From: Atriophallophorus winterbourni
Lineage: Eukaryota > Platyhelminthes > Trematoda > Plagiorchiida > Microphallidae
Reading direction: 5' to 3'
Assembly (NCBI GenBank): GCA_013407085.1
Contig: JACCGJ010000269.1
Span: 186,001-250,000 of the forward strand
Length of the DNA stretch: 64,000 bases
The notes beneath the pieces are model-generated. The model was not told the DNA's origin. It did no database searches and saw only the letters and a program-made list of their open reading frames with translations. The number at the start of each line of letters is the position of its first letter. The first letter of the stretch is position 1. The translations under genes were made by a program, and so were the position numbers. This document shows, in pieces, positions 1-64,000 of this stretch.

Positions 1-279
1 TCTATTTACAATAATCAAAATGAAAAAGTCTGGAACATCAACAATAGAGATTCTTCGCGCATCTTTGATGGACTTTATCCATTGATCATCAGTGTTGCCG
101 GAAACATTCTAGACTTTTTTTGCAATAGCTGTGTTTTCGTAATATATCAGATCACGTACCGATTACCTGGAAATAACTTTAAATACCGTTACCTTTATAT
201 TTATTGAACGTTAAATTCCGCTGAAACAAATGACCTTGAACAAATTGTTCTTGCAAATGTACATCCTATAATCTGATTG

Positions 280-353
280 TACAAAGCTTTTGGAAATTAT
301 TGATCATGTTTACCATGCCTTGAATTTCCAAGAATAAAATTTATCTATTTATT
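280..353 (+). mobile_element. 3' tail of a second CR1-like family
   Basis: The stretch CATGCCTTGAATTTCCAAGA followed by a short A/T tail matches the tails at 7709 (plus strand) and 10975-11000 (minus strand). Only the tail is recognisable. Confidence 0.5.
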
Positions 354-356
354 TAC

Positions 357-690
357 TGGAATCGACTTCCTAAAGAAGTTGTTTGTTCTTCTTCGGTAGG
401 GGGTTTTAAGAATAGACTTGACTCTGTGTGGCCTTCAATATTTCTTGATTTTTATCCGTAAGGGAATAGTTGGTATGATCCTCATGTTGTCTTTGGAACG
501 CACTAATGTTTCTCCTCACCAATAGGTGAGGAGAGTTTTTCTGTTGCATTCCAGATTACTCTCATACCAGAAGATATTTGTAAAGATATTTTTTGAAGTG
601 GTAGACGCTCTTCTGTGGCATACCACCGAAAGAAATCTGGACGCTCGATTGGCTCGTTAGCCACATACAGTCCTGTGCAAACTGAACTGA
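357..690 (+). mobile_element. 3' end of a CR1-like non-LTR retrotransposon
   Basis: A short frame 357-461 reads like the RT C-terminal tail (WNRLPKEVV, GGFKNRLDSVW) and stops at 459. The 3' UTR then shares the CCACCGAAAGAAA...TCTGGACGCT tail and the final ACTGAACT-type repeats with the copies ending near 10.4 and 22.77 kb. It is 5' truncated, as is common for these elements. Confidence 0.7.
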
Positions 691-1590
691 TCTGAATATT
701 TTTCCGTTTAATAAAGGACGGTAAATTTACAATCGTAAGAAAGTTAATTTTTTCGCGCAATGTCATACAGTAATAAAGATTCATCGAGATTGCATCAAAT
801 TGAGCAAATGGAGAGGATCCGATAGATTCTGGAGCAGGGATTGAAAAAAGAAAATAAAAGATAAAAAATTATAAAAGAAATGGTGCGCATGAAGATTTAA
901 TTGTCACAGTAAAAATAAGTTTATGAAATGAAGAAAGTTCTTTTATAAATATATAAATTGACTTCTTCGGAATGTTGATGGATGTGATTGAAGAAAAGTA
1001 TCTAAAAAACCGAAGTTAAATTGAAAAAAAACATTAGAAAATGGAGGGGATGAGGAGAGATTGTGGTTTAAATTGTGTGAGGTTCGGGCCGATTGTAAGA
1101 TCCAGGAAAGTCGAGGAATTTTAGAATAAGGGAAACCAAAACTGTTTGCCAGTAGGGCTTTCGGTTCATATAGAAGAATCAGTCGTATGCGGAAGGAGAA
1201 AGGGCCAGTATCGGAGTTGGTTTGGGAGTCGGAGACACTGGAACACAATTAAAGATATTCTTTTCACCATCATGGTGAAAGGATATCAAAGAGAAATGGT
1301 AAATCGATTATAAACGATAAAAAAGATCACAAAAAACAGTATTTTTTGCATTTTTGTCGTTTTTTCTTTTTGTTTGTTTTTTAATAAATACGTTATGGTA
1401 AACCATATTTTCCTACATAAATGGGTTAAATATGAGCAGATAACGGTTGAGGATATGGTCATATGGTAAAAATGATTGTAATACGCACGGTTACGATGAA
1501 GATGTGTAGCAACGTGACGAGACATACCTAGACCCTGGGTAACCTGACACTACAGCAGCGTTATAAATAGATAATCATAAAAATTAATGT
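691..1590. other. No gene recognised
   Basis: This AT-rich stretch has short minus-strand open frames (for example 943-1248) with no recognisable domain. It lies between transposon remnants and is probably decayed repeat. Confidence 0.4.
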
Positions 1591-1596
1591 TTTAGA

Positions 1597-2580
1597 TGTC
1601 ACTAGTGTGGAAAAACTGGTCATATCCAATCCGTTTGCCGAGCTCCTAAAACGTATTGGACTGATTCGAAAAACGCTCAGGTTAGCAATGTTAATGATGA
1701 ATTTAAATCATTATCTTTGGGCGTGATATCTTGCGATTCTAGCCACATTCGTAAAATCATTTTTTGTGTTTCTAGTGGAGCATCATTAGATTTTATTCTA
1801 GATACGGGTAGCATTGAATCGCTAATTACCCAGAGAAATCTGAAACAGTTCGCTCCTAATGCAAAATCCAACCTATTAGCCTCAAAATTAAAGGCATTAC
1901 TGGACATTCTATTCCTGTCATTGGATCCTTTATGATCTCTATCCGCAATGTAAACAATACTGCTAACTGTATATTCATTGTTATCAGAACTGGTCCATCT
2001 GTTCTCGGTTTGGAAGCAATGCAAGCACTAAAAATCAATCTATTTTTTCTGACATCGCCTGAAGACACTTTAGAGTTGAAGAATATTATACGTAAATGTT
2101 CGCAAGCAACCGATGGATTACGAATTCCCCCAATTTCTCTTGACGTAGAAGGGGACCCTGTGTTTCTCGAAAGTCGCCTTATTCCATATGGGCTCCGAAA
2201 ACCTGTCGGAAAAGCCAAGGCTCTAATGCAGACAGCTGATGAAAATTTGAATTTTCTGTCAACCGACTCAAGCGCTACTCCTATTAACACGTCCACATCA
2301 GCCCGTATCATTGATTCAAACGGAAAATCTAGTTTTCATTACCAAGAAAGTGGCTTCAAAGTTAGCAAACTTCAAAATTCCTCAGATACCATTTCAAATA
2401 AATCACCGAACTCATCTTATCAAGCGAATTCAGCACTGCCTTCCAGCTCATCCGAACGATCGCCAGATAATGTACTTTTCAAAACCGCCAGAGGAAAAGC
2501 ATTACTGGCTCTTCCGACTACTGCCATTGAAAAAAGCGATAAAATTGTTGGCAACTGTGGATGATGTTTCGGGTGTGCTG
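1597..2580 (+). mobile_element. Ty3/gypsy retrotransposon remnant: gag knuckle, protease, start of RT
   Basis: A nucleocapsid zinc knuckle of the form C-X2-C-X4-H-X4-C starts at 1597, with a TAG inside it. A protease with ILDTGS lies near 1800. A frame change near 1890 is followed by VLGLEAM and then the N-terminal part of an RT domain (VEGDPVFL, IPYGLRKPV) near 2140-2220. The catalytic RT core, RNase H and integrase are missing. The copy is dead because of the stop, the frameshift and the truncation. Confidence 0.75.
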
Positions 2581-2887
2581 AAACCCCCGTGAAGATCAGA
2601 ACGTTTGTTGAACAAGCTTTACCGGGATAATAAAAACACAGGATAATTCGCAAACTGCGGTGATTGTGGTGATTGTTCGACTGACGATCAATAATATTCA
2701 ATCATTCATCATCATTCATTCAACAATAATCAATAATACTGTTATTCAAGTTCTCATCGTAAAACCTACATTATTCAATACATACTGTGATTTGAGTGAG
2801 CGTAGTTTGTTCTCACTTACATTATTGGGTTGGTTATTCAATTCAATACAATTCAATTCATCACACTTGGGCACTCCTGTCGCGTAA
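2581..2887. repeat. AT/CAAT-rich stretch, possible gypsy LTR remnant
   Basis: The sequence has many ATTCAAT and AATAAT words and ends with a TCACACTTGGGCACTCCTGT segment. It follows the gypsy remnant directly, which makes an LTR or 3' UTR plausible, but no second copy is in the window to confirm it. Confidence 0.3.
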
Positions 2888-2947
2888 ATAATTTTCTAGC
2901 CAAGCAAGAAGTTTCCCTGTTATCCCGTGAAATTCAAGTTTTTGGAT

Positions 2948-5900
2948 TCAAATACTATTATTGACGCGGTCGAAAGCCTTTGACATGTCTAAAAAGCATG
3001 CGTGGATGGAGTAACCATTGTCCACACATTCAGTCCAGTCGTTTAAGGTGAGCAAGAGATTAGATAGACATATGTGATATTTCCTGAAACAGTGCTGTTC
3101 AGTCACAAGCAGTCTATTAGTTTGGAGGTGATGGGTGATATTTTCCGCTACTAAACTCTCTAACACTTTAGAAATTACTGGCAACAACGTAACTGGTCTA
3201 TAGATCGCAGCGTCTGATCGATTCCCACCATTAGTGTGATGATGCCAGATTTCAATTCCGCGGGAACGGTACTATTTTTGAGCGAAATTTGCGATAACGT
3301 GCTGAGTGGACCACACAATAAGGATGCACATCATTCGAGGATAAAAGGAGTGATTCCACCTGCTCCTGGTGACTTTGTGGTATTTAAACGAAAAAGTCTG
3401 AGCATGACACACTCATTGTTTATTGAGATTTCATTTAGCATTTCATCGGAAAAGCCGATCGAATGCGGCGTAAGGTGCACTGATTCCTTGGGACAAAAAA
3501 CTTTGCAGTAGTAATCTGAAAGAACTCCGGTAGCCTCGAACGCAGTCGTAGTTAGATCATAAGGTGTGCGTAGTGCTGAGATTCCTGGCTTAATTCTTAA
3601 TGTAGTGGTAAAAATCTGCTACAGGACTCTGGGGTTCCGCTCCATTATGTTCAGTAGTCTAGCCTGATGAGACTGCTTGTCCTCGGTGATAAGAGAAGTG
3701 AACTTGTTCCTCAACAGACGATATGTTTCTCAATTATCTGGCTTCGGATTCTGGACATAGTTTCTACATGCATCGTTGCGTATCTTAATCCACTTCCTCG
3801 TGCGGCTTCTCAATGTGAAGACTATTCGTATTTCGTTGTCTTTGGCACAAATCTGCAATGAAGGTTTATTTCAACACCCAGCTTTTCTTTGAAGTTTACC
3901 CAAGAACAATGCACGTCCGTGGTGTCTGGTTTCCAGTCAGAAATCGTTCGAAGAGCATTGAAAAGACATCCATTATCCAGTTGTATCTTTGTTTTGTTGG
4001 TGTCATTCATTCTCTCGGCTCGACAAACATAATCGAATAAGAGAACCAGGTGGTCGCTAGAACCAAATGAAGTTTCGTATCCGAGATTTTCGACGGCGTG
4101 GTCCTCACTCTTTATTATAAGATCCAGGACGGATAGCTCGTTACCTTCTCTATATCTGGTGTTACCAAATACGTGGTTAAAAAAGGAATATCGATGATCA
4201 GTTCTTAAAACACATCGTCGAGAGAATTCGTCGAAAGGGCGTTTTTCTTCATCGAGTTTGGAAGGTTTAATTATCTCATATCCAGGAGTGGAGTTTGTAA
4301 TCTGGCAGCCGAAAGTCGAATTCTCTGGAGTAGCTCAACATTCTTCGCGTCACTCGCGCTTGGAGCACGTCAAGTCGCGCGAACAAAGCAGTCAACTCCA
4401 GTTGTCAGCTTAATTTAGCACCACAAAGTATCCTGTACACGTAGGTCAATATCGTCAGTTTATCTGCATGATAACTGTTGGTTGTAGTAAATTGCTGATC
4501 CACCGCCGCGTCCCGTACGGTCTTGACGGAGAAGAGACATTTTTTTCAATGCTAATTCATTGTCTGATAAATTAGGTTCCAACAATGTTTCGGTTATTGC
4601 AACTAAGTCCGGTGAGTGCTATATACATACAGTATGAAGCTCCTGTATTTTGTTTCTCAGACAGTGCGCGTTCGTATAGAGACACTTTATGGTTTTATGG
4701 GTTAGCAATGATGGACCGTGTGAGAGACTAGCTTGAGTTCTAAGTTGTGATTTGTGTGTCAAAGATTGAGGGTTAGTATGTATAAATTCAATCCGGTTCA
4801 CACTATACAGCCGAGGCGTTGAAGTCGTTTCTACTTTTCCGAATCGGCGTGAGTCGGACACAGATCGTTTTTTGAAGAGCTAATTGAAATGACTTGACTT
4901 GGTCTTGTGAGTGGTATATTGTTTGCAGGATGTAGTTCATTTGCTTTCGGAGCACTCATCCTGTTATCCTTGTTATCAGTGGTTTTGAGGCATCTAGGAA
5001 TAATTTTAATCTCTCGGGGCAATTTGTATCAAAATCGCTTTAAATTTTTAAGAACGGCATCAGCCATACTGTCGGTCAGCGGTGTCCGTTTTAGAGGGCG
5101 CGGAGCTTTGCCTTCCTATTTCGGTGATGTCAGGATCCTAAAGGTATTGATAACAGTCGTCTTATTCGTTTGGATAGCGTCACTTATAAATTTCCATTGT
5201 TGTATATCGTGGTTCAAGTTACACTTTGTATCTGGACTATCAGCAGCTTCAGGTACGTTCAGGATTATAATATTATGACTGTCGAGGTCGTTTACTTTCC
5301 CTGTGTTCCTATTTACTGCTGATTTTGCTCGTTTTGATCAGAGAATATCAACAAAGATACGTGGTGTGTTTTCTTCACCATTTCGTAACAAGTATGCAGA
5401 TGAAAGTATATATTATAGTTCTTTTTTACTTTGCAACACTACCATGAGCAATCTCGGTTTATCTTGTTGCGGCGCTTTGGGAGCACTAGGCGAGCGAGTC
5501 AGTGAAACCGGATTGGTTGTTTTTAAACTCATCCTAGTGCACAGTTTCGACCATTTGGTTAAATAATGCTGCTGTCTATTCGAGAATAGTGTCTCAGTTG
5601 CCTCTATCACATTCGTACAGATAATGCTGAGCGAAACCAGTTTTGAAATGGTTTCGTAAACACAACACTTGAGAAAGATGGCGTCAGTTTCGACTCCGTT
5701 GTATCAATCTCTTTGGCATCTTGTAGCAATATTTTGCAATATTTAGGGGCACTGGTAGTGTTCAAAAATGAATTTGAGTGTTTCGGATCCTTTGTTGTCG
5801 GTTTCATCAATAGCTCTATTGAATTTCTCATTTTGGCAAACTAGTTTTTCAGGTGTACCAGTCTACTCTTCATTTGATTAGGGTCTCTAGTGTTGTGGCG

Positions 5901-6240
5901 GACGTCTTTATTCGAACGTCTACAGTTCGTACAAACAAAACAAACGGATGGGTGTTTCTCATCGGTAACAAGCCTCACGCAATCGTCAGTTAAATTCTCG
6001 TCACATGACGCGTGTTGATGAAACCCGCAAAAAGTACATTTAACCGAAAGATTATCAACGCTTACCAGAGCTAAACACGTGATGCAGAGGTTACGACCAT
6101 TCCGTGTCGCCGTCGCGGGGATACTTCTCACAGTCACAGCTAAATCGATTTTTTTCTTGGTCTGGGCAGTGGTTCTAGTGACACGTTCGCACATGAGCAA
6201 GCAAGACATCTCCTCACGAGAGCATGACAAAACTTTGGTT
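2948..6240 (-). mobile_element. CR1-like non-LTR element with PHD-type ORF1, endonuclease and partial RT
   Basis: Reading leftwards, ORF1 (6230-5841) has a Cys-rich finger, C-X2-C-X12-C-X2-C-X4-H-X2-C with a further C-X2-C pair, as in the PHD-like fingers of some CR1 ORF1 proteins. Endonuclease starts are seen at 4700 (LYTNAHCLRNKIQEL) and the SSDH motif lies near 4070. RT is seen at 3187-2948 (CFLDMSKAFDRVN). The frame is broken several times. RT stops just after its first catalytic motif, so the 3' half is missing. That is unusual for target-primed insertion and points to a later deletion. Confidence 0.7.
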
Positions 6241-6284
6241 TAATTATTCATTAATTCCTCTTACGCGAAAGTAAAACTGCACTA

Positions 6285-7728
6285 TGTAAAATGAAGGTCC
6301 TGCCAATTCTTGATTATTGTAATATCATATATTCCCACATGGGGGGCGTGATTCTTTTCTCTGAGAGAGACTTCAACATACTTTCACCAAAATAACTTTG
6401 GGCTATTCTAACACTTTGCCTCATCATGAAAGGTGTGATTTGCAGAATTCGTCCGAATCTGCTTCTTTTCTTCCGAATCATTACTCAACAGCGAGTTAAG
6501 CTTCAGTCTGGCATGCGCTTTCGTGATTATTTTCAATATGATCTGCGCAATCTAACAAGGCTATTGAATATCCCTTTGTCTCGCGCTAAAGTTAGACGTA
6601 ACTTCTTCTTAATTAGATATGCACAACTTTGAAATTCTCTTCCTCTGCATTTTCGTATGTGCACATCTACAGGGAAATTTAAAACGCTTGTAGGAAATCT
6701 TACTGTTCACTCACTATCCCAAATCCTTAAGATAAACTCTTTTCTGGACATTTTATACTCTCATGGAATCCCAGGTTTCTAAATCCACATTTTTCTGCAT
6801 ATATTAGTATATCATGAGGTCAGATAATATTCTCTGGATAACTGGCCATTCAAATATCAGGTTACCGGACCCTAGTAATGCTTTTACACTAATTAATCTC
6901 AACATTGCATTCAATAACATTTCTATAAGCCATTATGTATATAACTGTCTTTCATTTATAATGAGGCCTAGAAATGTCTCATTTTATATCTTAACGTGTA
7001 AAATAATAAAAATCTACCAAAAAATGAAAAAACTTAAAAAAACATTATTTTTTTAATGTACATTCTTATTTCTTAAATGATGTACTATTTTACTTTGAAG
7101 ACCTCTCACCGTGCTGGTGGAGAGAAAATCTTTCATTATATTTCAGTGTCTTCGAATAACGAACCATCACTGTAATTGGCTCGAAATCTATCCGCCCGAG
7201 ATTTGTTCCGTATGCGATTCACTCTCCTGCAGATAACGAAAATCCGGCTGGTGAACAAATTTTGGTTCGATTCGTCGATAATTCTTCAAGAGTATTGGAG
7301 CACAGCACCCTACTGCTACACCCTCTGTCATCTCCCACAATTTCTTAGATTTTCTTATTCCGATGGATTTATGTTCTCTTTTCAATCTTCACAACCAACC
7401 ATTCTGTAAAAACATGAATTTATGCATATCTAATTTATTTATCAATTTTGTATGACAACTTCATTACAATTCGCACCACCTTTTCCATAATTACCTTCCA
7501 TTTCTGTTCTCCATTTGTTTCTTGCATGCTTGCCATTCGTGAATCTTGACATAATTTGAATGAAATTTTATTTCTATTAGACATTGAAATTTTTTCAACC
7601 TACTGTATATTCATTTCTCTTATTGAACGGAAAAAATGGTCAAAAATCCCGCTCACTTCGGTCACTTGCTGTTTTATTTTATTTTGCTGTTCAAATTTTG
7701 ATAAACTGATCATGCCTTGGATGTCCAA

Positions 7729-7776
<48 letters not shown>

Positions 7777-7796
7777 ATATATATATATATATATAT
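6285..7796 (+). mobile_element. CR1-like element, RT C-terminus and 3' UTR with (AT)n tail
   Basis: Frames from 6290 to 6782 resemble the C-terminal third of the nested element at 11477: LPILDYCNIIYS near the start and ILYSHGIPGF at the stop, against LPLLDYCNIISS and NLYSYGIKGF. One internal stop near 6393 breaks it. The family tail GCCTTGGATGTCCAAGAATA lies at 7713 and runs into a long (AT)n. Other repeat sequence may be inserted in the 3' UTR near 7080-7420. Confidence 0.65.
7731..7796. repeat. (AT)n microsatellite
   Basis: This is about 66 nt of nearly pure AT dinucleotide at the 3' end of the CR1-like tail. The open frames through it on both strands (Tyr-Ile repeats) are artefacts. Confidence 0.9.
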
Positions 7797-8159
7797 TACA
7801 TGTTCGTGGGTTGTATAGGGCTTGCCGACTGATCGATAATGGGTGTTTTGTTCGTCGAGGGATTTGACTGTGTTTGTTGGAGAGATTCTGGCATCCTACA
7901 GTTAATCCGCGATAATTTGTGAACCACAGAAGATAGAACACGGAATAAGAAATCGAAACTTGTAGCTCAAAGTGGTCTTTGCAATGATTGCAAATTCTGT
8001 AGGATAGCCGGTGCTGGGAAAAACTTTGTGCGCGTGAACAAAATGTTCTTTTCCTGTCAAACTGGTAACTTTGCTGTAAGCTGACTTGCACGATCAAAAA
8101 GTATGAAATCCGATAGATATCTTCGAGTGATACTCGGCAAAAGCAATTATGTAATGAGC
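7797..8159. other. No gene recognised
   Basis: This is unique-looking sequence between two retrotransposon copies. No domain, RNA or clear repeat is seen. Confidence 0.4.
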
Positions 8160-10410
8160 CTAATGTAAGCTATGAGGCGGTACTGCATTTGCACATAACT
8201 ATTGCTCGACCTAGACGCAATTTCAAGCTTGTGGATTGGGGTCTCCACCTAAAGACTTCAAAATCTTCCTTTCAGTTCTCTAACGATTTTAATGTAAGCA
8301 AATAATCGGATAGTATTTTTAGTATCTAAAAGAATTGCAAGACAAGCACGCTCTGCTAAAAGTCTTTGGTCCACCTGTAAACGAGATTCATTCTGGCGGA
8401 AATATTAGCTATCTTACACTTCTGGTTTTGGGTCCGCTACAAAATCGTTTGGAACGCTCGTGTTAAAATACAGCGTTTGCTCAAACAGGAGTTTGTGTTA
8501 TACTTTGCTAGGGACGCTGAATATATTTAGAAAATGTTCTATGGCTACGCTCAATAAAAACCAAAACCAAGGAAATCATTCGAGATTTGAAACTGGAGTA
8601 CGAAAAAGTAGCTGATACCGACATGTTTAAAACGACTACCTTAGACGTGATAATTCCTCAAATGTTCCGTCTATGTAGTTTAATCTGCTACCTGGTGTTT
8701 CTGCACTAGATGTGTTTTCTTTCAATGAAGTCAAGGTGTATTAAGCACTTATACAGATTCTCATCAACAAATCTGAGTGACCAGATGGCATCCACTCAAT
8801 TATGCTGGAGAATCTCGCCCCAGTGCTTCCAGAAATTTATGCAAATTTTAACACATGCTTCAACTCAGAAGTAGATCCTAGTGAGTGCAAAGAAGCCATA
8901 ATAGTACCAATACACAAAAGTGGTTGCAGGTCACCTCTTGGTAACCATAGACCTGTCAGCATGAATAGCGTTCACTCGAGAGTATTGGAAAATTTACTTC
9001 GTGACAAAATCTGTCAGAATCTTTGTCAGCATTCTCTACTGAGTGTAACTCAACATGGATTTCTTGAGTGTAGATCCTGTCTGACTAACCTCCTTAGTTT
9101 TCTCGATACTGCAACCGAAATGCAGAACGAAGGAAAACCAGTCGGAACCCTCTACTTAGACTTCAGCATGGCTTTCGATTCCGTAAATCACCACATTCTA
9201 GAGATTTAACTAGCAGCGAAGGCATACGGGGTTGTTTACATGTTTAAATAATGCCAATCTTTACAGATAGGACATTCCAAGTTTGGTTAGGATCTACGCT
9301 TTGGAACCAAACTACATGATCAGTGGGGTACCCCAAGGGTCGGTACTCTGTACTCCTATATTCCTTTTTTTAATTAATGACTTGTCGTCTGCAATGAAGA
9401 GCCCATGCTTTATTTCCGCGAAGGATGTGAAGTACATCGGATCAACGAGTAAAGATACCTTTAGGAAAGACCTTGAACGGGTCCCAACCTTCAAATGGGG
9501 TGACCAATGTGCGGCTGCAGCTCAACCGGCTCTCAAAGTGCTTTTTCTGCTCAGATCCATGCTATCCATTAGAGGACCCTATGTATTCCTGCCCCTTTTA
9601 CAAGGTATTAGTTCGGCCGCGTTTAGAATATTGTGTCCAGGTGTGATGCCCTCACTACAAGAAGGACACAAATGCGTAGAGCGTCTCACAACTCGCATTA
9701 TTTAGTGTCAACGAGGGAAAACTTACGCTGCAGGCCTAAAGTCCTTAGATCATTTCTCACTTATGCGCCGTCGTTTGAGAGACGACTTAATTGAAACCTT
9801 TAAGATCTTGTACGGGTTAGGCGGCGTTATCATGAACGAGGTTTTTGCCTTAAGTCCCGAGCGTAGCACCCACGGGAATTCACTCAAACTTGCCGAGGAG
9901 CGATGTAGACTAGACTCACTAAAGCATTTTCAGCCTCAGGGTGGTAAATTTCTGGAACCGTCTTCTAGAAGATCTTATGTCCTACAGTTCTGTCGTCAGT
10001 TTCAAGAATGTGTGGACTACATCTGTGGTAAGCTTTTTCCTGAATACTTCCTTTAATTTCTATGCAAGATTGGGCAGTTCACCATTTTCAGCCTTATCTG
10101 GTAAATAATGTGAATGCTAGATTTTGTTTTTAAATACACAACTCATCTTTAGCTGACCTCTCACAGTACTTGTGAATAGAAGTATATTTTTATTTTTCCA
10201 GCATCATTCATAACGTAATGCTACCTAAATACAACCCGGATAACCTTTTGGCTTCGGGATCGTCAAGGATATCCAACGCGCAATAAATAAAAAACGGTTT
10301 GGAAGTGGTGGCTGCTTCTCTACAGTTTTCCACCGAAAGAAATTCTGGACGCTTTGGTGACTTGTTAGCCACTTACTGTACTGTGCGCCTTAACTGAACT
10401 GGACTGAACT
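8160..10410 (+). mobile_element. CR1-like element copy X: linker, RT, 3' UTR
   Basis: RT is readable at 8787-9209 (GNHRPVSM, YLDFSMAFDSVNH) and 9283-9490 (SGVPQGSVL, then AKDVKYIGS where F/YADD is expected). The C-terminus is at 9492-10056. Relative to copy Y about 150 nt are missing near 9482. Stops at 8661-8780 and 9208 kill it. The 3' UTR ends in the CCACCGAAAGAAATTCTGGA tail and ACTGAACT-like repeats near 10405. Identity of the family is by RT motifs. Confidence 0.72.
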
Positions 10411-10493
10411 AAACTGTTGCTGAATCAGTGATACTCAGTGGAGTGCCTCAACACTCAGTGATTGCTCCACTATTTTTAATTTTGTAAACGACC
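10411..10493 (+). mobile_element. Old RT fragment V, left part
   Basis: The frame reads LSGVPQ, then IAPLFLILVND, the RT motif just before F/YADD. It stops exactly where the LTR element starts, and it continues at 16877 with CFLFADNVEI. Confidence 0.7.
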
Positions 10494-10948
10494 TGTAACG
10501 TCCGTGATGTGAGTAACACGTATTTCACCCGTTTCTTAGTTCGACAGATCCAAAACAACAATTCGAATGTTATACGGTACTGTAATTAGCAGCAATTACA
10601 ACAACAATAATTCTACAAACCTCAACTGTATAGAAACGTAAAGCGAACGGTAGAGACAAAATACTCCAGAATCAATTATATCGAATGCAAACAAGTTCGA
10701 TGACGACCTGAGATATAAAAAGAATGAGAGGAGATACCAAAATTGCCGTTCAAAATGTCTATCAAAGACAAGACACCCAAAAGTGGTGTCAAAATACAAG
10801 CCAATTACAAGGGCCCAAAATGGCAACCAATATCAACAACAATGACCGGCAACGGCATAAACAATGAATTGAAATAAAAGATTCACGAAATATGTGATCA
10901 GAAAATTTCAAATAAGATAATTACAACAAGCGAAGTTCGAATTCAAAA
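10494..10948 (-). repeat. LTR copy 1, first part
   Basis: It aligns with 16379-16745 over shared blocks such as TTTCACCCGTTTCTTAGTTC and CAAAATGGCAACCAA. It is interrupted at 10949 by the nested CR1-like element. Confidence 0.8.
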
Positions 10949-10976
10949 TTTTAATAATAATAATAATAATAATAAT
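10949..10976 (-). repeat. (ATT)n 3' tail of the nested element
   Basis: This trinucleotide run abuts the target-site duplication, as expected for the 3' end of a CR1-type insertion. Confidence 0.8.
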
Positions 10977-11476
10977 GTATATTCTTGGATACACCAAGTC
11001 ATGCCATGCATGATGATTTGTTTTCATGAATAAGTACATCAAATAAAACGGTAATTATACAAATGTTAAGGTCAAACATAAATGAAAAATTTTTTGTTAA
11101 CAACCGTAAAAAAAATAGTTTGATAACATTTGTACAGACGGTAGCTCGTTTAAAACATAAAGTTGATAGAATATCGGAAAAAGTAAATGATGAAGGTTCA
11201 TGTTTTTAACGAATACGACAGTAATTGTTTAAAATGGGTTAATTACAGTTTGGGTAGGTCTGGACCGCAATGTTCATTCATGTATGATGTTCCAAATGCA
11301 ACTTTAAACGCAGATTATTGTATAAGGATTCTACTTCATCGGGTCACGAAGATATGAGTTGCATCGCCCTTTCAAGAATTGCGAGAGTGTATTTTGTTGA
11401 ATTTCAACAATTCTGAAAAGTAAATTCTCAAGAAAAAAGTTATATGTCACTTTAAAATTTTTATTGCTAAAAAATA

Positions 11477-14425
11477 TTAAAAGCCTTTTATGCCGTATGA
11501 GTATAAATTATCTATAGTTGTATTAATTAGAAATAGCTTACCTAATTTTTCCGGAGATAAAAAAGAGTTGAGTTGCTTTTTGAATTCAGTTTGTGAAGTG
11601 CTTAATCTTATATTATTAGGAAGTAAATTCCATAAACGAGAATATTTATAAATAAAGAAATCTTTTCGTATACGATTGTGGATTTTCGGTAAACATATTT
11701 TGTTTTTGTGTCGAAGATTATATACTTCAGAGTTTTTGAAATCTAATTGTAAATCAATGTCAATCATATCTTTTTTCAATATTCTGTAAAAGAGTATAAG
11801 ATTTTGTTTTATTCTTCGAAACCATAATGGTTCCAATCCTAGGATCTGACATCTTTCCTTATATGAATGCTTGTCCGAACTGGTGGTAATGGATCGTGTG
11901 AAAGAACGTTGGATGCCTTCTAAAGCATAGCTATCAGACCGAGTAATGTTACTAGATATAATGTTGCAGTAATCTAATAAAGGTAGTGTATGTAACTTGT
12001 AAAGTTCCAGCTTGCACTGGGGCAGAGAGATGTATCTATGAAGTAAACCTATATTCTTTTTTGTTTTAGAAATTAAGTAGCAAATTTGTTCATGAAATGT
12101 AAGTGATCCAGAATATCGATAACCTAAATCACGTACACATTGTGCTGGTTGTAATGGTGTATTATTTAGGATGATCGAATCTTTTGGTATGATACAGTTG
12201 AAATTTATGAAAGTTGATTTATTGGTGGAGAACTCAAGACCGTTTCGAATACTCCATTGAAGTAGAGCATCCAGGTCTTGGTTCAATTTTGATATAAAGT
12301 CGTTAGTCTGGTTAGATGGAAAGGCTATGGCGACTTTTATATCATCTGCAAACAAAAAGATCTTACAGTGTGTTATGACAGATAGTATATCGTTGATAAA
12401 TATCAAGAAGAGTAGTGGACCTAGAACGCTTCCTTGTATGACTCCGCTTGGAATTGGCAAAGTTCTAGAACGGTAGCCATTTATATCTACCGAAAAGGTG
12501 CGACCAGTAAGAAAAGATTTGAACCACGAAAGTAGGTTTCCAGTAATACCTACAGCAGATAATTTTGCGAGGAGTAGATTATGCGGGACCCTGTCGAAGG
12601 CTTTCATAATATCAATGAATACAACTATGACTCCAAGGTTTGAATCAAGTGATTGTGTCACGTAATTCAAAAATTCTAGTTGACAAGTGACGCAAGATTT
12701 TCTGTTGAGAAATCCGTGTTGGTTTGATATAAAATAGTTTGGTGTCAAGTATGCTAGGGTGGCCTGTCTGACAAGCTTCTCAAATATTCTAGCTAGAAGT
12801 GGTGTGTGATTAATGGGTCGATAATTGGCAACTGTATGTAGTGATCCGGACTTATGTCGCGGAATGACAACGGAATGTTTCCATTCTAAGGGGAAAGTTC
12901 CTGATTTGATTGACGTATTAAAGAGATTGAGTAGTAATAAGAAGAAGTCTTCAGATCCAATTTTGCATATTGCTGGTACGAAACCTGTTTCATCAGGTTT
13001 GTAGGAGATTGTAACTTGATTACAAACTCTACGTATGTCAGATGTATTAATTGTAATTGCATCTAACGTATTGCATGTGGGGTGTATAATTACCTCTGGA
13101 TAAGAGTTGTTATTATATGAAGCATTGAAAAATAAAAGAAATTCTTCGCAAATAGCAAAAGGCTCAGTTATTACTGTGCAATTATTACCATGTTGGTCCT
13201 GTTTAATGATGTAGTTTATCTTATCTGAATTTTCCAATGCCCTGGCGTTCATTAATTTAGATAATGCTTTCTGTTTTTTACTAGACTTAAGGGCTGAAGA
13301 CTCATCAGAAATCAGTTTACGGTTCATAATTTGTACTAGTTTGTCAGAAAGTTCATACGCGTGCAAGAGAGAAGATATGTCATGCTTATTACGAGCATAT
13401 GAAGTCAAATAAGCGATGCGTATCTCTAACTTATGAGCTTTATCCAGTTTAGGGTGTCTAGCATGTCTGGTTGTAGATTTCTGTAGTAAGTCACCAAGTT
13501 TATTATGAAAGATGTTTGAGGTTACATTAAAATTGTCAGAAAGGAAAAATTCAGTCCAATCTTCGTTTCTAATGAGGTTTTTAAAGATTTTCCAATCTAT
13601 GTGAGTAATTATATGTGGCTTTTTAACACTAGGTATTATGCGATTGCAACTCAATTCAAAAGATATAATGTTATGATCTCCATTAAAAAATGACGGAGAT
13701 ACGTTCAGGTTTGAAGGTGTGATATTCAAAGTAAAGACAAGGTCGAGGATATTTTTATTGCGCGTTGGTTTATCAACAAACTGTGTAAAACCTAATAGTT
13801 TGATGGTATTAGAAAAATAATTAAGATTTATGTCATTGCATTCTACCTGGTTGAATGAAGGCATGTTGAAATCTCCTGCAATTAATTTATAACGGTAAGG
13901 GTGGACAGAGGCTTCTATGAAACAATCAGTCAAGCGTTGAAGCGTTGAGGAAATAGTACCTGGTGGATAGTAGATGCATCCAAGTAAGAGATCAAAAGCC
14001 GGTAGTGCCAGCCAGATAGAATCTTCGATATGACCAAAGACGGATGAAATGATGATGTTAGCTTGGAGGTTAGAGTGAACATAAACAAGGCAACCTCCTC
14101 CACGTTTTGAAACGCGGTCTTTTCTAAAAATGTGATAGTTTGGAATCAGAAGTTCACAGTCTGATTGTTCCTGTTTTGTCCAAGATTCAGTTATAAGAAT
14201 AATATCAGCGGGATTAGAAAGAAGATATGAACGTAAAGCTAATATCTTGTTAGTTATGGATCGAGCATTGATAAGAATAAATCTAAGAGATGAGAGGCTA
14301 TGATCAGAAAATGGCTTATTATGTATTTCATTATTATGTGAAGCATGTTGGTTTATGTTAAAAGCCTTTGTGGAGGGATTTGAAAATTTCTCATACTTGG
14401 ATAAGGGAACATAGTAGAGTGAGTA
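11477..14425 (-). CDS. Endonuclease-reverse transcriptase of the nested CR1-like element
   Basis: The frame is open for 982 codons from just after a TAA at 14426; the first ATG is only at 13933, inside the endonuclease. The endonuclease N-terminus is seen at about 14300-14100 (INARSITNK, ITESWTKQE, GGGCLVYV). GDFNMP lies near 13865 and GDHNII replaces the usual SDH near 13660. RT follows with NYRPINH, FIDIMKAFDRV, SGVIQGSVLGPLLF and FADDIKVA. The C-terminus ends YSYGIKGF. All three RT catalytic Asp are present, so RT may be functional; the Ser-to-Gly change in the endonuclease motif is notable. The true start is unknown. Confidence 0.9.
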   Translation of the reverse strand, partial: YSLYYVPLSKYEKFSNPSTKAFNINQHASHNNEIHNKPFSDHSLSSLRFILINARSITNKILALRSYLLSNPADIILITESWTKQEQSDCELLIPNYHIFRKDRVSKRGGGCLVYVHSNLQANIIISSVFGHIEDSIWLALPAFDLLLGCIYYPPGTISSTLQRLTDCFIEASVHPYRYKLIAGDFNMPSFNQVECNDINLNYFSNTIKLLGFTQFVDKPTRNKNILDLVFTLNITPSNLNVSPSFFNGDHNIISFELSCNRIIPSVKKPHIITHIDWKIFKNLIRNEDWTEFFLSDNFNVTSNIFHNKLGDLLQKSTTRHARHPKLDKAHKLEIRIAYLTSYARNKHDISSLLHAYELSDKLVQIMNRKLISDESSALKSSKKQKALSKLMNARALENSDKINYIIKQDQHGNNCTVITEPFAICEEFLLFFNASYNNNSYPEVIIHPTCNTLDAITINTSDIRRVCNQVTISYKPDETGFVPAICKIGSEDFFLLLLNLFNTSIKSGTFPLEWKHSVVIPRHKSGSLHTVANYRPINHTPLLARIFEKLVRQATLAYLTPNYFISNQHGFLNRKSCVTCQLEFLNYVTQSLDSNLGVIVVFIDIMKAFDRVPHNLLLAKLSAVGITGNLLSWFKSFLTGRTFSVDINGYRSRTLPIPSGVIQGSVLGPLLFLIFINDILSVITHCKIFLFADDIKVAIAFPSNQTNDFISKLNQDLDALLQWSIRNGLEFSTNKSTFINFNCIIPKDSIILNNTPLQPAQCVRDLGYRYSGSLTFHEQICYLISKTKKNIGLLHRYISLPQCKLELYKLHTLPLLDYCNIISSNITRSDSYALEGIQRSFTRSITTSSDKHSYKERCQILGLEPLWFRRIKQNLILFYRILKKDMIDIDLQLDFKNSEVYNLRHKNKICLPKIHNRIRKDFFIYKYSRLWNLLPNNIRLSTSQTEFKKQLNSFLSPEKLGKLFLINTTIDNLYSYGIKGF

Positions 14426-14504
14426 TTAAATGAGTTAAAATATGGAAAATTGGTGGCGGGGGACCAGTTAATATGGTTGAAAAAGTGTTGTGATGGGTTG
14501 CAAT

Positions 14505-14634
14505 AATTCAAAAGAGAAGAGAAAACAAACAAAACTCAAATTCAAATCACAAAAATCGGTATAGTATAAAAGTCGAAAGTAGAAAGGAAAAAGAAAAATT
14601 TCAAAGCTACATAACACTTAACATTTCTCTCACA
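14505..14634 (-). repeat. LTR copy 1, second part
   Basis: It continues LTR copy 1 after the nested insertion: TATAAAAGTCGAAAGTAGAA and TTTCAAAGCTACATAACAC match 16807-16860. It ends TCTCACA. Confidence 0.8.
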
Positions 14635-16378
14635 CCTCCCATCAAATTCTTCCACGGAGTCTAAATGTGTAATCAACTTAGCTAATGTGTCTGCAACTTG
14701 CAATCCATAAAGCAAAAAAGGCACAATATAATAAGACAAGTGACTTTATTTAGTGGCGATTCACACATGCCGGTCGCATCACCATCACTGGACACATGTG
14801 GCTTTTCATAGGGAAAACATTTGCTAGACTAAGACCTACCACGTCCTTCGGTTATGCCACTCTCTCCTACAAGAAGCTTATGTATGCTATCCAACCTGAT
14901 CGAGCCTTGTGTATTGCATCCTCAAACAGCGACATTTTGCGCCATCTAAAGAAGTCTAATCTACAAATTATTGTTTTATCCGGGTTTTGAAACATAAATG
15001 GTTCATCAGGCATACAACAGAACGGCTTACGCCAATCATACGTATTGTCATGGTGAACAGCTGTCGCGCCAATTAAGGCTGATTCAGTGTCATGTGAACC
15101 AGGCTTACTTTCCATTTAGGCTGATTTGGTGTCAGGTGAGCCTGGCGTGCTCTCCATCTGAACCGAATTATTGTCGGGAAATTCAGTAACAAAATCAGAC
15201 TGAGCTGATTCAGTGTCAGGTAACTCAGCATCCCGAGAACAACCGACAACACAAACGTCAAGATCCTTCAACTTTACATCAATAGAAACCATTTCTTGAC
15301 AATAAGTCACAAAATCCGACTGAGCTAATTCCATGTCAGTTAACTCAGCTTCCCAAGAACAACCGACAACACAAACGTCAAGATCCTTCAAATTTACATC
15401 AACAGAAACAATTTCTTGACAATCAACGAGGCTAAAAGGCCTTGCTATTGAATCCTTCTGGCAACATTTGCACAACTGAACAAATTGACTCCAATCAATA
15501 AGAGCTCGACGTGACACAAAGTCTGTGAGTTGCTGAAATAAAGTTTTAATCCTTCGCAGTATATAGCGTTCTGCAGATAAGCCCATTGTTGCTGGAACGA
15601 ACCCGGTGAAATACGCACTATATACTTTAAAGTAGCACTGGCGTTCAAAACCGCCTGGCACTCCAATAGAGTGAGGGCAACGTGACATTTACGCATTAAC
15701 AAGGCGAGATTCGCAAAGCCTTTTGATTGGCTAATCAGTCGCTGGGCCACTTCCAACAACTCATCTAAAACTGAGTGAGTCACAACACAAGGTAGGCCTG
15801 ATGCTTGTCTATGACTGCTGCCATGAGTAAATTTAGTGATTGTATCATTAGGAATCTTCAAATTCTTTTCCAATCCAAGTTCCGTTTTAGAAGGTGCTCA
15901 GTTACAGTCGAGTCCATGTCTACCAACAGATGGAGATTCAAAATCGTCCGCACCATTGTGACTATCTTTGAGGGACCTAACCGAAACACGCACTAACCTT
16001 GCTAAACGTTCAGGCATCATAGATGTACAATAATGACTCTAAAACACAAATTATATGATTGTCACCGAGTGTTCAACAAAAATCTTGTGAAAGGGATCAA
16101 GCTTCAACGTTTCAATCCGCATAGATTCACTCTGACGATAGATCAGGATCGTTCACCGATTTTGACGACGTAGCTGAGCGTCGACCAAGTTCAATACTGC
16201 TTCGATTGCAATGAAACGAAACGAGTATTTTCTCCGGTAGAGAAAAATACCGCAACAGTTGAGTCGAGTTGTGATGCGAATCCAATTGAAACGATCGAAG
16301 TTGACCACAGTAATTTCTCCAGTTGAGAAAATACGGTAAAAATCAAAAGTCGAATTGTTGCAATTCCTAGTTGAGTAC
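14635..16378 (-). other. Internal region of the LTR element, gag-like frames of unknown function
   Basis: Minus-strand frames at 15873-15445 and 15688-15116 overlap in different registers. The first is helical and Leu-rich; the second has an acidic, Ser/Asp-rich repeated end. No zinc knuckle, protease or polymerase motif is seen. A frameshift between them is possible. I call it gag-like only by position. Confidence 0.45.
15190..15430. repeat. Two-copy tandem repeat, period about 120 bp
   Basis: ACAACCGACAACACAAACGT recurs 120 nt apart (near 15240 and 15360) within similar flanks. On the minus strand it encodes a repeated KDLDVCVVGCS motif in frame, because 120 is divisible by 3. Confidence 0.8.
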
Positions 16379-16876
16379 TGTAACGTCCGTGACGTGAGTA
16401 ACGCGTATTTCACCCGTTTCTTAGTTCGACAAATTCAAAACAACAATTTGGATGTTATACGGTACTTAATTGTATGGGAACGTCACAGCAACAATTAAGC
16501 GGAATACTCCAGAATCAAACTCAATTCAAACAAAGGACGACCAAAATGTCGTCCGAAATTTCTGCGACAATCAAAAATGTCACTTAAAATAGTGTTCGAA
16601 ATCAAGCAAAATACTGAAGCCCAAAATGGCAACCAAATTCCGCAACAATGACCGACAATGGCAGAAACAATAAATTAAAACAAAAGCTTCACCAAATATA
16701 TAAACAGAAAATTTCCAATGAGACAATTACAAAGAGCAAAGTTTAGGTTCTAAATTCTGGAGAGAAAATAAAAAAACCCAAATTCAAGTCACAAACATCG
16801 GTATTGTATAAAAGTCGAAAGTAGAAAGGATAAAGAATAATTTCAAAGCTACATAACACGTAACATGTCTCTTACA
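16379..16876 (-). repeat. LTR copy 2 (complete)
   Basis: This uninterrupted 498-bp copy begins TGTAACG and ends TTACA, and is followed by CGACC. A TATAAAAG-like box occurs near 16806 on the plus strand. Confidence 0.8.
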
Positions 16877-17335
16877 CGACCTACAGCCTGTTTAAGATCA
16901 CGTTGCTTCCTGTTTGCTGATAATGTTGAGATCCTAAGAACCGACATTAAAGTTACGCTTCTTGATGATTTTGGAAAAAGTAATCGAGTGGACAAAAATA
17001 TGGGACTTGCCACTAAACTTGGGAAAGATCTGCTTTCTGACGACTGATTTGGTGACAACACAACTAGAAGTCGGCAAGGGAACTAACAGAATTGCTGGTC
17101 CTTAGAAAGTGGAGGATCTATGCATTACCTTTACAGAATATTTAAAGTAGCTACTCAATGTGCCGAAGCAGCAAACAAGGCTCGCAGAGAATTGTTCAGA
17201 CTGCGTTCAGCGTTGTCATGCCGCAAACATATCATCATTCCCTTATACAGTCGTGCGGCCTCACTTGGAAAACTGTGTTCCATCCTGTGCACCGTACTTA
17301 GAGTAAGATATCGCATGTCTCAAATGTGTCCAAAA
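16877..17335 (+). mobile_element. Old RT fragment V, right part
   Basis: It continues the fragment that ends at 10493: CFLFADNVEI (F/YADD motif with Asn for the second Asp), then QCAEAANKARRELFRLRSAL near 17157, a typical CR1 RT C-terminal block. It has stops and is old. A SINE-like copy follows. Confidence 0.7.
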
Positions 17336-17360
17336 AACGTATTGTTACATTTTCCATCTC

Positions 17361-17458
17361 ATATCTGCCTGGGCCTGGGCAACCTGACAGCATCTCAGCA
17401 TGCATGCAGTTTACGAATGTGCTGCACTTTGCCTCGACTAGGCTAGTGATTTCATACA
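17361..17458 (+). repeat. SINE-like repeat S, right block
   Basis: The copy reads GGGCCTGGGCAACCTGACAG and then a diverged TGTGCTGCACTTTGCCTCGA. It is one of the older copies. Confidence 0.65.
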
Positions 17459-17639
17459 TCATATATTGTTCACGCATATTATTGCATTGTTTCCTGAATA
17501 GATGACCTTTAACCGTACTGGTGAAGAGAACCCTTACCTTACTTTCCAGATATCCGAAAAGAAGAATTTGATTTCAAGATAAACGAAGAGTTTTGCTTCC
17601 TGCGTATCTCTGATATTGTATTTATTGATTATCACCGAA

Positions 17640-20600
17640 TTTCAATATGGTAACGACTAGAAAATCTGCAAAAGTAGATAATACTGCACCTACTGCAACG
17701 GAGATTCAAGCGAATCGGTGCCGGCTGCTCGCTCGGCGGACTCTTGTTGTGTATGCTCTAAACAGGTTGCGTATAATGTGAAATCTGTACTATGTAAAAT
17801 ATGTTTCAAATGGATGCATATTCTGTGCGGAGAAATGAAGCCCTAGACATATTGATGGCTTCATGCGATATTATTCAGACGGTATGTAAGATATGCTTTC
17901 CAACATCAAGTGTTGCGCACGGAGGCATTCAGAATAAAGTCGTAGATGCATCTACTAAAACCGCTAAAGTGCTCGATGGAGGAGGCATGAGGAGAAACAC
18001 CACCTATCTGTGGAGCAAGCGTGTATGCCATTCGCTTCTCAAACTACAAGCTGTCTACAAAATAGTATTAGTACCGATGATACGTTTAACGTGAATAAAC
18101 TCGATGTTTACTCGCCTTTAACGCCGATTGCTCAACAGACATAAAGGATTACAACTTATGCAGACGTGACGTCGAATGGTGTATCTAGTAATCTGGGCTA
18201 TGGTGTCTTGTCACAGCGATTGCGTAAAATGGTGGCTGAGTTAATGTAGTGAAATAAGTGCCTACTACTAAAAATGCAATTAGATCTCCCGTTTCCACAT
18301 TTGGATTCACGGAAGTGATGCTATATTATGATGAATGCTCCCGAGTAAACCGGAGACACGGCTGAGATACGTTTACAGCAAGAGGGCACGTTCCTACAAT
18401 CCACTATTTCGAAGCAATTTAATCAATGGGAGGAAGGAGTTACCATCACTCCTGCATTCCGACTTGGCCGGAAGAAGGAGCAGGATAAACCGCGAACGCT
18501 GAAAATTGTTTCAGCTTCGGATAATAAAGTCATGATGGTACTCAGACACGTTCAACGTCTTGAGGGGCAACCGTTCAAGATACTACGTGACTTGTCTCCT
18601 TAGGATAGAATTAAAATGAAAACAGCAACCCAAGAATTGCGAGCTCGTAGAGGTATATCTACACATTGTGCATTTTCGGGTGGTAAGGATGAAGTTGCAC
18701 ATTCGCTTGAAGCCGCTGTCAATCCTGCCCCAGGTAATCCATCTGTGAAGAGATTTCATGTCTTGCTTTTCAATGTGAGGAGTCTACGCAATGAACTTAA
18801 CGAGGTTAATGAAATTGTCTGTCGACAAAATCCAGATATAATTGCTGTTGCGGAATCGTGGTTACCAATTGATATACCTGATATGGAGTGCGCGCTACCA
18901 CACTATACGCTTTTTGGAAGTGACAGAGTAGCTTCGAGATCTGCGTGGCGTCGCCGTATACTCTAAAGTCTAGCTGATCGTGGAAGTATTGAAAATGTTT
19001 TAACATGATGATGAAAATGACGAAAGCATCTGATGTAAGGTGAAGTCTAGCTCTGGGGCTGCATCACTTGTGGTCATTTACCGCTCACCTGGCGCTTACA
19101 TTCCTGCGTTATGTGCTCAAATCAAACGGTATGGTATTAATGGTGACTGTATTGTTCTTGGAGATCTGAATGCTCCCGATATAAACTGGAAGGATTTAGT
19201 TACGAGGGGTAAAAGCTTTCAACAAGAATACCTAAATGCGATTTTGGAACTGAATTTGGTGCAGAATGTAAACGATCCGATGAGGATATGTGCGGGACAA
19301 GTTGCTCCAATATTAGATTTGGTGGTCACACCCAGATTTTTTGATGTAACGAATCTGGTTGCCTATTGGTTGCAGATCACTGTTCTTTATGGTTCGTTCG
19401 GAATCGAGGTCTTCAACCGAAAATACGTACGCATTCCCGGAAAAACTACTGGAAATTAGGCACTTAGAGTCTAATCACGTCTGCAAACACGATAATCTTG
19501 TCACTCCCTCCATCTAGGAATGTTGATACTTGTTGTTTGAAATTTTTGGGTAAGATCAGATCGCTTGAAAATCATGCCCCATTGATGAATGGAAGATCCC
19601 CCGTTAAGAAGCCGATGTGGTTCAATAACGTTATTCGTAAATACATGAAGGAAAGCAAGCGGTTATAGCGAAAGTTTCGTTCTAGTGGATGCACCGATGA
19701 ATATGTAACCTACAAAGTTATCCGCAAATAGTGCACCTACCCTAAAAGAGAAAAAGGCAGAACTATGAAACTCGTTTAGTGGAAGTAGCCATTTCAGTGC
19801 CGAAACGCTTGTTTGTGTACATTAGACGTGGAACTGAAGCTTCTCAACGACTACATTGCTTGAGATCTATGGCAGGTTTGACTGAACATAAAGATGAACG
19901 CAAAGCTGCTCTTCACGCCGCTCTGTACAGTTCGGTTTACACAGAGGAGACGTTTCCAATTCCTGTGCTTCATGAGAGCAGCGCCGAAATGCCGGATATC
20001 TCAATTTCGCAAAAGATGGTGCAGTATATATTTGGACGACTCGATGTACACTCGGCACCTGTTCCAGAGGGAATACAACCAATGCTTTCAAAGGTATTGT
20101 CGGGTATCACACACAAACCACTGGCGCTAATCTTTAGTTAATCCTTGAGGTGTGGAAGATTACCTCAAGTTTGGAAGTACAACATTGTCAAACTAATGTA
20201 TAACGGCGGTGAACCCAGTGATCCAGCTAACTACAGACCGGTTACTCTCACTTCGGTAGTTGGGAAGATTCTGGGAAAACTGCTGAAAAAATAGAAACAA
20301 GTTTTTCTCTTAACAACCAGTCAACTAACATCTGCTTAGTATGGTTTTGTGCTTAGACGATCATGCGCATGCAATCTCAACACTGCTCGCCAGCACTGGT
20401 GTGCTGAACTTGATCTGGGCTACCCGGTAGTCACTGCTTTCATTGACTTCAGTAAGGCTTTTGAACGTGTTCCATTTCAAAGTCGATTGCTCAAGCTTCG
20501 TGCTCGTGGTGTGAAGGGACCTGTGATAACTTGGATTGAAGACTTCCTCGTTGACCGTTATACACAGGTCGAGGTTAACAGAGTTAAATTGCAGATTACA

Positions 20601-21440
20601 CGTCCAACTTCCGGGGTTCCGCAAGGATCTGTTCTCGGCCCGTTACTTTTAAAGTATATGTTAATGACCTCCCCGACTCAATTAATCTGAATTGTCTAAT
20701 TTATGCGGATGATCTGAAAGTTTGGAGTATAGTAAGCTCTTCTGCCAGGAATACAGTTTTCCAGAACGAATTTAACAAATCGCTTGATTGAGGGTTCAAA
20801 TGTAGGCTTTCTATAAACCGACAGAAATGCGCTGTAATGCTGTTGGGGCGAAGCACGCCTGAATGTGCGTACTTCCTCGGTGATCATCAACTAAAATGGG
20901 TTGATATTGAACGTTACCTGGGTACAATTATGAATTGGTCGCTCAAATCCAAGGAGGATATAAACAGAAATGCTGCTGCTGCAAATCGCGAATGGTGGGA
21001 TATTAGTCGATCGTTCTTGGCGATTACTCCACAAATGTTTCGCATTTCTATTCCACATTCGTGAGATCAGTTTTGTAATATGTTTTGGCAGCCACCTACC
21101 CACAAATTAAGGGAGAACATGACCTGTTGGAAGAAGTTTAAAGACAGGCGACGAAATAGTACAAGGATTGAAATCAATTCCTTATGTCGAGAAAGTTCAA
21201 CGCCGCAAACTTATGTCGCTCAGTTTTCGGCGTTTTCGCGACGACCTGCTACTAACTCCTCGCATATTACTTATAACTTATGGTGACGAGCTGCGCGAGT
21301 TTTTCGCTCTCCTGGAAGACTCAAGAACCCGTGACCATGCTCTAAAGCTTCAGAAGCGAAGGAGGTTCTTTCAGCAAGATCTGAAAAAACAATTAAATCA
21401 ACTAGTGGATAATGTATTGCATGTAATCAAAACTAAGCTG
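17640..21440 (+). mobile_element. CR1-like element W: PHD-type ORF1, endonuclease, RT
   Basis: ORF1 starts near 17647 and has a finger at about 17744-17827 (C-X2-C-X12-C-X2-C-X4-H-X2-C). A conserved ORF1 end lies near 18490-18650 (LKIVSASDNKV, FKILRDLSP). Endonuclease follows with LLFNVRSLRNEL (18767), AVAESWLP and GDLNAPDINW (19157). RT has NYRPVTL (20230), FIDFSKAFERVP (20440), SGVPQGSVLGPLL and IYADDLKVW (20697). Several stops and frameshifts separate these, so the copy is dead, but the domain order is complete. Confidence 0.8.
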
Positions 21441-22770
21441 TACTACAGGTTGCAGGTCAACTCTGGGTAACTATAGACCTGTCAGCCTGACCAGCATCGT
21501 CTGGAAAGTAATTAAAAAACTACTGCGTGACAAAATCTGTCAGCATCTTAGTCGCCATTCTCTGTTGAGTGTAACTCAACATGTGTTTCTTGACGGTAGA
21601 TCTAGTCGGACTAACCTTTTTAGTTTTCTTGATACTGCAACAAAAATGCAGGACGAAGGAAAACCAGTCGGAACCCTCTACATAGACTTCAGCATGGCTT
21701 TTGATTCCGTAAATCACCGCATTCTAGAGATTAAACTAACAGCAAACGCATACGGGGTTGTTTACATGTTTGAATAATGCCAATCCTTACAGATAGGACA
21801 TTCCAAGTTTGGTTAGGATCTACGCTTTGATACCAAACTACATGATCAGTGGGGTACCCCAAGGGTCGGTACTCTGTACTCCTCTATTCCTTATTTTTAA
21901 TTGGTGACTTGTCGTCTGCAATGAAGTGCCCATGCTTTATTTTCGCGAAGGATATGAAGTGCATCGGATCAACGAGTAAAGATACTTTCAAGAAAGACCT
22001 TGAACGGGTCATAAACTGGTCATACCAGTGGGATCTCCCACTGAACCTTAATAAGAGCCAACCATTGTCAGCACTGGTTGATAAGATATCAGTCCATGTG
22101 TCGGGTAATTCTCCCACTGATAACGCCACACAGCGTGTTGATGATTTACTAGTATTAGTAAGGACTGCCTTCAAATGGGAGGACCGATATGCCGCTGCGG
22201 CTCAGCGCGCCTCTCAAGGTACTTTTTCGGCTGAAATTAGTGCTATCGAGCAGAAGACGCTACGTATACCTGCCACTTTACAAGACATTAGTAAATTTCT
22301 GGAACCAGCTTCCGGAGGAACTTATATCCTACTATTCTGTCGCGAGTTTTGAGCTGGGATTGGACTGCATTTGTGGTAAGCCTTTTCCTGAATACTCCCC
22401 TTAATTTCTATGCAAGATTAGGTAGTTCACCATTTTTAGCGTTGTCTGGTAAGTAAGTAAATGCTAGAGTCACGTTTTTTGAAATACACGACTGTTCTTC
22501 AGCTCAGATCTCACAGTACCAATGAAGTGAAATTTATTTTAATTCTTTCAGCATCATCCATAACGAGCTGCTTCCTAAATACAACGCGGATAATCCCTTG
22601 GTGACGCAATAGTCGAGGATATCCAAATCACAATAAGAAAAAACGCTTTGGCAGTGGTGGTTGCTTCTTTGCAGCTTTCCACCGAAAGAAATTCTGGACG
22701 CTCGATTGGCTTGTTAGCCACATACTGTCCTGTGCAAACTGAACTGAACTGAACTGAACTGAAATGAAAA
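21441..22770 (+). mobile_element. CR1-like element copy Y: RT and 3' UTR
   Basis: It is colinear with copy X from NYRPVSL near 21460: YIDFSMAFDSVNH, GVPKGR for the usual GVPQGS, and AKDMKCIGS. It ends in the CCACCGAAAGAAATTCTGGA tail and five ACTGA units near 22765. It abuts the end of element W, so it is 5' truncated at its insertion point. Part of the C-terminus is deleted near 22290 relative to X. Confidence 0.75.
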
Positions 22771-23995
22771 ATAGAACAACTGTGCGAAAATTCAAATTTT
22801 AGGTGAAATGAAATCTGTGAGTTTCAACAATTTTCTATGAATTACTGATATATTTTTCGCATTTGAAAGGTATTGTTTCGTAAATTTCAATAATTTGCAG
22901 TAAATTTCAGTGCCTCAACTTCAGCATTGATTATTTTAGTCTATGTACGTACTAAACTGAACTATTATTGTCGAAAATATATTTGGTTTATTAAAGCGGT
23001 CTAATCACGTCAAATAAATGAGGGAACAAATGTATAAACAAACAACATTCTCCCATAATAGTCGTGAATGATTTTTACACGAGAATAATTTTGCAACTTA
23101 ATTGAACTTGACGTTAATTTTGTTTTTTTATTACCCGGTTCTCCACATAATTTGATAACTTTTCACTCATTTTCCGAGTAGTCGATTATCAAAATTATTT
23201 TGATTTTGTTACTAAATGGGTGAAGTTATGAATGAGTCTTCGGTCACGAAAATGTTCCTTTGTGGCGCCTGTCCCCGCAGTGCCATAAATCCATCGCAAA
23301 TTTGCCTGTACCAGTGGTTCTAACGTGTCTACGTAAATTAAACTTCTTGTAAGAAACAACAAGTGACTTTTAATTTCACTTGTTTTTATTTCGCTTGTAA
23401 TACCTGGTAATTTGATAAAACCGGGCAGAAGTAAAAATTGGCTAAATGACAAGGAATAATGGACTGCATGTTGGCTAAGGTGATTTTAGGTGCTCATACT
23501 TAGACAAATATGGTTAACTAGGGCAATGATGGCGAGAATTCAAGGTGTTTTTTGTGCATGCCGTATTATCGGATGTGAATTTATGTTGTGGTTCTCTATT
23601 ATGGAGTTAACGTGATGATAAATAGATTTGCAACCGGTCCTGAGCCGCATGCAGAAACGTGGTAAAGTCTTACTACCATTTCCTTCTGTTATATTCTCTA
23701 GGCCTGGGTTGCCCGACAGTCCTTTATTCAGGCATATGATTTCGTGTTCATATTGATGCATTCGGGTACCAATCATTTTCCAGACTGACTGATGTAGCCT
23801 ATTAACCAATGATGTTTGCCCTTTGGTGTTAAATTACCCTTATTTCAACTTCTAACTGCCTCACAGAATAGGGTATTTCTGAAAAAACAGAGAGAAGGCC
23901 CCCAAATTGAACCTGGATTGAAGTCCAGTAGGTTTATTGGTTGCTTGCCATGCTCTTTTACTTTTAGCTCCTGCTGTCACGCTACATACACTAAT
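22771..23995. other. No gene recognised
   Basis: This is AT-rich sequence with a short minus frame at 23452-23195 of no known domain and a partial SINE-like match near 23690-23730. No coding evidence is seen. Confidence 0.4.
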
Positions 23996-24009
23996 GCGCA
24001 AGAACCTTA

Positions 24010-24454
24010 TATATATATATATATTGTAAATGAAAAAGTGCCACCATTTTAGGTGTGTGCGTGATACTACCCGGTTGCCCGGGCCGAAGTAGAGGGGTTG
24101 ATCTTGAGGACTCCCAACTCAAGCCTTTGTCCCGAAAGCCTAACCCGCAAGGCAGCGGAGCGAAATTAAGGATCGCACCTATCGGGGCCGGATACTGTAG
24201 ATACAGTTCACAAGCCATTCGCGAAGTAGAGACCAAGCAGGGACTCTCGATATCATCCCAAACCAGTCGAGCCGGTGATCCTTGCGGATTCATACGCCTC
24301 TCCTGGTATACAATGTCCACGAGGAACAAGGAGACTGTTTGTCTGGCTTCTCACCATTGACCAACCTGGTATGAGTAACTCTGAAGATGCCACGAAGACA
24401 CCGCCCAGTATAGCTCAATGGATCACCACGTCAAGGTCCAGTCTCGGCGCAACG
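24010..24454 (-). mobile_element. Candidate retroposon with 14-bp target-site duplication
   Basis: The perfect direct repeat GCGCAAGAACCTTA lies at 23996-24009 and 24455-24468. Between them is a 445-bp GC-rich segment that ends, on the minus strand, in (AT)n. Duplication length and simple-repeat tail fit target-primed insertion of a short non-autonomous element. No polymerase is encoded. Open frames on both strands are probably chance. Confidence 0.7.
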
Positions 24455-24807
24455 GCGCAAGAACCTTAAGTGATATAGATATTACTGTGGCGAATAGGTT
24501 TCAGGAATTTTCGTGTTTTCGCCACACGTGCGATACAATACCGCTTATTGCGTTTCTGGATCCATTAACAAAGTATTACAAACGTAAATACTTTTCGGAA
24601 AATTACATGTAATACACAGTCCAATATTTAAGCTATTGTAGGATGAAATGGCCACAATTAACACTGTTTAATCACATTAACCTACAATGTACATGGTTAC
24701 GCAGCGAAACACAACATATTTGTATTTACACGATTTCGTATCATACACGCCACAACAACGATTTTATGTTGCATTCATTAGTCTGAGTTTTTTATACGGT
24801 TGATACC

Positions 24808-25062
24808 ACGGATGTGCAATACCACGGATGTACAATCTTACAATACTTCGTGCTGTGCGGCTAACACCGTGCTAAATGGATTGACCAGAGGTATTGAGCT
24901 GCATACTGAAACAGGCCAGAGTCTCACTACCATTTCCTGTTTTTCCTTTTACTGTTATTTTTTCTTCATATGTGTCTGGGCCTGGGCAACCTGACAGTAT
25001 CTTAGCCCACGTGTAGTCTCTGACTGTGCGGCACTTCACATGGATCAGGCTTGTGCTTTCAT
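24808..25062 (+). repeat. SINE-like repeat S, long copy
   Basis: It holds the left block (CCGTGCTAAAT, GAGCTGCAT, AGTCTCACTACCAT) and the right block (GGCCTGGGCAACCTGACAGT, CAGTCTCTGACTGTGCGGCA, ATCAGGCTTGTGCTTTCATA). These recur at least ten times in the window, in both orientations. Confidence 0.75.
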
Positions 25063-25084
25063 ACCATCATGCCATACCGCTCTG

Positions 25085-25445
25085 ATAGTGCTGTGCGATA
25101 CTACATCACCTAAGTAATTCTAAATTTCCCCGCAACGTTATTACTATTTTATTACTATTTTTTCTGTTTCGCGTAGCTTGATGAACTACGCTTGTGCTGA
25201 AAATTTATAAAAATGACAAGGTATCGAGATTCGTTTTCAATTAAATTCCGATGTCAGCGAGACCCTAATGGGATTAGAGTTTTGGCTCCACAGATTGTTG
25301 GCTGCCTGATAATACACTGACCGATTTTCTTTTACTGTGGCTTATGATTCAATCCTTAACCGAATTTTCATTATTAGTATTCATTACCATTTACGATGAA
25401 AGTTTGATGTTTGCCGAAGATTTTCAATTTTTCAGAGTTCTTATC
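25085..25445. other. Candidate upstream region of the MAM-like gene
   Basis: This is the stretch between a SINE-like copy and the signal-peptide exon. I see no clear TATA box, initiator or other exon. A promoter here is only implied by position; if the gene is trans-spliced the start site could be far upstream. Confidence 0.3.
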
Positions 25446-25471
25446 AAATTTTTCTATTTCAAATATTTCAG
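25446..25471 (+). promoter_or_regulatory. Probable splice (or spliced-leader trans-splice) acceptor
   Basis: A T-rich tract ends in TTTCAG exactly 3 nt before the ATG at 25475. In flatworms a strong acceptor this close to the start codon often marks spliced-leader addition. It could equally be the 3' end of an intron in the 5' UTR. The sequence alone does not separate the two. Confidence 0.5.
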
Positions 25472-25474
25472 CTC

Positions 25475-25517
25475 ATGATTTGGCTCGGATTATTTCTTTT
25501 GGGCTTTTGCGCAAATG
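25475..25517 (+). CDS. Signal-peptide exon of the MAM-like gene
   Basis: The exon reads MIWLGLFLLGFCAN plus one base G, then the consensus donor G|GTGAGT. It is a short, very hydrophobic peptide starting with Met and ending in small polar residues, as expected of a secretory signal. It ends in phase 1, which is the entry phase of all 14 A exons, so G|NN gives Gly, Ala or Val at the junction. The intron to A1 is about 5.9 kb and contains RTE fragments. It was too short to show up as a long open frame. Assignment to this gene rests on strand, phase and position; no transcript is available. Confidence 0.65.
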
Positions 25518-25899
25518 GTGAGTGATTCAAAGGACATTCTATTTGCGTTTTTGCTCATAATGAATCGTTTAAGTTCGCAAAATTACATGGCTAACTCAAC
25601 TCAGCTTTGACTGCGTATGGTCTCCTTAAAACATCTATGATCGAAGGGACTGTTTAAGACAACAGGCATATGCTCATTTGCGTTTTCGTCTAAATAAAAT
25701 TCGCAATTTTTAGCGAAAATTAATCTGCTCTACTATACAAACGCGTTATCGTAAAGCGTATTTTTGCACGGATGGCATAGTCGGATCAATTTATTTCTCG
25801 AATCATACCAGCCAAAACTTGTCTATCAAAGGCAAGATTGTTGCAGATTGTTATCTGGTTAGGTTTTCACCTTCGCTCGCCGTAGATTAAACACAGTCA

Positions 25900-26450
25900 C
25901 AGCGAATTCATCACACTTCCAAAGTTGAGTAGCAGGACTTAACTTGACGCCGTCCCCAATTACTGGGAAGGAGATAGTCGCACAAAAGTAAAGTAAGTAA
26001 GTGTTCAGGGGCCTGACCGAGTTTCACGAGTCCTTGGTCTGCTTTACTAAGCACGTGACCAGACCATTTCAGTGCTTGCTTTTGAATATGAAAAACCATA
26101 GGTTGTCCTCCACATCGTGTCTGATCGGCAGCGTTAGGTACTCGGTCAGCATATCGAACACCCAAGATTACCTTCAGGCACGAATCGTCGAAAAGATAGT
26201 GATCCTTTTTCCTGTAACCTCAACGGTCAGGTCTGACATCCATAAACGAATTTAGATTGGATGGCTACTTGAAGATTACGTATTTCAGGTATGAGACTAA
26301 TCCCACGCAATCGCCAGATTTTAACTGTAAACCGCATTGAAAGCATGATCAACCCTTGAATCCTTTCATCTTTCCCTTGGATATTGGGCAACATACTTGA
26401 TGACTGGGCCATGTTTAATTTGACAACCATGGACGCTTAACTGTTAGATG
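25900..26450 (-). mobile_element. RTE-like RT C-terminal fragment
   Basis: On the minus strand IWRLRGISLIPEIR and KFVYGCQT (26350-26230), then LKWSGHVLSKADQGL near 26060, match the usual C-terminal blocks of RTE-type RT (YGCETW, LGHVLR). Stops are present. It lies in the first intron of the MAM-like gene. Confidence 0.6.
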
Positions 26451-26679
26451 TTTAGCATACAACTGGACGAAAATGCCTTTGATTTACCTGGTTTACCTGG
26501 AGAGAGACTTTTGTTTCCAAACTACCTACATGGTCTAGGGATGTTTACATCAATTTAACATTCTTATAAAGAATACCGACGTCATCGGTGTTGTGTATAT
26601 TAGAGATCCCTAGATCCATCGAAACGTGAATCCCTTAGTTGTGCATTATAGCCTGATTCACGATCCTGTCAAAGAAAGA

Positions 26680-28140
26680 GCATAACGGGCGATAACTGGG
26701 AAGGCCCCTGGTGACGACGGAATTCAACCTGAGCTCATCAGCATTATTACAACCTCTTCGCTATTTGCTTCTTTAGTGCTGGTAGGAGGAGTGTGTCACA
26801 CAAGAGATGCGAGACAAAGATCATCACGCTAATAAAGAATAAGGGTGACTAACAATTACAGAGGAATCTCACTTCTGAATGTTGTAGGCAAACTGTTTGC
26901 TAAGGTCTTACAGATCCGGCGACAAGTTTTAGTTGATAGAGGGTGTATTCTTGTTCCCACGCTGTTCGGCATTTTCTTTGCTCTGCTTCTGAAGCACGCT
27001 TTTAATAAAAGAACAAACGGCGTTTACCTACGCACGCGAAGTGATGGCAAGCTTTTCAACCTGAATCGGTTGAGAGCAAAAATCAAGGTACAGGATGTGC
27101 TAATCCGTGACCTACTGTTTGCCGACGATGCAGCCATTATTGCTCACTCCTTAGAACACCTCCAATCGCTAATGGACTGTTGTTCGTCGGCATGCAAAGA
27201 CTTTGGGCTAACAATCAGCATGAGCAGGACCAAAGTCCTCGGTCAAAGGATTGTATCGCCTCCGATCATCACTTTTGGAAACTCAGATTGAAAGATTACA
27301 TCATTTCACATATCTTGGTTCAACTATTGCGGATTGACAGAGCAGCTATCATTTTCCCCGATTGAACTCGCGTGTTTGGAGTAACCACAAGTTAACTGTA
27401 AAGACAAAAGTGATGGTATACAGTGCGTGCGTACTAAATGCTTTACTGTGCGACAGTGAAACCTGGACCACTCACGCTAGACACGAACGGAGGCTGAATG
27501 ATTTCCATCTACGAAGCATCCGTGGTATCTTGAATATATCGTGGATGGACAAAGTGAGTAATGCTAAAGTGCTTTCAAAAGCTGGTCTACAGAACATGTT
27601 CACCCTACTACGACAGCGCCGCCTGCGGTGGCTTAGCCACGTTTACAAACTGGAAACTGGTCGTATTCCCAAAAATATACTCTATGATGAGTTGAAATCA
27701 AGAACTCGATTTTTGGGCAGACCGCGGTACAAAGACGTTTGAAAAAGAGATATAAAAGCTCTTAGCATTGACCCCGCGAGTTGGGAAGAACTTGCTCTTG
27801 ACCGCTTATATTGGAGGCATTGTGTAAAGCGTCATCTACAAGCTGGAGAAGAGAAGATACTGCTCTTGGCTGCTGAACGCAGATCACGCCGCCGGCGTGC
27901 AACTGATGGTGATCGACCGAGTTCTGCCTGTCGGTGCGAGCGCTGCTGAAGAGATTGTTCCTCTCAAATCTGACTGTTTAATCATTCGAAAAGCTGTGGA
28001 ACATGAAAATAATCATGTGATTGTGATGTACATCCATGGTCGACATCGGCCGAAAGAGGCCAACAACAAGTGCTTCAAAATAATCGGCAAGGTTAATATT
28101 TCGCGTACACATTCCATCTTGGGGTGAAACTTACCTTGGT
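26680..28140 (+). mobile_element. RTE-like element: partial RT and 3' zinc-finger end
   Basis: Blocks in order are GDDGIQPELIS (26715), NYRGISLLNVVGKL (26850), TLFGIFFALLLKHAF, LLFADDAAIIAH (27113), FGLTISMSRTKVLGQ, LRWLSHVYKLE (27625), SWEELALDRLYWRHC (27780) and a C-X2-C...H-X4-C finger near 27937. An internal deletion after the GKL block removes the first catalytic Asp, and stops interrupt the frame. It sits within intron 1 of the MAM-like gene in the same orientation. Confidence 0.75.
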
Positions 28141-29180
28141 TGAATACTGTACATAAGTGGCTTTCGACGGAGAACTGATTTAGCAGTTACATCGATAGTA
28201 GCTTGCCAGCGTTATAGATTTGTCTTATTTCATGAAGTTATAGCAAACGTTTAGGAAGTACAAATATAGACCCGCCCCGGTTACTCATGAAGACTACAGT
28301 TTCCAAGATAGAAAGAGTCAATTTACGAGTTTTGCGCTAGCTTACGTAAGGCCAGTGGATGCTTCGTTCACCGTTTCGCTCCAGCTATCGGACCTATAAT
28401 CAAACACTGAATACATTCAGCGACTTTGCATTACCCACGTGCGCGTCGCTTATCGGAAACACCCTGAGCTGAGAGTATGTTTGATGCATTATCTTGAAAA
28501 AATGCGCGGATGTGCAATCTTTTAGTTCTAGTACGGTACTGAGCTGTATGTTGAAACCCGATGAAGCTTCACCACCATCGCGGAATTACTCTTCCGAAGT
28601 AACGGTGAACTAGATACCCATGCGATAAAATATAGGTAGGATTATTCGACTTGCTTTGCTTATGAAAATTATTGGGAAAGCAATCAATGGATGTTATGAT
28701 CATGTTTCGCTTCTGACGCAAAGCAAGTGATCGGGGGACATTTACTATTTGGTTCTTCTGAATCGATATGCCGCTGACAGCTGCGAACCATACTCAAGTG
28801 CTAAGATTAAGTATGGTGGACTTCATCGCCGCTGGTTTGTAGGTACAATTAACAGCTGTTAGCGATTCGGTCACTACTGTGATTGCATTGAACGCTTTGT
28901 TGACGGATCTGGTTTGGATACATCTGAAAATATCGAGGATTCCTTGTTGTTATAGTCCGTATAAATAATGATAACAGATATCACTTCGTTATGGAGTATG
29001 AATGATCGTCTGCCTTGAAATCCAGACGAAAATGTACATAGAATCAAGGGCATGGAGACCTAACGTACGAATTAACTTGCAACTCTAAACCAAGCCCAAG
29101 CTCCGCTAACTCACCTACAATTAAGTTGTTATTACAATTGTGTAGCGTTTCTGTTATGCACACGTACATCTTTGTTACAG
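28141..29180. other. Intron 1 sequence, no exon recognised
   Basis: It holds a partial SINE-like left block near 28508-28585 and otherwise no coding or repeat signal that I can support. Confidence 0.35.
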
Positions 29181-29392
29181 TGATTGCCCCGGTAACGAGC
29201 TGTATGCAATCTCAATGCCATTATTTATTTTGTGTGGCTGACTAGTTATGAGCAACCTACTTGCATGCGTCACTTTGTATTTATCCAGACTTGTGATTTC
29301 TTGTGTACTTGTATGTATGAAAGCACAAGCCTTATCCAGGCAAAGTGCCACACAGTCAGAGACTGCACGTGGGCGAAGATACTGCCAGGTAT
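29180..29392. repeat. Inverted pair of SINE-like repeat S
   Basis: A plus-oriented diverged copy (29180-29305, with CACTTTGTATTTATCCAGAC) runs directly into a minus-oriented copy (29311-29392, with AAAGCACAAGCCTTATCCAG). The two form a partial palindrome that could fold in the transcript. Confidence 0.6.
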
Positions 29393-31388
29393 ATGTGCAC
29401 AATATAGTTTGATTGGCGTTTACAAACACACCACTATTGCATGTGGTATTCACGCCGATTTTTGCTACACAATCACAATTTTAGAGTATAATTAAGAGGT
29501 TTACAAAACACTCTTCGTTGAAAATTATATTCAGCTGTTTACTTGAATGTAAAGCTGACACCACGATATCCCATTGTGTGGGACTCCAAGGTTTACTCCC
29601 CAAGCCTCACTGATATTTGACTCACTCCCAACAGATTTCCTGCTGCGATTTCCGTACACCTTCACAACAGGTTAGATTCTCTAAATTGCAGGGCCCCCTG
29701 CATTATGCACCAATGTATCATTTAATCATCTCTATATGACTGGTAAGATAATGTGCCCGCTATCTTTAACGTGCTCAATAGATTGCGAATACAGCGTCAC
29801 CCAGGCCGCTGCCTTAAGCCATTAAGCTTGAACGTCTGAAGTTTGATTCATAATATTATGCGACATACTATAATAACACGCTGTAAATTGATTTTCATTT
29901 AGGTATTTCTAAAACCTAGCTGCTTCATGGGCATCATTTCTCACAGTTACGCTATTCTCCTTAGCTCGTATTGCGTGTCTAAGTTCTCTATACAAGTTTT
30001 TTAGTATAATTTACTATTAGTTTTAAGTCAGCCTTTGGCATCATGCATTTTCTCACTCTCGCTATATTGCTAAGTTGTATACTTTAATTTGCAATATGAA
30101 TTTTCGCATTTTTGTTAACGTATTTCCAATCATCACCAAGCCGCTCCTGCCGCTTTTACGTTTATTTACTTTTTCGCTTATGTTTTTTTGGAATTCCTGA
30201 CTTCGAATATTTCTTCCAATCAACGGGGCGCTGTTTGGGTGTGCAGACATTGCAGTTAAAGGTTTAGAGTATGCCTTCTCAGCGACCCTGATTGTCAGCA
30301 AATAATTTGCTGAGCACAGCATCGGAACACGTTTGTTGTCCAAGTTTAGTGTGCGTGATCATGGAATCATCATGGAAAAACAGTAGCTTTATGTTCAAAC
30401 ATCGCCGTGTTTCTTTCGCACGTCGCGCTACAGTGTGGCAAGCACTGTAAATAGACCGATCTTTAGCGATCCTTAGCTCTCATCTTGACACTGTAGTCCG
30501 TATTTGGCTAGTACAATTAACAGAATATATTATATTTTTATCCGACGTCGTATAAAAGTGGTCAAATCAGGTCAAATACTTGCTGTTTTAAGGCTTCAAA
30601 TCCTTCTCGCGTTTGGAGACTAGTGTGCTATCAGTGACCAGTCATTCCCACTTTCCATTAGCAGGGTTTTGGAGCTGCAAGTTGTTACCGACTCGTTAAC
30701 AAGTCGTTAATGCTCAACTCGTTTCACATCGGCAAAAGTGCCGTAAACTAGTGGTACTTATGTGAATACCTCATGTGCTTTATGAGCGATAATACGAGTT
30801 TGTCGGGATAGCAGAGTACCCACAAGCTTGGCTTGAAACGGTGGGAAAATGGGAAAATGTTTTGAAGTTTGAAGGCAATGTTGGATACGACTGACTGTCA
30901 GTCTGTTCAATTCATGGAAAATCTTATGATCAGTTTTCAGCGAAATTGGGCTTACTCATATGGGATAATTGCATTCGTCTCGTCGTATATTGTGCCCGAA
31001 AATTTAACATTTGGAAAGAGGTGCCAGGTTGTATGACCATTCAAAGACTGCCTGACATACGATTGCACATCAGTCTTTTCAGGTTGCCGGTAGATTATTT
31101 CTGAAATTCTGTGCTATACGACCCTCAATTAATCTGCTATTTTTATAGCCACATGGAATACTTCGAGTTGCCCAATATTCGTATGACGCTCACGTGATGG
31201 TCTGCTTTGTTTCCATTTTTGACCTCATTCATTACTCCGCTTCACCGTTACAAACTCGTGTTCCTAGTATCGAAGGTGCACAGTGCATCAATGCTTTCAT
31301 TAAGTTTTTCCTCTCCCATCCCACTTTGAGCGTACATCGAAGGGGGTTATGCTAAAAATGCTCAGACGTCTTATATCATTGGTTCCAG
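29393..31388. other. Intron 1 sequence before cluster A
   Basis: No open frame with a recognisable domain is seen. By analogy with other exclusive-exon genes a docking or selector element could lie here, but nothing can be shown by eye. The acceptor of A1 closes the region. Confidence 0.35.
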
Positions 31389-31794
31389 GTCATTCTGAAC
31401 CGAGACCGATCTACTTTTGCCCATTCACCAAAGGTCTGTGTGGTTGGAGCAATGATTTGAATAATTGGAAGCATCGTTGGTCGGTAGTACAGAATGACTT
31501 GTCCTCGGTCATCCAGTCGTTTTGCTGTTTATCAGCAGACGCGAGCTCAGACGTTTATGCACCAAAAGTAGACGATTCACCGTGGTTAACCTCCGATCGA
31601 TCGATGACACCGAACGCCGTCACGAATTTTCGACAAGCTGAAGCAATTCAATCTCGTCTATGGAGTTCCGTTATTCCCATGGCGATGCAACTTAAGTGTT
31701 TGGTTTTCAATTACCGCATTGAGATCGGACAGAAATCTCGAAGCCATTCTTTGGAATCATCCGTATCTTTGGCTCTACTGAGAAGACTCGAAGG
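31389..31794 (+). CDS. Alternative exon A1, MAM-like first half
   Basis: The exon is 406 nt, from TTCCAG|GT to GAAGG|GTGATT. Landmarks in order are YFCPFTKGLCGWSNDLNNW, a second Cys pair start at CCLSADASS, SRLWSSVIP, KCLVFNYRIEIG and the exit LLRRLEG. It carries a longer central loop than most siblings, rich in Ser and Asp. It is closest to A3. Joining A1 to A2 would give a stop after 12 codons. Confidence 0.85.
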
Positions 31795-31968
31795 GTGATT
31801 GATCAGCTCATTGTTTTAGGTCTATTTTCACCCACTAATTTAATCTTGTGCGTTTGGTACGATTGCACTGCGAGCAGGGGTCTTCAGGTGCAAATGTACG
31901 TTACAAATAAATAACTACTAATGACAGGCTTGCTCGCACGCACCTAGCAATATGCCATCCGATTTCAG

Positions 31969-32299
31969 GTTCTCCACCAATCAGTTGGCTATCCTGCCAG
32001 TTTAACAATTCTCCGGATTCCGCGCCATGCGAATGGGTGAACGATGCAAACAACTGGTTTGCCAATTGGCGTCCCGTGCGAATATCGCGAAATTACACGG
32101 CTCTGTGCACTGTGCTTTCTCGACGCGGTCATCGAATGAAATCTAGCGCCATGGATACGACATCCCCGCGGCACGTGCGCTTAGTCAGCCCTCCGGTCAC
32201 TGAAATGGATAATATTAAGTGCTTGCGATTCGCTGTATTATTCTCCGAGTCCTCAACGGTGTACCCGTTAAATTTAGCGTTACTCAAGCGACATGAAGG
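31969..32299 (+). CDS. Alternative exon A2, MAM-like first half (divergent)
   Basis: The exon is 331 nt with acceptor TTTCAG|GT and donor AAGG|GTGAGC. It begins LSCQFNNSPDSAPCEWVND, then LCTVLSRRG, HVRLVSPPV, IKCLRFAVLF and LLKRHEG. It keeps all four framework Cys but replaces the usual RLWSP strand by RLVSP and is rich in basic residues. It is among the shortest members and has no close sibling. Confidence 0.83.
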
Positions 32300-32475
32300 G
32301 TGAGCACAGCCCCTTTCGTTTTTCGTCCTTGTGCTATTACTACTAAACCGAAGAATTTTGAGGGATATGAAGTCTGCGCACGTACTCGCTTCTTCTGGTC
32401 ATTTATTTATTCCTATCGACTGCCTTTTCCGTTATTCGGACCTACCAGTTCAGGCTCGTTCGCACTTTGTTTCAG

Positions 32476-32875
32476 GCCATCAAACACCAAAACCCGTTTA
32501 TTTTTGCCCATTTACCGATGGTCTCTGTGACTGGAGTAACGATTTCAACAACTGGAAATTCCGTTGGTCTGTAACCTCAAGTTCCTATCCAATCAAACAA
32601 TCTTTCGCGTGTATCTCAGCACAACCTGCGGCGGATCAATCTACTCCTATTTCATCCAATTCTCCCTGGCTAATTAAACCGAGCATCTTAACACCAAGGC
32701 CGAATGCAATTCAACCGGACATCGTACAATCACGACTATGGAGCTCCACGATTCCCACTGCCTTAGAGCTGAAGTGTCTAACATTTAACTACCGAATCGA
32801 AACAGGGCTGCATGCTTCCGAGTTTTCGAACACCGATCAGACTGTTTCTCTGTCTCTGATGCGGCGTCTTGAAGG
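32476..32875 (+). CDS. Alternative exon A3, MAM-like first half
   Basis: The exon is 400 nt with acceptor TTTCAG|GC and donor GAAGG|GTGAAT. Landmarks are YFCPFTDGLCDWSNDFNNW, CISAQPAADQ, SRLWSSTIP, KCLTFNYRIETG and LMRRLEG. It shares with A1 the PxPVYFCPF entry and a long Ser/Pro-rich middle, so A1 and A3 look like a duplicated pair separated by the divergent A2. Confidence 0.85.
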
Positions 32876-33188
32876 GTGAATTTTGTTGACTACCTGGTTT
32901 CACACTTCCTATTGAATCTTTGCTTAGGTAGATCAGTTGGACACCTCACGATTATGTACCGCCAAGTTCTGCTTTACTCGAAATTCTTACCTCGAAAACC
33001 CAATCGGGTTGAGTATCCAAATCTTTCTAAAAAATATACTCGGCTTGACTACCCTTTGTTTGTAGTGTACACTTGCAAGCGTACCCTCTAGTGAATCTTG
33101 TCTGAACTTACATTCAAACCATTCTTTTACTCGTAAGTCTTGGTAAGAAAATCTAGCTTACGCCCATTGCTTTTTGTCGTCCCTCTAG

Positions 33189-33576
33189 CAAAACCACTGC
33201 ACGTTTGTACTTTCTCCACCGGACACTGTGGTTGGAGAAACGACGCCAACGACTGGAAATACAATTGGCAGGTTCTAGCTTTACCGCCAACCGATGGCTT
33301 CGCTCGTAAAGACCATGCTATGTGCCTGCTGCCGGAACTCGCAACGTCTTCTGACCTGAATCCGTTCGACTTGAGCCCGTTTTCTAGCGTTCTGCTATCA
33401 ATTAACAGTGCTGCACGATTTGAATCGCTACAGGCGCGGTTGTGGAGTCCGCCGATTTCTAACAGACTGAACATCAGCTGTATTGAATTTCGTTACCAAA
33501 TACGAATTCCTAACGCCCTTGCAAAAGACAAACTTGGAGTTGGACCTTCGCTTTCTTTGCTACGGCGACAAGAAGG
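33189..33576 (+). CDS. Alternative exon A4, MAM-like first half
   Basis: The exon is 388 nt with acceptor CTCTAG|CA and donor GAAGG|GTGAAT. Landmarks are HVCTFSTGHCGWRNDANDW, MCLLPELA, ARLWSPPIS, SCIEFRYQIRI and LLRRQEG. The junction with the signal exon gives Ala rather than Gly. It belongs to the RRQEG group with A5 to A7. Confidence 0.85.
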
Positions 33577-33728
33577 GTGAATAGCTTCGTTTAGGCTGCG
33601 ACAATTTATTTTCCTTTGCGTTTTATCTTTTTCGATTTCTCGTCGCTTGTATCACAGACTATTAGCATAAAGTAAAGCGCCGTCAGTTGTAATCTGTGCT
33701 GATTACACGAAATTCTCGCTTTACACAG

Positions 33729-34071
33729 GCGATCGACTCGTTGCCAACAATTGCACGTTTGAGCAGGACCTCTGTGGCTGGATGAACGATCCGAATAGTT
33801 GGAAGCACCGTTGGAAACGCGTGTCAAATGTAGCCGGTTATACTGGCTCATCTCTATGCCTATTCCACCCACCGCATCAGCATTCAGACTCTGTTAATCG
33901 TCATTCGATGTTTCGGTTGCCTCAAGATTCCCTACAAATCCGCATTTGGGGTCCACCGATTGAAGCAGCTGATGGAATCAAGTGTTTGCTGTTTCGATTT
34001 TTAATCGACCCGAAGCAGACCCCCACCGGCAACATCTTGCCTTCATTGACGTTGCTTCGACGCCAGGAAGG
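33729..34071 (+). CDS. Alternative exon A5, MAM-like first half
   Basis: The exon is 343 nt with acceptor ACACAG|GC and donor GAAGG|GTGATT. Landmarks are NCTFEQDLCGWMNDPNSW, SLCLFHPPHQHSD, IRIWGPPIE, IKCLLFRFLID and LLRRQEG. The middle loop is His-rich, unlike its neighbours. Confidence 0.85.
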
Positions 34072-34273
34072 GTGATTACCATGTTTCCAATTTTTTCACC
34101 CCCAGTTTATTCAAATATTTTGAATGTTTCCGGCTGCGAATGTTCCCACTTGCATGGTCTTGGGGATGGATCTTACAAGTTTCACCATCATCTTGGCAAA
34201 TTTTCACAACAGCAACCTTTCAACTTTCGGCACTCCTTTTCTGTACCATCAAGTATCGCCTTTTGTGTTATAG

Positions 34274-34646
34274 TTTCAACGGAACATTACGTGTGTACAT
34301 TCGGTGAACACTTGTGTGGATGGTCGAATGATCCGAACAATTGGCAATACGCATGGTCAATCAGTGGATGGCTCACTCCCGGTTCGATCTCAAACCAACC
34401 ACAAGAGCGCGTACTCTGTCTCACTGGTTCGCTCAAGAACTCAATTGGTGTGGATTTTTTGGGACGGTCCAATCGAGTTCCCCCAAGATTGACGAACAGC
34501 CACCCGAATTCGTTGCAAGCTCGACTTTGGAGCCCATACATCACGCGTGAAGATGCAGTGCGGTGTTTGAAGTTTTCTTACGTCTTCGATCATGTCGACG
34601 CGTATGTCAAAGGAATGTCGCTTGCGGTTCTTCAAAGACAAGAAGG
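34274..34646 (+). CDS. Alternative exon A6, MAM-like first half
   Basis: The exon is 373 nt with acceptor GTTATAG|TT and donor GAAGG|GTGAAT. Landmarks are VCTFGEHLCGWSNDPNNW, VLCLTGSLKNS, ARLWSPYIT, VRCLKFSYVFD and VLQRQEG. Val replaces Gly or Ala at the entry codon. The long open frame that starts before the exon is read-through of the intron and is not coding. Confidence 0.85.
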
Positions 34647-34844
34647 GTGAATTCGTGGTATTAATGACGAACTCAGTTGTATTAAAATAAGACTCAATCG
34701 GGCTTATGGGCCCTTATTCAGGGTTTACAACCTCAGGTTAATTAATTCTATATATATACACACACGGAACTCTTGATCTTCGTCAATCTTTCTTCAACAA
34801 TTTAGGCCTTCACTGACTCGTTCTTCTCTACTGTTCTGCTTTAG

Positions 34845-35190
34845 GTTCGACCCCGTTGAATTCCCCTCTGGATTGCGATTTTAACTTTGAATGCCGTTGG
34901 TCTGTGGATCAAAATGATTGGGGTCTTGCGGGATGGGAGAGAGTCCCGATCCCTGTGGTATCATCTAGCGAGCTGCATTCTCGAGTGTCAATGTGCTTGC
35001 AAATTTCCGATTCGCTAAATAGTGAAGATTTGGTGGCTCGTTTGTGGAGTCCCCCGATCGGTGACCAACATTTGAACGAAGTGAATAATCCAAGGTGTAT
35101 TGCCATAACGTACCAGATCATACGAGGTATCGATCGTTCAACCAAAACTGGAAACACGCCTACACTCTCATTATTGCGTCGTCAACGAGG
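34845..35190 (+). CDS. Alternative exon A7, MAM-like first half
   Basis: The exon is 346 nt with acceptor TTTAG|GT and donor CGAGG|GTAAAC. Landmarks are LDCDFNFECRWSVDQNDW, MCLQISDSLN, ARLWSPPIG, RCIAITYQIIRG and LLRRQRG. The first Cys pair is spaced more tightly than in the other exons. Confidence 0.85.
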
Positions 35191-35554
35191 GTAAACGATA
35201 CCACTTTCTTGCGTTTTCGGATAATTACTTGAGCAATGCATGATTATGGGAACCTCTACTTTGTGATCGGTGTTACAGCAATGAGTAGACTTCTTTCTCT
35301 CTCTGGGTTAAGTCATCCTATTTTGGCGTGTCAACTTCGCTCGAGATTCTTGACGATAACGATTCGAAACGCTCCACCTGGCATCCTTGAGCTCATGGGC
35401 GTTATTCTTTTAGAATTGGAATGTAAACGCTACGTTTTTCGTTAGCCATCTTCACAATCAGCTAAGGCTACACGTGTTCATAAATTTCACGACTTTTCTA
35501 TGCTTCTGGATGCGGATTCTGTGTAGTACGTATTTTCGACGGTTTTCTTTCAAG

Positions 35555-35894
35555 GTCAACAACTTTCTTGCACTTTTCGGAACTCGATCAATCCTTTCTG
35601 CGGGTGGCGAAACGATGTCAATGATTGGAATGGACGCTGGCAACTTCTTCCGTCAGGGACTTTGAATAATCAGCTTTGCCTGCTCTCGGAATCCTTTTCC
35701 GATGAGAATTCGAAGTCAACAAATTTTGGCGCACGCCTGTGGAGTGAACTGATTCGCGTCGACAATACGAAAGCAATTTCCACTGCAAAAAACCCTAAAT
35801 GTGTACAATTGTTCTATCGAATTTCACTTCCACCTGGTGCGGTTCGTCAGGATGCAAATGGTCCGAAGCTGTCTGTTCTTATGCGCAGACAAGG
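35555..35894 (+). CDS. Alternative exon A8, MAM-like first half
   Basis: The exon is 340 nt with acceptor TTTCAAG|GT and donor ACAAGG|GTGAGC. Landmarks are LSCTFRNSINPFCGWRND, LCLLSESFS, ARLWSELIR, KCVQLFYRIS and LMRRQG. Its 5' part lacks an ATG, so it is easy to miss by simple ORF calling. A longer overlapping frame from 35474 is a shadow. Confidence 0.83.
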
Positions 35895-36048
35895 GTGAGC
35901 GACCATGGTTCCGGTTAATGGCTTAGCAGCTTATCGAACTACTGGCCATGATTGTTCACGTCTGTTTTTCTGTTTTGCCAATTGTCAAATTGTCACTTGC
36001 GTTGCCCAACAACATCTGACACAGCCAGTCTTTATATCGTTCTTTCAG

Positions 36049-36364
36049 GCTCGGATGTTTCCTCTGTACCACCGCTGGATTGCAACTTCTCAGAGTCCCT
36101 CTGTCGGTGGTCAAACGATCAGAACAATTGGCCTGCTGATTGGATTCTCGACATCACCGACAGCTCTGGATTTCATCCAAACCGATTCGTTTGCCTTAGT
36201 TCATACAGAAAGTCCGCTTTCACCGCCAGATTGTTCAGTCCATTGCTAACTGACTCCAGAATCCAATGCATAAAGTTAAATTATATCGTCGAAAACGGAG
36301 TGCATCCACTTACTGTAGTGAGCAGCGATGTACCGAGGCTTAGCGTGCTACGTCGGCAAATGGG
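36049..36364 (+). CDS. Alternative exon A9, MAM-like first half
   Basis: The exon is 316 nt, the shortest A exon, with acceptor TTTCAG|GC and donor ATGGG|GTGAGG. Landmarks are LDCNFSESLCRWSNDQNNW, FVCLSSYRKS, ARLFSPLLT, QCIKLNYIVENG and VLRRQMG. With A10 and A11 it forms the RRQMG subfamily, which has RLF in place of RLW. Confidence 0.85.
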
Positions 36365-36604
36365 GTGAGGAAGAGATGTCCCGTTTTATTGAATAGTCTA
36401 TCTGTGTTCCTTTGAAGCAAGTTTGAGTTAACTAGCAACAGCCAAATCGTCCACGCTTGTAACCTCCTCGTATTTGTCATACATCTCCCACACATCCGCT
36501 GTACTTCGCAAAATGTTCAACATGTTGTTGGTTTCTTCCTCACACAAAAAATCGATTTTGTGCTATTCGCAATACACAGCCAGCTTATTTTCCCACAATT
36601 TCAG

Positions 36605-36923
36605 GCGTGCTGGGATTGCATGATCTGGATTTACCTCTGAACTGCAATTTCACCAACTCCGTGTGTCATTGGTCCAACGACCCAAACAACTGGCCGACCA
36701 ATTGGGTTCTCAATGATGTGACCGTTGCATCTTCGTTTAGCAAAGCCGTTTGCCTACGCCCTTTGAAAGGATCTAGCATAAGTGCCAGGTTGTTTAGTCC
36801 ATTACTGGCTGATGTGACAGTGAAATGCTTGCATCTGGCCTACGCTATCGAGACTGGCATCGATAGACCTCTACGTTCCTCGCGAAACGCTCCACAGCTT
36901 AGCTTTTTGCGTCGTCAAATGGG
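36605..36923 (+). CDS. Alternative exon A10, MAM-like first half
   Basis: The exon is 319 nt with acceptor TTTCAG|GC and donor ATGGG|GTGAGC. Landmarks are LNCNFTNSVCHWSNDPNNW, AVCLRPLKGS, ARLFSPLLA, KCLHLAYAIETG and FLRRQMG. It is very like A9 across the framework and differs mainly in the central loop. Confidence 0.86.
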
Positions 36924-37143
36924 GTGAGCGACCCTGGTGTGGTGGATTTGATTTATGGCAATTGTGTTTCGTGTTTTGCCTCGTCGCTCTTCATCCTCTC
37001 TGATTTATTGTTTCTTTCACTGCAAACTCGGTTGGCTCACGAGCTTCGGTCTCCCGTTAAGCATCAACAATAACTTGCGTGTTCCAGAATAACTGTGAAG
37101 ATTTTCTATACTGAAGAAAACCATTTCAATTCCATCATTTCAG

Positions 37144-37489
37144 CTACCTCCCGACAAGTGCGAAACAACAGACCTTTGGATTGTGTATTTTCTCATCAAT
37201 CTACCACATGCAAATGGACCAACGATCCAAACAATTGGCTCGCGCATTGGAATGTAAGAACACTACCTGGTGGGCTGGAAGTAGTTTGTTTCAGCGTAGA
37301 ATCTGATTCTCGTGACCAGCTGAACGTTAACGCTGCCACCGCTCGACTCTTCGGTCCACTTGTGAAGTCAAACGATCGTTCGAAATGCCTCACTCTATCT
37401 TATCACATTCATCTCGGTATCGGGTTGCAAAAAGCTCCATCAGTAACCAGTCACCTTCCTGGACTTTCGATCTTACGCCGGCAAATGGG
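37144..37489 (+). CDS. Alternative exon A11, MAM-like first half
   Basis: The exon is 346 nt with acceptor TTTCAG|CT and donor ATGGG|GTGAGG. Landmarks are DCVFSHQSTTCKWTNDPNNW, VVCFSVESDS, ARLFGPLV, KCLTLSYHIHLG and ILRRQMG. It is the third member of the RRQMG group, with an inserted Thr-rich stretch between the first two Cys. Confidence 0.85.
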
Positions 37490-37762
37490 GTGAGGTCCTA
37501 GTTGTGGTCGTTGATATGCTAAGCGATTGGCAGGAAGTTTTTCTGGTTGGTGATATTACGTGGCATCCTTTATAACGCACGTTGCTCGAAAAGTTTGTAC
37601 ATTTCGCGTTCACAGGCCGCTGCCACCTGAAAGTTACCTGGAAACAAAGATTCTTTCGAGTTTACCCCCCCATTCATTTCGTCCTTCTTTACGGCAATAA
37701 GCGAGCTTGGCGTATTTTTCATTGATACCGATGTGATTCCTTCTCGGTTTTTCTGTTACCAG

Positions 37763-38141
37763 CCTCGGTCACTCTCGATCGCTCTCCAAGTGTGCTGAAT
37801 TGCGATTTCGAAGACGACGATGATGCCTTTTGTCTCTGGCAAAAGGATCCCAGAGATCAAGGTGCGCGTTGGAAGAGACTGTCAACAGCACTTGATTCTC
37901 GAATTTCTTGCTTGACGCCGTTCACCGTTTTTTCCTCGCAACCTAACGCAAATGAACAAAGTTTGACCGCTCGTCTTTGGAGTGAAACCATCGGCATTTC
38001 CATGGGGGGAGCTCCTGTTCCGCGGTGTTTACGGTTGTTTTACAAAATGGAATTAGGCTTTGGTGTACTGCACGAATCATTCGAGTCTGGGAACACTCAG
38101 TCCCCTTTGTTCGGTTTGTCTATACTGCGTCATTCTTCTGG
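37763..38141 (+). CDS. Alternative exon A12, MAM-like first half
   Basis: The exon is 379 nt with acceptor TACCAG|CC and donor TCTGG|GTAAGA. Landmarks are LNCDFEDDDDAFCLWQKD, SCLTPFTVFS, ARLWSETIG, RCLRLFYKMELG and ILRHSSG. With A13 and A14 it forms the RHSSG subfamily, which reads DPRD where other A exons have NNW. It carries an acidic run of five Asp/Glu between the first two Cys. Confidence 0.85.
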
Positions 38142-38676
38142 GTAAGAGTTACAGCTATTGCTGTTCAGTTGACCGCGTTCTGCTTCACATACCTCGTTCA
38201 CTAGGCGCATTACCTGACGGGATTGCTTACGATAAAATGACAACAGCTTGTTTTGGCAAGAGGAAACTGTTTAGAATATCGTAATACCCCGTACTGTGGC
38301 GCACAGCTAGTGTTTATCACACCTATTACCATCCTCGTCACTTACTAAACTTACCCTTCATACTTCTCTAAAAGAAAGCAGATTGAATGTGTCCGATTAG
38401 GACTGAAACATTCTGTTCACTGGCTCTTGACTCCCACCACAGTTTCGGATTTACACTAAGTCATGCTTACAGCTAGTTGCCGGATGCTGCTCCAAATCGG
38501 GATTCGTTTCACAACCACGTTGAACATAGGAACCTTTTTAGTGCTTCTCACTTCTCTTCTTATTCTCGGAGACTTCACTTCGGTTTTTTCTTTCCTGGCG
38601 GAGCGGTTTTTTAGCCATTTAGCATTTGATTCATTCCTATTCGACATGCTGTGAGTGCAACTGATGTGCATTTTAG

Positions 38677-39079
38677 CCACTTCTAACCAACACGGACGCC
38701 GCCGAGTACGAGTGAAATCACTCGAAGCAATTAATTGCTCATTCGAAGATTTAACATTCTGTGGCTGGAACGACGATCCGCGCGATGTCTCGGTCTGGTG
38801 GGAACCAACCACGACTCAGCGTTCGAATGCAGTGTGCTTGATGCCAAGCGATGATTTTGGCACTTCGAACCGAGGTACCGCTCTTTGATCATAAAGACCG
38901 TTTTATTGTACAGCGAGTTTAGCCTCAGCAACAGGAGAAAATGCGGCCTCGGCTCGACTTTGGAGTGGGCAGATTCGTCAAGTAGCAGCTCAACGAATCT
39001 GCTGTGTACGATTTCAATATCATATTTCAGGCTTACCCCAAAACAGGGCTCATCTCGCTGTATTACGCCATTCGTCTGG
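38677..39079 (+). CDS. Alternative exon A13, MAM-like first half, split by a 39-nt intron
   Basis: The two parts are 38677-38874 and 38914-39079. Acceptor is TTTTAG|CC and final donor is TCTGG|GTGAGA. Landmarks are INCSFEDLTFCGWNDDPRD, AVCLMPSDD, then ARLWSGQIR, ICCVRFQYHISG and VLRHSSG. In-frame stops at 38886-38894 look at first like a broken exon. However, the stretch 38875-38913 begins GTACCG and ends TACAG, and its removal restores one continuous frame of 364 nt, which is 1 mod 3 like every sibling. I therefore read it as a mini-intron private to A13. A decayed exon is the alternative. Confidence 0.75.
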
Positions 39080-39199
39080 GTGAGAGGTTTATGGGCTTTT
39101 CAATTTTCTTTCAAACTTTTTACATTCTTGCGGCGCTTGGTAATCCCTCCCTAACCGGTGTTGTTTGAGTGGCCTTCAATTGATTGCGGTTTTTTCAAG

Positions 39200-39545
39200 G
39201 AACTGTGCAACAAACGTCGCCTGCGGGAGTTGTCGACTGTGCCTTTAGCTTCAATAATCTCTGCGGTTGGATGCCCGATCCAAGAGACAACGATGCTGTA
39301 TGGTCCGTTGAAGCGACATCGAGAGATGATCACTCCTTGTGTCTCAAACTCGCCTCCTCTCACCAAGCCCCGACAGACGCACAGCAATCATTCACCGCAC
39401 GTTTGTGGAGCAGACAGATCCGCCGGGAACCATATACCCCTCGTTGCTTTTCGTTTGTCTATGGTACTTTTAGTCGGCACACCCTTTCCGATAGCTTTCA
39501 AGGCAAGGTACGGCCACAATTAGCCCTATTACGGCATTCTTCAGG
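39200..39545 (+). CDS. Alternative exon A14, MAM-like first half (last of cluster A)
   Basis: The exon is 346 nt with acceptor TTCAAG|GA and donor TCAGG|GTGAGC. Landmarks are VDCAFSFNNLCGWMPDPRD, SLCLKLASSH, ARLWSRQIR, RCFSFVYGTFS and LLRHSSG. Only 120 nt separate it from A13, the tightest spacing in cluster A. The next exon on this strand is B1, 1.5 kb away. Confidence 0.85.
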
Positions 39546-41075
39546 GTGAGCTTGACTAACTCGGGCTGTGACGCGCACCTAAGTCTTGTTTTCAGCCAAT
39601 CGGCAACAGTAACGGTTATGAATTTGGTCACACTGTGTACTTTTTTTCTCACATTTGCCCACTTAGTCTGTTAAGGCCCCGGTGCAGAAGGTGAGCTGCA
39701 TCGGTATTTTCAGCTATTCAGCATTTATGTGGGCCTTTTATATATTTAATTTAATTTAATAATTATGAATAATATTTGTATACGTTTCAATTCCTCTTGA
39801 TCTGTTCTTATCTTTTTTCTTCGTTTCAATATTCCTTTCTTAACTGTCTTGGTTGATTGTCGTTGTCGTGATGAGCTGGCCTTTTGTCAAACATATCGTA
39901 ATAGAATTTCGTTAGTTGTTTAAACTGCCACTGTGATTTTTACTCATTAGTAATCATTAATTGATGGCGTATAAAATGGCGTGAGCACTCGATGGCTTTC
40001 CTATTCATTTTTGTAGTACTGACGTATGTAGGCACAATTCTGGAGTCGGTACATGTGATTATTCACCCAGTAGTGAGTGTGCTTGGTTGGCGTCGTTATT
40101 TTCAGGCGATTGCCGTTGTCGCTTAAAAACTGTGTTTGGGGCAACTACAGCTTTGGGCATAATTCCAGCGAGATGCGAAGAACTTGTTCTTCACCGCACA
40201 CTTTAAGACGTCATCTTTTAGCTGGAGACGTGCAACTGCTGCTTTCGGCTGTAGAACTGTGATCGTGGCCATATCATGCAAACGCCGCAAAAAGACCGAG
40301 TGTTGCTGACCGCTGTGAACTCTGTTGTTGAGATTGCTACTCCCTAATCGGAATGTGCAGTAATGTGAGATGCTGTGGAGTATGAGATAATCATGCGCTT
40401 GCGATCGGCATGTATGACCGACGAATGCCAACCACAGGAACGACGTAGCAGAGCTCTGAATGCGAACCTATTGGTCGAACAACGCCAGTAGACCACCGCG
40501 GCCGCAATCAACAATGCACGTGAATCTAACAACATACTACGAATATTATTTCTGTTTCGTATAGTGTATAATGTGATAATCTATCCCGATATTATTTTTT
40601 GATTCGCCATTTCTATTTTGCATTTGTTATCATGTATTATCCTTTTCTTGCTAGTCTTTAACCATTCTTGTCGTTTCCTGTCTAAACTTGTGTGCATGTT
40701 CGTCGCACGATGCTTACTTCCGGTCTGTTTGGTGACATGTTTGCCGTGGCCCGCTGTTCACAGTCGCTTTGCTGCGTGATGAGCTTTGACACTAAGAACT
40801 CAGCCCATTAAGAGAAGTTGTGTGGGCTTCCGTGATTCCACGATGTTCTGTTCCTTCGTTCCGCTGATTGTCCAGTCACAGGTGTTTAAGAAACGGCTAC
40901 CTCGTGATATCGTTAGAATAGGTCGCTTGCCTCGATGTATGCTGGTTTCCGATTACACGTAAAACATGTTAATTTCATAGTGCTCTTCAAGCACAACGTA
41001 TTCGTAAGTTCATCAATACACTGAGCTTCTTGCATGTGACGCTTACTGATGCCCGATGACCTTACTCGTATACAG
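39546..41075. other. Inter-cluster intron between A14 and B1
   Basis: This 1.53-kb stretch separates the two variant clusters. Apart from the RTE remnant at 40.1-40.5 kb I see no exon. No phase-2 symmetric exon that would sit between A and B was found. Confidence 0.4.
40110..40530 (+). mobile_element. RTE-like 3' remnant with zinc-finger block
   Basis: Broken frames read ARCEELVLHRTL, RRHLLAGDVQLLLSAVE and RCELCC-DCYSLIGMCSN, colinear with the end of the RTE-like copy at 27780-27990. It is more decayed than that copy. Confidence 0.6.
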
Positions 41076-41223
41076 GGAATGTGCTAAAAAGACGGATACT
41101 AACACCGGCCGATTTGTGATTGCGTGTGACGGATCGGAGTTGTGGACATCCGGATCCGTCGCCAGTTCAGAGTGGACGATGGTTTACGTGGATTTGACCA
41201 CAGCTTCCTCGAACTCGTATAAG
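41076..41223 (+). CDS. Alternative unit B1, MAM-like second half (unsplit)
   Basis: The unit is 148 nt with acceptor TACAG|G and donor TATAAG|GTGATT. The loop is CAKKTDTNTGRFVIAC (Cys-X14-Cys), followed by SELWTS, EWTMVYVDL and SNSYK. The conserved Cys codon is continuous, without the mini-intron found in most later units. Joining B1 to B2 would give a stop after 8 codons. Confidence 0.83.
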
Positions 41224-41346
41224 GTGATTTGCGGCCCTTTTCCTCGGCTACTTTCCAATCTTATTCTCATTGCCTGAACCCAATCTAACCGTCTGTCTAA
41301 ACGTAGTTTGCTGCATTGTATGTGTAATCTGAGCAACATTTTACAG

Positions 41347-41509
41347 CTCGTGTACAAAGCATGTGGGAGCTGAGGCTGGACAATCGGCTGTGCTTTGTCA
41401 AAACACCGAACTGTGGACTTCTCCATCAACTTCGACACACACTTCTCAGTGGCACACTGCTCTAGTTGGTTTAAACCAGAGAGTAGCTGATCTACAATCG
41501 GACTATAAG
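41347..41509 (+). CDS. Alternative unit B2, MAM-like second half (unsplit)
   Basis: The unit is 163 nt with acceptor TTACAG|C and donor TATAAG|GTGTGC. The loop is CTKHVGAEAGQSAVLC, then TELWTS, QWHTALVGL and SDYK. It is unsplit, as are B1 and B4. The L-W to W spacing is longer than in B1 because of a Thr/Ser-rich insert. Confidence 0.83.
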
Positions 41510-41634
41510 GTGTGCTATTTGGAGCTTGTTTGCACTGTTTACCGACACATGAAATATAGCCTCCCTCTAGTCATTGGCTTATTGTTTTCAAACCCTCGCC
41601 TTCTTATCTTATCTCATTTTCATCACGTCAACAG

Positions 41635-41819
41635 ATCGTGTAAATCAGATGGCTTGGGAACTTATTGGTAAGCTTGTGTGGCATTTACCTGCCCCTAATC
41701 ACACACATTCAAGTCCTAGGGATCGTCTTTGGCAAACGTCCACGCACAAAGAACTCCCATCCGATTGGCATTCCACATGGGTCGACTTGCGGGATAGTCA
41801 GAATGATGCGGATTTCAAG
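41635..41819 (+). CDS. Alternative unit B3, MAM-like second half, short loop
   Basis: The parts are 41635-41667 and 41720-41819, separated by a 52-nt intron. The loop is only CKSDGLGTY and the junction codon is TG|G, giving Trp in place of the second Cys. The second part runs DRLWQTS, TWVDL and DADFK. The first part is 33 nt rather than 51 but stays in phase. It is the one unit that lacks the loop disulfide. Confidence 0.72.
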
Positions 41820-43991
41820 GTTATTATCTTCGAATCAGCTGTGTGTTCACCTTGTAATTTCGCGCACGTGGTGTCAACTAGTGTTCAATCTGAACTGGGT
41901 TCATCACGTTGATCAACTAGCAAAACTGCCGTCTTAACGACACTGTGATCATCACCTAGACGTGTTACAAATCGATGCTATTTAAGCAGACAAGCCACTG
42001 ATGAGTGCTTTTTGTCATTTTCTTCCTCAAATACGATCCCACGTTGTGCTTTTCCTATTATCCCTAGGCCATATTGTTTATAGCAACTGTTGATTTCGTT
42101 GTGTAGTTACTTTGTAGCTCGCACTGTCTAACATACCTCGTTAGTCATAATTCTGGATTTTTATGTCCATTAGCCAACAGAGATACGTTCTACTCCATTT
42201 TTCAGCACTGTTTCGTCGTTCTTTCGTTCGTGCTAATAATGGTGGTGGTTGTTTTAGCATTTTTAAGTCGTCTAGTAGCTAGACAGCTGTTCTACGATTG
42301 CCAATAATTATTTCGTGTTACCGATGGCTTCCCAACGCCCCTTTCACCAATATTTCAAAGATCCTCCGGGCATTTTCGAAGGTGTTTCCAAAGCATATTG
42401 TACTCGCCAAATTTAAAATTAAATTCCAAACGAATTTTATTGATAATGTACCAGTCTTATAATTTCAAACTTTTCTTATCTCATTTTCCTCTATGTAGAT
42501 TACAAGCAGCATACATTGTGCTTCCTGGTATAGGTGACAGAGATAAGGCCAAACCCAAAACAGAATGAATTCCGTACATTTTATCTCTCCATGGTTGTGC
42601 ACTGTACTTTGTTGCCATGCCTCTCACATTTAATGACTTGAGCATCAATCGACTGCTTTCATGTCTTTATACCACATGCCTACCTGTTGACTGGTTCTCC
42701 TGATCACTACCGGTCGTGAGTAACCAGCCCGCAATCGAGTGGTTCACACTTTGACGTATCATCAATTTGGGAGTATTCACCTTCCCTCTTGTTACAATCC
42801 GTTTTTACATGTCCCCTTATTGGCTATGACTTCTATGAAGCCAGTTAGATTCTTCTTTTGGTTTGCTCATCACTCGTATCAAACCACACTGGCAATTCGA
42901 ACAAGGAACTGCATGTGATGTAGGCGCATCAGCTTTTGGTGGCGAAGACTACGGGATAGGGAAGTCTATTGTCGGATACTTCAAGATATGTAAATGGTTG
43001 TATACACTCAACTTTCAATGTCCTCTTTAAAATGCTCAGTATTGCATGCTTTGATTTATACGCGATAGCCTGCTCATCTGTTCACCTTCGGGCCACTCAT
43101 TTTTCAAACTTTTTTGTAAACTGTGTCTGTGGTTTCAAGTGAACAACACAAATTGGCTTTTCTCGTTCACTCAAATTTTCAGCAGACATGTTAATTTAAC
43201 TGCACAAAATTCCGAAAAAAGGATATCGGAGAGGTTTCTCGTGTGAACATTGCATGTGGGGTATTTCCCTAATCCCTTGAGCTTGTGATCCGAAACACTT
43301 TTTGCATTGATCTACCCGCGAGACATTGAGTATTGTGATGTGGTAGTAGGCGAGAAGTGTCCACATGTCAGCCTATACCATGTTCCTTCAGCACATTGAA
43401 CGATTGCTTCAAAATCCTGTCGGAACTGTTCCGATTGACGTAGCGAAATTACCATAGTTCAGGATTTTAATAGAACACAACAACGGAATTTGTAGATTTC
43501 CATTTGCGATGATGACGACAAGCAGCCAGCAGCAACTGGCAGTGGTGTGTAAGTGCGAGGGATGTGAGCAACACATTACTTTGGTAATGTAGATTCATTC
43601 TTACTTTCCAATTATGCATCGCAATGGGATCGGACGCAAAACATCTCATGTGGAAGGTTTCTGGGCCACCACAGCTCCAAGCTGCAGTGACTTCAGAAAT
43701 TTGCTTCAGGTATTTCATTGCTCTATGCTTTTCCTATGTGTCAGGTGACCTCAAAACCGTCCACGTAGGTGGATCATTGAACAACCTCACGATCGCTTAG
43801 TTTCGTGTAGTGACGTTGAACTTGTCACTTATCAATCATTTGCCTACTCCCGAACCGGCAATTTTTCAAAGTTTGTATGCTTACATTTTCCCAAGTGTTG
43901 CTTTGTGACTGCTGTCAATCTTCCACTTCGTCTTACTATTGAATATAGTCATGCTCGAGGCCTTTCCAATTCCTTGTTCCGCTCTAACCAG
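41820..43991. other. Long intron between B3 and B4
   Basis: No unit with the loop, LW and DYK landmarks is seen on either strand. No clear repeat copy is recognised. Confidence 0.4.
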
Positions 43992-44151
43992 GGCTTGTAT
44001 GAAACATCGCGGTATGCACTTTGGCCAATCATCGGTGACTTGTCGAAACGACGAATTGTGGCTTTCCCAACCAGGGAATAACCAATGGCAATCTGCCAAA
44101 GTGGAACTAAGTTTGGAAACCAACGCGGATGAACAGCTTTCCAATTACAAG
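43992..44151 (+). CDS. Alternative unit B4, MAM-like second half (unsplit)
   Basis: The unit is 160 nt with acceptor ACCAG|G and donor TACAAG|GTGGTC. The loop is CMKHRGMHFGQSSVTC, then DELWLSQ, QWQSAKVEL and LSNYK. It resembles B2 in the loop (GQSxVxC). Some 2.2 kb separate it from B3. Confidence 0.82.
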
Positions 44152-44511
44152 GTGGTCTAGCGAAACCTTTGTGCTCAGATTGTTCCTAACTGCTATTATT
44201 AGTATCGCAATGTCTAGCCTACCGACAACTGTGACTAGGCGTAGCTGCTATTGGTCAACTCCATACGTGTGCGTTTCAACAAATTCTTTGTCCTCGCCTG
44301 TCCAGACATCTGTGTCACTTGTTTTCGTGTGTTGGCCAGCCAGAGTAGTCACGTGGCGTCGCAATCAGCTGATATGTGTATAACCAATCAACGTACAAAG
44401 GATATGGGCGATGTTGACTGCATTTTCTCTGCTTCCTTTCATTTCTTCCTACTCATTTGTCCCATGCTTCCCGCGGTCGTTTCGACAGCCCACTATTCCA
44501 TCCGTTCACAG

Positions 44512-44706
44512 TGCTTGTCAGCGTACCAAAATAGAGGATACCGGGGATTTGGCCACTGTATGGTGAGGATTGTGGTGACATTGTAAACAAACTGGTAACA
44601 TTTTAGTGCTAGTCGACCGATCTGGGAATCGCAAGGAGTCACAAATTCATGGGAACTGGTATCGATTCCGTTGAACGAATTGGCTAGTGTCGATAGAGAC
44701 TTCAAG
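44512..44706 (+). CDS. Alternative unit B5, MAM-like second half
   Basis: The parts are 44512-44562 (51 nt) and 44607-44706 (100 nt), with a 44-nt intron inside the Cys codon TG|T. The loop is CQRTKIEDTGDLATVC, then SRPIWESQ, SWELVSIPL and DRDFK. The donors are GTGAGG and GTAACG. Confidence 0.83.
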
Positions 44707-45302
44707 GTAACGTCCCTGGAATTTCGATCTTACCTCCATTTACTCTTGATAGAATGGTTCTGTCTGAACTTTAGCCGCATATTAAAAACCCTGCATGTAG
44801 CTCATCGTTATTGCTACGAGAATAGAGCGGGGTCTGTTTGTCCATCCGATGTTTTTTATTCCGTTTAAATCAAATCCATCTTTTGCCCTGGGGTGACTGG
44901 GAAACACCGTTTTATGCATGCATCAAATAGGTACCGTTGCCGTAACCTTGGATATTTTCGCTGGTCTGTTCAAGCCCGACGTTGACACGCGGAAGTGATA
45001 TCATCCTCGTTGATTTACTAGCTAGAGTTATTTATCTGCAAGTGACCCGACGATTGTGTCTGATGTGATTCCATTACTAGATTGATGGAATAAGACGAAA
45101 TCTGACAACCATCATATTGATGACTATGCTCCTATGTTAGTATTCCATCCAGTCCAGCGTCTTGCGTATCGCGTTCACTGGTCCACTTCTATTTCTGCAC
45201 GATGTGGGCGCTTGATTCTTATCTTGACTTCCTTTAAACCCCATTTCTTCACATGTGTTCCTCCTTTTCGTTGACTGTTTTGCTGTTTTCGTTGTATCCC
45301 AG

Positions 45303-45488
45303 CGCTTGTGAACAAATTATTCGGGGTGAAACGGGAGATTTGGGTACCTTTTGGTGAGGTGTTGCCTTTCTAGTTTTACCGCGTCTAGCTCTACCATACC
45401 GATCTGGAAGTCTTCTGATGGTGTAGCTGGTTGGAAAACTCAGTTGATTGATCTATCCTATGCAGATCAAAGCAAACGAGATTTTAAG
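45303..45488 (+). CDS. Alternative unit B6, MAM-like second half
   Basis: The parts are 45303-45353 and 45389-45488, with a 35-nt intron. The loop is CEQIIRGETGDLGTFC, then TIPIWKSS, GWKTQLIDL and KRDFK. An upstream AG in the intron (TTTCTAG) is not used in this reading, because only the TCTAG at 45388 keeps phase 2. Confidence 0.82.
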
Positions 45489-47693
45489 GTAAATCATAGA
45501 ACATTCTATACCATACGTCCCCAGCAATATCCCGTGACTTCCTACCTCTAAATCGATCAAAGTTGGGTTTAAATGTTATAATTTATAGTCTGCACCGACT
45601 TATTTGCTGAGCTTTATATCTAATCCACAGCTTACTATGTTGATTATTATCGATCCCAAGTAAAAGTACCCACTGCCAAAGACGCATCGTGTTTTTATGA
45701 CATTCCAATTGATGTAATATTCCCAGACTACCTAGGCTAGTTCGAACATGTGGATCTTGTTTTGGTATACATTTTCATCATGATGCTACCTTTGTTAGTT
45801 ACCGTTACTGGTTGATGCCGTTAGCTTCTGGATGTAACATTACTCATAGCGGTAAACTGTTATCGCTACCACCAACCGTCGTTTCTGCACAGGAGCATCA
45901 ACCCTCTTTTATCACCTTTCACACTTGGTCCTTCTGGCATATAGTTCACATCACCACACTCTCGGCTTGTAGCTTCACTAACCTCAAAGTGTACATGGTT
46001 GTTTTATGGTGCAGTATTCTGTACTGCGCAGGTGACACCGTGCTAAATTAGTATGCCTCCGATACAGAGCTGCATGTGGAACCACACTGAAATCGCACTG
46101 CCATTTTATCTTTGAATTATCTGTCTACGTATGGAGAACCTGGAAGTGCCATCAATGGCTGCACGCTAACCTCAAGATTGTGATTTCACATGATGTAATA
46201 AATCCTGTTGTTTGTGTACTCAACGTTATTATTAATATTAAATGGTAGACCTTTGTTCCGTACACGATACCGCATAGTCAGAGACTGCGCGTGCGCTGAG
46301 GTACTGTCATGCTACATAGACCTAGACAGGTAGAGGTAAAAGATGGAAGGTGGCAGTGAGACTCCCACTTGTTTCCGAATTCAGCGTACTACCGTTGGCA
46401 AATCAATTTTGCACGGTGCTTCCCGGGTAGTAGAAAAGTACTGCACGATTACACATAGTGCGATGTTTTCAACTTTAATCTTGCTAATTTGATTTCGGTG
46501 TTCGCAGACGTACAGTGTTTAGTTTTCTACTGATTTTCGCATCCGCAACAGCTACTTGTCTGTAATTTTCAAGTCTAACATTTATCCATTCGCTTTTCCG
46601 GACAAAAATCGACCCATCGGGATTTTACCGCAGGCTTTCTTTCGACGTCCGCATTTATCGTAATGTGTGATTTTCCGACATCCTAGCTCAACTATTAATA
46701 GTTCAATACGCATTTGATTTACTTTGCTTCTTTGGTATATGGCCGGTAACCAAATAAGGATACAGTGTACGCTTTTATAGAATTGCACCAACGCAATCGA
46801 ATTAGACAACAAGTTCATCATCACAGACAGCATTATACCCGCAGCATGTAGCGAGTGCTTAACTGCCATACAACCATGAAAAAAGTAAAATCCTACAGGA
46901 TGCGGAACGGTGGTACTTAAATAGCTATGGATTCCATAGAAGAGTAATCGCAAACAAACTGATGTGAGGTGCCTACACCTCGAATGAAACATGCATTCAA
47001 TCAAGTTTCGTAGAGCCACATCGGCACGCAAGCTTTCTTGCGGCTTTCAATACCATGCATTATAACACTTGACAACATACAAGGCTAACCAAACTCTCCA
47101 AGTGTAAACCGTGGCAGATCACGATTTCTGGATATATCCGGAAGCGTAACTAGCAACTGTGATATCTGCTCGCGAGGACCCCAGCCAGGAAGACGTGCTC
47201 AGCCGACTTTCGGAAGGGTTTGACAATTCCGGTTAAATCGCAATTTGTAACGCTATCTTCAATTCATCTAGTTGTTACAACTGTGTTTTGAAATAGTGTT
47301 CTCCGAGAGTCCGATAGTTGTTTATGATGTTCCGTATTCAAGCCAAATGACGCTCGATTGCATCCTAGGCTACAAATATTGTTATTATTGTTATTCTAGA
47401 TGAGTGTGTTTTCATTTTTAGGTCGGCATTGCTAAAAACTTCCAGTTTTGTTAATTCAGGTTTTGTTCTGGACACTACACTCTGTTATCTCTCGCCATTG
47501 TTTACTCCGCTCGTCCTCGGCTCATTCATGTAGATTAATGATCACTTGAAACGTTATGCTCAACGTTTTGTACGCATAGCTGTCCTATTCAAACTCCCGG
47601 TGTGTCTGCTGTAAGCTGCGCTTCCTCCGTAACTTGCTTCCAACTTCCTTTTTTGAATCTAATCTCACCATATGCATCACTTCTCCGTTAAAG
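45489..47693. other. Long intron between B6 and B7 with SINE-like pieces
   Basis: A plus left block lies at about 46025-46110 and a minus copy at about 46262-46420. No B unit is found. A minus-strand frame at 47031-46582 has no domain and is probably chance. Confidence 0.4.
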
Positions 47694-47884
47694 GGACTGC
47701 CAACATACTCGGGAGCAATCTAGAAAAGGTGTAGGCACTTATTGGTACGTAAGAAGCATCGTGTTTCTAAGCTTTCAATTGTAGTTCCAGTGAGCTAATA
47801 TGGGAATCGACGGATAATAATCCTCCAGAATGGAAAATCGCCGTGTTAAGCATCGAGCACGTATCTTCGCGCGGACAGTTCAAG
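47694..47884 (+). CDS. Alternative unit B7, MAM-like second half
   Basis: The parts are 47694-47744 and 47785-47884, with a 40-nt intron. The loop is CQHTREQSRKGVGTYC, then SELIWEST, EWKIAVLSI and RGQFK. The loop is strongly basic and lacks the usual T-G. The acceptor GTTAAAG|G has a weak pyrimidine tract, so inclusion may be poor. Confidence 0.75.
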
Positions 47885-48018
47885 GTTCGATTTCCACTCA
47901 TTCTGTTTGGTGTAGTGAAGCATTCGGTTGTTGTATGTGTTTGGTTGTCTTCGTTCATTTCTTGCTCTCCTCTTCATGGTTTATTGATTAATGCTCACCA
48001 CGGCTACACTATTTACAG

Positions 48019-48217
48019 AGCTTGCCAAAAAACAACTGTACAAAACACTGGTCAGCAAGCCATTTTGTGGTAGGTATTCCGCCTGTTCACGTTTCTAACG
48101 CTCAGTGCGAATGATCCCATTTGGACATCCTCGGAGCGTATGCCAAAGCTGAACACCTGGCATAGCGCCTCGGTAGACTTATCGCTGAGTTCGAATGCCG
48201 AATCTAGAGACTACAAG
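48019..48217 (+). CDS. Alternative unit B8, MAM-like second half
   Basis: The parts are 48019-48069 and 48106-48217, with a 36-nt intron. The loop is CQKTTVQNTGQQAILC, then NDPIWTSS, TWHSASVDL and SRDYK. The second part is 112 nt, the longest in the cluster. Confidence 0.84.
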
Positions 48218-48353
48218 GTATGCTCATGCTATATAAGCATTGGTTTGTTTGTGTTCGTGTGTTGATTAGCTACACCTTGAACGCTCTCATCGTCTCAATT
48301 CTCATATGTGTCAGTTTTCCGTTTCATCTTGTTCCGATTTTTCTCGGTTTCAG

Positions 48354-48612
48354 TTCTTGTGAGCAGGGAAAGCATCACCGAACCGGTGAATTGGCGACAA
48401 TATGGTAGGCGTCGCATAAACAGTGTGTTTGCGTGTGTGTGTGTTGCTTTTCGTTCCACCAACCGAAGTGGTAGCAGTCAGTCATCTGTTGCTCTTACCT
48501 TAGCACGAACGAGCCGCTCTGGAATGCGCACTCAACTAGTCTCGCTGCGGGCTCAACTTGGTATGACGCATCGATCTCGCTTGACACGGGAACCTCAACG
48601 TCAGATTTCAAG
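48354..48612 (+). CDS. Alternative unit B9, MAM-like second half
   Basis: The parts are 48354-48404 and 48504-48612. The loop is CEQGKHHRTGELATIC, then NEPLWNAH, TWYDASISL and TSDFK. Its internal intron is 99 nt, the only one above 52 nt among the B units. A longer frame crossing the intron in another register is a shadow. Confidence 0.82.
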
Positions 48613-48944
48613 GTAGAATAATGCTTGATTAATGAGTAAACGCTTGTCACCGGTCGCTAGTTATCCCATAGATGCAAGTGTTGTCTTAATGTCATTCATA
48701 TTAATGCGATGGCTTTCGGCACTCATGGATCTATATATTCTAACCATCACTCCACATTTTTAGGCTCACAGAACTTGCTCTCGCCGTTTATACGGGCTGA
48801 ATTCCCACAGAAGTTATAGGGAACGTATGGGGAAAGTGAACACACATGTTGTTTCGTCTATACGCATTTATATACCGGTTGTCTTCTTGTGTGTTTGACC
48901 AGCATTTGCCAAGTCAATCTAATCTGATTTGCCATCGGTATCCA

Positions 48945-49090
48945 GTTGCACACGAAAGCACACGAGTCTCACTACGATTATCTTATGTTCTCTTTTTATA
49001 ACTGTCTTAACCTGATCAACTTGAAAATATCTTAGCCAACGTGCAGTCTCTGACTATGAGGCACTTCCTTTATCCAGGTTTGTGATTTCG
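48945..49090 (+). repeat. SINE-like repeat S copy
   Basis: It holds GAGTCTCACTACGAT, a diverged CTTAACCTGATCAACTTGAA, and TCTTAGCCAACGTGCAGTCT. It lies in the B9-B10 intron. Confidence 0.6.
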
Positions 49091-50164
49091 AAAATTATGA
49101 AGATCGATCACCCGTTAGGTCTATCTGTCTGTGCCAGCTCGTGAAACAAGCTGAGCAAAATGCCTTAACGAGTAACCTGGTTATACTTGGGACAGTCGCT
49201 GTAATTTGCCCGGTAGCCACGCACTTCCACTCTACTGTTGTTAATTAATCTAAGAGATGTCACACGATTACTTATTAGTTAGTCATTAGTTTGGACACAC
49301 GGATTTTGATATTTGAAAACCACCGTCGACCTACCGTTTTACGAGCTTTCATTGCGTGTGTATGATTGGTGATTGAGGTGTACACATATAAAACGACTGT
49401 TTGATCCCTTCCCTGACTTAAATGGCTCCTTATTTTCTCTTCATCTTTTCCTGTATTTTTGGGTTACCATTGCATAGAAGTCAGGACTATATGCTTCTCC
49501 GTTCAGGTAGTGCTGTTTATGATCATGATAAATAATTGTTTCTATTCTGAATTTCGACTTCTTCCGCTTCTGCAATGTTCATTTCTTATTTTCCCCTCAT
49601 AGTGTGTGTGTAAACATTATCAAACTTCTCATGAGCGTGCAAGATTAAATTGTACGCAAACATCAATTGCATGCTTTTTGTTGTTAAGATTGCGTTCCAT
49701 ACTTCGCGTCCACATGTTTTTTGTTCGTGCCGACGCCTGATTAAACACCCGTGACCTTAAAGTTTAAACTTATTTCATACCGTCCAACTGTTTCATGGCT
49801 GACAAGACGTGCGCAGTACCTTTTGCAGCTCAGGTCACCTCGTGTTAAACTGGTTGTCATTGGTTTCGGGCTGCTATTATTGTTTTCTTGAATTTGCATC
49901 AACGTTACACAATCTCATACCCGCGACACATTTCCAGACTTCTGACTCGTGGTTTTGATACATCGTGTGGAAATAATAATAGCAATCCGCACGAAACCCA
50001 CGGAGAACGGAACAATCCTCGTTATATTTCGGTTCCCTCGAAATTCTAGCTTTATGATGTACTGATTAAGTTTCAAACAATCTTCAACAGTTGTATCCAC
50101 CCACGGATTTGCAGTACTTCAGTATTTTTGCCAGCAACACCTTGGCAAATTTATTTACCATCCG

Positions 50165-50315
50165 TACTGAGCTGCATGACAGAAAAACACCCTAGTTTCC
50201 ATACCATTTTCACTTTCTTATATTTGTCTTAGCCGGACAACTTGACAGTATCTTAGCCCATTTGCGGTCTCTGATTGCATTGCACTTTGTCTGGATCTGG
50301 CTTGTTATTCCATAC
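50165..50315 (+). repeat. SINE-like repeat S copy
   Basis: It holds GTACTGAGCTGCATGACAGA, AACTTGACAGTATCTTAGCC and CTTTGTCTGGATCTGGCTTG. It lies in the B9-B10 intron, 0.5 kb before B10. Confidence 0.65.
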
Positions 50316-50812
50316 AAGTTCTTATCCTCAAAAATTTCCACGTGTTCCTTATGCGTTCTTCGTTCTTTGGTGAATAACAACATGTCTTCTCACGCACCCA
50401 TCCCATTCAGCATTTTGTTCCCCAACGCCTCGTGTTTTCAATCGATTCATTAAATTTCATTGATCTTCTTGTTTTCTAAGTGTTCAAAAACCGTTCTACC
50501 ATCTTCTTTGCACCAAAACCTTTAAATCGACCCAGAACGTATCAATAGGTTAAAAATGTTTCGTTTGTAACCACACACCTATCTTGATGTTTTCGCGACT
50601 GTTGACGTGAAATGTGTTGTCGCAACACTGACGGTCATGACGGTGCCAGTTCGTTGTTGGTTTTGCTTTCTCCACTTTCTTCCAAACAACGTCCGCCACC
50701 CCGTGCATCATATTCACTCAAATTGTTTTCCGTATTCTCACTTTTCCTTGCGAAAGTCACACGCGTTCCAACTTCATTAAATCAACCCATTTGTTTTCCC
50801 CCTTGAAACCAG

Positions 50813-51014
50813 CTCTTGCCAAGAAGATGTTGGCATGCAAACGGGACTTGTCTCCTTAGTTTGGTAGGTGATTCACATCGCTCGTTTTCTAATCCACTCT
50901 AACCACAGCGCGAACGATTTGTTGTGGAATGCATCGACCAGCACCGTTCACTCAACTGCGAACCACCAATGGCTAACCGCATTGGTTTCAGTAGACTCGA
51001 CAAGCGATTACAAG
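50813..51014 (+). CDS. Alternative unit B10, MAM-like second half
   Basis: The parts are 50813-50863 and 50909-51014, with a 45-nt intron. The loop is CQEDVGMQTGLVSLVC, then NDLLWNAS, QWLTALVSV and TSDYK. It lies 2.2 kb after B9, with SINE-like copies between. Confidence 0.84.
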
Positions 51015-51250
51015 GTGCGTCACATCCAACGGGTAATCCTAGTGCAGAGTTAACCAACCTTAACAACACCGCTTTTGCGGTTTAGCTTAACCTTAATGCT
51101 TAACAAAACGGTGCCCTCATGCTTTAGTAACTAATCCTCCAGGTACAGATGCGTTTGCTTGCGCTCATTTCCAACAATCTCTAACCCTTTTCGCTTTGAG
51201 TTGGTTTGCTCAAATTTATGCGTGAACCTCTCCTAATTGATTTGTTACAG

Positions 51251-51436
51251 ATCATGTCGGGCTCAAGTTAACAATCCGAATTCCTCGAGTGTTGGTGTTT
51301 TCTGGTAATCTTGTCTTTGTTAGCTCTACGAATTAGTTCTTCTGAGGTCATGTGGCGCTCCTCTGTACAAAAAGCAAATTCCCAGCTATGGAAATCCGTT
51401 TCCGTGGACCTGCCCGTTAGCGATGCCGATTTCAAG
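51251..51436 (+). CDS. Alternative unit B11, MAM-like second half, loop longer by one residue
   Basis: The parts are 51251-51304 (54 nt) and 51337-51436, with a 32-nt intron, the shortest seen. The loop is CRAQVNNPNSSSVGVFC, that is Cys-X15-Cys. It continues SEVMWRSS, LWKSVSVDL and DADFK. The AG at 51323 would place stops in frame, so the later AG at 51336 is the working acceptor. Confidence 0.8.
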
Positions 51437-51524
51437 GTCAGCTTTTATGCAATAGGTCATCAACACGCTTATCTCGTTCGCCTGATATCTGTCCATGTTA
51501 TTGTACTTTGCAATCCATGCGATG

Positions 51525-51720
51525 GTATGGTACGATATGAAATCACAAGTCTGATCCATGCAAAGTGCCGCACAGTCAGACACTGTACGTGGGCTAAGAC
51601 ACTGTCAGGTTGCCCAGGCCTAGACAGATATGATATAGAAAATAAAACAGGAAATGGTAGTGAGACTCCAGTCTGTTTCAGCATGCAGCTCACTACCTGT
51701 GGCCAATCAATTTAGCAATC
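51525..51720 (-). repeat. SINE-like repeat S copy, nearly complete
   Basis: It begins GGTATGGTACGATATGAAAT and passes through CACAGTCAGACACTGTACGT, GGTTGCCCAGGCCTAGACAG and AGTGAGACTCCAGTCTGTTT. It starts 90 nt after B11. Confidence 0.75.
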
Positions 51721-52407
51721 AATCCATACGATATTCGATTTCGTCTTACAAACCTTCAACTCCGATTGCGTCCTTAACTGTGCACATATTTTCCAGATGT
51801 AACACACACACTTGGAATTTGCGTGCTCTGCTACATGCCACCAAATGGTTTGTATGTGGAGGCTTAGTCCCATCTTGTTGCGTGATGTACGTTGCTTCGG
51901 TTGTTTGGATCAGTGGATGTTCGGCTGGAGTGTCGTAGTTGTGCTAGTTTGAGATTTACGGATAACTGTTGAATGGATTCCCTTCACTCTTACCCGATTT
52001 CCTAGATCACCAAGGCTGTCACTGACCCATTTCATCGGTGCGTATCTACCACCATCTACTTTGTGAAAACGCTACCATTTATTTGCTACTAGCGTGAAAA
52101 TATCTTTCCTGGTTCCATCAACTAAAGTCTGTCACTTGATTTGTTTGAATCTCGCCCAGTTTACTTTCTCAATTTTCCCTGGTTAAATTGATAACCAGTT
52201 CTCCTTTTTGCGATCAGCTTCTTTATAACCGTTTGATTCACGTTCCACTGCGCTCTGCCAAGCAATACCATTTTCGAATCCAGTGTTTCTCTCGCGTTTC
52301 TAGATTGCCCAATGATTTGATTCGATTTACTCGCGCCGTTTACAATTCAAAGTACACATGAGGCTTTCAAACCAAACGTTTTATTTGTTCATCTCTTCCT
52401 TTCTGTA

Positions 52408-52665
52408 GTGATCACACATCATAATATTTGCCTCATTAAAGTCACAAACGGGGATACATTCACTGGAAACTTATTATGCACTTCGTTCATGTACTCATTT
52501 TGGATGCATGTTGCGTGCGATCAAATGTTGAACATCGCATCGAAATGTAACATTTTACGTGCCACAAAATTTAAAATTCTGCTAACAGAATGCCGCCACA
52601 ATTGTCTCGATCAATTGAAATGTTCGGTTCGGACGAAAAATGAATCCCTCATCGACTCGTCGTGA
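52408..52665 (+). other. Open Cys-containing segment of unknown status
   Basis: The frame includes CDQMLNIASKC and ECRHNCLDQLKCSV. The Cys spacing faintly recalls PAN/apple modules, but the frame has no convincing splice borders and does not match the B units. It may be a chance frame or a separate exon. Confidence 0.2.
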
Positions 52666-53589
52666 TCAGACTTCGATAATCCAATGTTTACCATTTTGAA
52701 GGTCATTGCTACAATAAATGCTTATGTTACAACAACTGTCACCGATGGGATTCATTTTCCGTTCCCTGAAAGAAGTATTTTCATTGCTGGAACTGAACTG
52801 CTCTTATCGTCTCGGTATTTTTTTATCAGTGTGGTGAACAGACAAGTGGCATTTCGCAGTAGTCTTTCTAGAGTTAAGTCCACTGACTTTACTAGAATCA
52901 AACATGTCATGTAACCCTGTTTCTGTTCACCTTACTTGGACTCATCATCTCAACTCACTACTTGATAAAGTTCGTAAGCTTTCACGTGTTTGACGGAAAT
53001 GCGTCCAAATGAGCATTTTCGTAGGCGCTTTTTGTCTTCCATCTCTCGGCGGTAAGTCTAAACTTATTTCTCACTTCATCTTCTCTTATAGATTACCTCT
53101 AATTTTGTATTGTTCACCGGCTATAATGCCGGCACCTCTTGTGTTGCTCAGATTTTGTATCAAAATCATTTCACGCGCGAGCTCTGTTTCTTATGAGGAC
53201 ATTCTAGAAATAATCTTGAAGCAGAAACGTTTCATCCTGCGATCGATTTAGTGATATTATTCTCATTGATACTTCCCACCAGCTGCGTGGCCATCTCCTT
53301 AAAAGATCAATCAAATTACAGCATGTTGTCTTCTAACAAGTCTTATATCGTTGGTCGTTTTAACCCAATTGCATCAAGTTAACGTGGCCCAAAGAAACTT
53401 CTCATTAAAGTATTAAGGTCAAACTTATCTCACCGATATTATATGCATATCTTTATCTTTGCGTGACTTTGTTCGGTTCTTTCAACATTAGTCTTCAGCT
53501 GAACTTTCGAAAATTGTCGAATAAAGCTTCGCCCTTCTTTTGTTTATCGACGACCTGCCATTATATCCTTCCACATTATCCTCTAATAA

Positions 53590-53695
53590 GTATCTGTCTA
53601 GGTCTGGACAACCTGACAGTCTCTTAGCCCACGTGCAGTCTCTGACTGTGAAGCACTTTGCCTGGATCAGGCTTGTGATTTCATTCATACATACG
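53590..53695 (+). repeat. SINE-like repeat S copy, right block
   Basis: It reads TGTCTAGGTCTGGACAACCT, CACGTGCAGTCTCTGACTGT and GATCAGGCTTGTGATTTCAT. It lies in the intron before the dead unit B12. Confidence 0.7.
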
Positions 53696-54236
53696 CACTG
53701 TTGAGTGCAAGCTACGAGTTTCACGGCCAAAAATATTTTCTATCCATTTGTCCTCATGGAGAACCAACAAGAAGTCCATTAAGTAATCCTTTTGATGATT
53801 ACCGATTTGGGTTTTCGTGTCTCCTATTGGTCGCGTTCAGACAAATTCTCAGGTGGACCATAGATGCCAACACTTCCCAAATCACAAAATCTCGTATGTA
53901 CTGGGACTCGCGACATTAATTTCTCTTCCTGTTTTCGTCTCTTTTCTAATGGATAATACCGGTTTCCAGACAAGAATGGGTTTCACTTGGAGTGACTCGT
54001 TCCAGTTTTGACTGTTCTTTCAAATAACGGCGCAAATTGCAAGATTTTTTCCAAAACATAAAGATTTATTTTTTTCAAGGTTTCTCTGTGTTTGGAGGAT
54101 CACACAGAAGTTCCGAGCTCAGTCAGGATGCTGCTTTCTCCCATGCCTTTGTCGATTATCTGCCACCCCAAAGTCTTGTCTTACTCGCTTTTTCATTTCT
54201 TCACACTACACTTGTTTTGATTGTCCGTCACATCTC

Positions 54237-54411
54237 TATACCCCGATTGCCAGTTCCTACCGTCATGTGCTTGGCGTCGGTTATTTGGTAAGATTGTGGG
54301 CTAGTTATAATCCTGTTTAATGCGAATGAACCATTGTGGAAATAAGACACCACCACATCCACGAACTGACGATCAGTTGCCGTCTCGATCGGTGAAGTGT
54401 CTGACTATAAG
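54237..54411 (+). pseudogene. Dead unit B12, MAM-like second half
   Basis: Both donor sites survive (TTTG|GTAAGA at 54288 and TATAAG|GTTTGT at 54412). The ends SVIC and SDYK also survive, as does NEPLWK. The first part has no AG at the expected start and no first Cys. The second part has AA instead of AG before 54321 and in-frame TAA and TGA after the LW. It is clearly homologous but cannot be spliced or translated. Confidence 0.75.
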
Positions 54412-54965
54412 GTTTGTATTGCTTTTCTCCATACAAAGCGTGTGCCCTTGCACCCCTACTTCAATCGTGCTCCCTCGTTCTTTTCACATTATCAGTGTTC
54501 TTGTTCTTTCTACTTCTTTAATGCCATCTATTGATCTGTCTATTTCTTTATGCATCTGTCTATAGCAGATACTGATTTTTAATGTCATACGCTCGGGACA
54601 CCATGATTTCCGAATATCTGGCAATGCTACAAAGGCTATCGAAGCTTAAGCAAATACACACTTAGACGGAGTGGCGATTCAGGAAGGAAAAAGCTTCTAA
54701 TACCTATCTCTCGACATAGTTTTTGTACGAAGCGAACCTATACCTGATCCCAATACTCACATCTATTTATTCAAGTCTTCTTGTATTGCTCTCTACCCTT
54801 CTTACAACGCGACGGCCGATGTGTTGTTTAGTTTAACGTCTGCGCCTTGTCTGCGACTAATTTTGTCTGCATGTCTGTTGTTCAGTTGAGCTCTCTTCTC
54901 CTTTTTCCTTTCTCTATCTTTGCTCAATTACATCCGGTCTCGCGTTTCATTTGCTCGTCATTTAG

Positions 54966-55148
54966 CTCTTGTCGCACAGATATTGACGCCAAAACTGGTC
55001 TTCCTTCGGTTATTTGGTAAGCGATCCACTCTAGTCGAATTCTTCATATAGTGCCAACGAGCCTATTTGGACTGCCAATGGTCCTTTGCATGTTAAAGAC
55101 GGTTGGAACTCGGCCAGCATCATGCTGGATGCTTCCTCGGACTACAAG
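54966..55148 (+). CDS. Alternative unit B13, MAM-like second half
   Basis: The parts are 54966-55016 and 55052-55148, with a 35-nt intron. The loop is CRTDIDAKTGLPSVIC, then NEPIWTAN, GWNSASIML and SSDYK. It is the closest intact relative of the dead unit B12, sharing the SVI end of the loop. Confidence 0.84.
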
Positions 55149-56353
55149 GTGGGCGTCCACAAAACCGTCGTATATTACATCGGTTTACGAAGGTTGTTTC
55201 AGAGTATTACGCCCAAGTTTGTACTAAGTGGCATTATGTCAGTCGGCTTTAAGGCAGATTTTCTTTTTCATATTACACACATTGAATTATGCATCGAAAA
55301 TTGACTGCATGAGGTAAGAACCATCGCTACTACGTCACGTTACACACAACCGAGAGTTCGTTTCAATTCCATTATTTTTAAATCGTTCTTAGTTTTATAT
55401 TTTAAACCTTGACTATCTGAATTATTACAAGCCATCAGCCTGTGCAGTGCTACTTATATTCATGCTGGTGGATTCATACCTGCATATACACAAACGGGTA
55501 CATGCATAATTACTACTTATAAACACCGACACATTCTTTCACACTGTCTGTCTTACGCATATTAATAATCTGCTCATGTATGCACACACCCACACAAACG
55601 GGTCTTCCTGTGCCTCAACTCAAACTCTAATCCCGTAGGAAATCACATGTACGTATCTGCACGCTTCTTACCAACATGAACTGCAAGCTTTGTCCATCAA
55701 GTAATCAATAGCGATAGCCCGTATTATTATCCCAAGTCCAGTTCATTGTCTTGTTCTTCATTGAAAGCACAACAGCATAGTAGGGAGGTCAATTGGAAGC
55801 GTAACTTCATTCACTTAGCAACACGTTCTTTCGTGAGTATAAATTTTATCAATGACGCATGTTGCTGATATCCGCAAGGTTTCTCGGTGTGTGCTAAGAG
55901 CGTTTCTGATAACCGTGGCTCAGTTCCATAATCCATATAAAGTTTATGGTAAATTTGGGTCTACTTTGTTTTCGTGACATTTCACAAAAATTTGAAACTA
56001 TTTTCGAATTCTATTAAATTCGTTGAATTCCCATGAACATGACCTTTTATGTCGATACGTTATTCGCGCATCTTTCCTACCTATCGCTATCGTTCCCCGA
56101 CGTTTCACTGAACGTGATCGCAAATTCTACCGACTCATTGTGGTAATCCTCCTTGAATCTTAAAGGGGATGGATTCAACTAAGAGTGCCATAGAACCATT
56201 GAAAATATCCCCGTTGTTTTTTCCGTGTTTATAAGAGTTGTTGGATTCGCTTGCGCCTGATGTGCTTGTTGCCTACGTTCTTCCCTTCTTTCGCGTTTTC
56301 GTTTGCAGTTTAAGTGTTGTTCATTCAGCTTCAAATCTTTTTTTCATTCAAAG

Positions 56354-56549
56354 GGCTTGTAAACAGGTACAACGCGGTCAATTTGGTAGTTCATCTACCA
56401 TGTGGTAGGTTAAACACATTTAACATCTCACGTCTCCTCTCAGCGATAACGAGGGTTTATGGATGGCTGATTCTCACGCAGCCATAACATCTTCCTGGAC
56501 CTCCGCTCATGTAGAATTGAGTCAGGTCGAAAGTGATTCAGATTATAAG
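56354..56549 (+). CDS. Alternative unit B14, MAM-like second half
   Basis: The parts are 56354-56404 and 56444-56549, with a 39-nt intron. The loop is CKQVQRGQFGSSSTMC, then NEGLWMAD, SWTSAHVEL and DSDYK. The loop is Ser-rich after the conserved Gly. Confidence 0.84.
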
Positions 56550-56840
56550 GTAATTGTTTACCCTCGGCCAACTTTCGTACGTTCAGTCTATACCCTTAAT
56601 TTCCGACGTTGTCGTAGCCACTGTCCCCTTTGATTGTGCCATCATTTTATTACCATGTCTCAGCTATTGTCATCAGTGTCCCGTTGTGAGATCTGCGTAC
56701 CCTCGTATGATATTGGATCAGTCTCGTGTTTGGCTTGGTGCTGAATCACTTCTTCTCTACCACTTCCTTTCCTTTCGTTTATTTGACTTTGTGTTTTCGA
56801 TGTTCGATGTTTGTACGCTCCAATGTCTTTCGTTGAATAG

Positions 56841-57036
56841 TTCTTGCCGCAACCCTGAACCATCGGATGCAATCAATGTAGAAATGCGATGGTAGGTGGG
56901 GTTTTCCGAATCGCGTTAATTAACGCTTTTTCACAGCCTCTCTACCGTACTGTGGCGTAGCGCCAATGAGCTGTCACCCTCTTCCTGGCGATTTGCACAG
57001 ATCGATATGAATTTTCCCGATGACAAAGATTTCAAG
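56841..57036 (+). CDS. Alternative unit B15, MAM-like second half
   Basis: The parts are 56841-56891 and 56937-57036, with a 45-nt intron. The loop is CRNPEPSDAINVEMRC, with no T-G, then STVLWRSA, SWRFAQIDM and DKDFK. It is only 291 nt after B14. Confidence 0.82.
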
Positions 57037-59506
57037 GTGTGTTTGCGAACGAATTCGATTTGTAATCGGCTTGAAACACCGTGTTTGTCTGGTATACCTG
57101 GCTTAACGGCATTTCTTTTGCAAACAGCTGGCTCGTACATTCTCAGTCTGGTCTCTATCATGCTTTCCGTGTGATGGATCATGTTCGCTTTTGGTACTAC
57201 GTATATTTTCACATTGGCGTAACCTTATACTCGGCTCCTTTTTCCGGATGAGAATGAGTTTCATGTTATCAGACTTATTTTACTTTTATATAATATTTCT
57301 ATTGTTTGTGTCATGGAAGCTGGTGACGGGTCAGTTAGAAATGGAAAAAAATGATATCGTTGTGGAAGTGGGAATGCTGTCTTTAATCACTAGCACGCAA
57401 TGCAGTGCGATACCGTTTAGTTATAAATCAGAATTTGTTTGCTTTAAGGTGTGCATCTTGCTCAAAAGATAGACAGATGTGACACGATAGTTTCAGACTC
57501 AGTACCCCTTTCATAGGACATCTGCCGCTGTACATTTTCGTCAAGACCATTCTAACCGAGAATCGTTTGACAATTTTGTTACGACCGGGGATCTCAGCTA
57601 CATGATTGCTTTTTATATTTTGTCTCTCTTACCCGCTTCTCTCTTCTATAGCACAAAAGTTAATTATTATTTTTACGCACGTGGTATCAAATTGCGAGCC
57701 TGAAACCTAGTAAATCGCCACGTAGTGCCAACGTGCTTAACCGTAGCGCATCACTGATGACACCCATCCCAGCTGACAAACAATTTCTCGTGTTAGCGAC
57801 TCAGTGGAACTGAATGTGGTGCCCCACCAAGTGAACGTGCTGTGGTCATTTTGTTTTCTCTTTCATTGTCATCATGTTGTCTTCTCGTGATCGATAACTA
57901 TCGACTCCGTCTAATCTACCCGTATCTTATTCTGCGTGTACATCAGGTCATTTTTGTCGTCCTCGCATTACGCCACATTGAATTTTGCTTTCACTGGAAT
58001 TTCAAACTATACTAGAGCGCGATTTCGAAAGGTTATTATGAAATTGATGTTTCTGTATAATGCGAACAACCGAGCCACGTTTGGTACAGAATATCATTGT
58101 TCCATCTATCACGACCGAGTATCTATGATTGGCGGCAGGATACCAAACTATCCACACTAAACACATAGCAGTCTGCTAGCCTTTTACTAGTTTCTTAGTA
58201 ATTTGCTTTCTCTCGTTTTCTTGCTACTGTACCGTGCCGTCTTTAAGAGAGCAGACCTATGTTTTTATCACGGAGATACTGCATGGTACAGTGGATCACG
58301 ATGCAACATAAACTGTAAGGTTGTTTACGTCCTTTCCACATCGTTTTCGCCGATTTTCATGACAACCACAATCCGTTAGTAATCGAATCAGTGTAAATGA
58401 ACTCAGGTCTACATATTTTACTAGTTTGATGTCTTATACCGATAACTTTCTTCTTGCCACCGCCTCATTCCCAGATTATTTCAACTTTTCACTGCCGAAT
58501 TATTTCGTCAACAAAGAAATTCTTTCTCAGGCTCCATAGACGAACTCTTAACGCCTGGGCATCCTCATTTTATCTGGCTCACTTAACAGTAAACTTGCAC
58601 AAACTTCCTTGTCAGTTTATCTCGTACAATGTCATTCACCGAATTTCTGATTTGTAACTGTCGTGAGCTGCTGAATTATCTCGATTAAATAAGCACCTCA
58701 CTAAAACACATTCTCGTTTCATCTTTTTACATTCATTCGGAACACTTAAACTCGTAACGATACCTGTCATGAACTTTGTGACTGGCTTTATGAAAACGAT
58801 TTGAAAGTCGTAAACTGATAATCAGGCGAAATCAGCGCAATCTGATCGATTCATTTTCCTTTTATCTCTTGGCTTCTTCGCATATCTGCTTCATGTTGCC
58901 TGACACTTAGTCTGGTCTAATGATGATCATGAATGTGATGAGCTGTTTGATGCACTGCGAGACTATCAAGACCCATGGACATTGTTCCTGCATAGTGTAA
59001 ATTTAATTGGTATACAAAACACACTTCTGTCATCGTTCGTTTGAGTACTACCTTTCTCTGTTAGCTCTGCGGGAGAGCTAGTTCCTCTCGAATCGGACTG
59101 TTTTGGTCATTCTAAAAGATGTGGAGCATAAATTAATCATGCTCCCATTTTGTAAATCTATGGTCGATATGGACTGAAGGAGACACACAAACATACCCTA
59201 CACATGGTCCCGGAAATTCCAAGTTTTACGCTTTGTCCCCACTGAATTCTTCTCCACATTTTCCCTGTCATCAATTTTTACAATAAAATACAACCAAACT
59301 TCGCGTGTGTAGCCGCTTCATCTAGCACTAGTCGTTCTTCGCGCCCGTCTGAAAATTGACGGTCTATTGGGCCTTTTTCCATGGAGTGTTCTTCAGCGTC
59401 AGTGAAGTCTGTTGTGCGTTGAATTTCATCTTCCTTAACAAGTTGCCCTCTTCAATATGTTTGCTTTTTTACCAATTGCTTATTTCTTGATGCTTCATCT
59501 GTTCAG
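57037..59506. other. Long intron between B15 and B16
   Basis: It holds open segments at 57191-57472 and 57936-58160 with no known domain and an RTE 3' remnant at about 59060-59190. A stretch at 58240-58310 reads AWYSGSRCNINCK followed by GT, faintly like a B end but without the LW, and I do not call it. Confidence 0.35.
59060..59190 (+). mobile_element. RTE-like 3' end remnant
   Basis: GTTCCTCTCGAATCGGACTG and TGGTCGATATGGACTGAAGG match the same positions of the RTE-like copy at 27957-28060. Confidence 0.55.
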
Positions 59507-59689
59507 TTCCTGTACCGCCAAAACTCGCGATAAAACCGACAGAATAGCGGTCACGTGGTAGGTCAAACGTTTGCTACTTGAAATTGCTTCAGTGAGAATC
59601 AGCTGATGTGGCAGTCAAAGTCAGCTGACATTGGATCTTGGCTCGCGGTTTCGATCGATTTGCACGCATCGCCCTTGTCTGATTATAAG
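59507..59689 (+). CDS. Alternative unit B16, MAM-like second half
   Basis: The parts are 59507-59557 and 59593-59689, with a 35-nt intron. The loop is CTAKTRDKTDRIAVTC, then ENQLMWQS, SWLAVSIDL and LSDYK. Its junction reads C-E-N, as in B17 and B18. Confidence 0.84.
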
Positions 59690-60398
59690 GTGGGCGCATC
59701 TGCTCAGGAAATCTTATTTCTTTACTTACTTATTTGGCATGAAATCTTTATTACTGATCAGTATTGTGCATGCTTCGATCCCGATTATCACAACTGTAAA
59801 GGTCTATGACCGGAAGCAATGTAGGCGTAAGCTAGTCCTGAGTTGTTAGAATTTAGTTTATAAATGACTGTTATTCAAAAACGAGTGCACGACCACGTCT
59901 TTCTGCTGGTTCGTCTTTTCCCTCAGTATTAATACTGTAGATAGGCATTTTTGAATGTATCTTTAAGTTCTTAAAGTTTTTGACTGCTGATCCATTGCTA
60001 TACCCAACATCTGGAATCTCCTTGCCACAAATACTCATGTTCCGTTACCACTGAAAACAGGTTTTCGTATCTGTCACTTGTAGCCTTCACTGTTTTGATA
60101 TCCTTTCATTCAATCGCCATAAAGTCATCGCCTCGGCGCAATCTACATCTGTCACCCTATTTGTATTTTGCGTTTGATCGTAAGATGTTTGTTTCACAAG
60201 TCTGGAGCCAGACAGTGCCTTGCGCCGCATACAACCTCGATTTTATTTGTTCATCTACGTGCCATACAAGCAAATACATCACTCACACCTTCAAGTCCGA
60301 TTGAGCTTTGCATGTCATCTTTCCTTTCTTTCTTTCCATTGGTTTTTCGTTCTCTCCTCTCATTGCATTCAACGACAAATCGTTTTGCTTTGCTCCAG

Positions 60399-60590
60399 CG
60401 CATGTACAGCAGTTCAACGAAAAAGCGAGGACACGTTTGCTGTGCTATGGTATGATGCTTCCATTTCTCATCACAGTTATTTTCGATTAGCGAGAATCGA
60501 CGTCTTTGGTCCTCATCAATTTGCGATGAAACGTCTTGGTGTACTGCTTCTGTAGAACTCGGCGGTGTTGACGTCCTGGCGGACTACAAG
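60399..60590 (+). CDS. Alternative unit B17, MAM-like second half with extra Cys pair
   Basis: The parts are 60399-60449 and 60491-60590, with a 41-nt intron. The loop is CTAVQRKSEDTFAVLC, then ENRRLWSS, an added CDETSWC, TASVEL and LADYK. The Cys-X5-Cys lies between the LW and the W-x-x-A motif. Confidence 0.83.
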
Positions 60591-61334
60591 GTGTCAGAAT
60601 AATCTGTTGATTGCTTCTTCTTGTTTATTTTCTCACTATCTAAATTGCTATAAAATCACTAGTCGTTTTGAAATTGAGGAAATAAACTGTGAAAAATCAA
60701 TCATAGCCGTAACTCCTAATGCTCTCGCCACCACTGTTACTAAGTGTAACTGCCCAATTACTCACCGTTTTCTTCATTTCTCCCTCACCTTATTAGCCTT
60801 ACGTGCTTCTGCTGTACTGAATTTATTTTCAAAACACTACTACTTACAAATCTTTTCACTATGCTTATGTCGATCTATCTCGTGGCACTGTACTATCTTA
60901 ATATTGATCAACTTGCTTACAGTCCCGTTGTCTAACTCACCCTAAATATTCTTTTCTTTTGACTTGCACCTGATTCTTCTTCTTGTCTGTATTTGAACCT
61001 GTTCGCTGATGGAAGTCGTACCATGCATGGAATCACAAAGTTGGCATCGAGTCACGTGGCTTCTAACAATGCTATACTTGAAACCTAGTTAAGTAACTGA
61101 GCTCGAATTCCGGGTGGGTTGTGGTCTTTCACTGTTTGTCCTCGCCTTTTACATGTGGCGTTTTTCGTTGCCAACATTCACTTGAACTATACGATTCTTC
61201 AGTTAGCCTTGTCGTTGTACGCGTGAAGGCCATCAGGAAGAACCTTTGTTTTGACCTTGATTATTCACAACCACGCCGTTTACCCCACTTTAGCTTGTTT
61301 TTCATGATGATTAGGAGTCTCTATTTCCCCCTCA

Positions 61335-61430
61335 TATCTGTCTAGGCCTGGGCAACCTGACAGTGTCTTGGCTCACATGCAGTCTCTGACTGTTCGGCAC
61401 TTTGCCTGAATCAGGCTTGTGCTTTCATAC
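61335..61430 (+). repeat. SINE-like repeat S copy, right block
   Basis: It reads CTAGGCCTGGGCAACCTGAC, TGCAGTCTCTGACTGTTCGG and CAGGCTTGTGCTTTCATACC. It lies 0.4 kb before B18. Confidence 0.75.
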
Positions 61431-61846
61431 CATACCTATCCAGTTGACCAGATGCTAGTGGATATCTTGTCAAATTGACTTCCCGTGGTAATTTCTTGTA
61501 GCTAACAACACACCGCAATTGTACGTTAGACAACGTGGTATTGTTTCGATTTATATGTCATATTGACTGTGTTGCGCAACAAATCTGCTTTATGCATCGT
61601 TGTATTGCCACGACTCAAAGATTTTTCTTTTGTCGCCATTGTTTTTCTCTGTTGACTGTGCTCACGACGGATATATTGTTGATGGCGCCATGGACACGTT
61701 TCGTTCGATTTAGTCAATTTTGCGTGTTGCTTTTATGGTTGTTCTAACTTTCTTTCGCATTGTTTCTCTTTTATCTAACCTCCTTTGTTGGTCGATTCCA
61801 CGAGTTTCTCATCTCATCTTAGCGGTACCACTTTACCACTTTGCAG

Positions 61847-62043
61847 AGCTTGTATGGCCGTTCAACGGGGAGACGAGAATAAGTTTGCGGTGACATGGTA
61901 CTTTGTCTATTTCGCTCATATCTCTCATCTACAGTGAAAACGAACGTTTGTGGAATTCACAAATGTATACATGTAAGGATTCGTCTTGGTGTTTTGCCCG
62001 GGTGGATTTGGCGGCCAGTGGGTCTGACGCATCAGATTATAAG
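61847..62043 (+). CDS. Alternative unit B18, MAM-like second half with extra Cys pair (last of cluster B seen)
   Basis: The parts are 61847-61897 and 61935-62043, with a 37-nt intron. The loop is CMAVQRGDENKFAVTC, then ENERLWNS, CKDSSWC, FARVDL and ASDYK. Like B17 it has an added Cys-X5-Cys, so the two are probably recent duplicates. No further unit is visible up to 64000. Confidence 0.84.
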
Positions 62044-62929
62044 GTGCGTAGCGCTATATCCCCGTCTAGGTTTAGTCTCTTATTTGTTCAATGTTTACTC
62101 CCCTCAAACTATTAATCATACGAATCTCTTGCATTTACCAACATGTGATCACCGTGTATGTTGTTCACACTTTCGGACCATCACAAACCAAACACTTCAC
62201 GTACACAGCTGACTTGGATATAGATATATCATCCTCTAACAAATTCTTTTTTCCTATGGACTGTACTGTATGTTGTGTCCACCGTTTGTTGTGCGTGTGC
62301 AACTTGCTTGGTGAGGTCGATCAATCCGTTTTCGTACGTAATAATATTGTTTTATCTATGCTACAACACGGAAGCATCTACCCGGCTAAACGTTTGATTT
62401 GCTTTGAGGTTACACCATCACTAATTATACAAATATAGCTTGCATGACTGGGTTGATCGACTTCGGTTTCTTCACCATACCCGGCTGTATGAGTGGATAG
62501 CAATTATTGCGGTCCGAGACCCGTTCCACCTTTTTATTACTTCACCTTTGTACTAACGTGATCGTCAGCCGGGTCATGTAAAAATAACAGTGGTTTTCCC
62601 TTTTTGCTACCACATTTAAAACTAAATTCTCTATGCTGTTTTAGATCCAATTATTCATAAACCAAACGCGTCACTCATAATGCCGTTTTCAATAATCTAA
62701 TCAACGTTCCGTGAATGCTCACAGAACACAATCCTACTGATCGGAAGCGCTTACCTCCCCCAGTGATTATAGACAAAGTTATTCTGTTAACCATGATTGA
62801 AGAAGCAAACTTTGGATGTTCGATCCAGACAGTAGATCCAAGGCGACCGAACGACTTAATGGTATTGACCAGTTGCTGGAATGTCCACACCCTCGCACCT
62901 GCACACATTTCTATTTCCATTTCTATTTC
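62044..62929. other. Downstream intron, continuation of the gene not found
   Basis: The next exon must start in phase 0 and supply the last MAM strand. I find no such exon here. An open frame at 62091-62438 ending LICFE before GTTAC is unassigned. Confidence 0.35.
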
Positions 62930-63915
62930 CCCCTCGTATCTGTCTAGGCCTGGGCAACCTGACAGTAATATCGCCCACGTGCAGTCTCTGACTGTGCGGC
63001 ACTTTGCCTGGATCAGGCTTGTGCTTTCATACATACATACCTGCACACTGCTTCCGATTTCAGGCTATTTGCCGTCACCATGCGCATACAATTTAGTTAG
63101 TTTCAATGAGCTTTAAATCGGTGGGAGAGTCGAAGGCCAAGTTTTGGTATGGTATGAAAGCACAAGCCTGATCCAGGCAAAGTGCCGCACTGTCAGAGAC
63201 CGCACGTGGCTTATCAGGTTACCCATGTATGGTATGGCATGAAAGCACAAGCCTGATCCAGGAAAAGTGCCGCACAGTCAGAGACTGCACGTGGGTAAAA
63301 TACTGTCAGGTTGCCCAGGCCTAGACAGATATGGGAAATAGGCAATAAAGATGATAGTGAGACTCCAGCGTGTTTCAGCATGCAGCTCACTACCCGTGGC
63401 CAATCAATTTAGCACGGTTTTAACCGCACAGCGCATAAGTACTGTACGATTGCACATCCGTGCCAAGTTTTACTTCGAAGCCGCTGCTGAACAGATAACA
63501 AGAGAGTAGATATAAAGATATCAAGAGAGTAGAGTTAAGTAAACCGAGTTCAGTTAAGTTAATAGAAAGAATTTGTTTTCGATGTTCTCATATCCGTTGC
63601 ACTTACACTTGCATTGCTAGTTTCGCTAGTTTCTCGGTACTATCTTTGCGTAATGCATGGGATTAATACCCAGTTATTGATGGGTTAAAGGGATGAGATG
63701 TGCACGGATGTGAAATCGTGTAGCACTTCTGTGCTTTGCTGCTAATACCGTACTAAATTGATATGCCACCGGTAGTGATCTGCATGTGAAAACACGCTGG
63801 AGCCTCACTAGGATTTCTTTCTCATATCTGTCTAGACTTGTGCAACCTGACAGTATCTTAGCACACGTGCGGTCTCTGACTGTGCGGCACTTTGCCTGGC
63901 TTGTGCTTTCATACG
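62930..63915. repeat. Cluster of four SINE-like repeat S copies in both orientations
   Basis: The copies are at about 62930-63050 (+), 63148-63225 (-), 63228-63480 (-) and 63690-63915 (+). They share GCCGCAC(A/T)GTCAGAGAC or its complement and GGCCTGGGCAACCTGACAGT. The third copy is the most complete and includes the left block down to CACATCCGTG. Confidence 0.75.
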
Positions 63916-64000
63916 TACATGCATAAGGATGAGAGAGTGAGGTTACTTGTGTTAGCCCATTCCATAGGATTTCAATGATGAACTGCGAAACCTTGAAGAC

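Follow-up and report, generated by a model that had tools for sequence, protein, structure and literature searches.

The window analysed here is a stretch of 64,000 nt from the genome of Atriophallophorus winterbourni (537 Mb searched) located on contig C246. Regions outside the window were checked in 140 kb of flanking DNA (1000 N included). Along the forward strand lie, in order, a predicted leader exon, 14 A exons, a B array and the constant exons C and D. A preliminary description of the locus gave a span of 31389 to 62043; the lower figure coincides with the first base of A1 and the upper one with the final base of B18, where the B units within the window end.

The A array (31389-39545, forward strand) includes 13 clean exons together with A13. 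Each exon is preceded by AG and followed by GT, runs from phase 1 to phase 2 and encodes the first part of a MAM domain. The clean exons (316-406 nt) are A1 (31389-31794), A2 (31969-32299), A3 (32476-32875), A4 (33189-33576), A5 (33729-34071), A6 (34274-34646), A7 (34845-35190), A8 (35555-35894), A9 (36049-36364), A10 (36605-36923), A11 (37144-37489), A12 (37763-38141) and A14 (39200-39545). Several have more than one AG nearby, some in other phases; the start chosen is the phase-1 AG ahead of the first Cys, which is present in all 13. A13 (38677-39079) carries two in-frame stops within a 39-nt GT...AG stretch (38875-38913), and is an intact exon of the right phase only if this stretch is excised as a mini-intron.

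The B array occupies 41076-62043 of the window, also on the forward strand, with 17 intact units (phase 2 to 0) and one broken unit. Three of the intact units are single exons: B1 (41076-41223), B2 (41347-41509) and B4 (43992-44151). The other 14 are composed of a B1 exon, which is 51 nt long in all but two units (33 and 54 nt), and a B2 exon of 97-112 nt: B3 (41635-41667 and 41714-41819), B5 (44512-44562 and 44607-44706), B6 (45303-45353 and 45389-45488), B7 (47694-47744 and 47785-47884), B8 (48019-48069 and 48106-48217), B9 (48354-48404 and 48504-48612), B10 (50813-50863 and 50909-51014), B11 (51251-51304 and 51337-51436, with a 32-nt intron), B13 (54966-55016 and 55052-55148), B14 (56354-56404 and 56444-56549), B15 (56841-56891 and 56937-57036), B16 (59507-59557 and 59593-59689), B17 (60399-60449 and 60491-60590) and B18 (61847-61897 and 61935-62043), the last in the window. 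Unit B12 (54238-54411, start approximate) is broken, with two stops in its B2 part and no usable acceptor for either exon. The introns between B1 and B2 exons span 32-99 nt; the A13 mini-intron, at 39 nt, is of comparable size. The arrangement described earlier, 14 A exons followed by 17 intact B units on one strand with GT-AG borders, is therefore correct with the provisos that A13 needs its mini-intron and that one further B unit is broken. Beyond the window the array continues to 68141 with three additional intact units and one without an AG, so that the whole locus contains 22 B units (20 intact, one without AG and one broken).

The putative signal-peptide exon (25475-25517, forward strand) encodes MIWLGLFLLGFCAN plus one base (phase 1). 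It is identified by its likeness to the leaders of relatives and is the best of five candidates in 91 kb upstream, ranked by resemblance to four flatworm leaders. It has a TTTCAG acceptor 3 nt ahead of the ATG and a GTGAGT donor. No downstream constant exon was found within the 64,000-nt window. Exon C, which encodes the end of the MAM domain, lies outside it at 70323-70410 (window numbering), and exon D, with a transmembrane helix and tail, starts at 70602. Both gave a single match in the genome search, and exon C is identical to its Clonorchis counterpart at 29 of 30 residues. With A9 as the query all seven matches were on C246, as were both genome matches to MAM, but such searches pick up the known array incompletely and distant copies are possible.

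A profile built from the 13 clean A exons recovers its source frames, as it must by construction, at E values of 1.1e-25 to 2.5e-35. Both halves of A13, which were not part of the profile, match it at 7e-8 and 3e-7; the best of the remaining frames, both strands considered, has an E value of 0.09. The exons have diverged considerably: Jukes-Cantor dN is 0.35-0.78 in the 12 pairs compared and dS is saturated in 11 of them. In the introns tested similarity has been lost: comparison of the adjoining 150 nt in three A pairs gave no score above the best of 20 shuffles.

The MAM assignment was confirmed with Pfam (PF00629). The preliminary description proposed a profile check of A plus B joins and, when exon C is included, A5+B4+C covers profile positions 1-158 with 42.6 bits (cut-off 26.4). 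MAM is the sole family above cut-off, in six of seven sequences scanned, P0042 falling below at 21.7 bits. The domain had been described as two half-domains. A third part is supplied by the constant exon beyond the window. Of five A+B joins without that exon, one passes the MAM cut-off, one matches below it and three show no MAM. A5 passes by itself (27.3 bits), B4 alone has no Pfam match, and the score is similar with B4 placed before A5 (30.6 bits) or after it (31.1 bits). Among known MAM receptors, neuropilin-1 (E 5e-4), enteropeptidase (E 0.009) and MDGA1 (E 0.15) align chiefly with the A part. The AlphaFold model of P0057 (with 35 isoforms) is too poor for use (mean pLDDT 46.9) and a Foldseek search with it gave no PDB match at E 0.001. 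In the predicted protein, A, B and the constant exon would together complete one MAM domain and, since A and B lie in the same domain, both variable parts are likely to shape one binding surface.

Exon borders, phases and the single constant end are directly observed, as is the result of a frame audit of the possible joins. All 14 A exons (A13 in its spliced form) and all 20 intact B units have lengths of 1 mod 3 and AG/GT borders. Every leader-A-B-C-D join is open (280/280). No join with two A exons (leader-A-A-B-C-D, 0/1820) or two B units (leader-A-B-B-C-D, 0/2660) is open, nor is any that skips A (0/20) or B (0/14). The phases (1 to 2 for A exons, 2 to 0 for B units) keep leader-A-B-constant joins open throughout and serial A-A-B or A-B-B joins never. 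Leader-B-B-C-D joins lack stops in 45 of 190 cases, which counts against a strict one-of-each model.

The locus is very probably a single gene in which a signal-peptide exon is combined with just one A exon out of 14, just one of the 20 intact B units and a constant end, which likely gives up to 280 versions of a single-pass cell-surface receptor. The product logic behind the 238 isoforms (14 x 17) first proposed is supported, but the B count was that of the window; for the whole locus the figure is 14 x 20 = 280, or 260 if A13 is considered dead. The leader exon would splice to one A exon, this to one B unit and the B unit to exon C. Transcription and splicing in A. winterbourni would resemble those of its relatives, A and B would pair freely, and off-frame splice products would presumably be destroyed.

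The Dscam-style choice of one A plus one B suggested in the preliminary description is supported both by these reading frames and by annotated isoforms of schistosomes and Dicrocoelium. When 24 A+B joins were used as protein queries, nothing was retrieved at E 0.01; a chain of five joins retrieved five flatworm proteins (scoring was limited in both cases to the 7991 candidates with the most words in common), and the constant tail as a query retrieved 66. Relatives of the gene occur in schistosomes and tapeworms. Unnamed schistosome MAM proteins (for example, UniProt A0A5K4F897 of S. mansoni) belong to the same gene, with the same constant end and leader-A-B-C layout; their A and B sequences have diverged whereas the constant exon is nearly unchanged. 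Among the leader-bearing database proteins, all from relatives, 36 of 37 contain a single A together with a single B, so that most of the annotated isoforms, each of which may derive from a read or from a gene model, have the make-up proposed here. In addition, the leader ends with a split codon begun by G, so that the residue at the leader/A joint must be G, A, V or D, as it is in all 37. Certain database models depart from this layout: P0001 contains seven A and one B, P0002-P0005 four to seven A with no constant exon, P0013 three A and one B, and P0012, P0063, P0066, P0067 and P0068 two to five B, while P0029 lacks the B1 exon.

Free pairing might not apply, and A and B could instead be set by cell type or occur in fixed pairs, giving far fewer than 280 isoforms. 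We consider this unlikely. The 46 schistosome representatives include 44 distinct A-B pairs, pooled over species, of 221 possible (13 x 17), and free pairing in A. winterbourni would be an extrapolation from these. However, this list is a sample clustered at 90% identity, so pairs that are not seen mean little, and within it, when species are pooled, a single A type is found alongside eight B types and a single B type alongside seven A types. In S. mattheei by itself one A is combined with six Bs.

All or many A exons could also be used in series, to give a long protein with repeated first parts, as the five models with four to seven A exons and P0013 with three might suggest. This is very improbable: two A exons in a row break the frame in each of the 1820 joins, the A matches of P0013 are separated by 41 and 23 residues that the A profile does not cover, and nearly all leader-bearing proteins carry a single A and a single B.

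Tandem 5' arrays in which each variable exon is a first exon with its own promoter are described for chelicerate sDscam and clustered protocadherins (PMC4835542), and each A exon might likewise be spliced from its own start to a B unit. There is very little likelihood of this here, given the phase-1 acceptor ahead of the first Cys in all 13 clean A exons and the sharing of one leader across different A exons: within S. mansoni a single leader is found in all five entries (four A types), within Dicrocoelium in all three, and 27 entries of other Schistosoma species have one leader in common.

That the array is a relic of decayed copies around one working pair is scarcely credible in spite of the broken B unit, the unit without AG beyond the window and the stops in unspliced A13, since the window has 13 A exons and 17 B units that retain open frames and intact borders although the tested introns have lost similarity, and some of the A types cluster with those of schistosomes.

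This grouping includes A2 with an S. mansoni A type (100/99) and A13, used in its spliced form, in an orthologue group (99/96), and implies that the repertoire is old. The sharing of several A types between fluke families suggests that individual exons have defined roles and do not reflect random antigenic change. The binding surface would serve in cell-cell or self/non-self recognition and the constant tail would pass on a signal.

Mutually exclusive exons are characterised in one account by similar length, the same type of splice site and reading frame, homology, and the presence of one exon per mRNA (PMC3228551). The lengths within each class are similar here (clean A 316-406 nt, B1 mostly 51 nt, B2 97-112 nt); splice-site type and frame are shared by 14/14 A exons and 20/22 B units; and homology is evident from alignment and profile scan. 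A single exon of each kind occurs in 36 of 37 leader-bearing annotated proteins of relatives, and one exon per mRNA would apply here if the fluke gene is spliced likewise. For the Dscam exon 6 cluster, a docking site and selector sequences are reported (PMC8787164). We calculated duplex energies, in this single species, between the introns preceding all 14 A exons and three regions, namely the 2.0 kb preceding A1, the 1.5 kb following A14 and the initial 1.5 kb of the leader intron. In this limited scan around the A array nothing of the Dscam docking/selector type performed better than shuffled introns: the best mean energies were -20.8, -22.4 and -22.9, none below the lowest of three shuffled sets (minima per region -20.2 to -21.6, -23.0 to -23.4 and -21.4 to -22.9).

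Judged by title or start of abstract, none of the open-access matches listed concerns a MAM gene with such arrays or describes this gene; preprints and most subscription papers are outside this scope and a prior description is possible. Among the open-access papers listed that contain both MAM domain and Schistosoma, none is on this gene by title.

Arthropod Dscam1, which has a constant transmembrane end, is the known example of a gene that yields hundreds of surface receptors by combinatorial splicing; the ectodomain of the Dscam family is composed of immunoglobulin and fibronectin III domains. This composition is not found in the fluke gene, which has a MAM domain and no immunoglobulin, whose two arrays vary two parts of one domain, and which gave no docking or selector signal in the limited scan around the A array. 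The likeness lies in the organisation: Dscam1 of insects and crustaceans has tandem clusters of alternative exons, one from each being used by mutually exclusive splicing (PMC9013439, PMC8787164), and the fluke locus, predicted to be one gene, has tandem exon clusters from each of which one exon would be used. The sDscam genes of chelicerates and the clustered protocadherins of vertebrates similarly join tandem variable cassettes to a constant end (PMC4835542), but their cassettes have their own promoter and start codon, whereas a single leader is predicted for all A exons here and, in relatives, is common to proteins with different A exons.

We give an even chance to the broader proposal that this is an ancient splicing-based receptor barcode of flukes and tapeworms, independent of Dscam, in which two MAM parts are chosen separately, each cell bears its own combination for self-recognition, and split-codon phases enforce one exon per array. 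With the variable site split within one domain, variation in A and variation in B could be multiplied on the same surface. Combinatorial splicing at the fluke locus would add to Dscam1 an unrelated example from a different phylum and domain family; the trick would then have evolved more than once, and its general rules would become testable by comparison.

On the + strand of the window, 13 clean A exons and A13 (tandem variants encoding the first part of one MAM domain, A13 being intact only if a 39-nt GT-AG stretch at 38875-38913 is spliced out) are followed by 18 B units, 17 intact and one broken, which are variants of the second part. The preliminary description had placed 14 A variants before 17 intact B variants on one strand; this order is found, except that A13 is not clean and that there is an extra, broken B unit. 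The span assigned to the cluster, 31389-62043, is correct, its ends coinciding with the first base of A1 and the final base of B unit 18, and AG and GT flank every intact exon, as had been claimed. With a profile built from the 13 clean A exons, the source frames score E 1.1e-25 or better (by construction), the halves of A13, which is not in the profile, match at 7e-8 and 3e-7, and the next-best frame on either strand of the window is at E 0.09. Fourteen of the 17 intact B units consist of two exons (B1 and B2) whose junction interrupts a Cys codon, and three are single exons. The internal intron (41668-61934) is 32 to 46 nt long in 13 of the 14 two-exon units and 99 nt in the other; the three remaining units lack it. 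A 94-nt dispersed repeat occurs in four copies among the B units (48999-49092, 50220-50313, 53591-53684 and 61335-61428).

Elsewhere in the window, a 982-aa open frame on the - strand (11480-14425) carries Pfam Exo_endo_phos (endonuclease) and RVT_1 (reverse transcriptase) domains and is a LINE-type element. The opposite strand has a fragment of a reverse transcriptase at 8781-9206.

The rest of the gene was sought in flanking DNA (60 kb and 80 kb). Downstream, in window numbering, there are four further B units, three intact (64154-64344, 65141-65341 and 67960-68141) and one whose B1 exon has no AG. After the B array comes a single exon C (70323-70410), encoding LILEGTIPAGYPDARICVDNITSYTEPCS, the end of the MAM domain; it begins in phase 0, the phase that the B units call for. 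Exon D (70602-71231) includes a hydrophobic, transmembrane-like stretch and a tail, and additional tail-sequence matches occur at 76.4-77.1 kb. Two similar stretches (L003:9101-9178 and L004:1056-1136) match the relatives' tail weakly (E 0.89 and 0.80) and are perhaps a duplicated tail exon. Genome searches of the 537-Mb assembly (where the window is G000:C246:186001-250000) give one match each for C and D; those with A9 (seven matches) and Pfam MAM (two), which recover only part of the array, fall entirely on contig C246. The leader exon (25475-25517; MIWLGLFLLGFCAN plus one base, donor GTGAGT) is the best of five candidates in 91 kb upstream, and is a prediction because these were ranked by likeness to the leaders of relatives. 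A TTTCAG acceptor lies 3 nt upstream of its ATG (25466-25477), so the leader exon may join a 5' untranslated exon or a trans-spliced leader.

As called, each A exon contributes two bases to a codon begun upstream and leaves two bases (GG) at its end; each B unit supplies one base at its start and finishes with a complete codon. The A exon start is a choice, since several A exons adjoin AGs in other phases, though a phase-1 AG is present for all 13 clean exons. In a frame audit, leader-A-B-C-D is open in 280/280 joins (260 A-B combinations if A13 is left out). No join is open for leader-A-A-B-C-D (0/1820), leader-A-B-B-C-D (0/2660), leader-B-C-D (0/20), leader-A-C-D (0/14) or leader-A-A-C-D (0/91), while leader-B-B-C-D is open in 45 of 190. 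Like exons share a phase because they are duplicates; phase alone is therefore no proof of exclusion, but it still puts use in series out of frame.

Protein searches found 70 flatworm relatives, five with the A/B query and 66 with the constant-tail query, one being common to both. The sources, as named in the records, are flukes (Clonorchis, Opisthorchis, Paragonimus, Dicrocoelium, Calicophoron, Trichobilharzia, Heterobilharzia and Schistosoma), tapeworms and Protopolystoma. When these annotated database records were scanned with our A and B profiles, 50 of the 66 proteins with the constant exon gave a single A and a single B match. The other 16 comprise eight with one B and no A, one lacking both, five that carry more than one B (P0012, P0063, P0066, P0067 and P0068) and two that carry more than one A (P0001 and P0013). 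P0002-P0005 carry 4 to 7 A without the constant exon. We read the models that string several exons together as automated predictions. Among proteins bearing a leader, 36/37 have one A and one B, the exception being P0013 with three A; in all 37, G, A, V or D occupies the position where leader and A meet. Two S. mansoni proteins, P0057 and P0062, have a common A and different B. The 46 schistosome representatives, some short at the N end, include 13 A types and 17 B types in 44 pairs (types clustered at 72% identity across all species). In one annotated isoform, P0029 (S. margrebowiei), A is joined directly to the second B exon and the symmetric B1 exon is skipped.

A phylogeny of 60 A sequences places window exons beside A types from other families: A2 with S. 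mansoni (100/99), A8 with S. mattheei and Heterobilharzia (100/97) and A1/A3 with S. bovis (99/94); A7 falls within a group of five (96/93) and A13 within one of seven (99/96). Good support is confined to 18 of the 57 inner branches, and long branches are flagged, which leaves the details uncertain. At 29/30 positions the constant exon is identical to that of Clonorchis, whereas the best A matches to Clonorchis protein show about 31-46% identity. On these sequence comparisons, several A types are old and have stayed distinct, with the constant part hardly changing.

The proposal of a MAM-like domain is right. Of five A+B joins scanned with Pfam MAM (cut-off 26.4 bits), A5+B4 passes (31.1 bits), A1+B8 falls below (18.7) and three have no match. 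Since A5 alone scores 27.3 and the wrong-order B4+A5 30.6, the A+B score tells little about B. With exon C added, A5+B4+C reaches 42.6 bits and covers the whole profile (1-158). A second set, covering 13/14 A and 12/17 B with A5 or B4 in every join, matches in 24/24 cases under a permissive E threshold of 1 (best 3.5e-9). Of seven complete ectodomains or proteins, all except P0042 exceed the cut-off. The nearest solved structures by sequence are neuropilin MAM domains.

Transcripts would start from the leader exon, and the spliceosome would join the leader to one A, one B unit and then C. Exclusion (one A, one B) is supported only through frame and relatives; a limited test found no shared docking site for exon choice. 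The product is predicted to be a type I membrane protein carrying a single MAM domain, variable in its first two parts. The relatives' tail has PPPGYDEA and LPPRR motifs, which are similar to sequences bound by WW and SH3 domains. In some receptors MAM domains function in adhesion, and a receptor role in recognition or cell identity may be envisaged.

No description of the fluke gene is among the open-access literature matches listed (preprints and most subscription papers are outside this scope). Dscam1 varies its immunoglobulin domains by the same kind of process (PMC9013439, PMC8787164), and chelicerate sDscam has a promoter for each cassette (PMC4835542). The fluke gene would resemble Dscam1 in process and differ in the domain that is varied, MAM instead of immunoglobulin.
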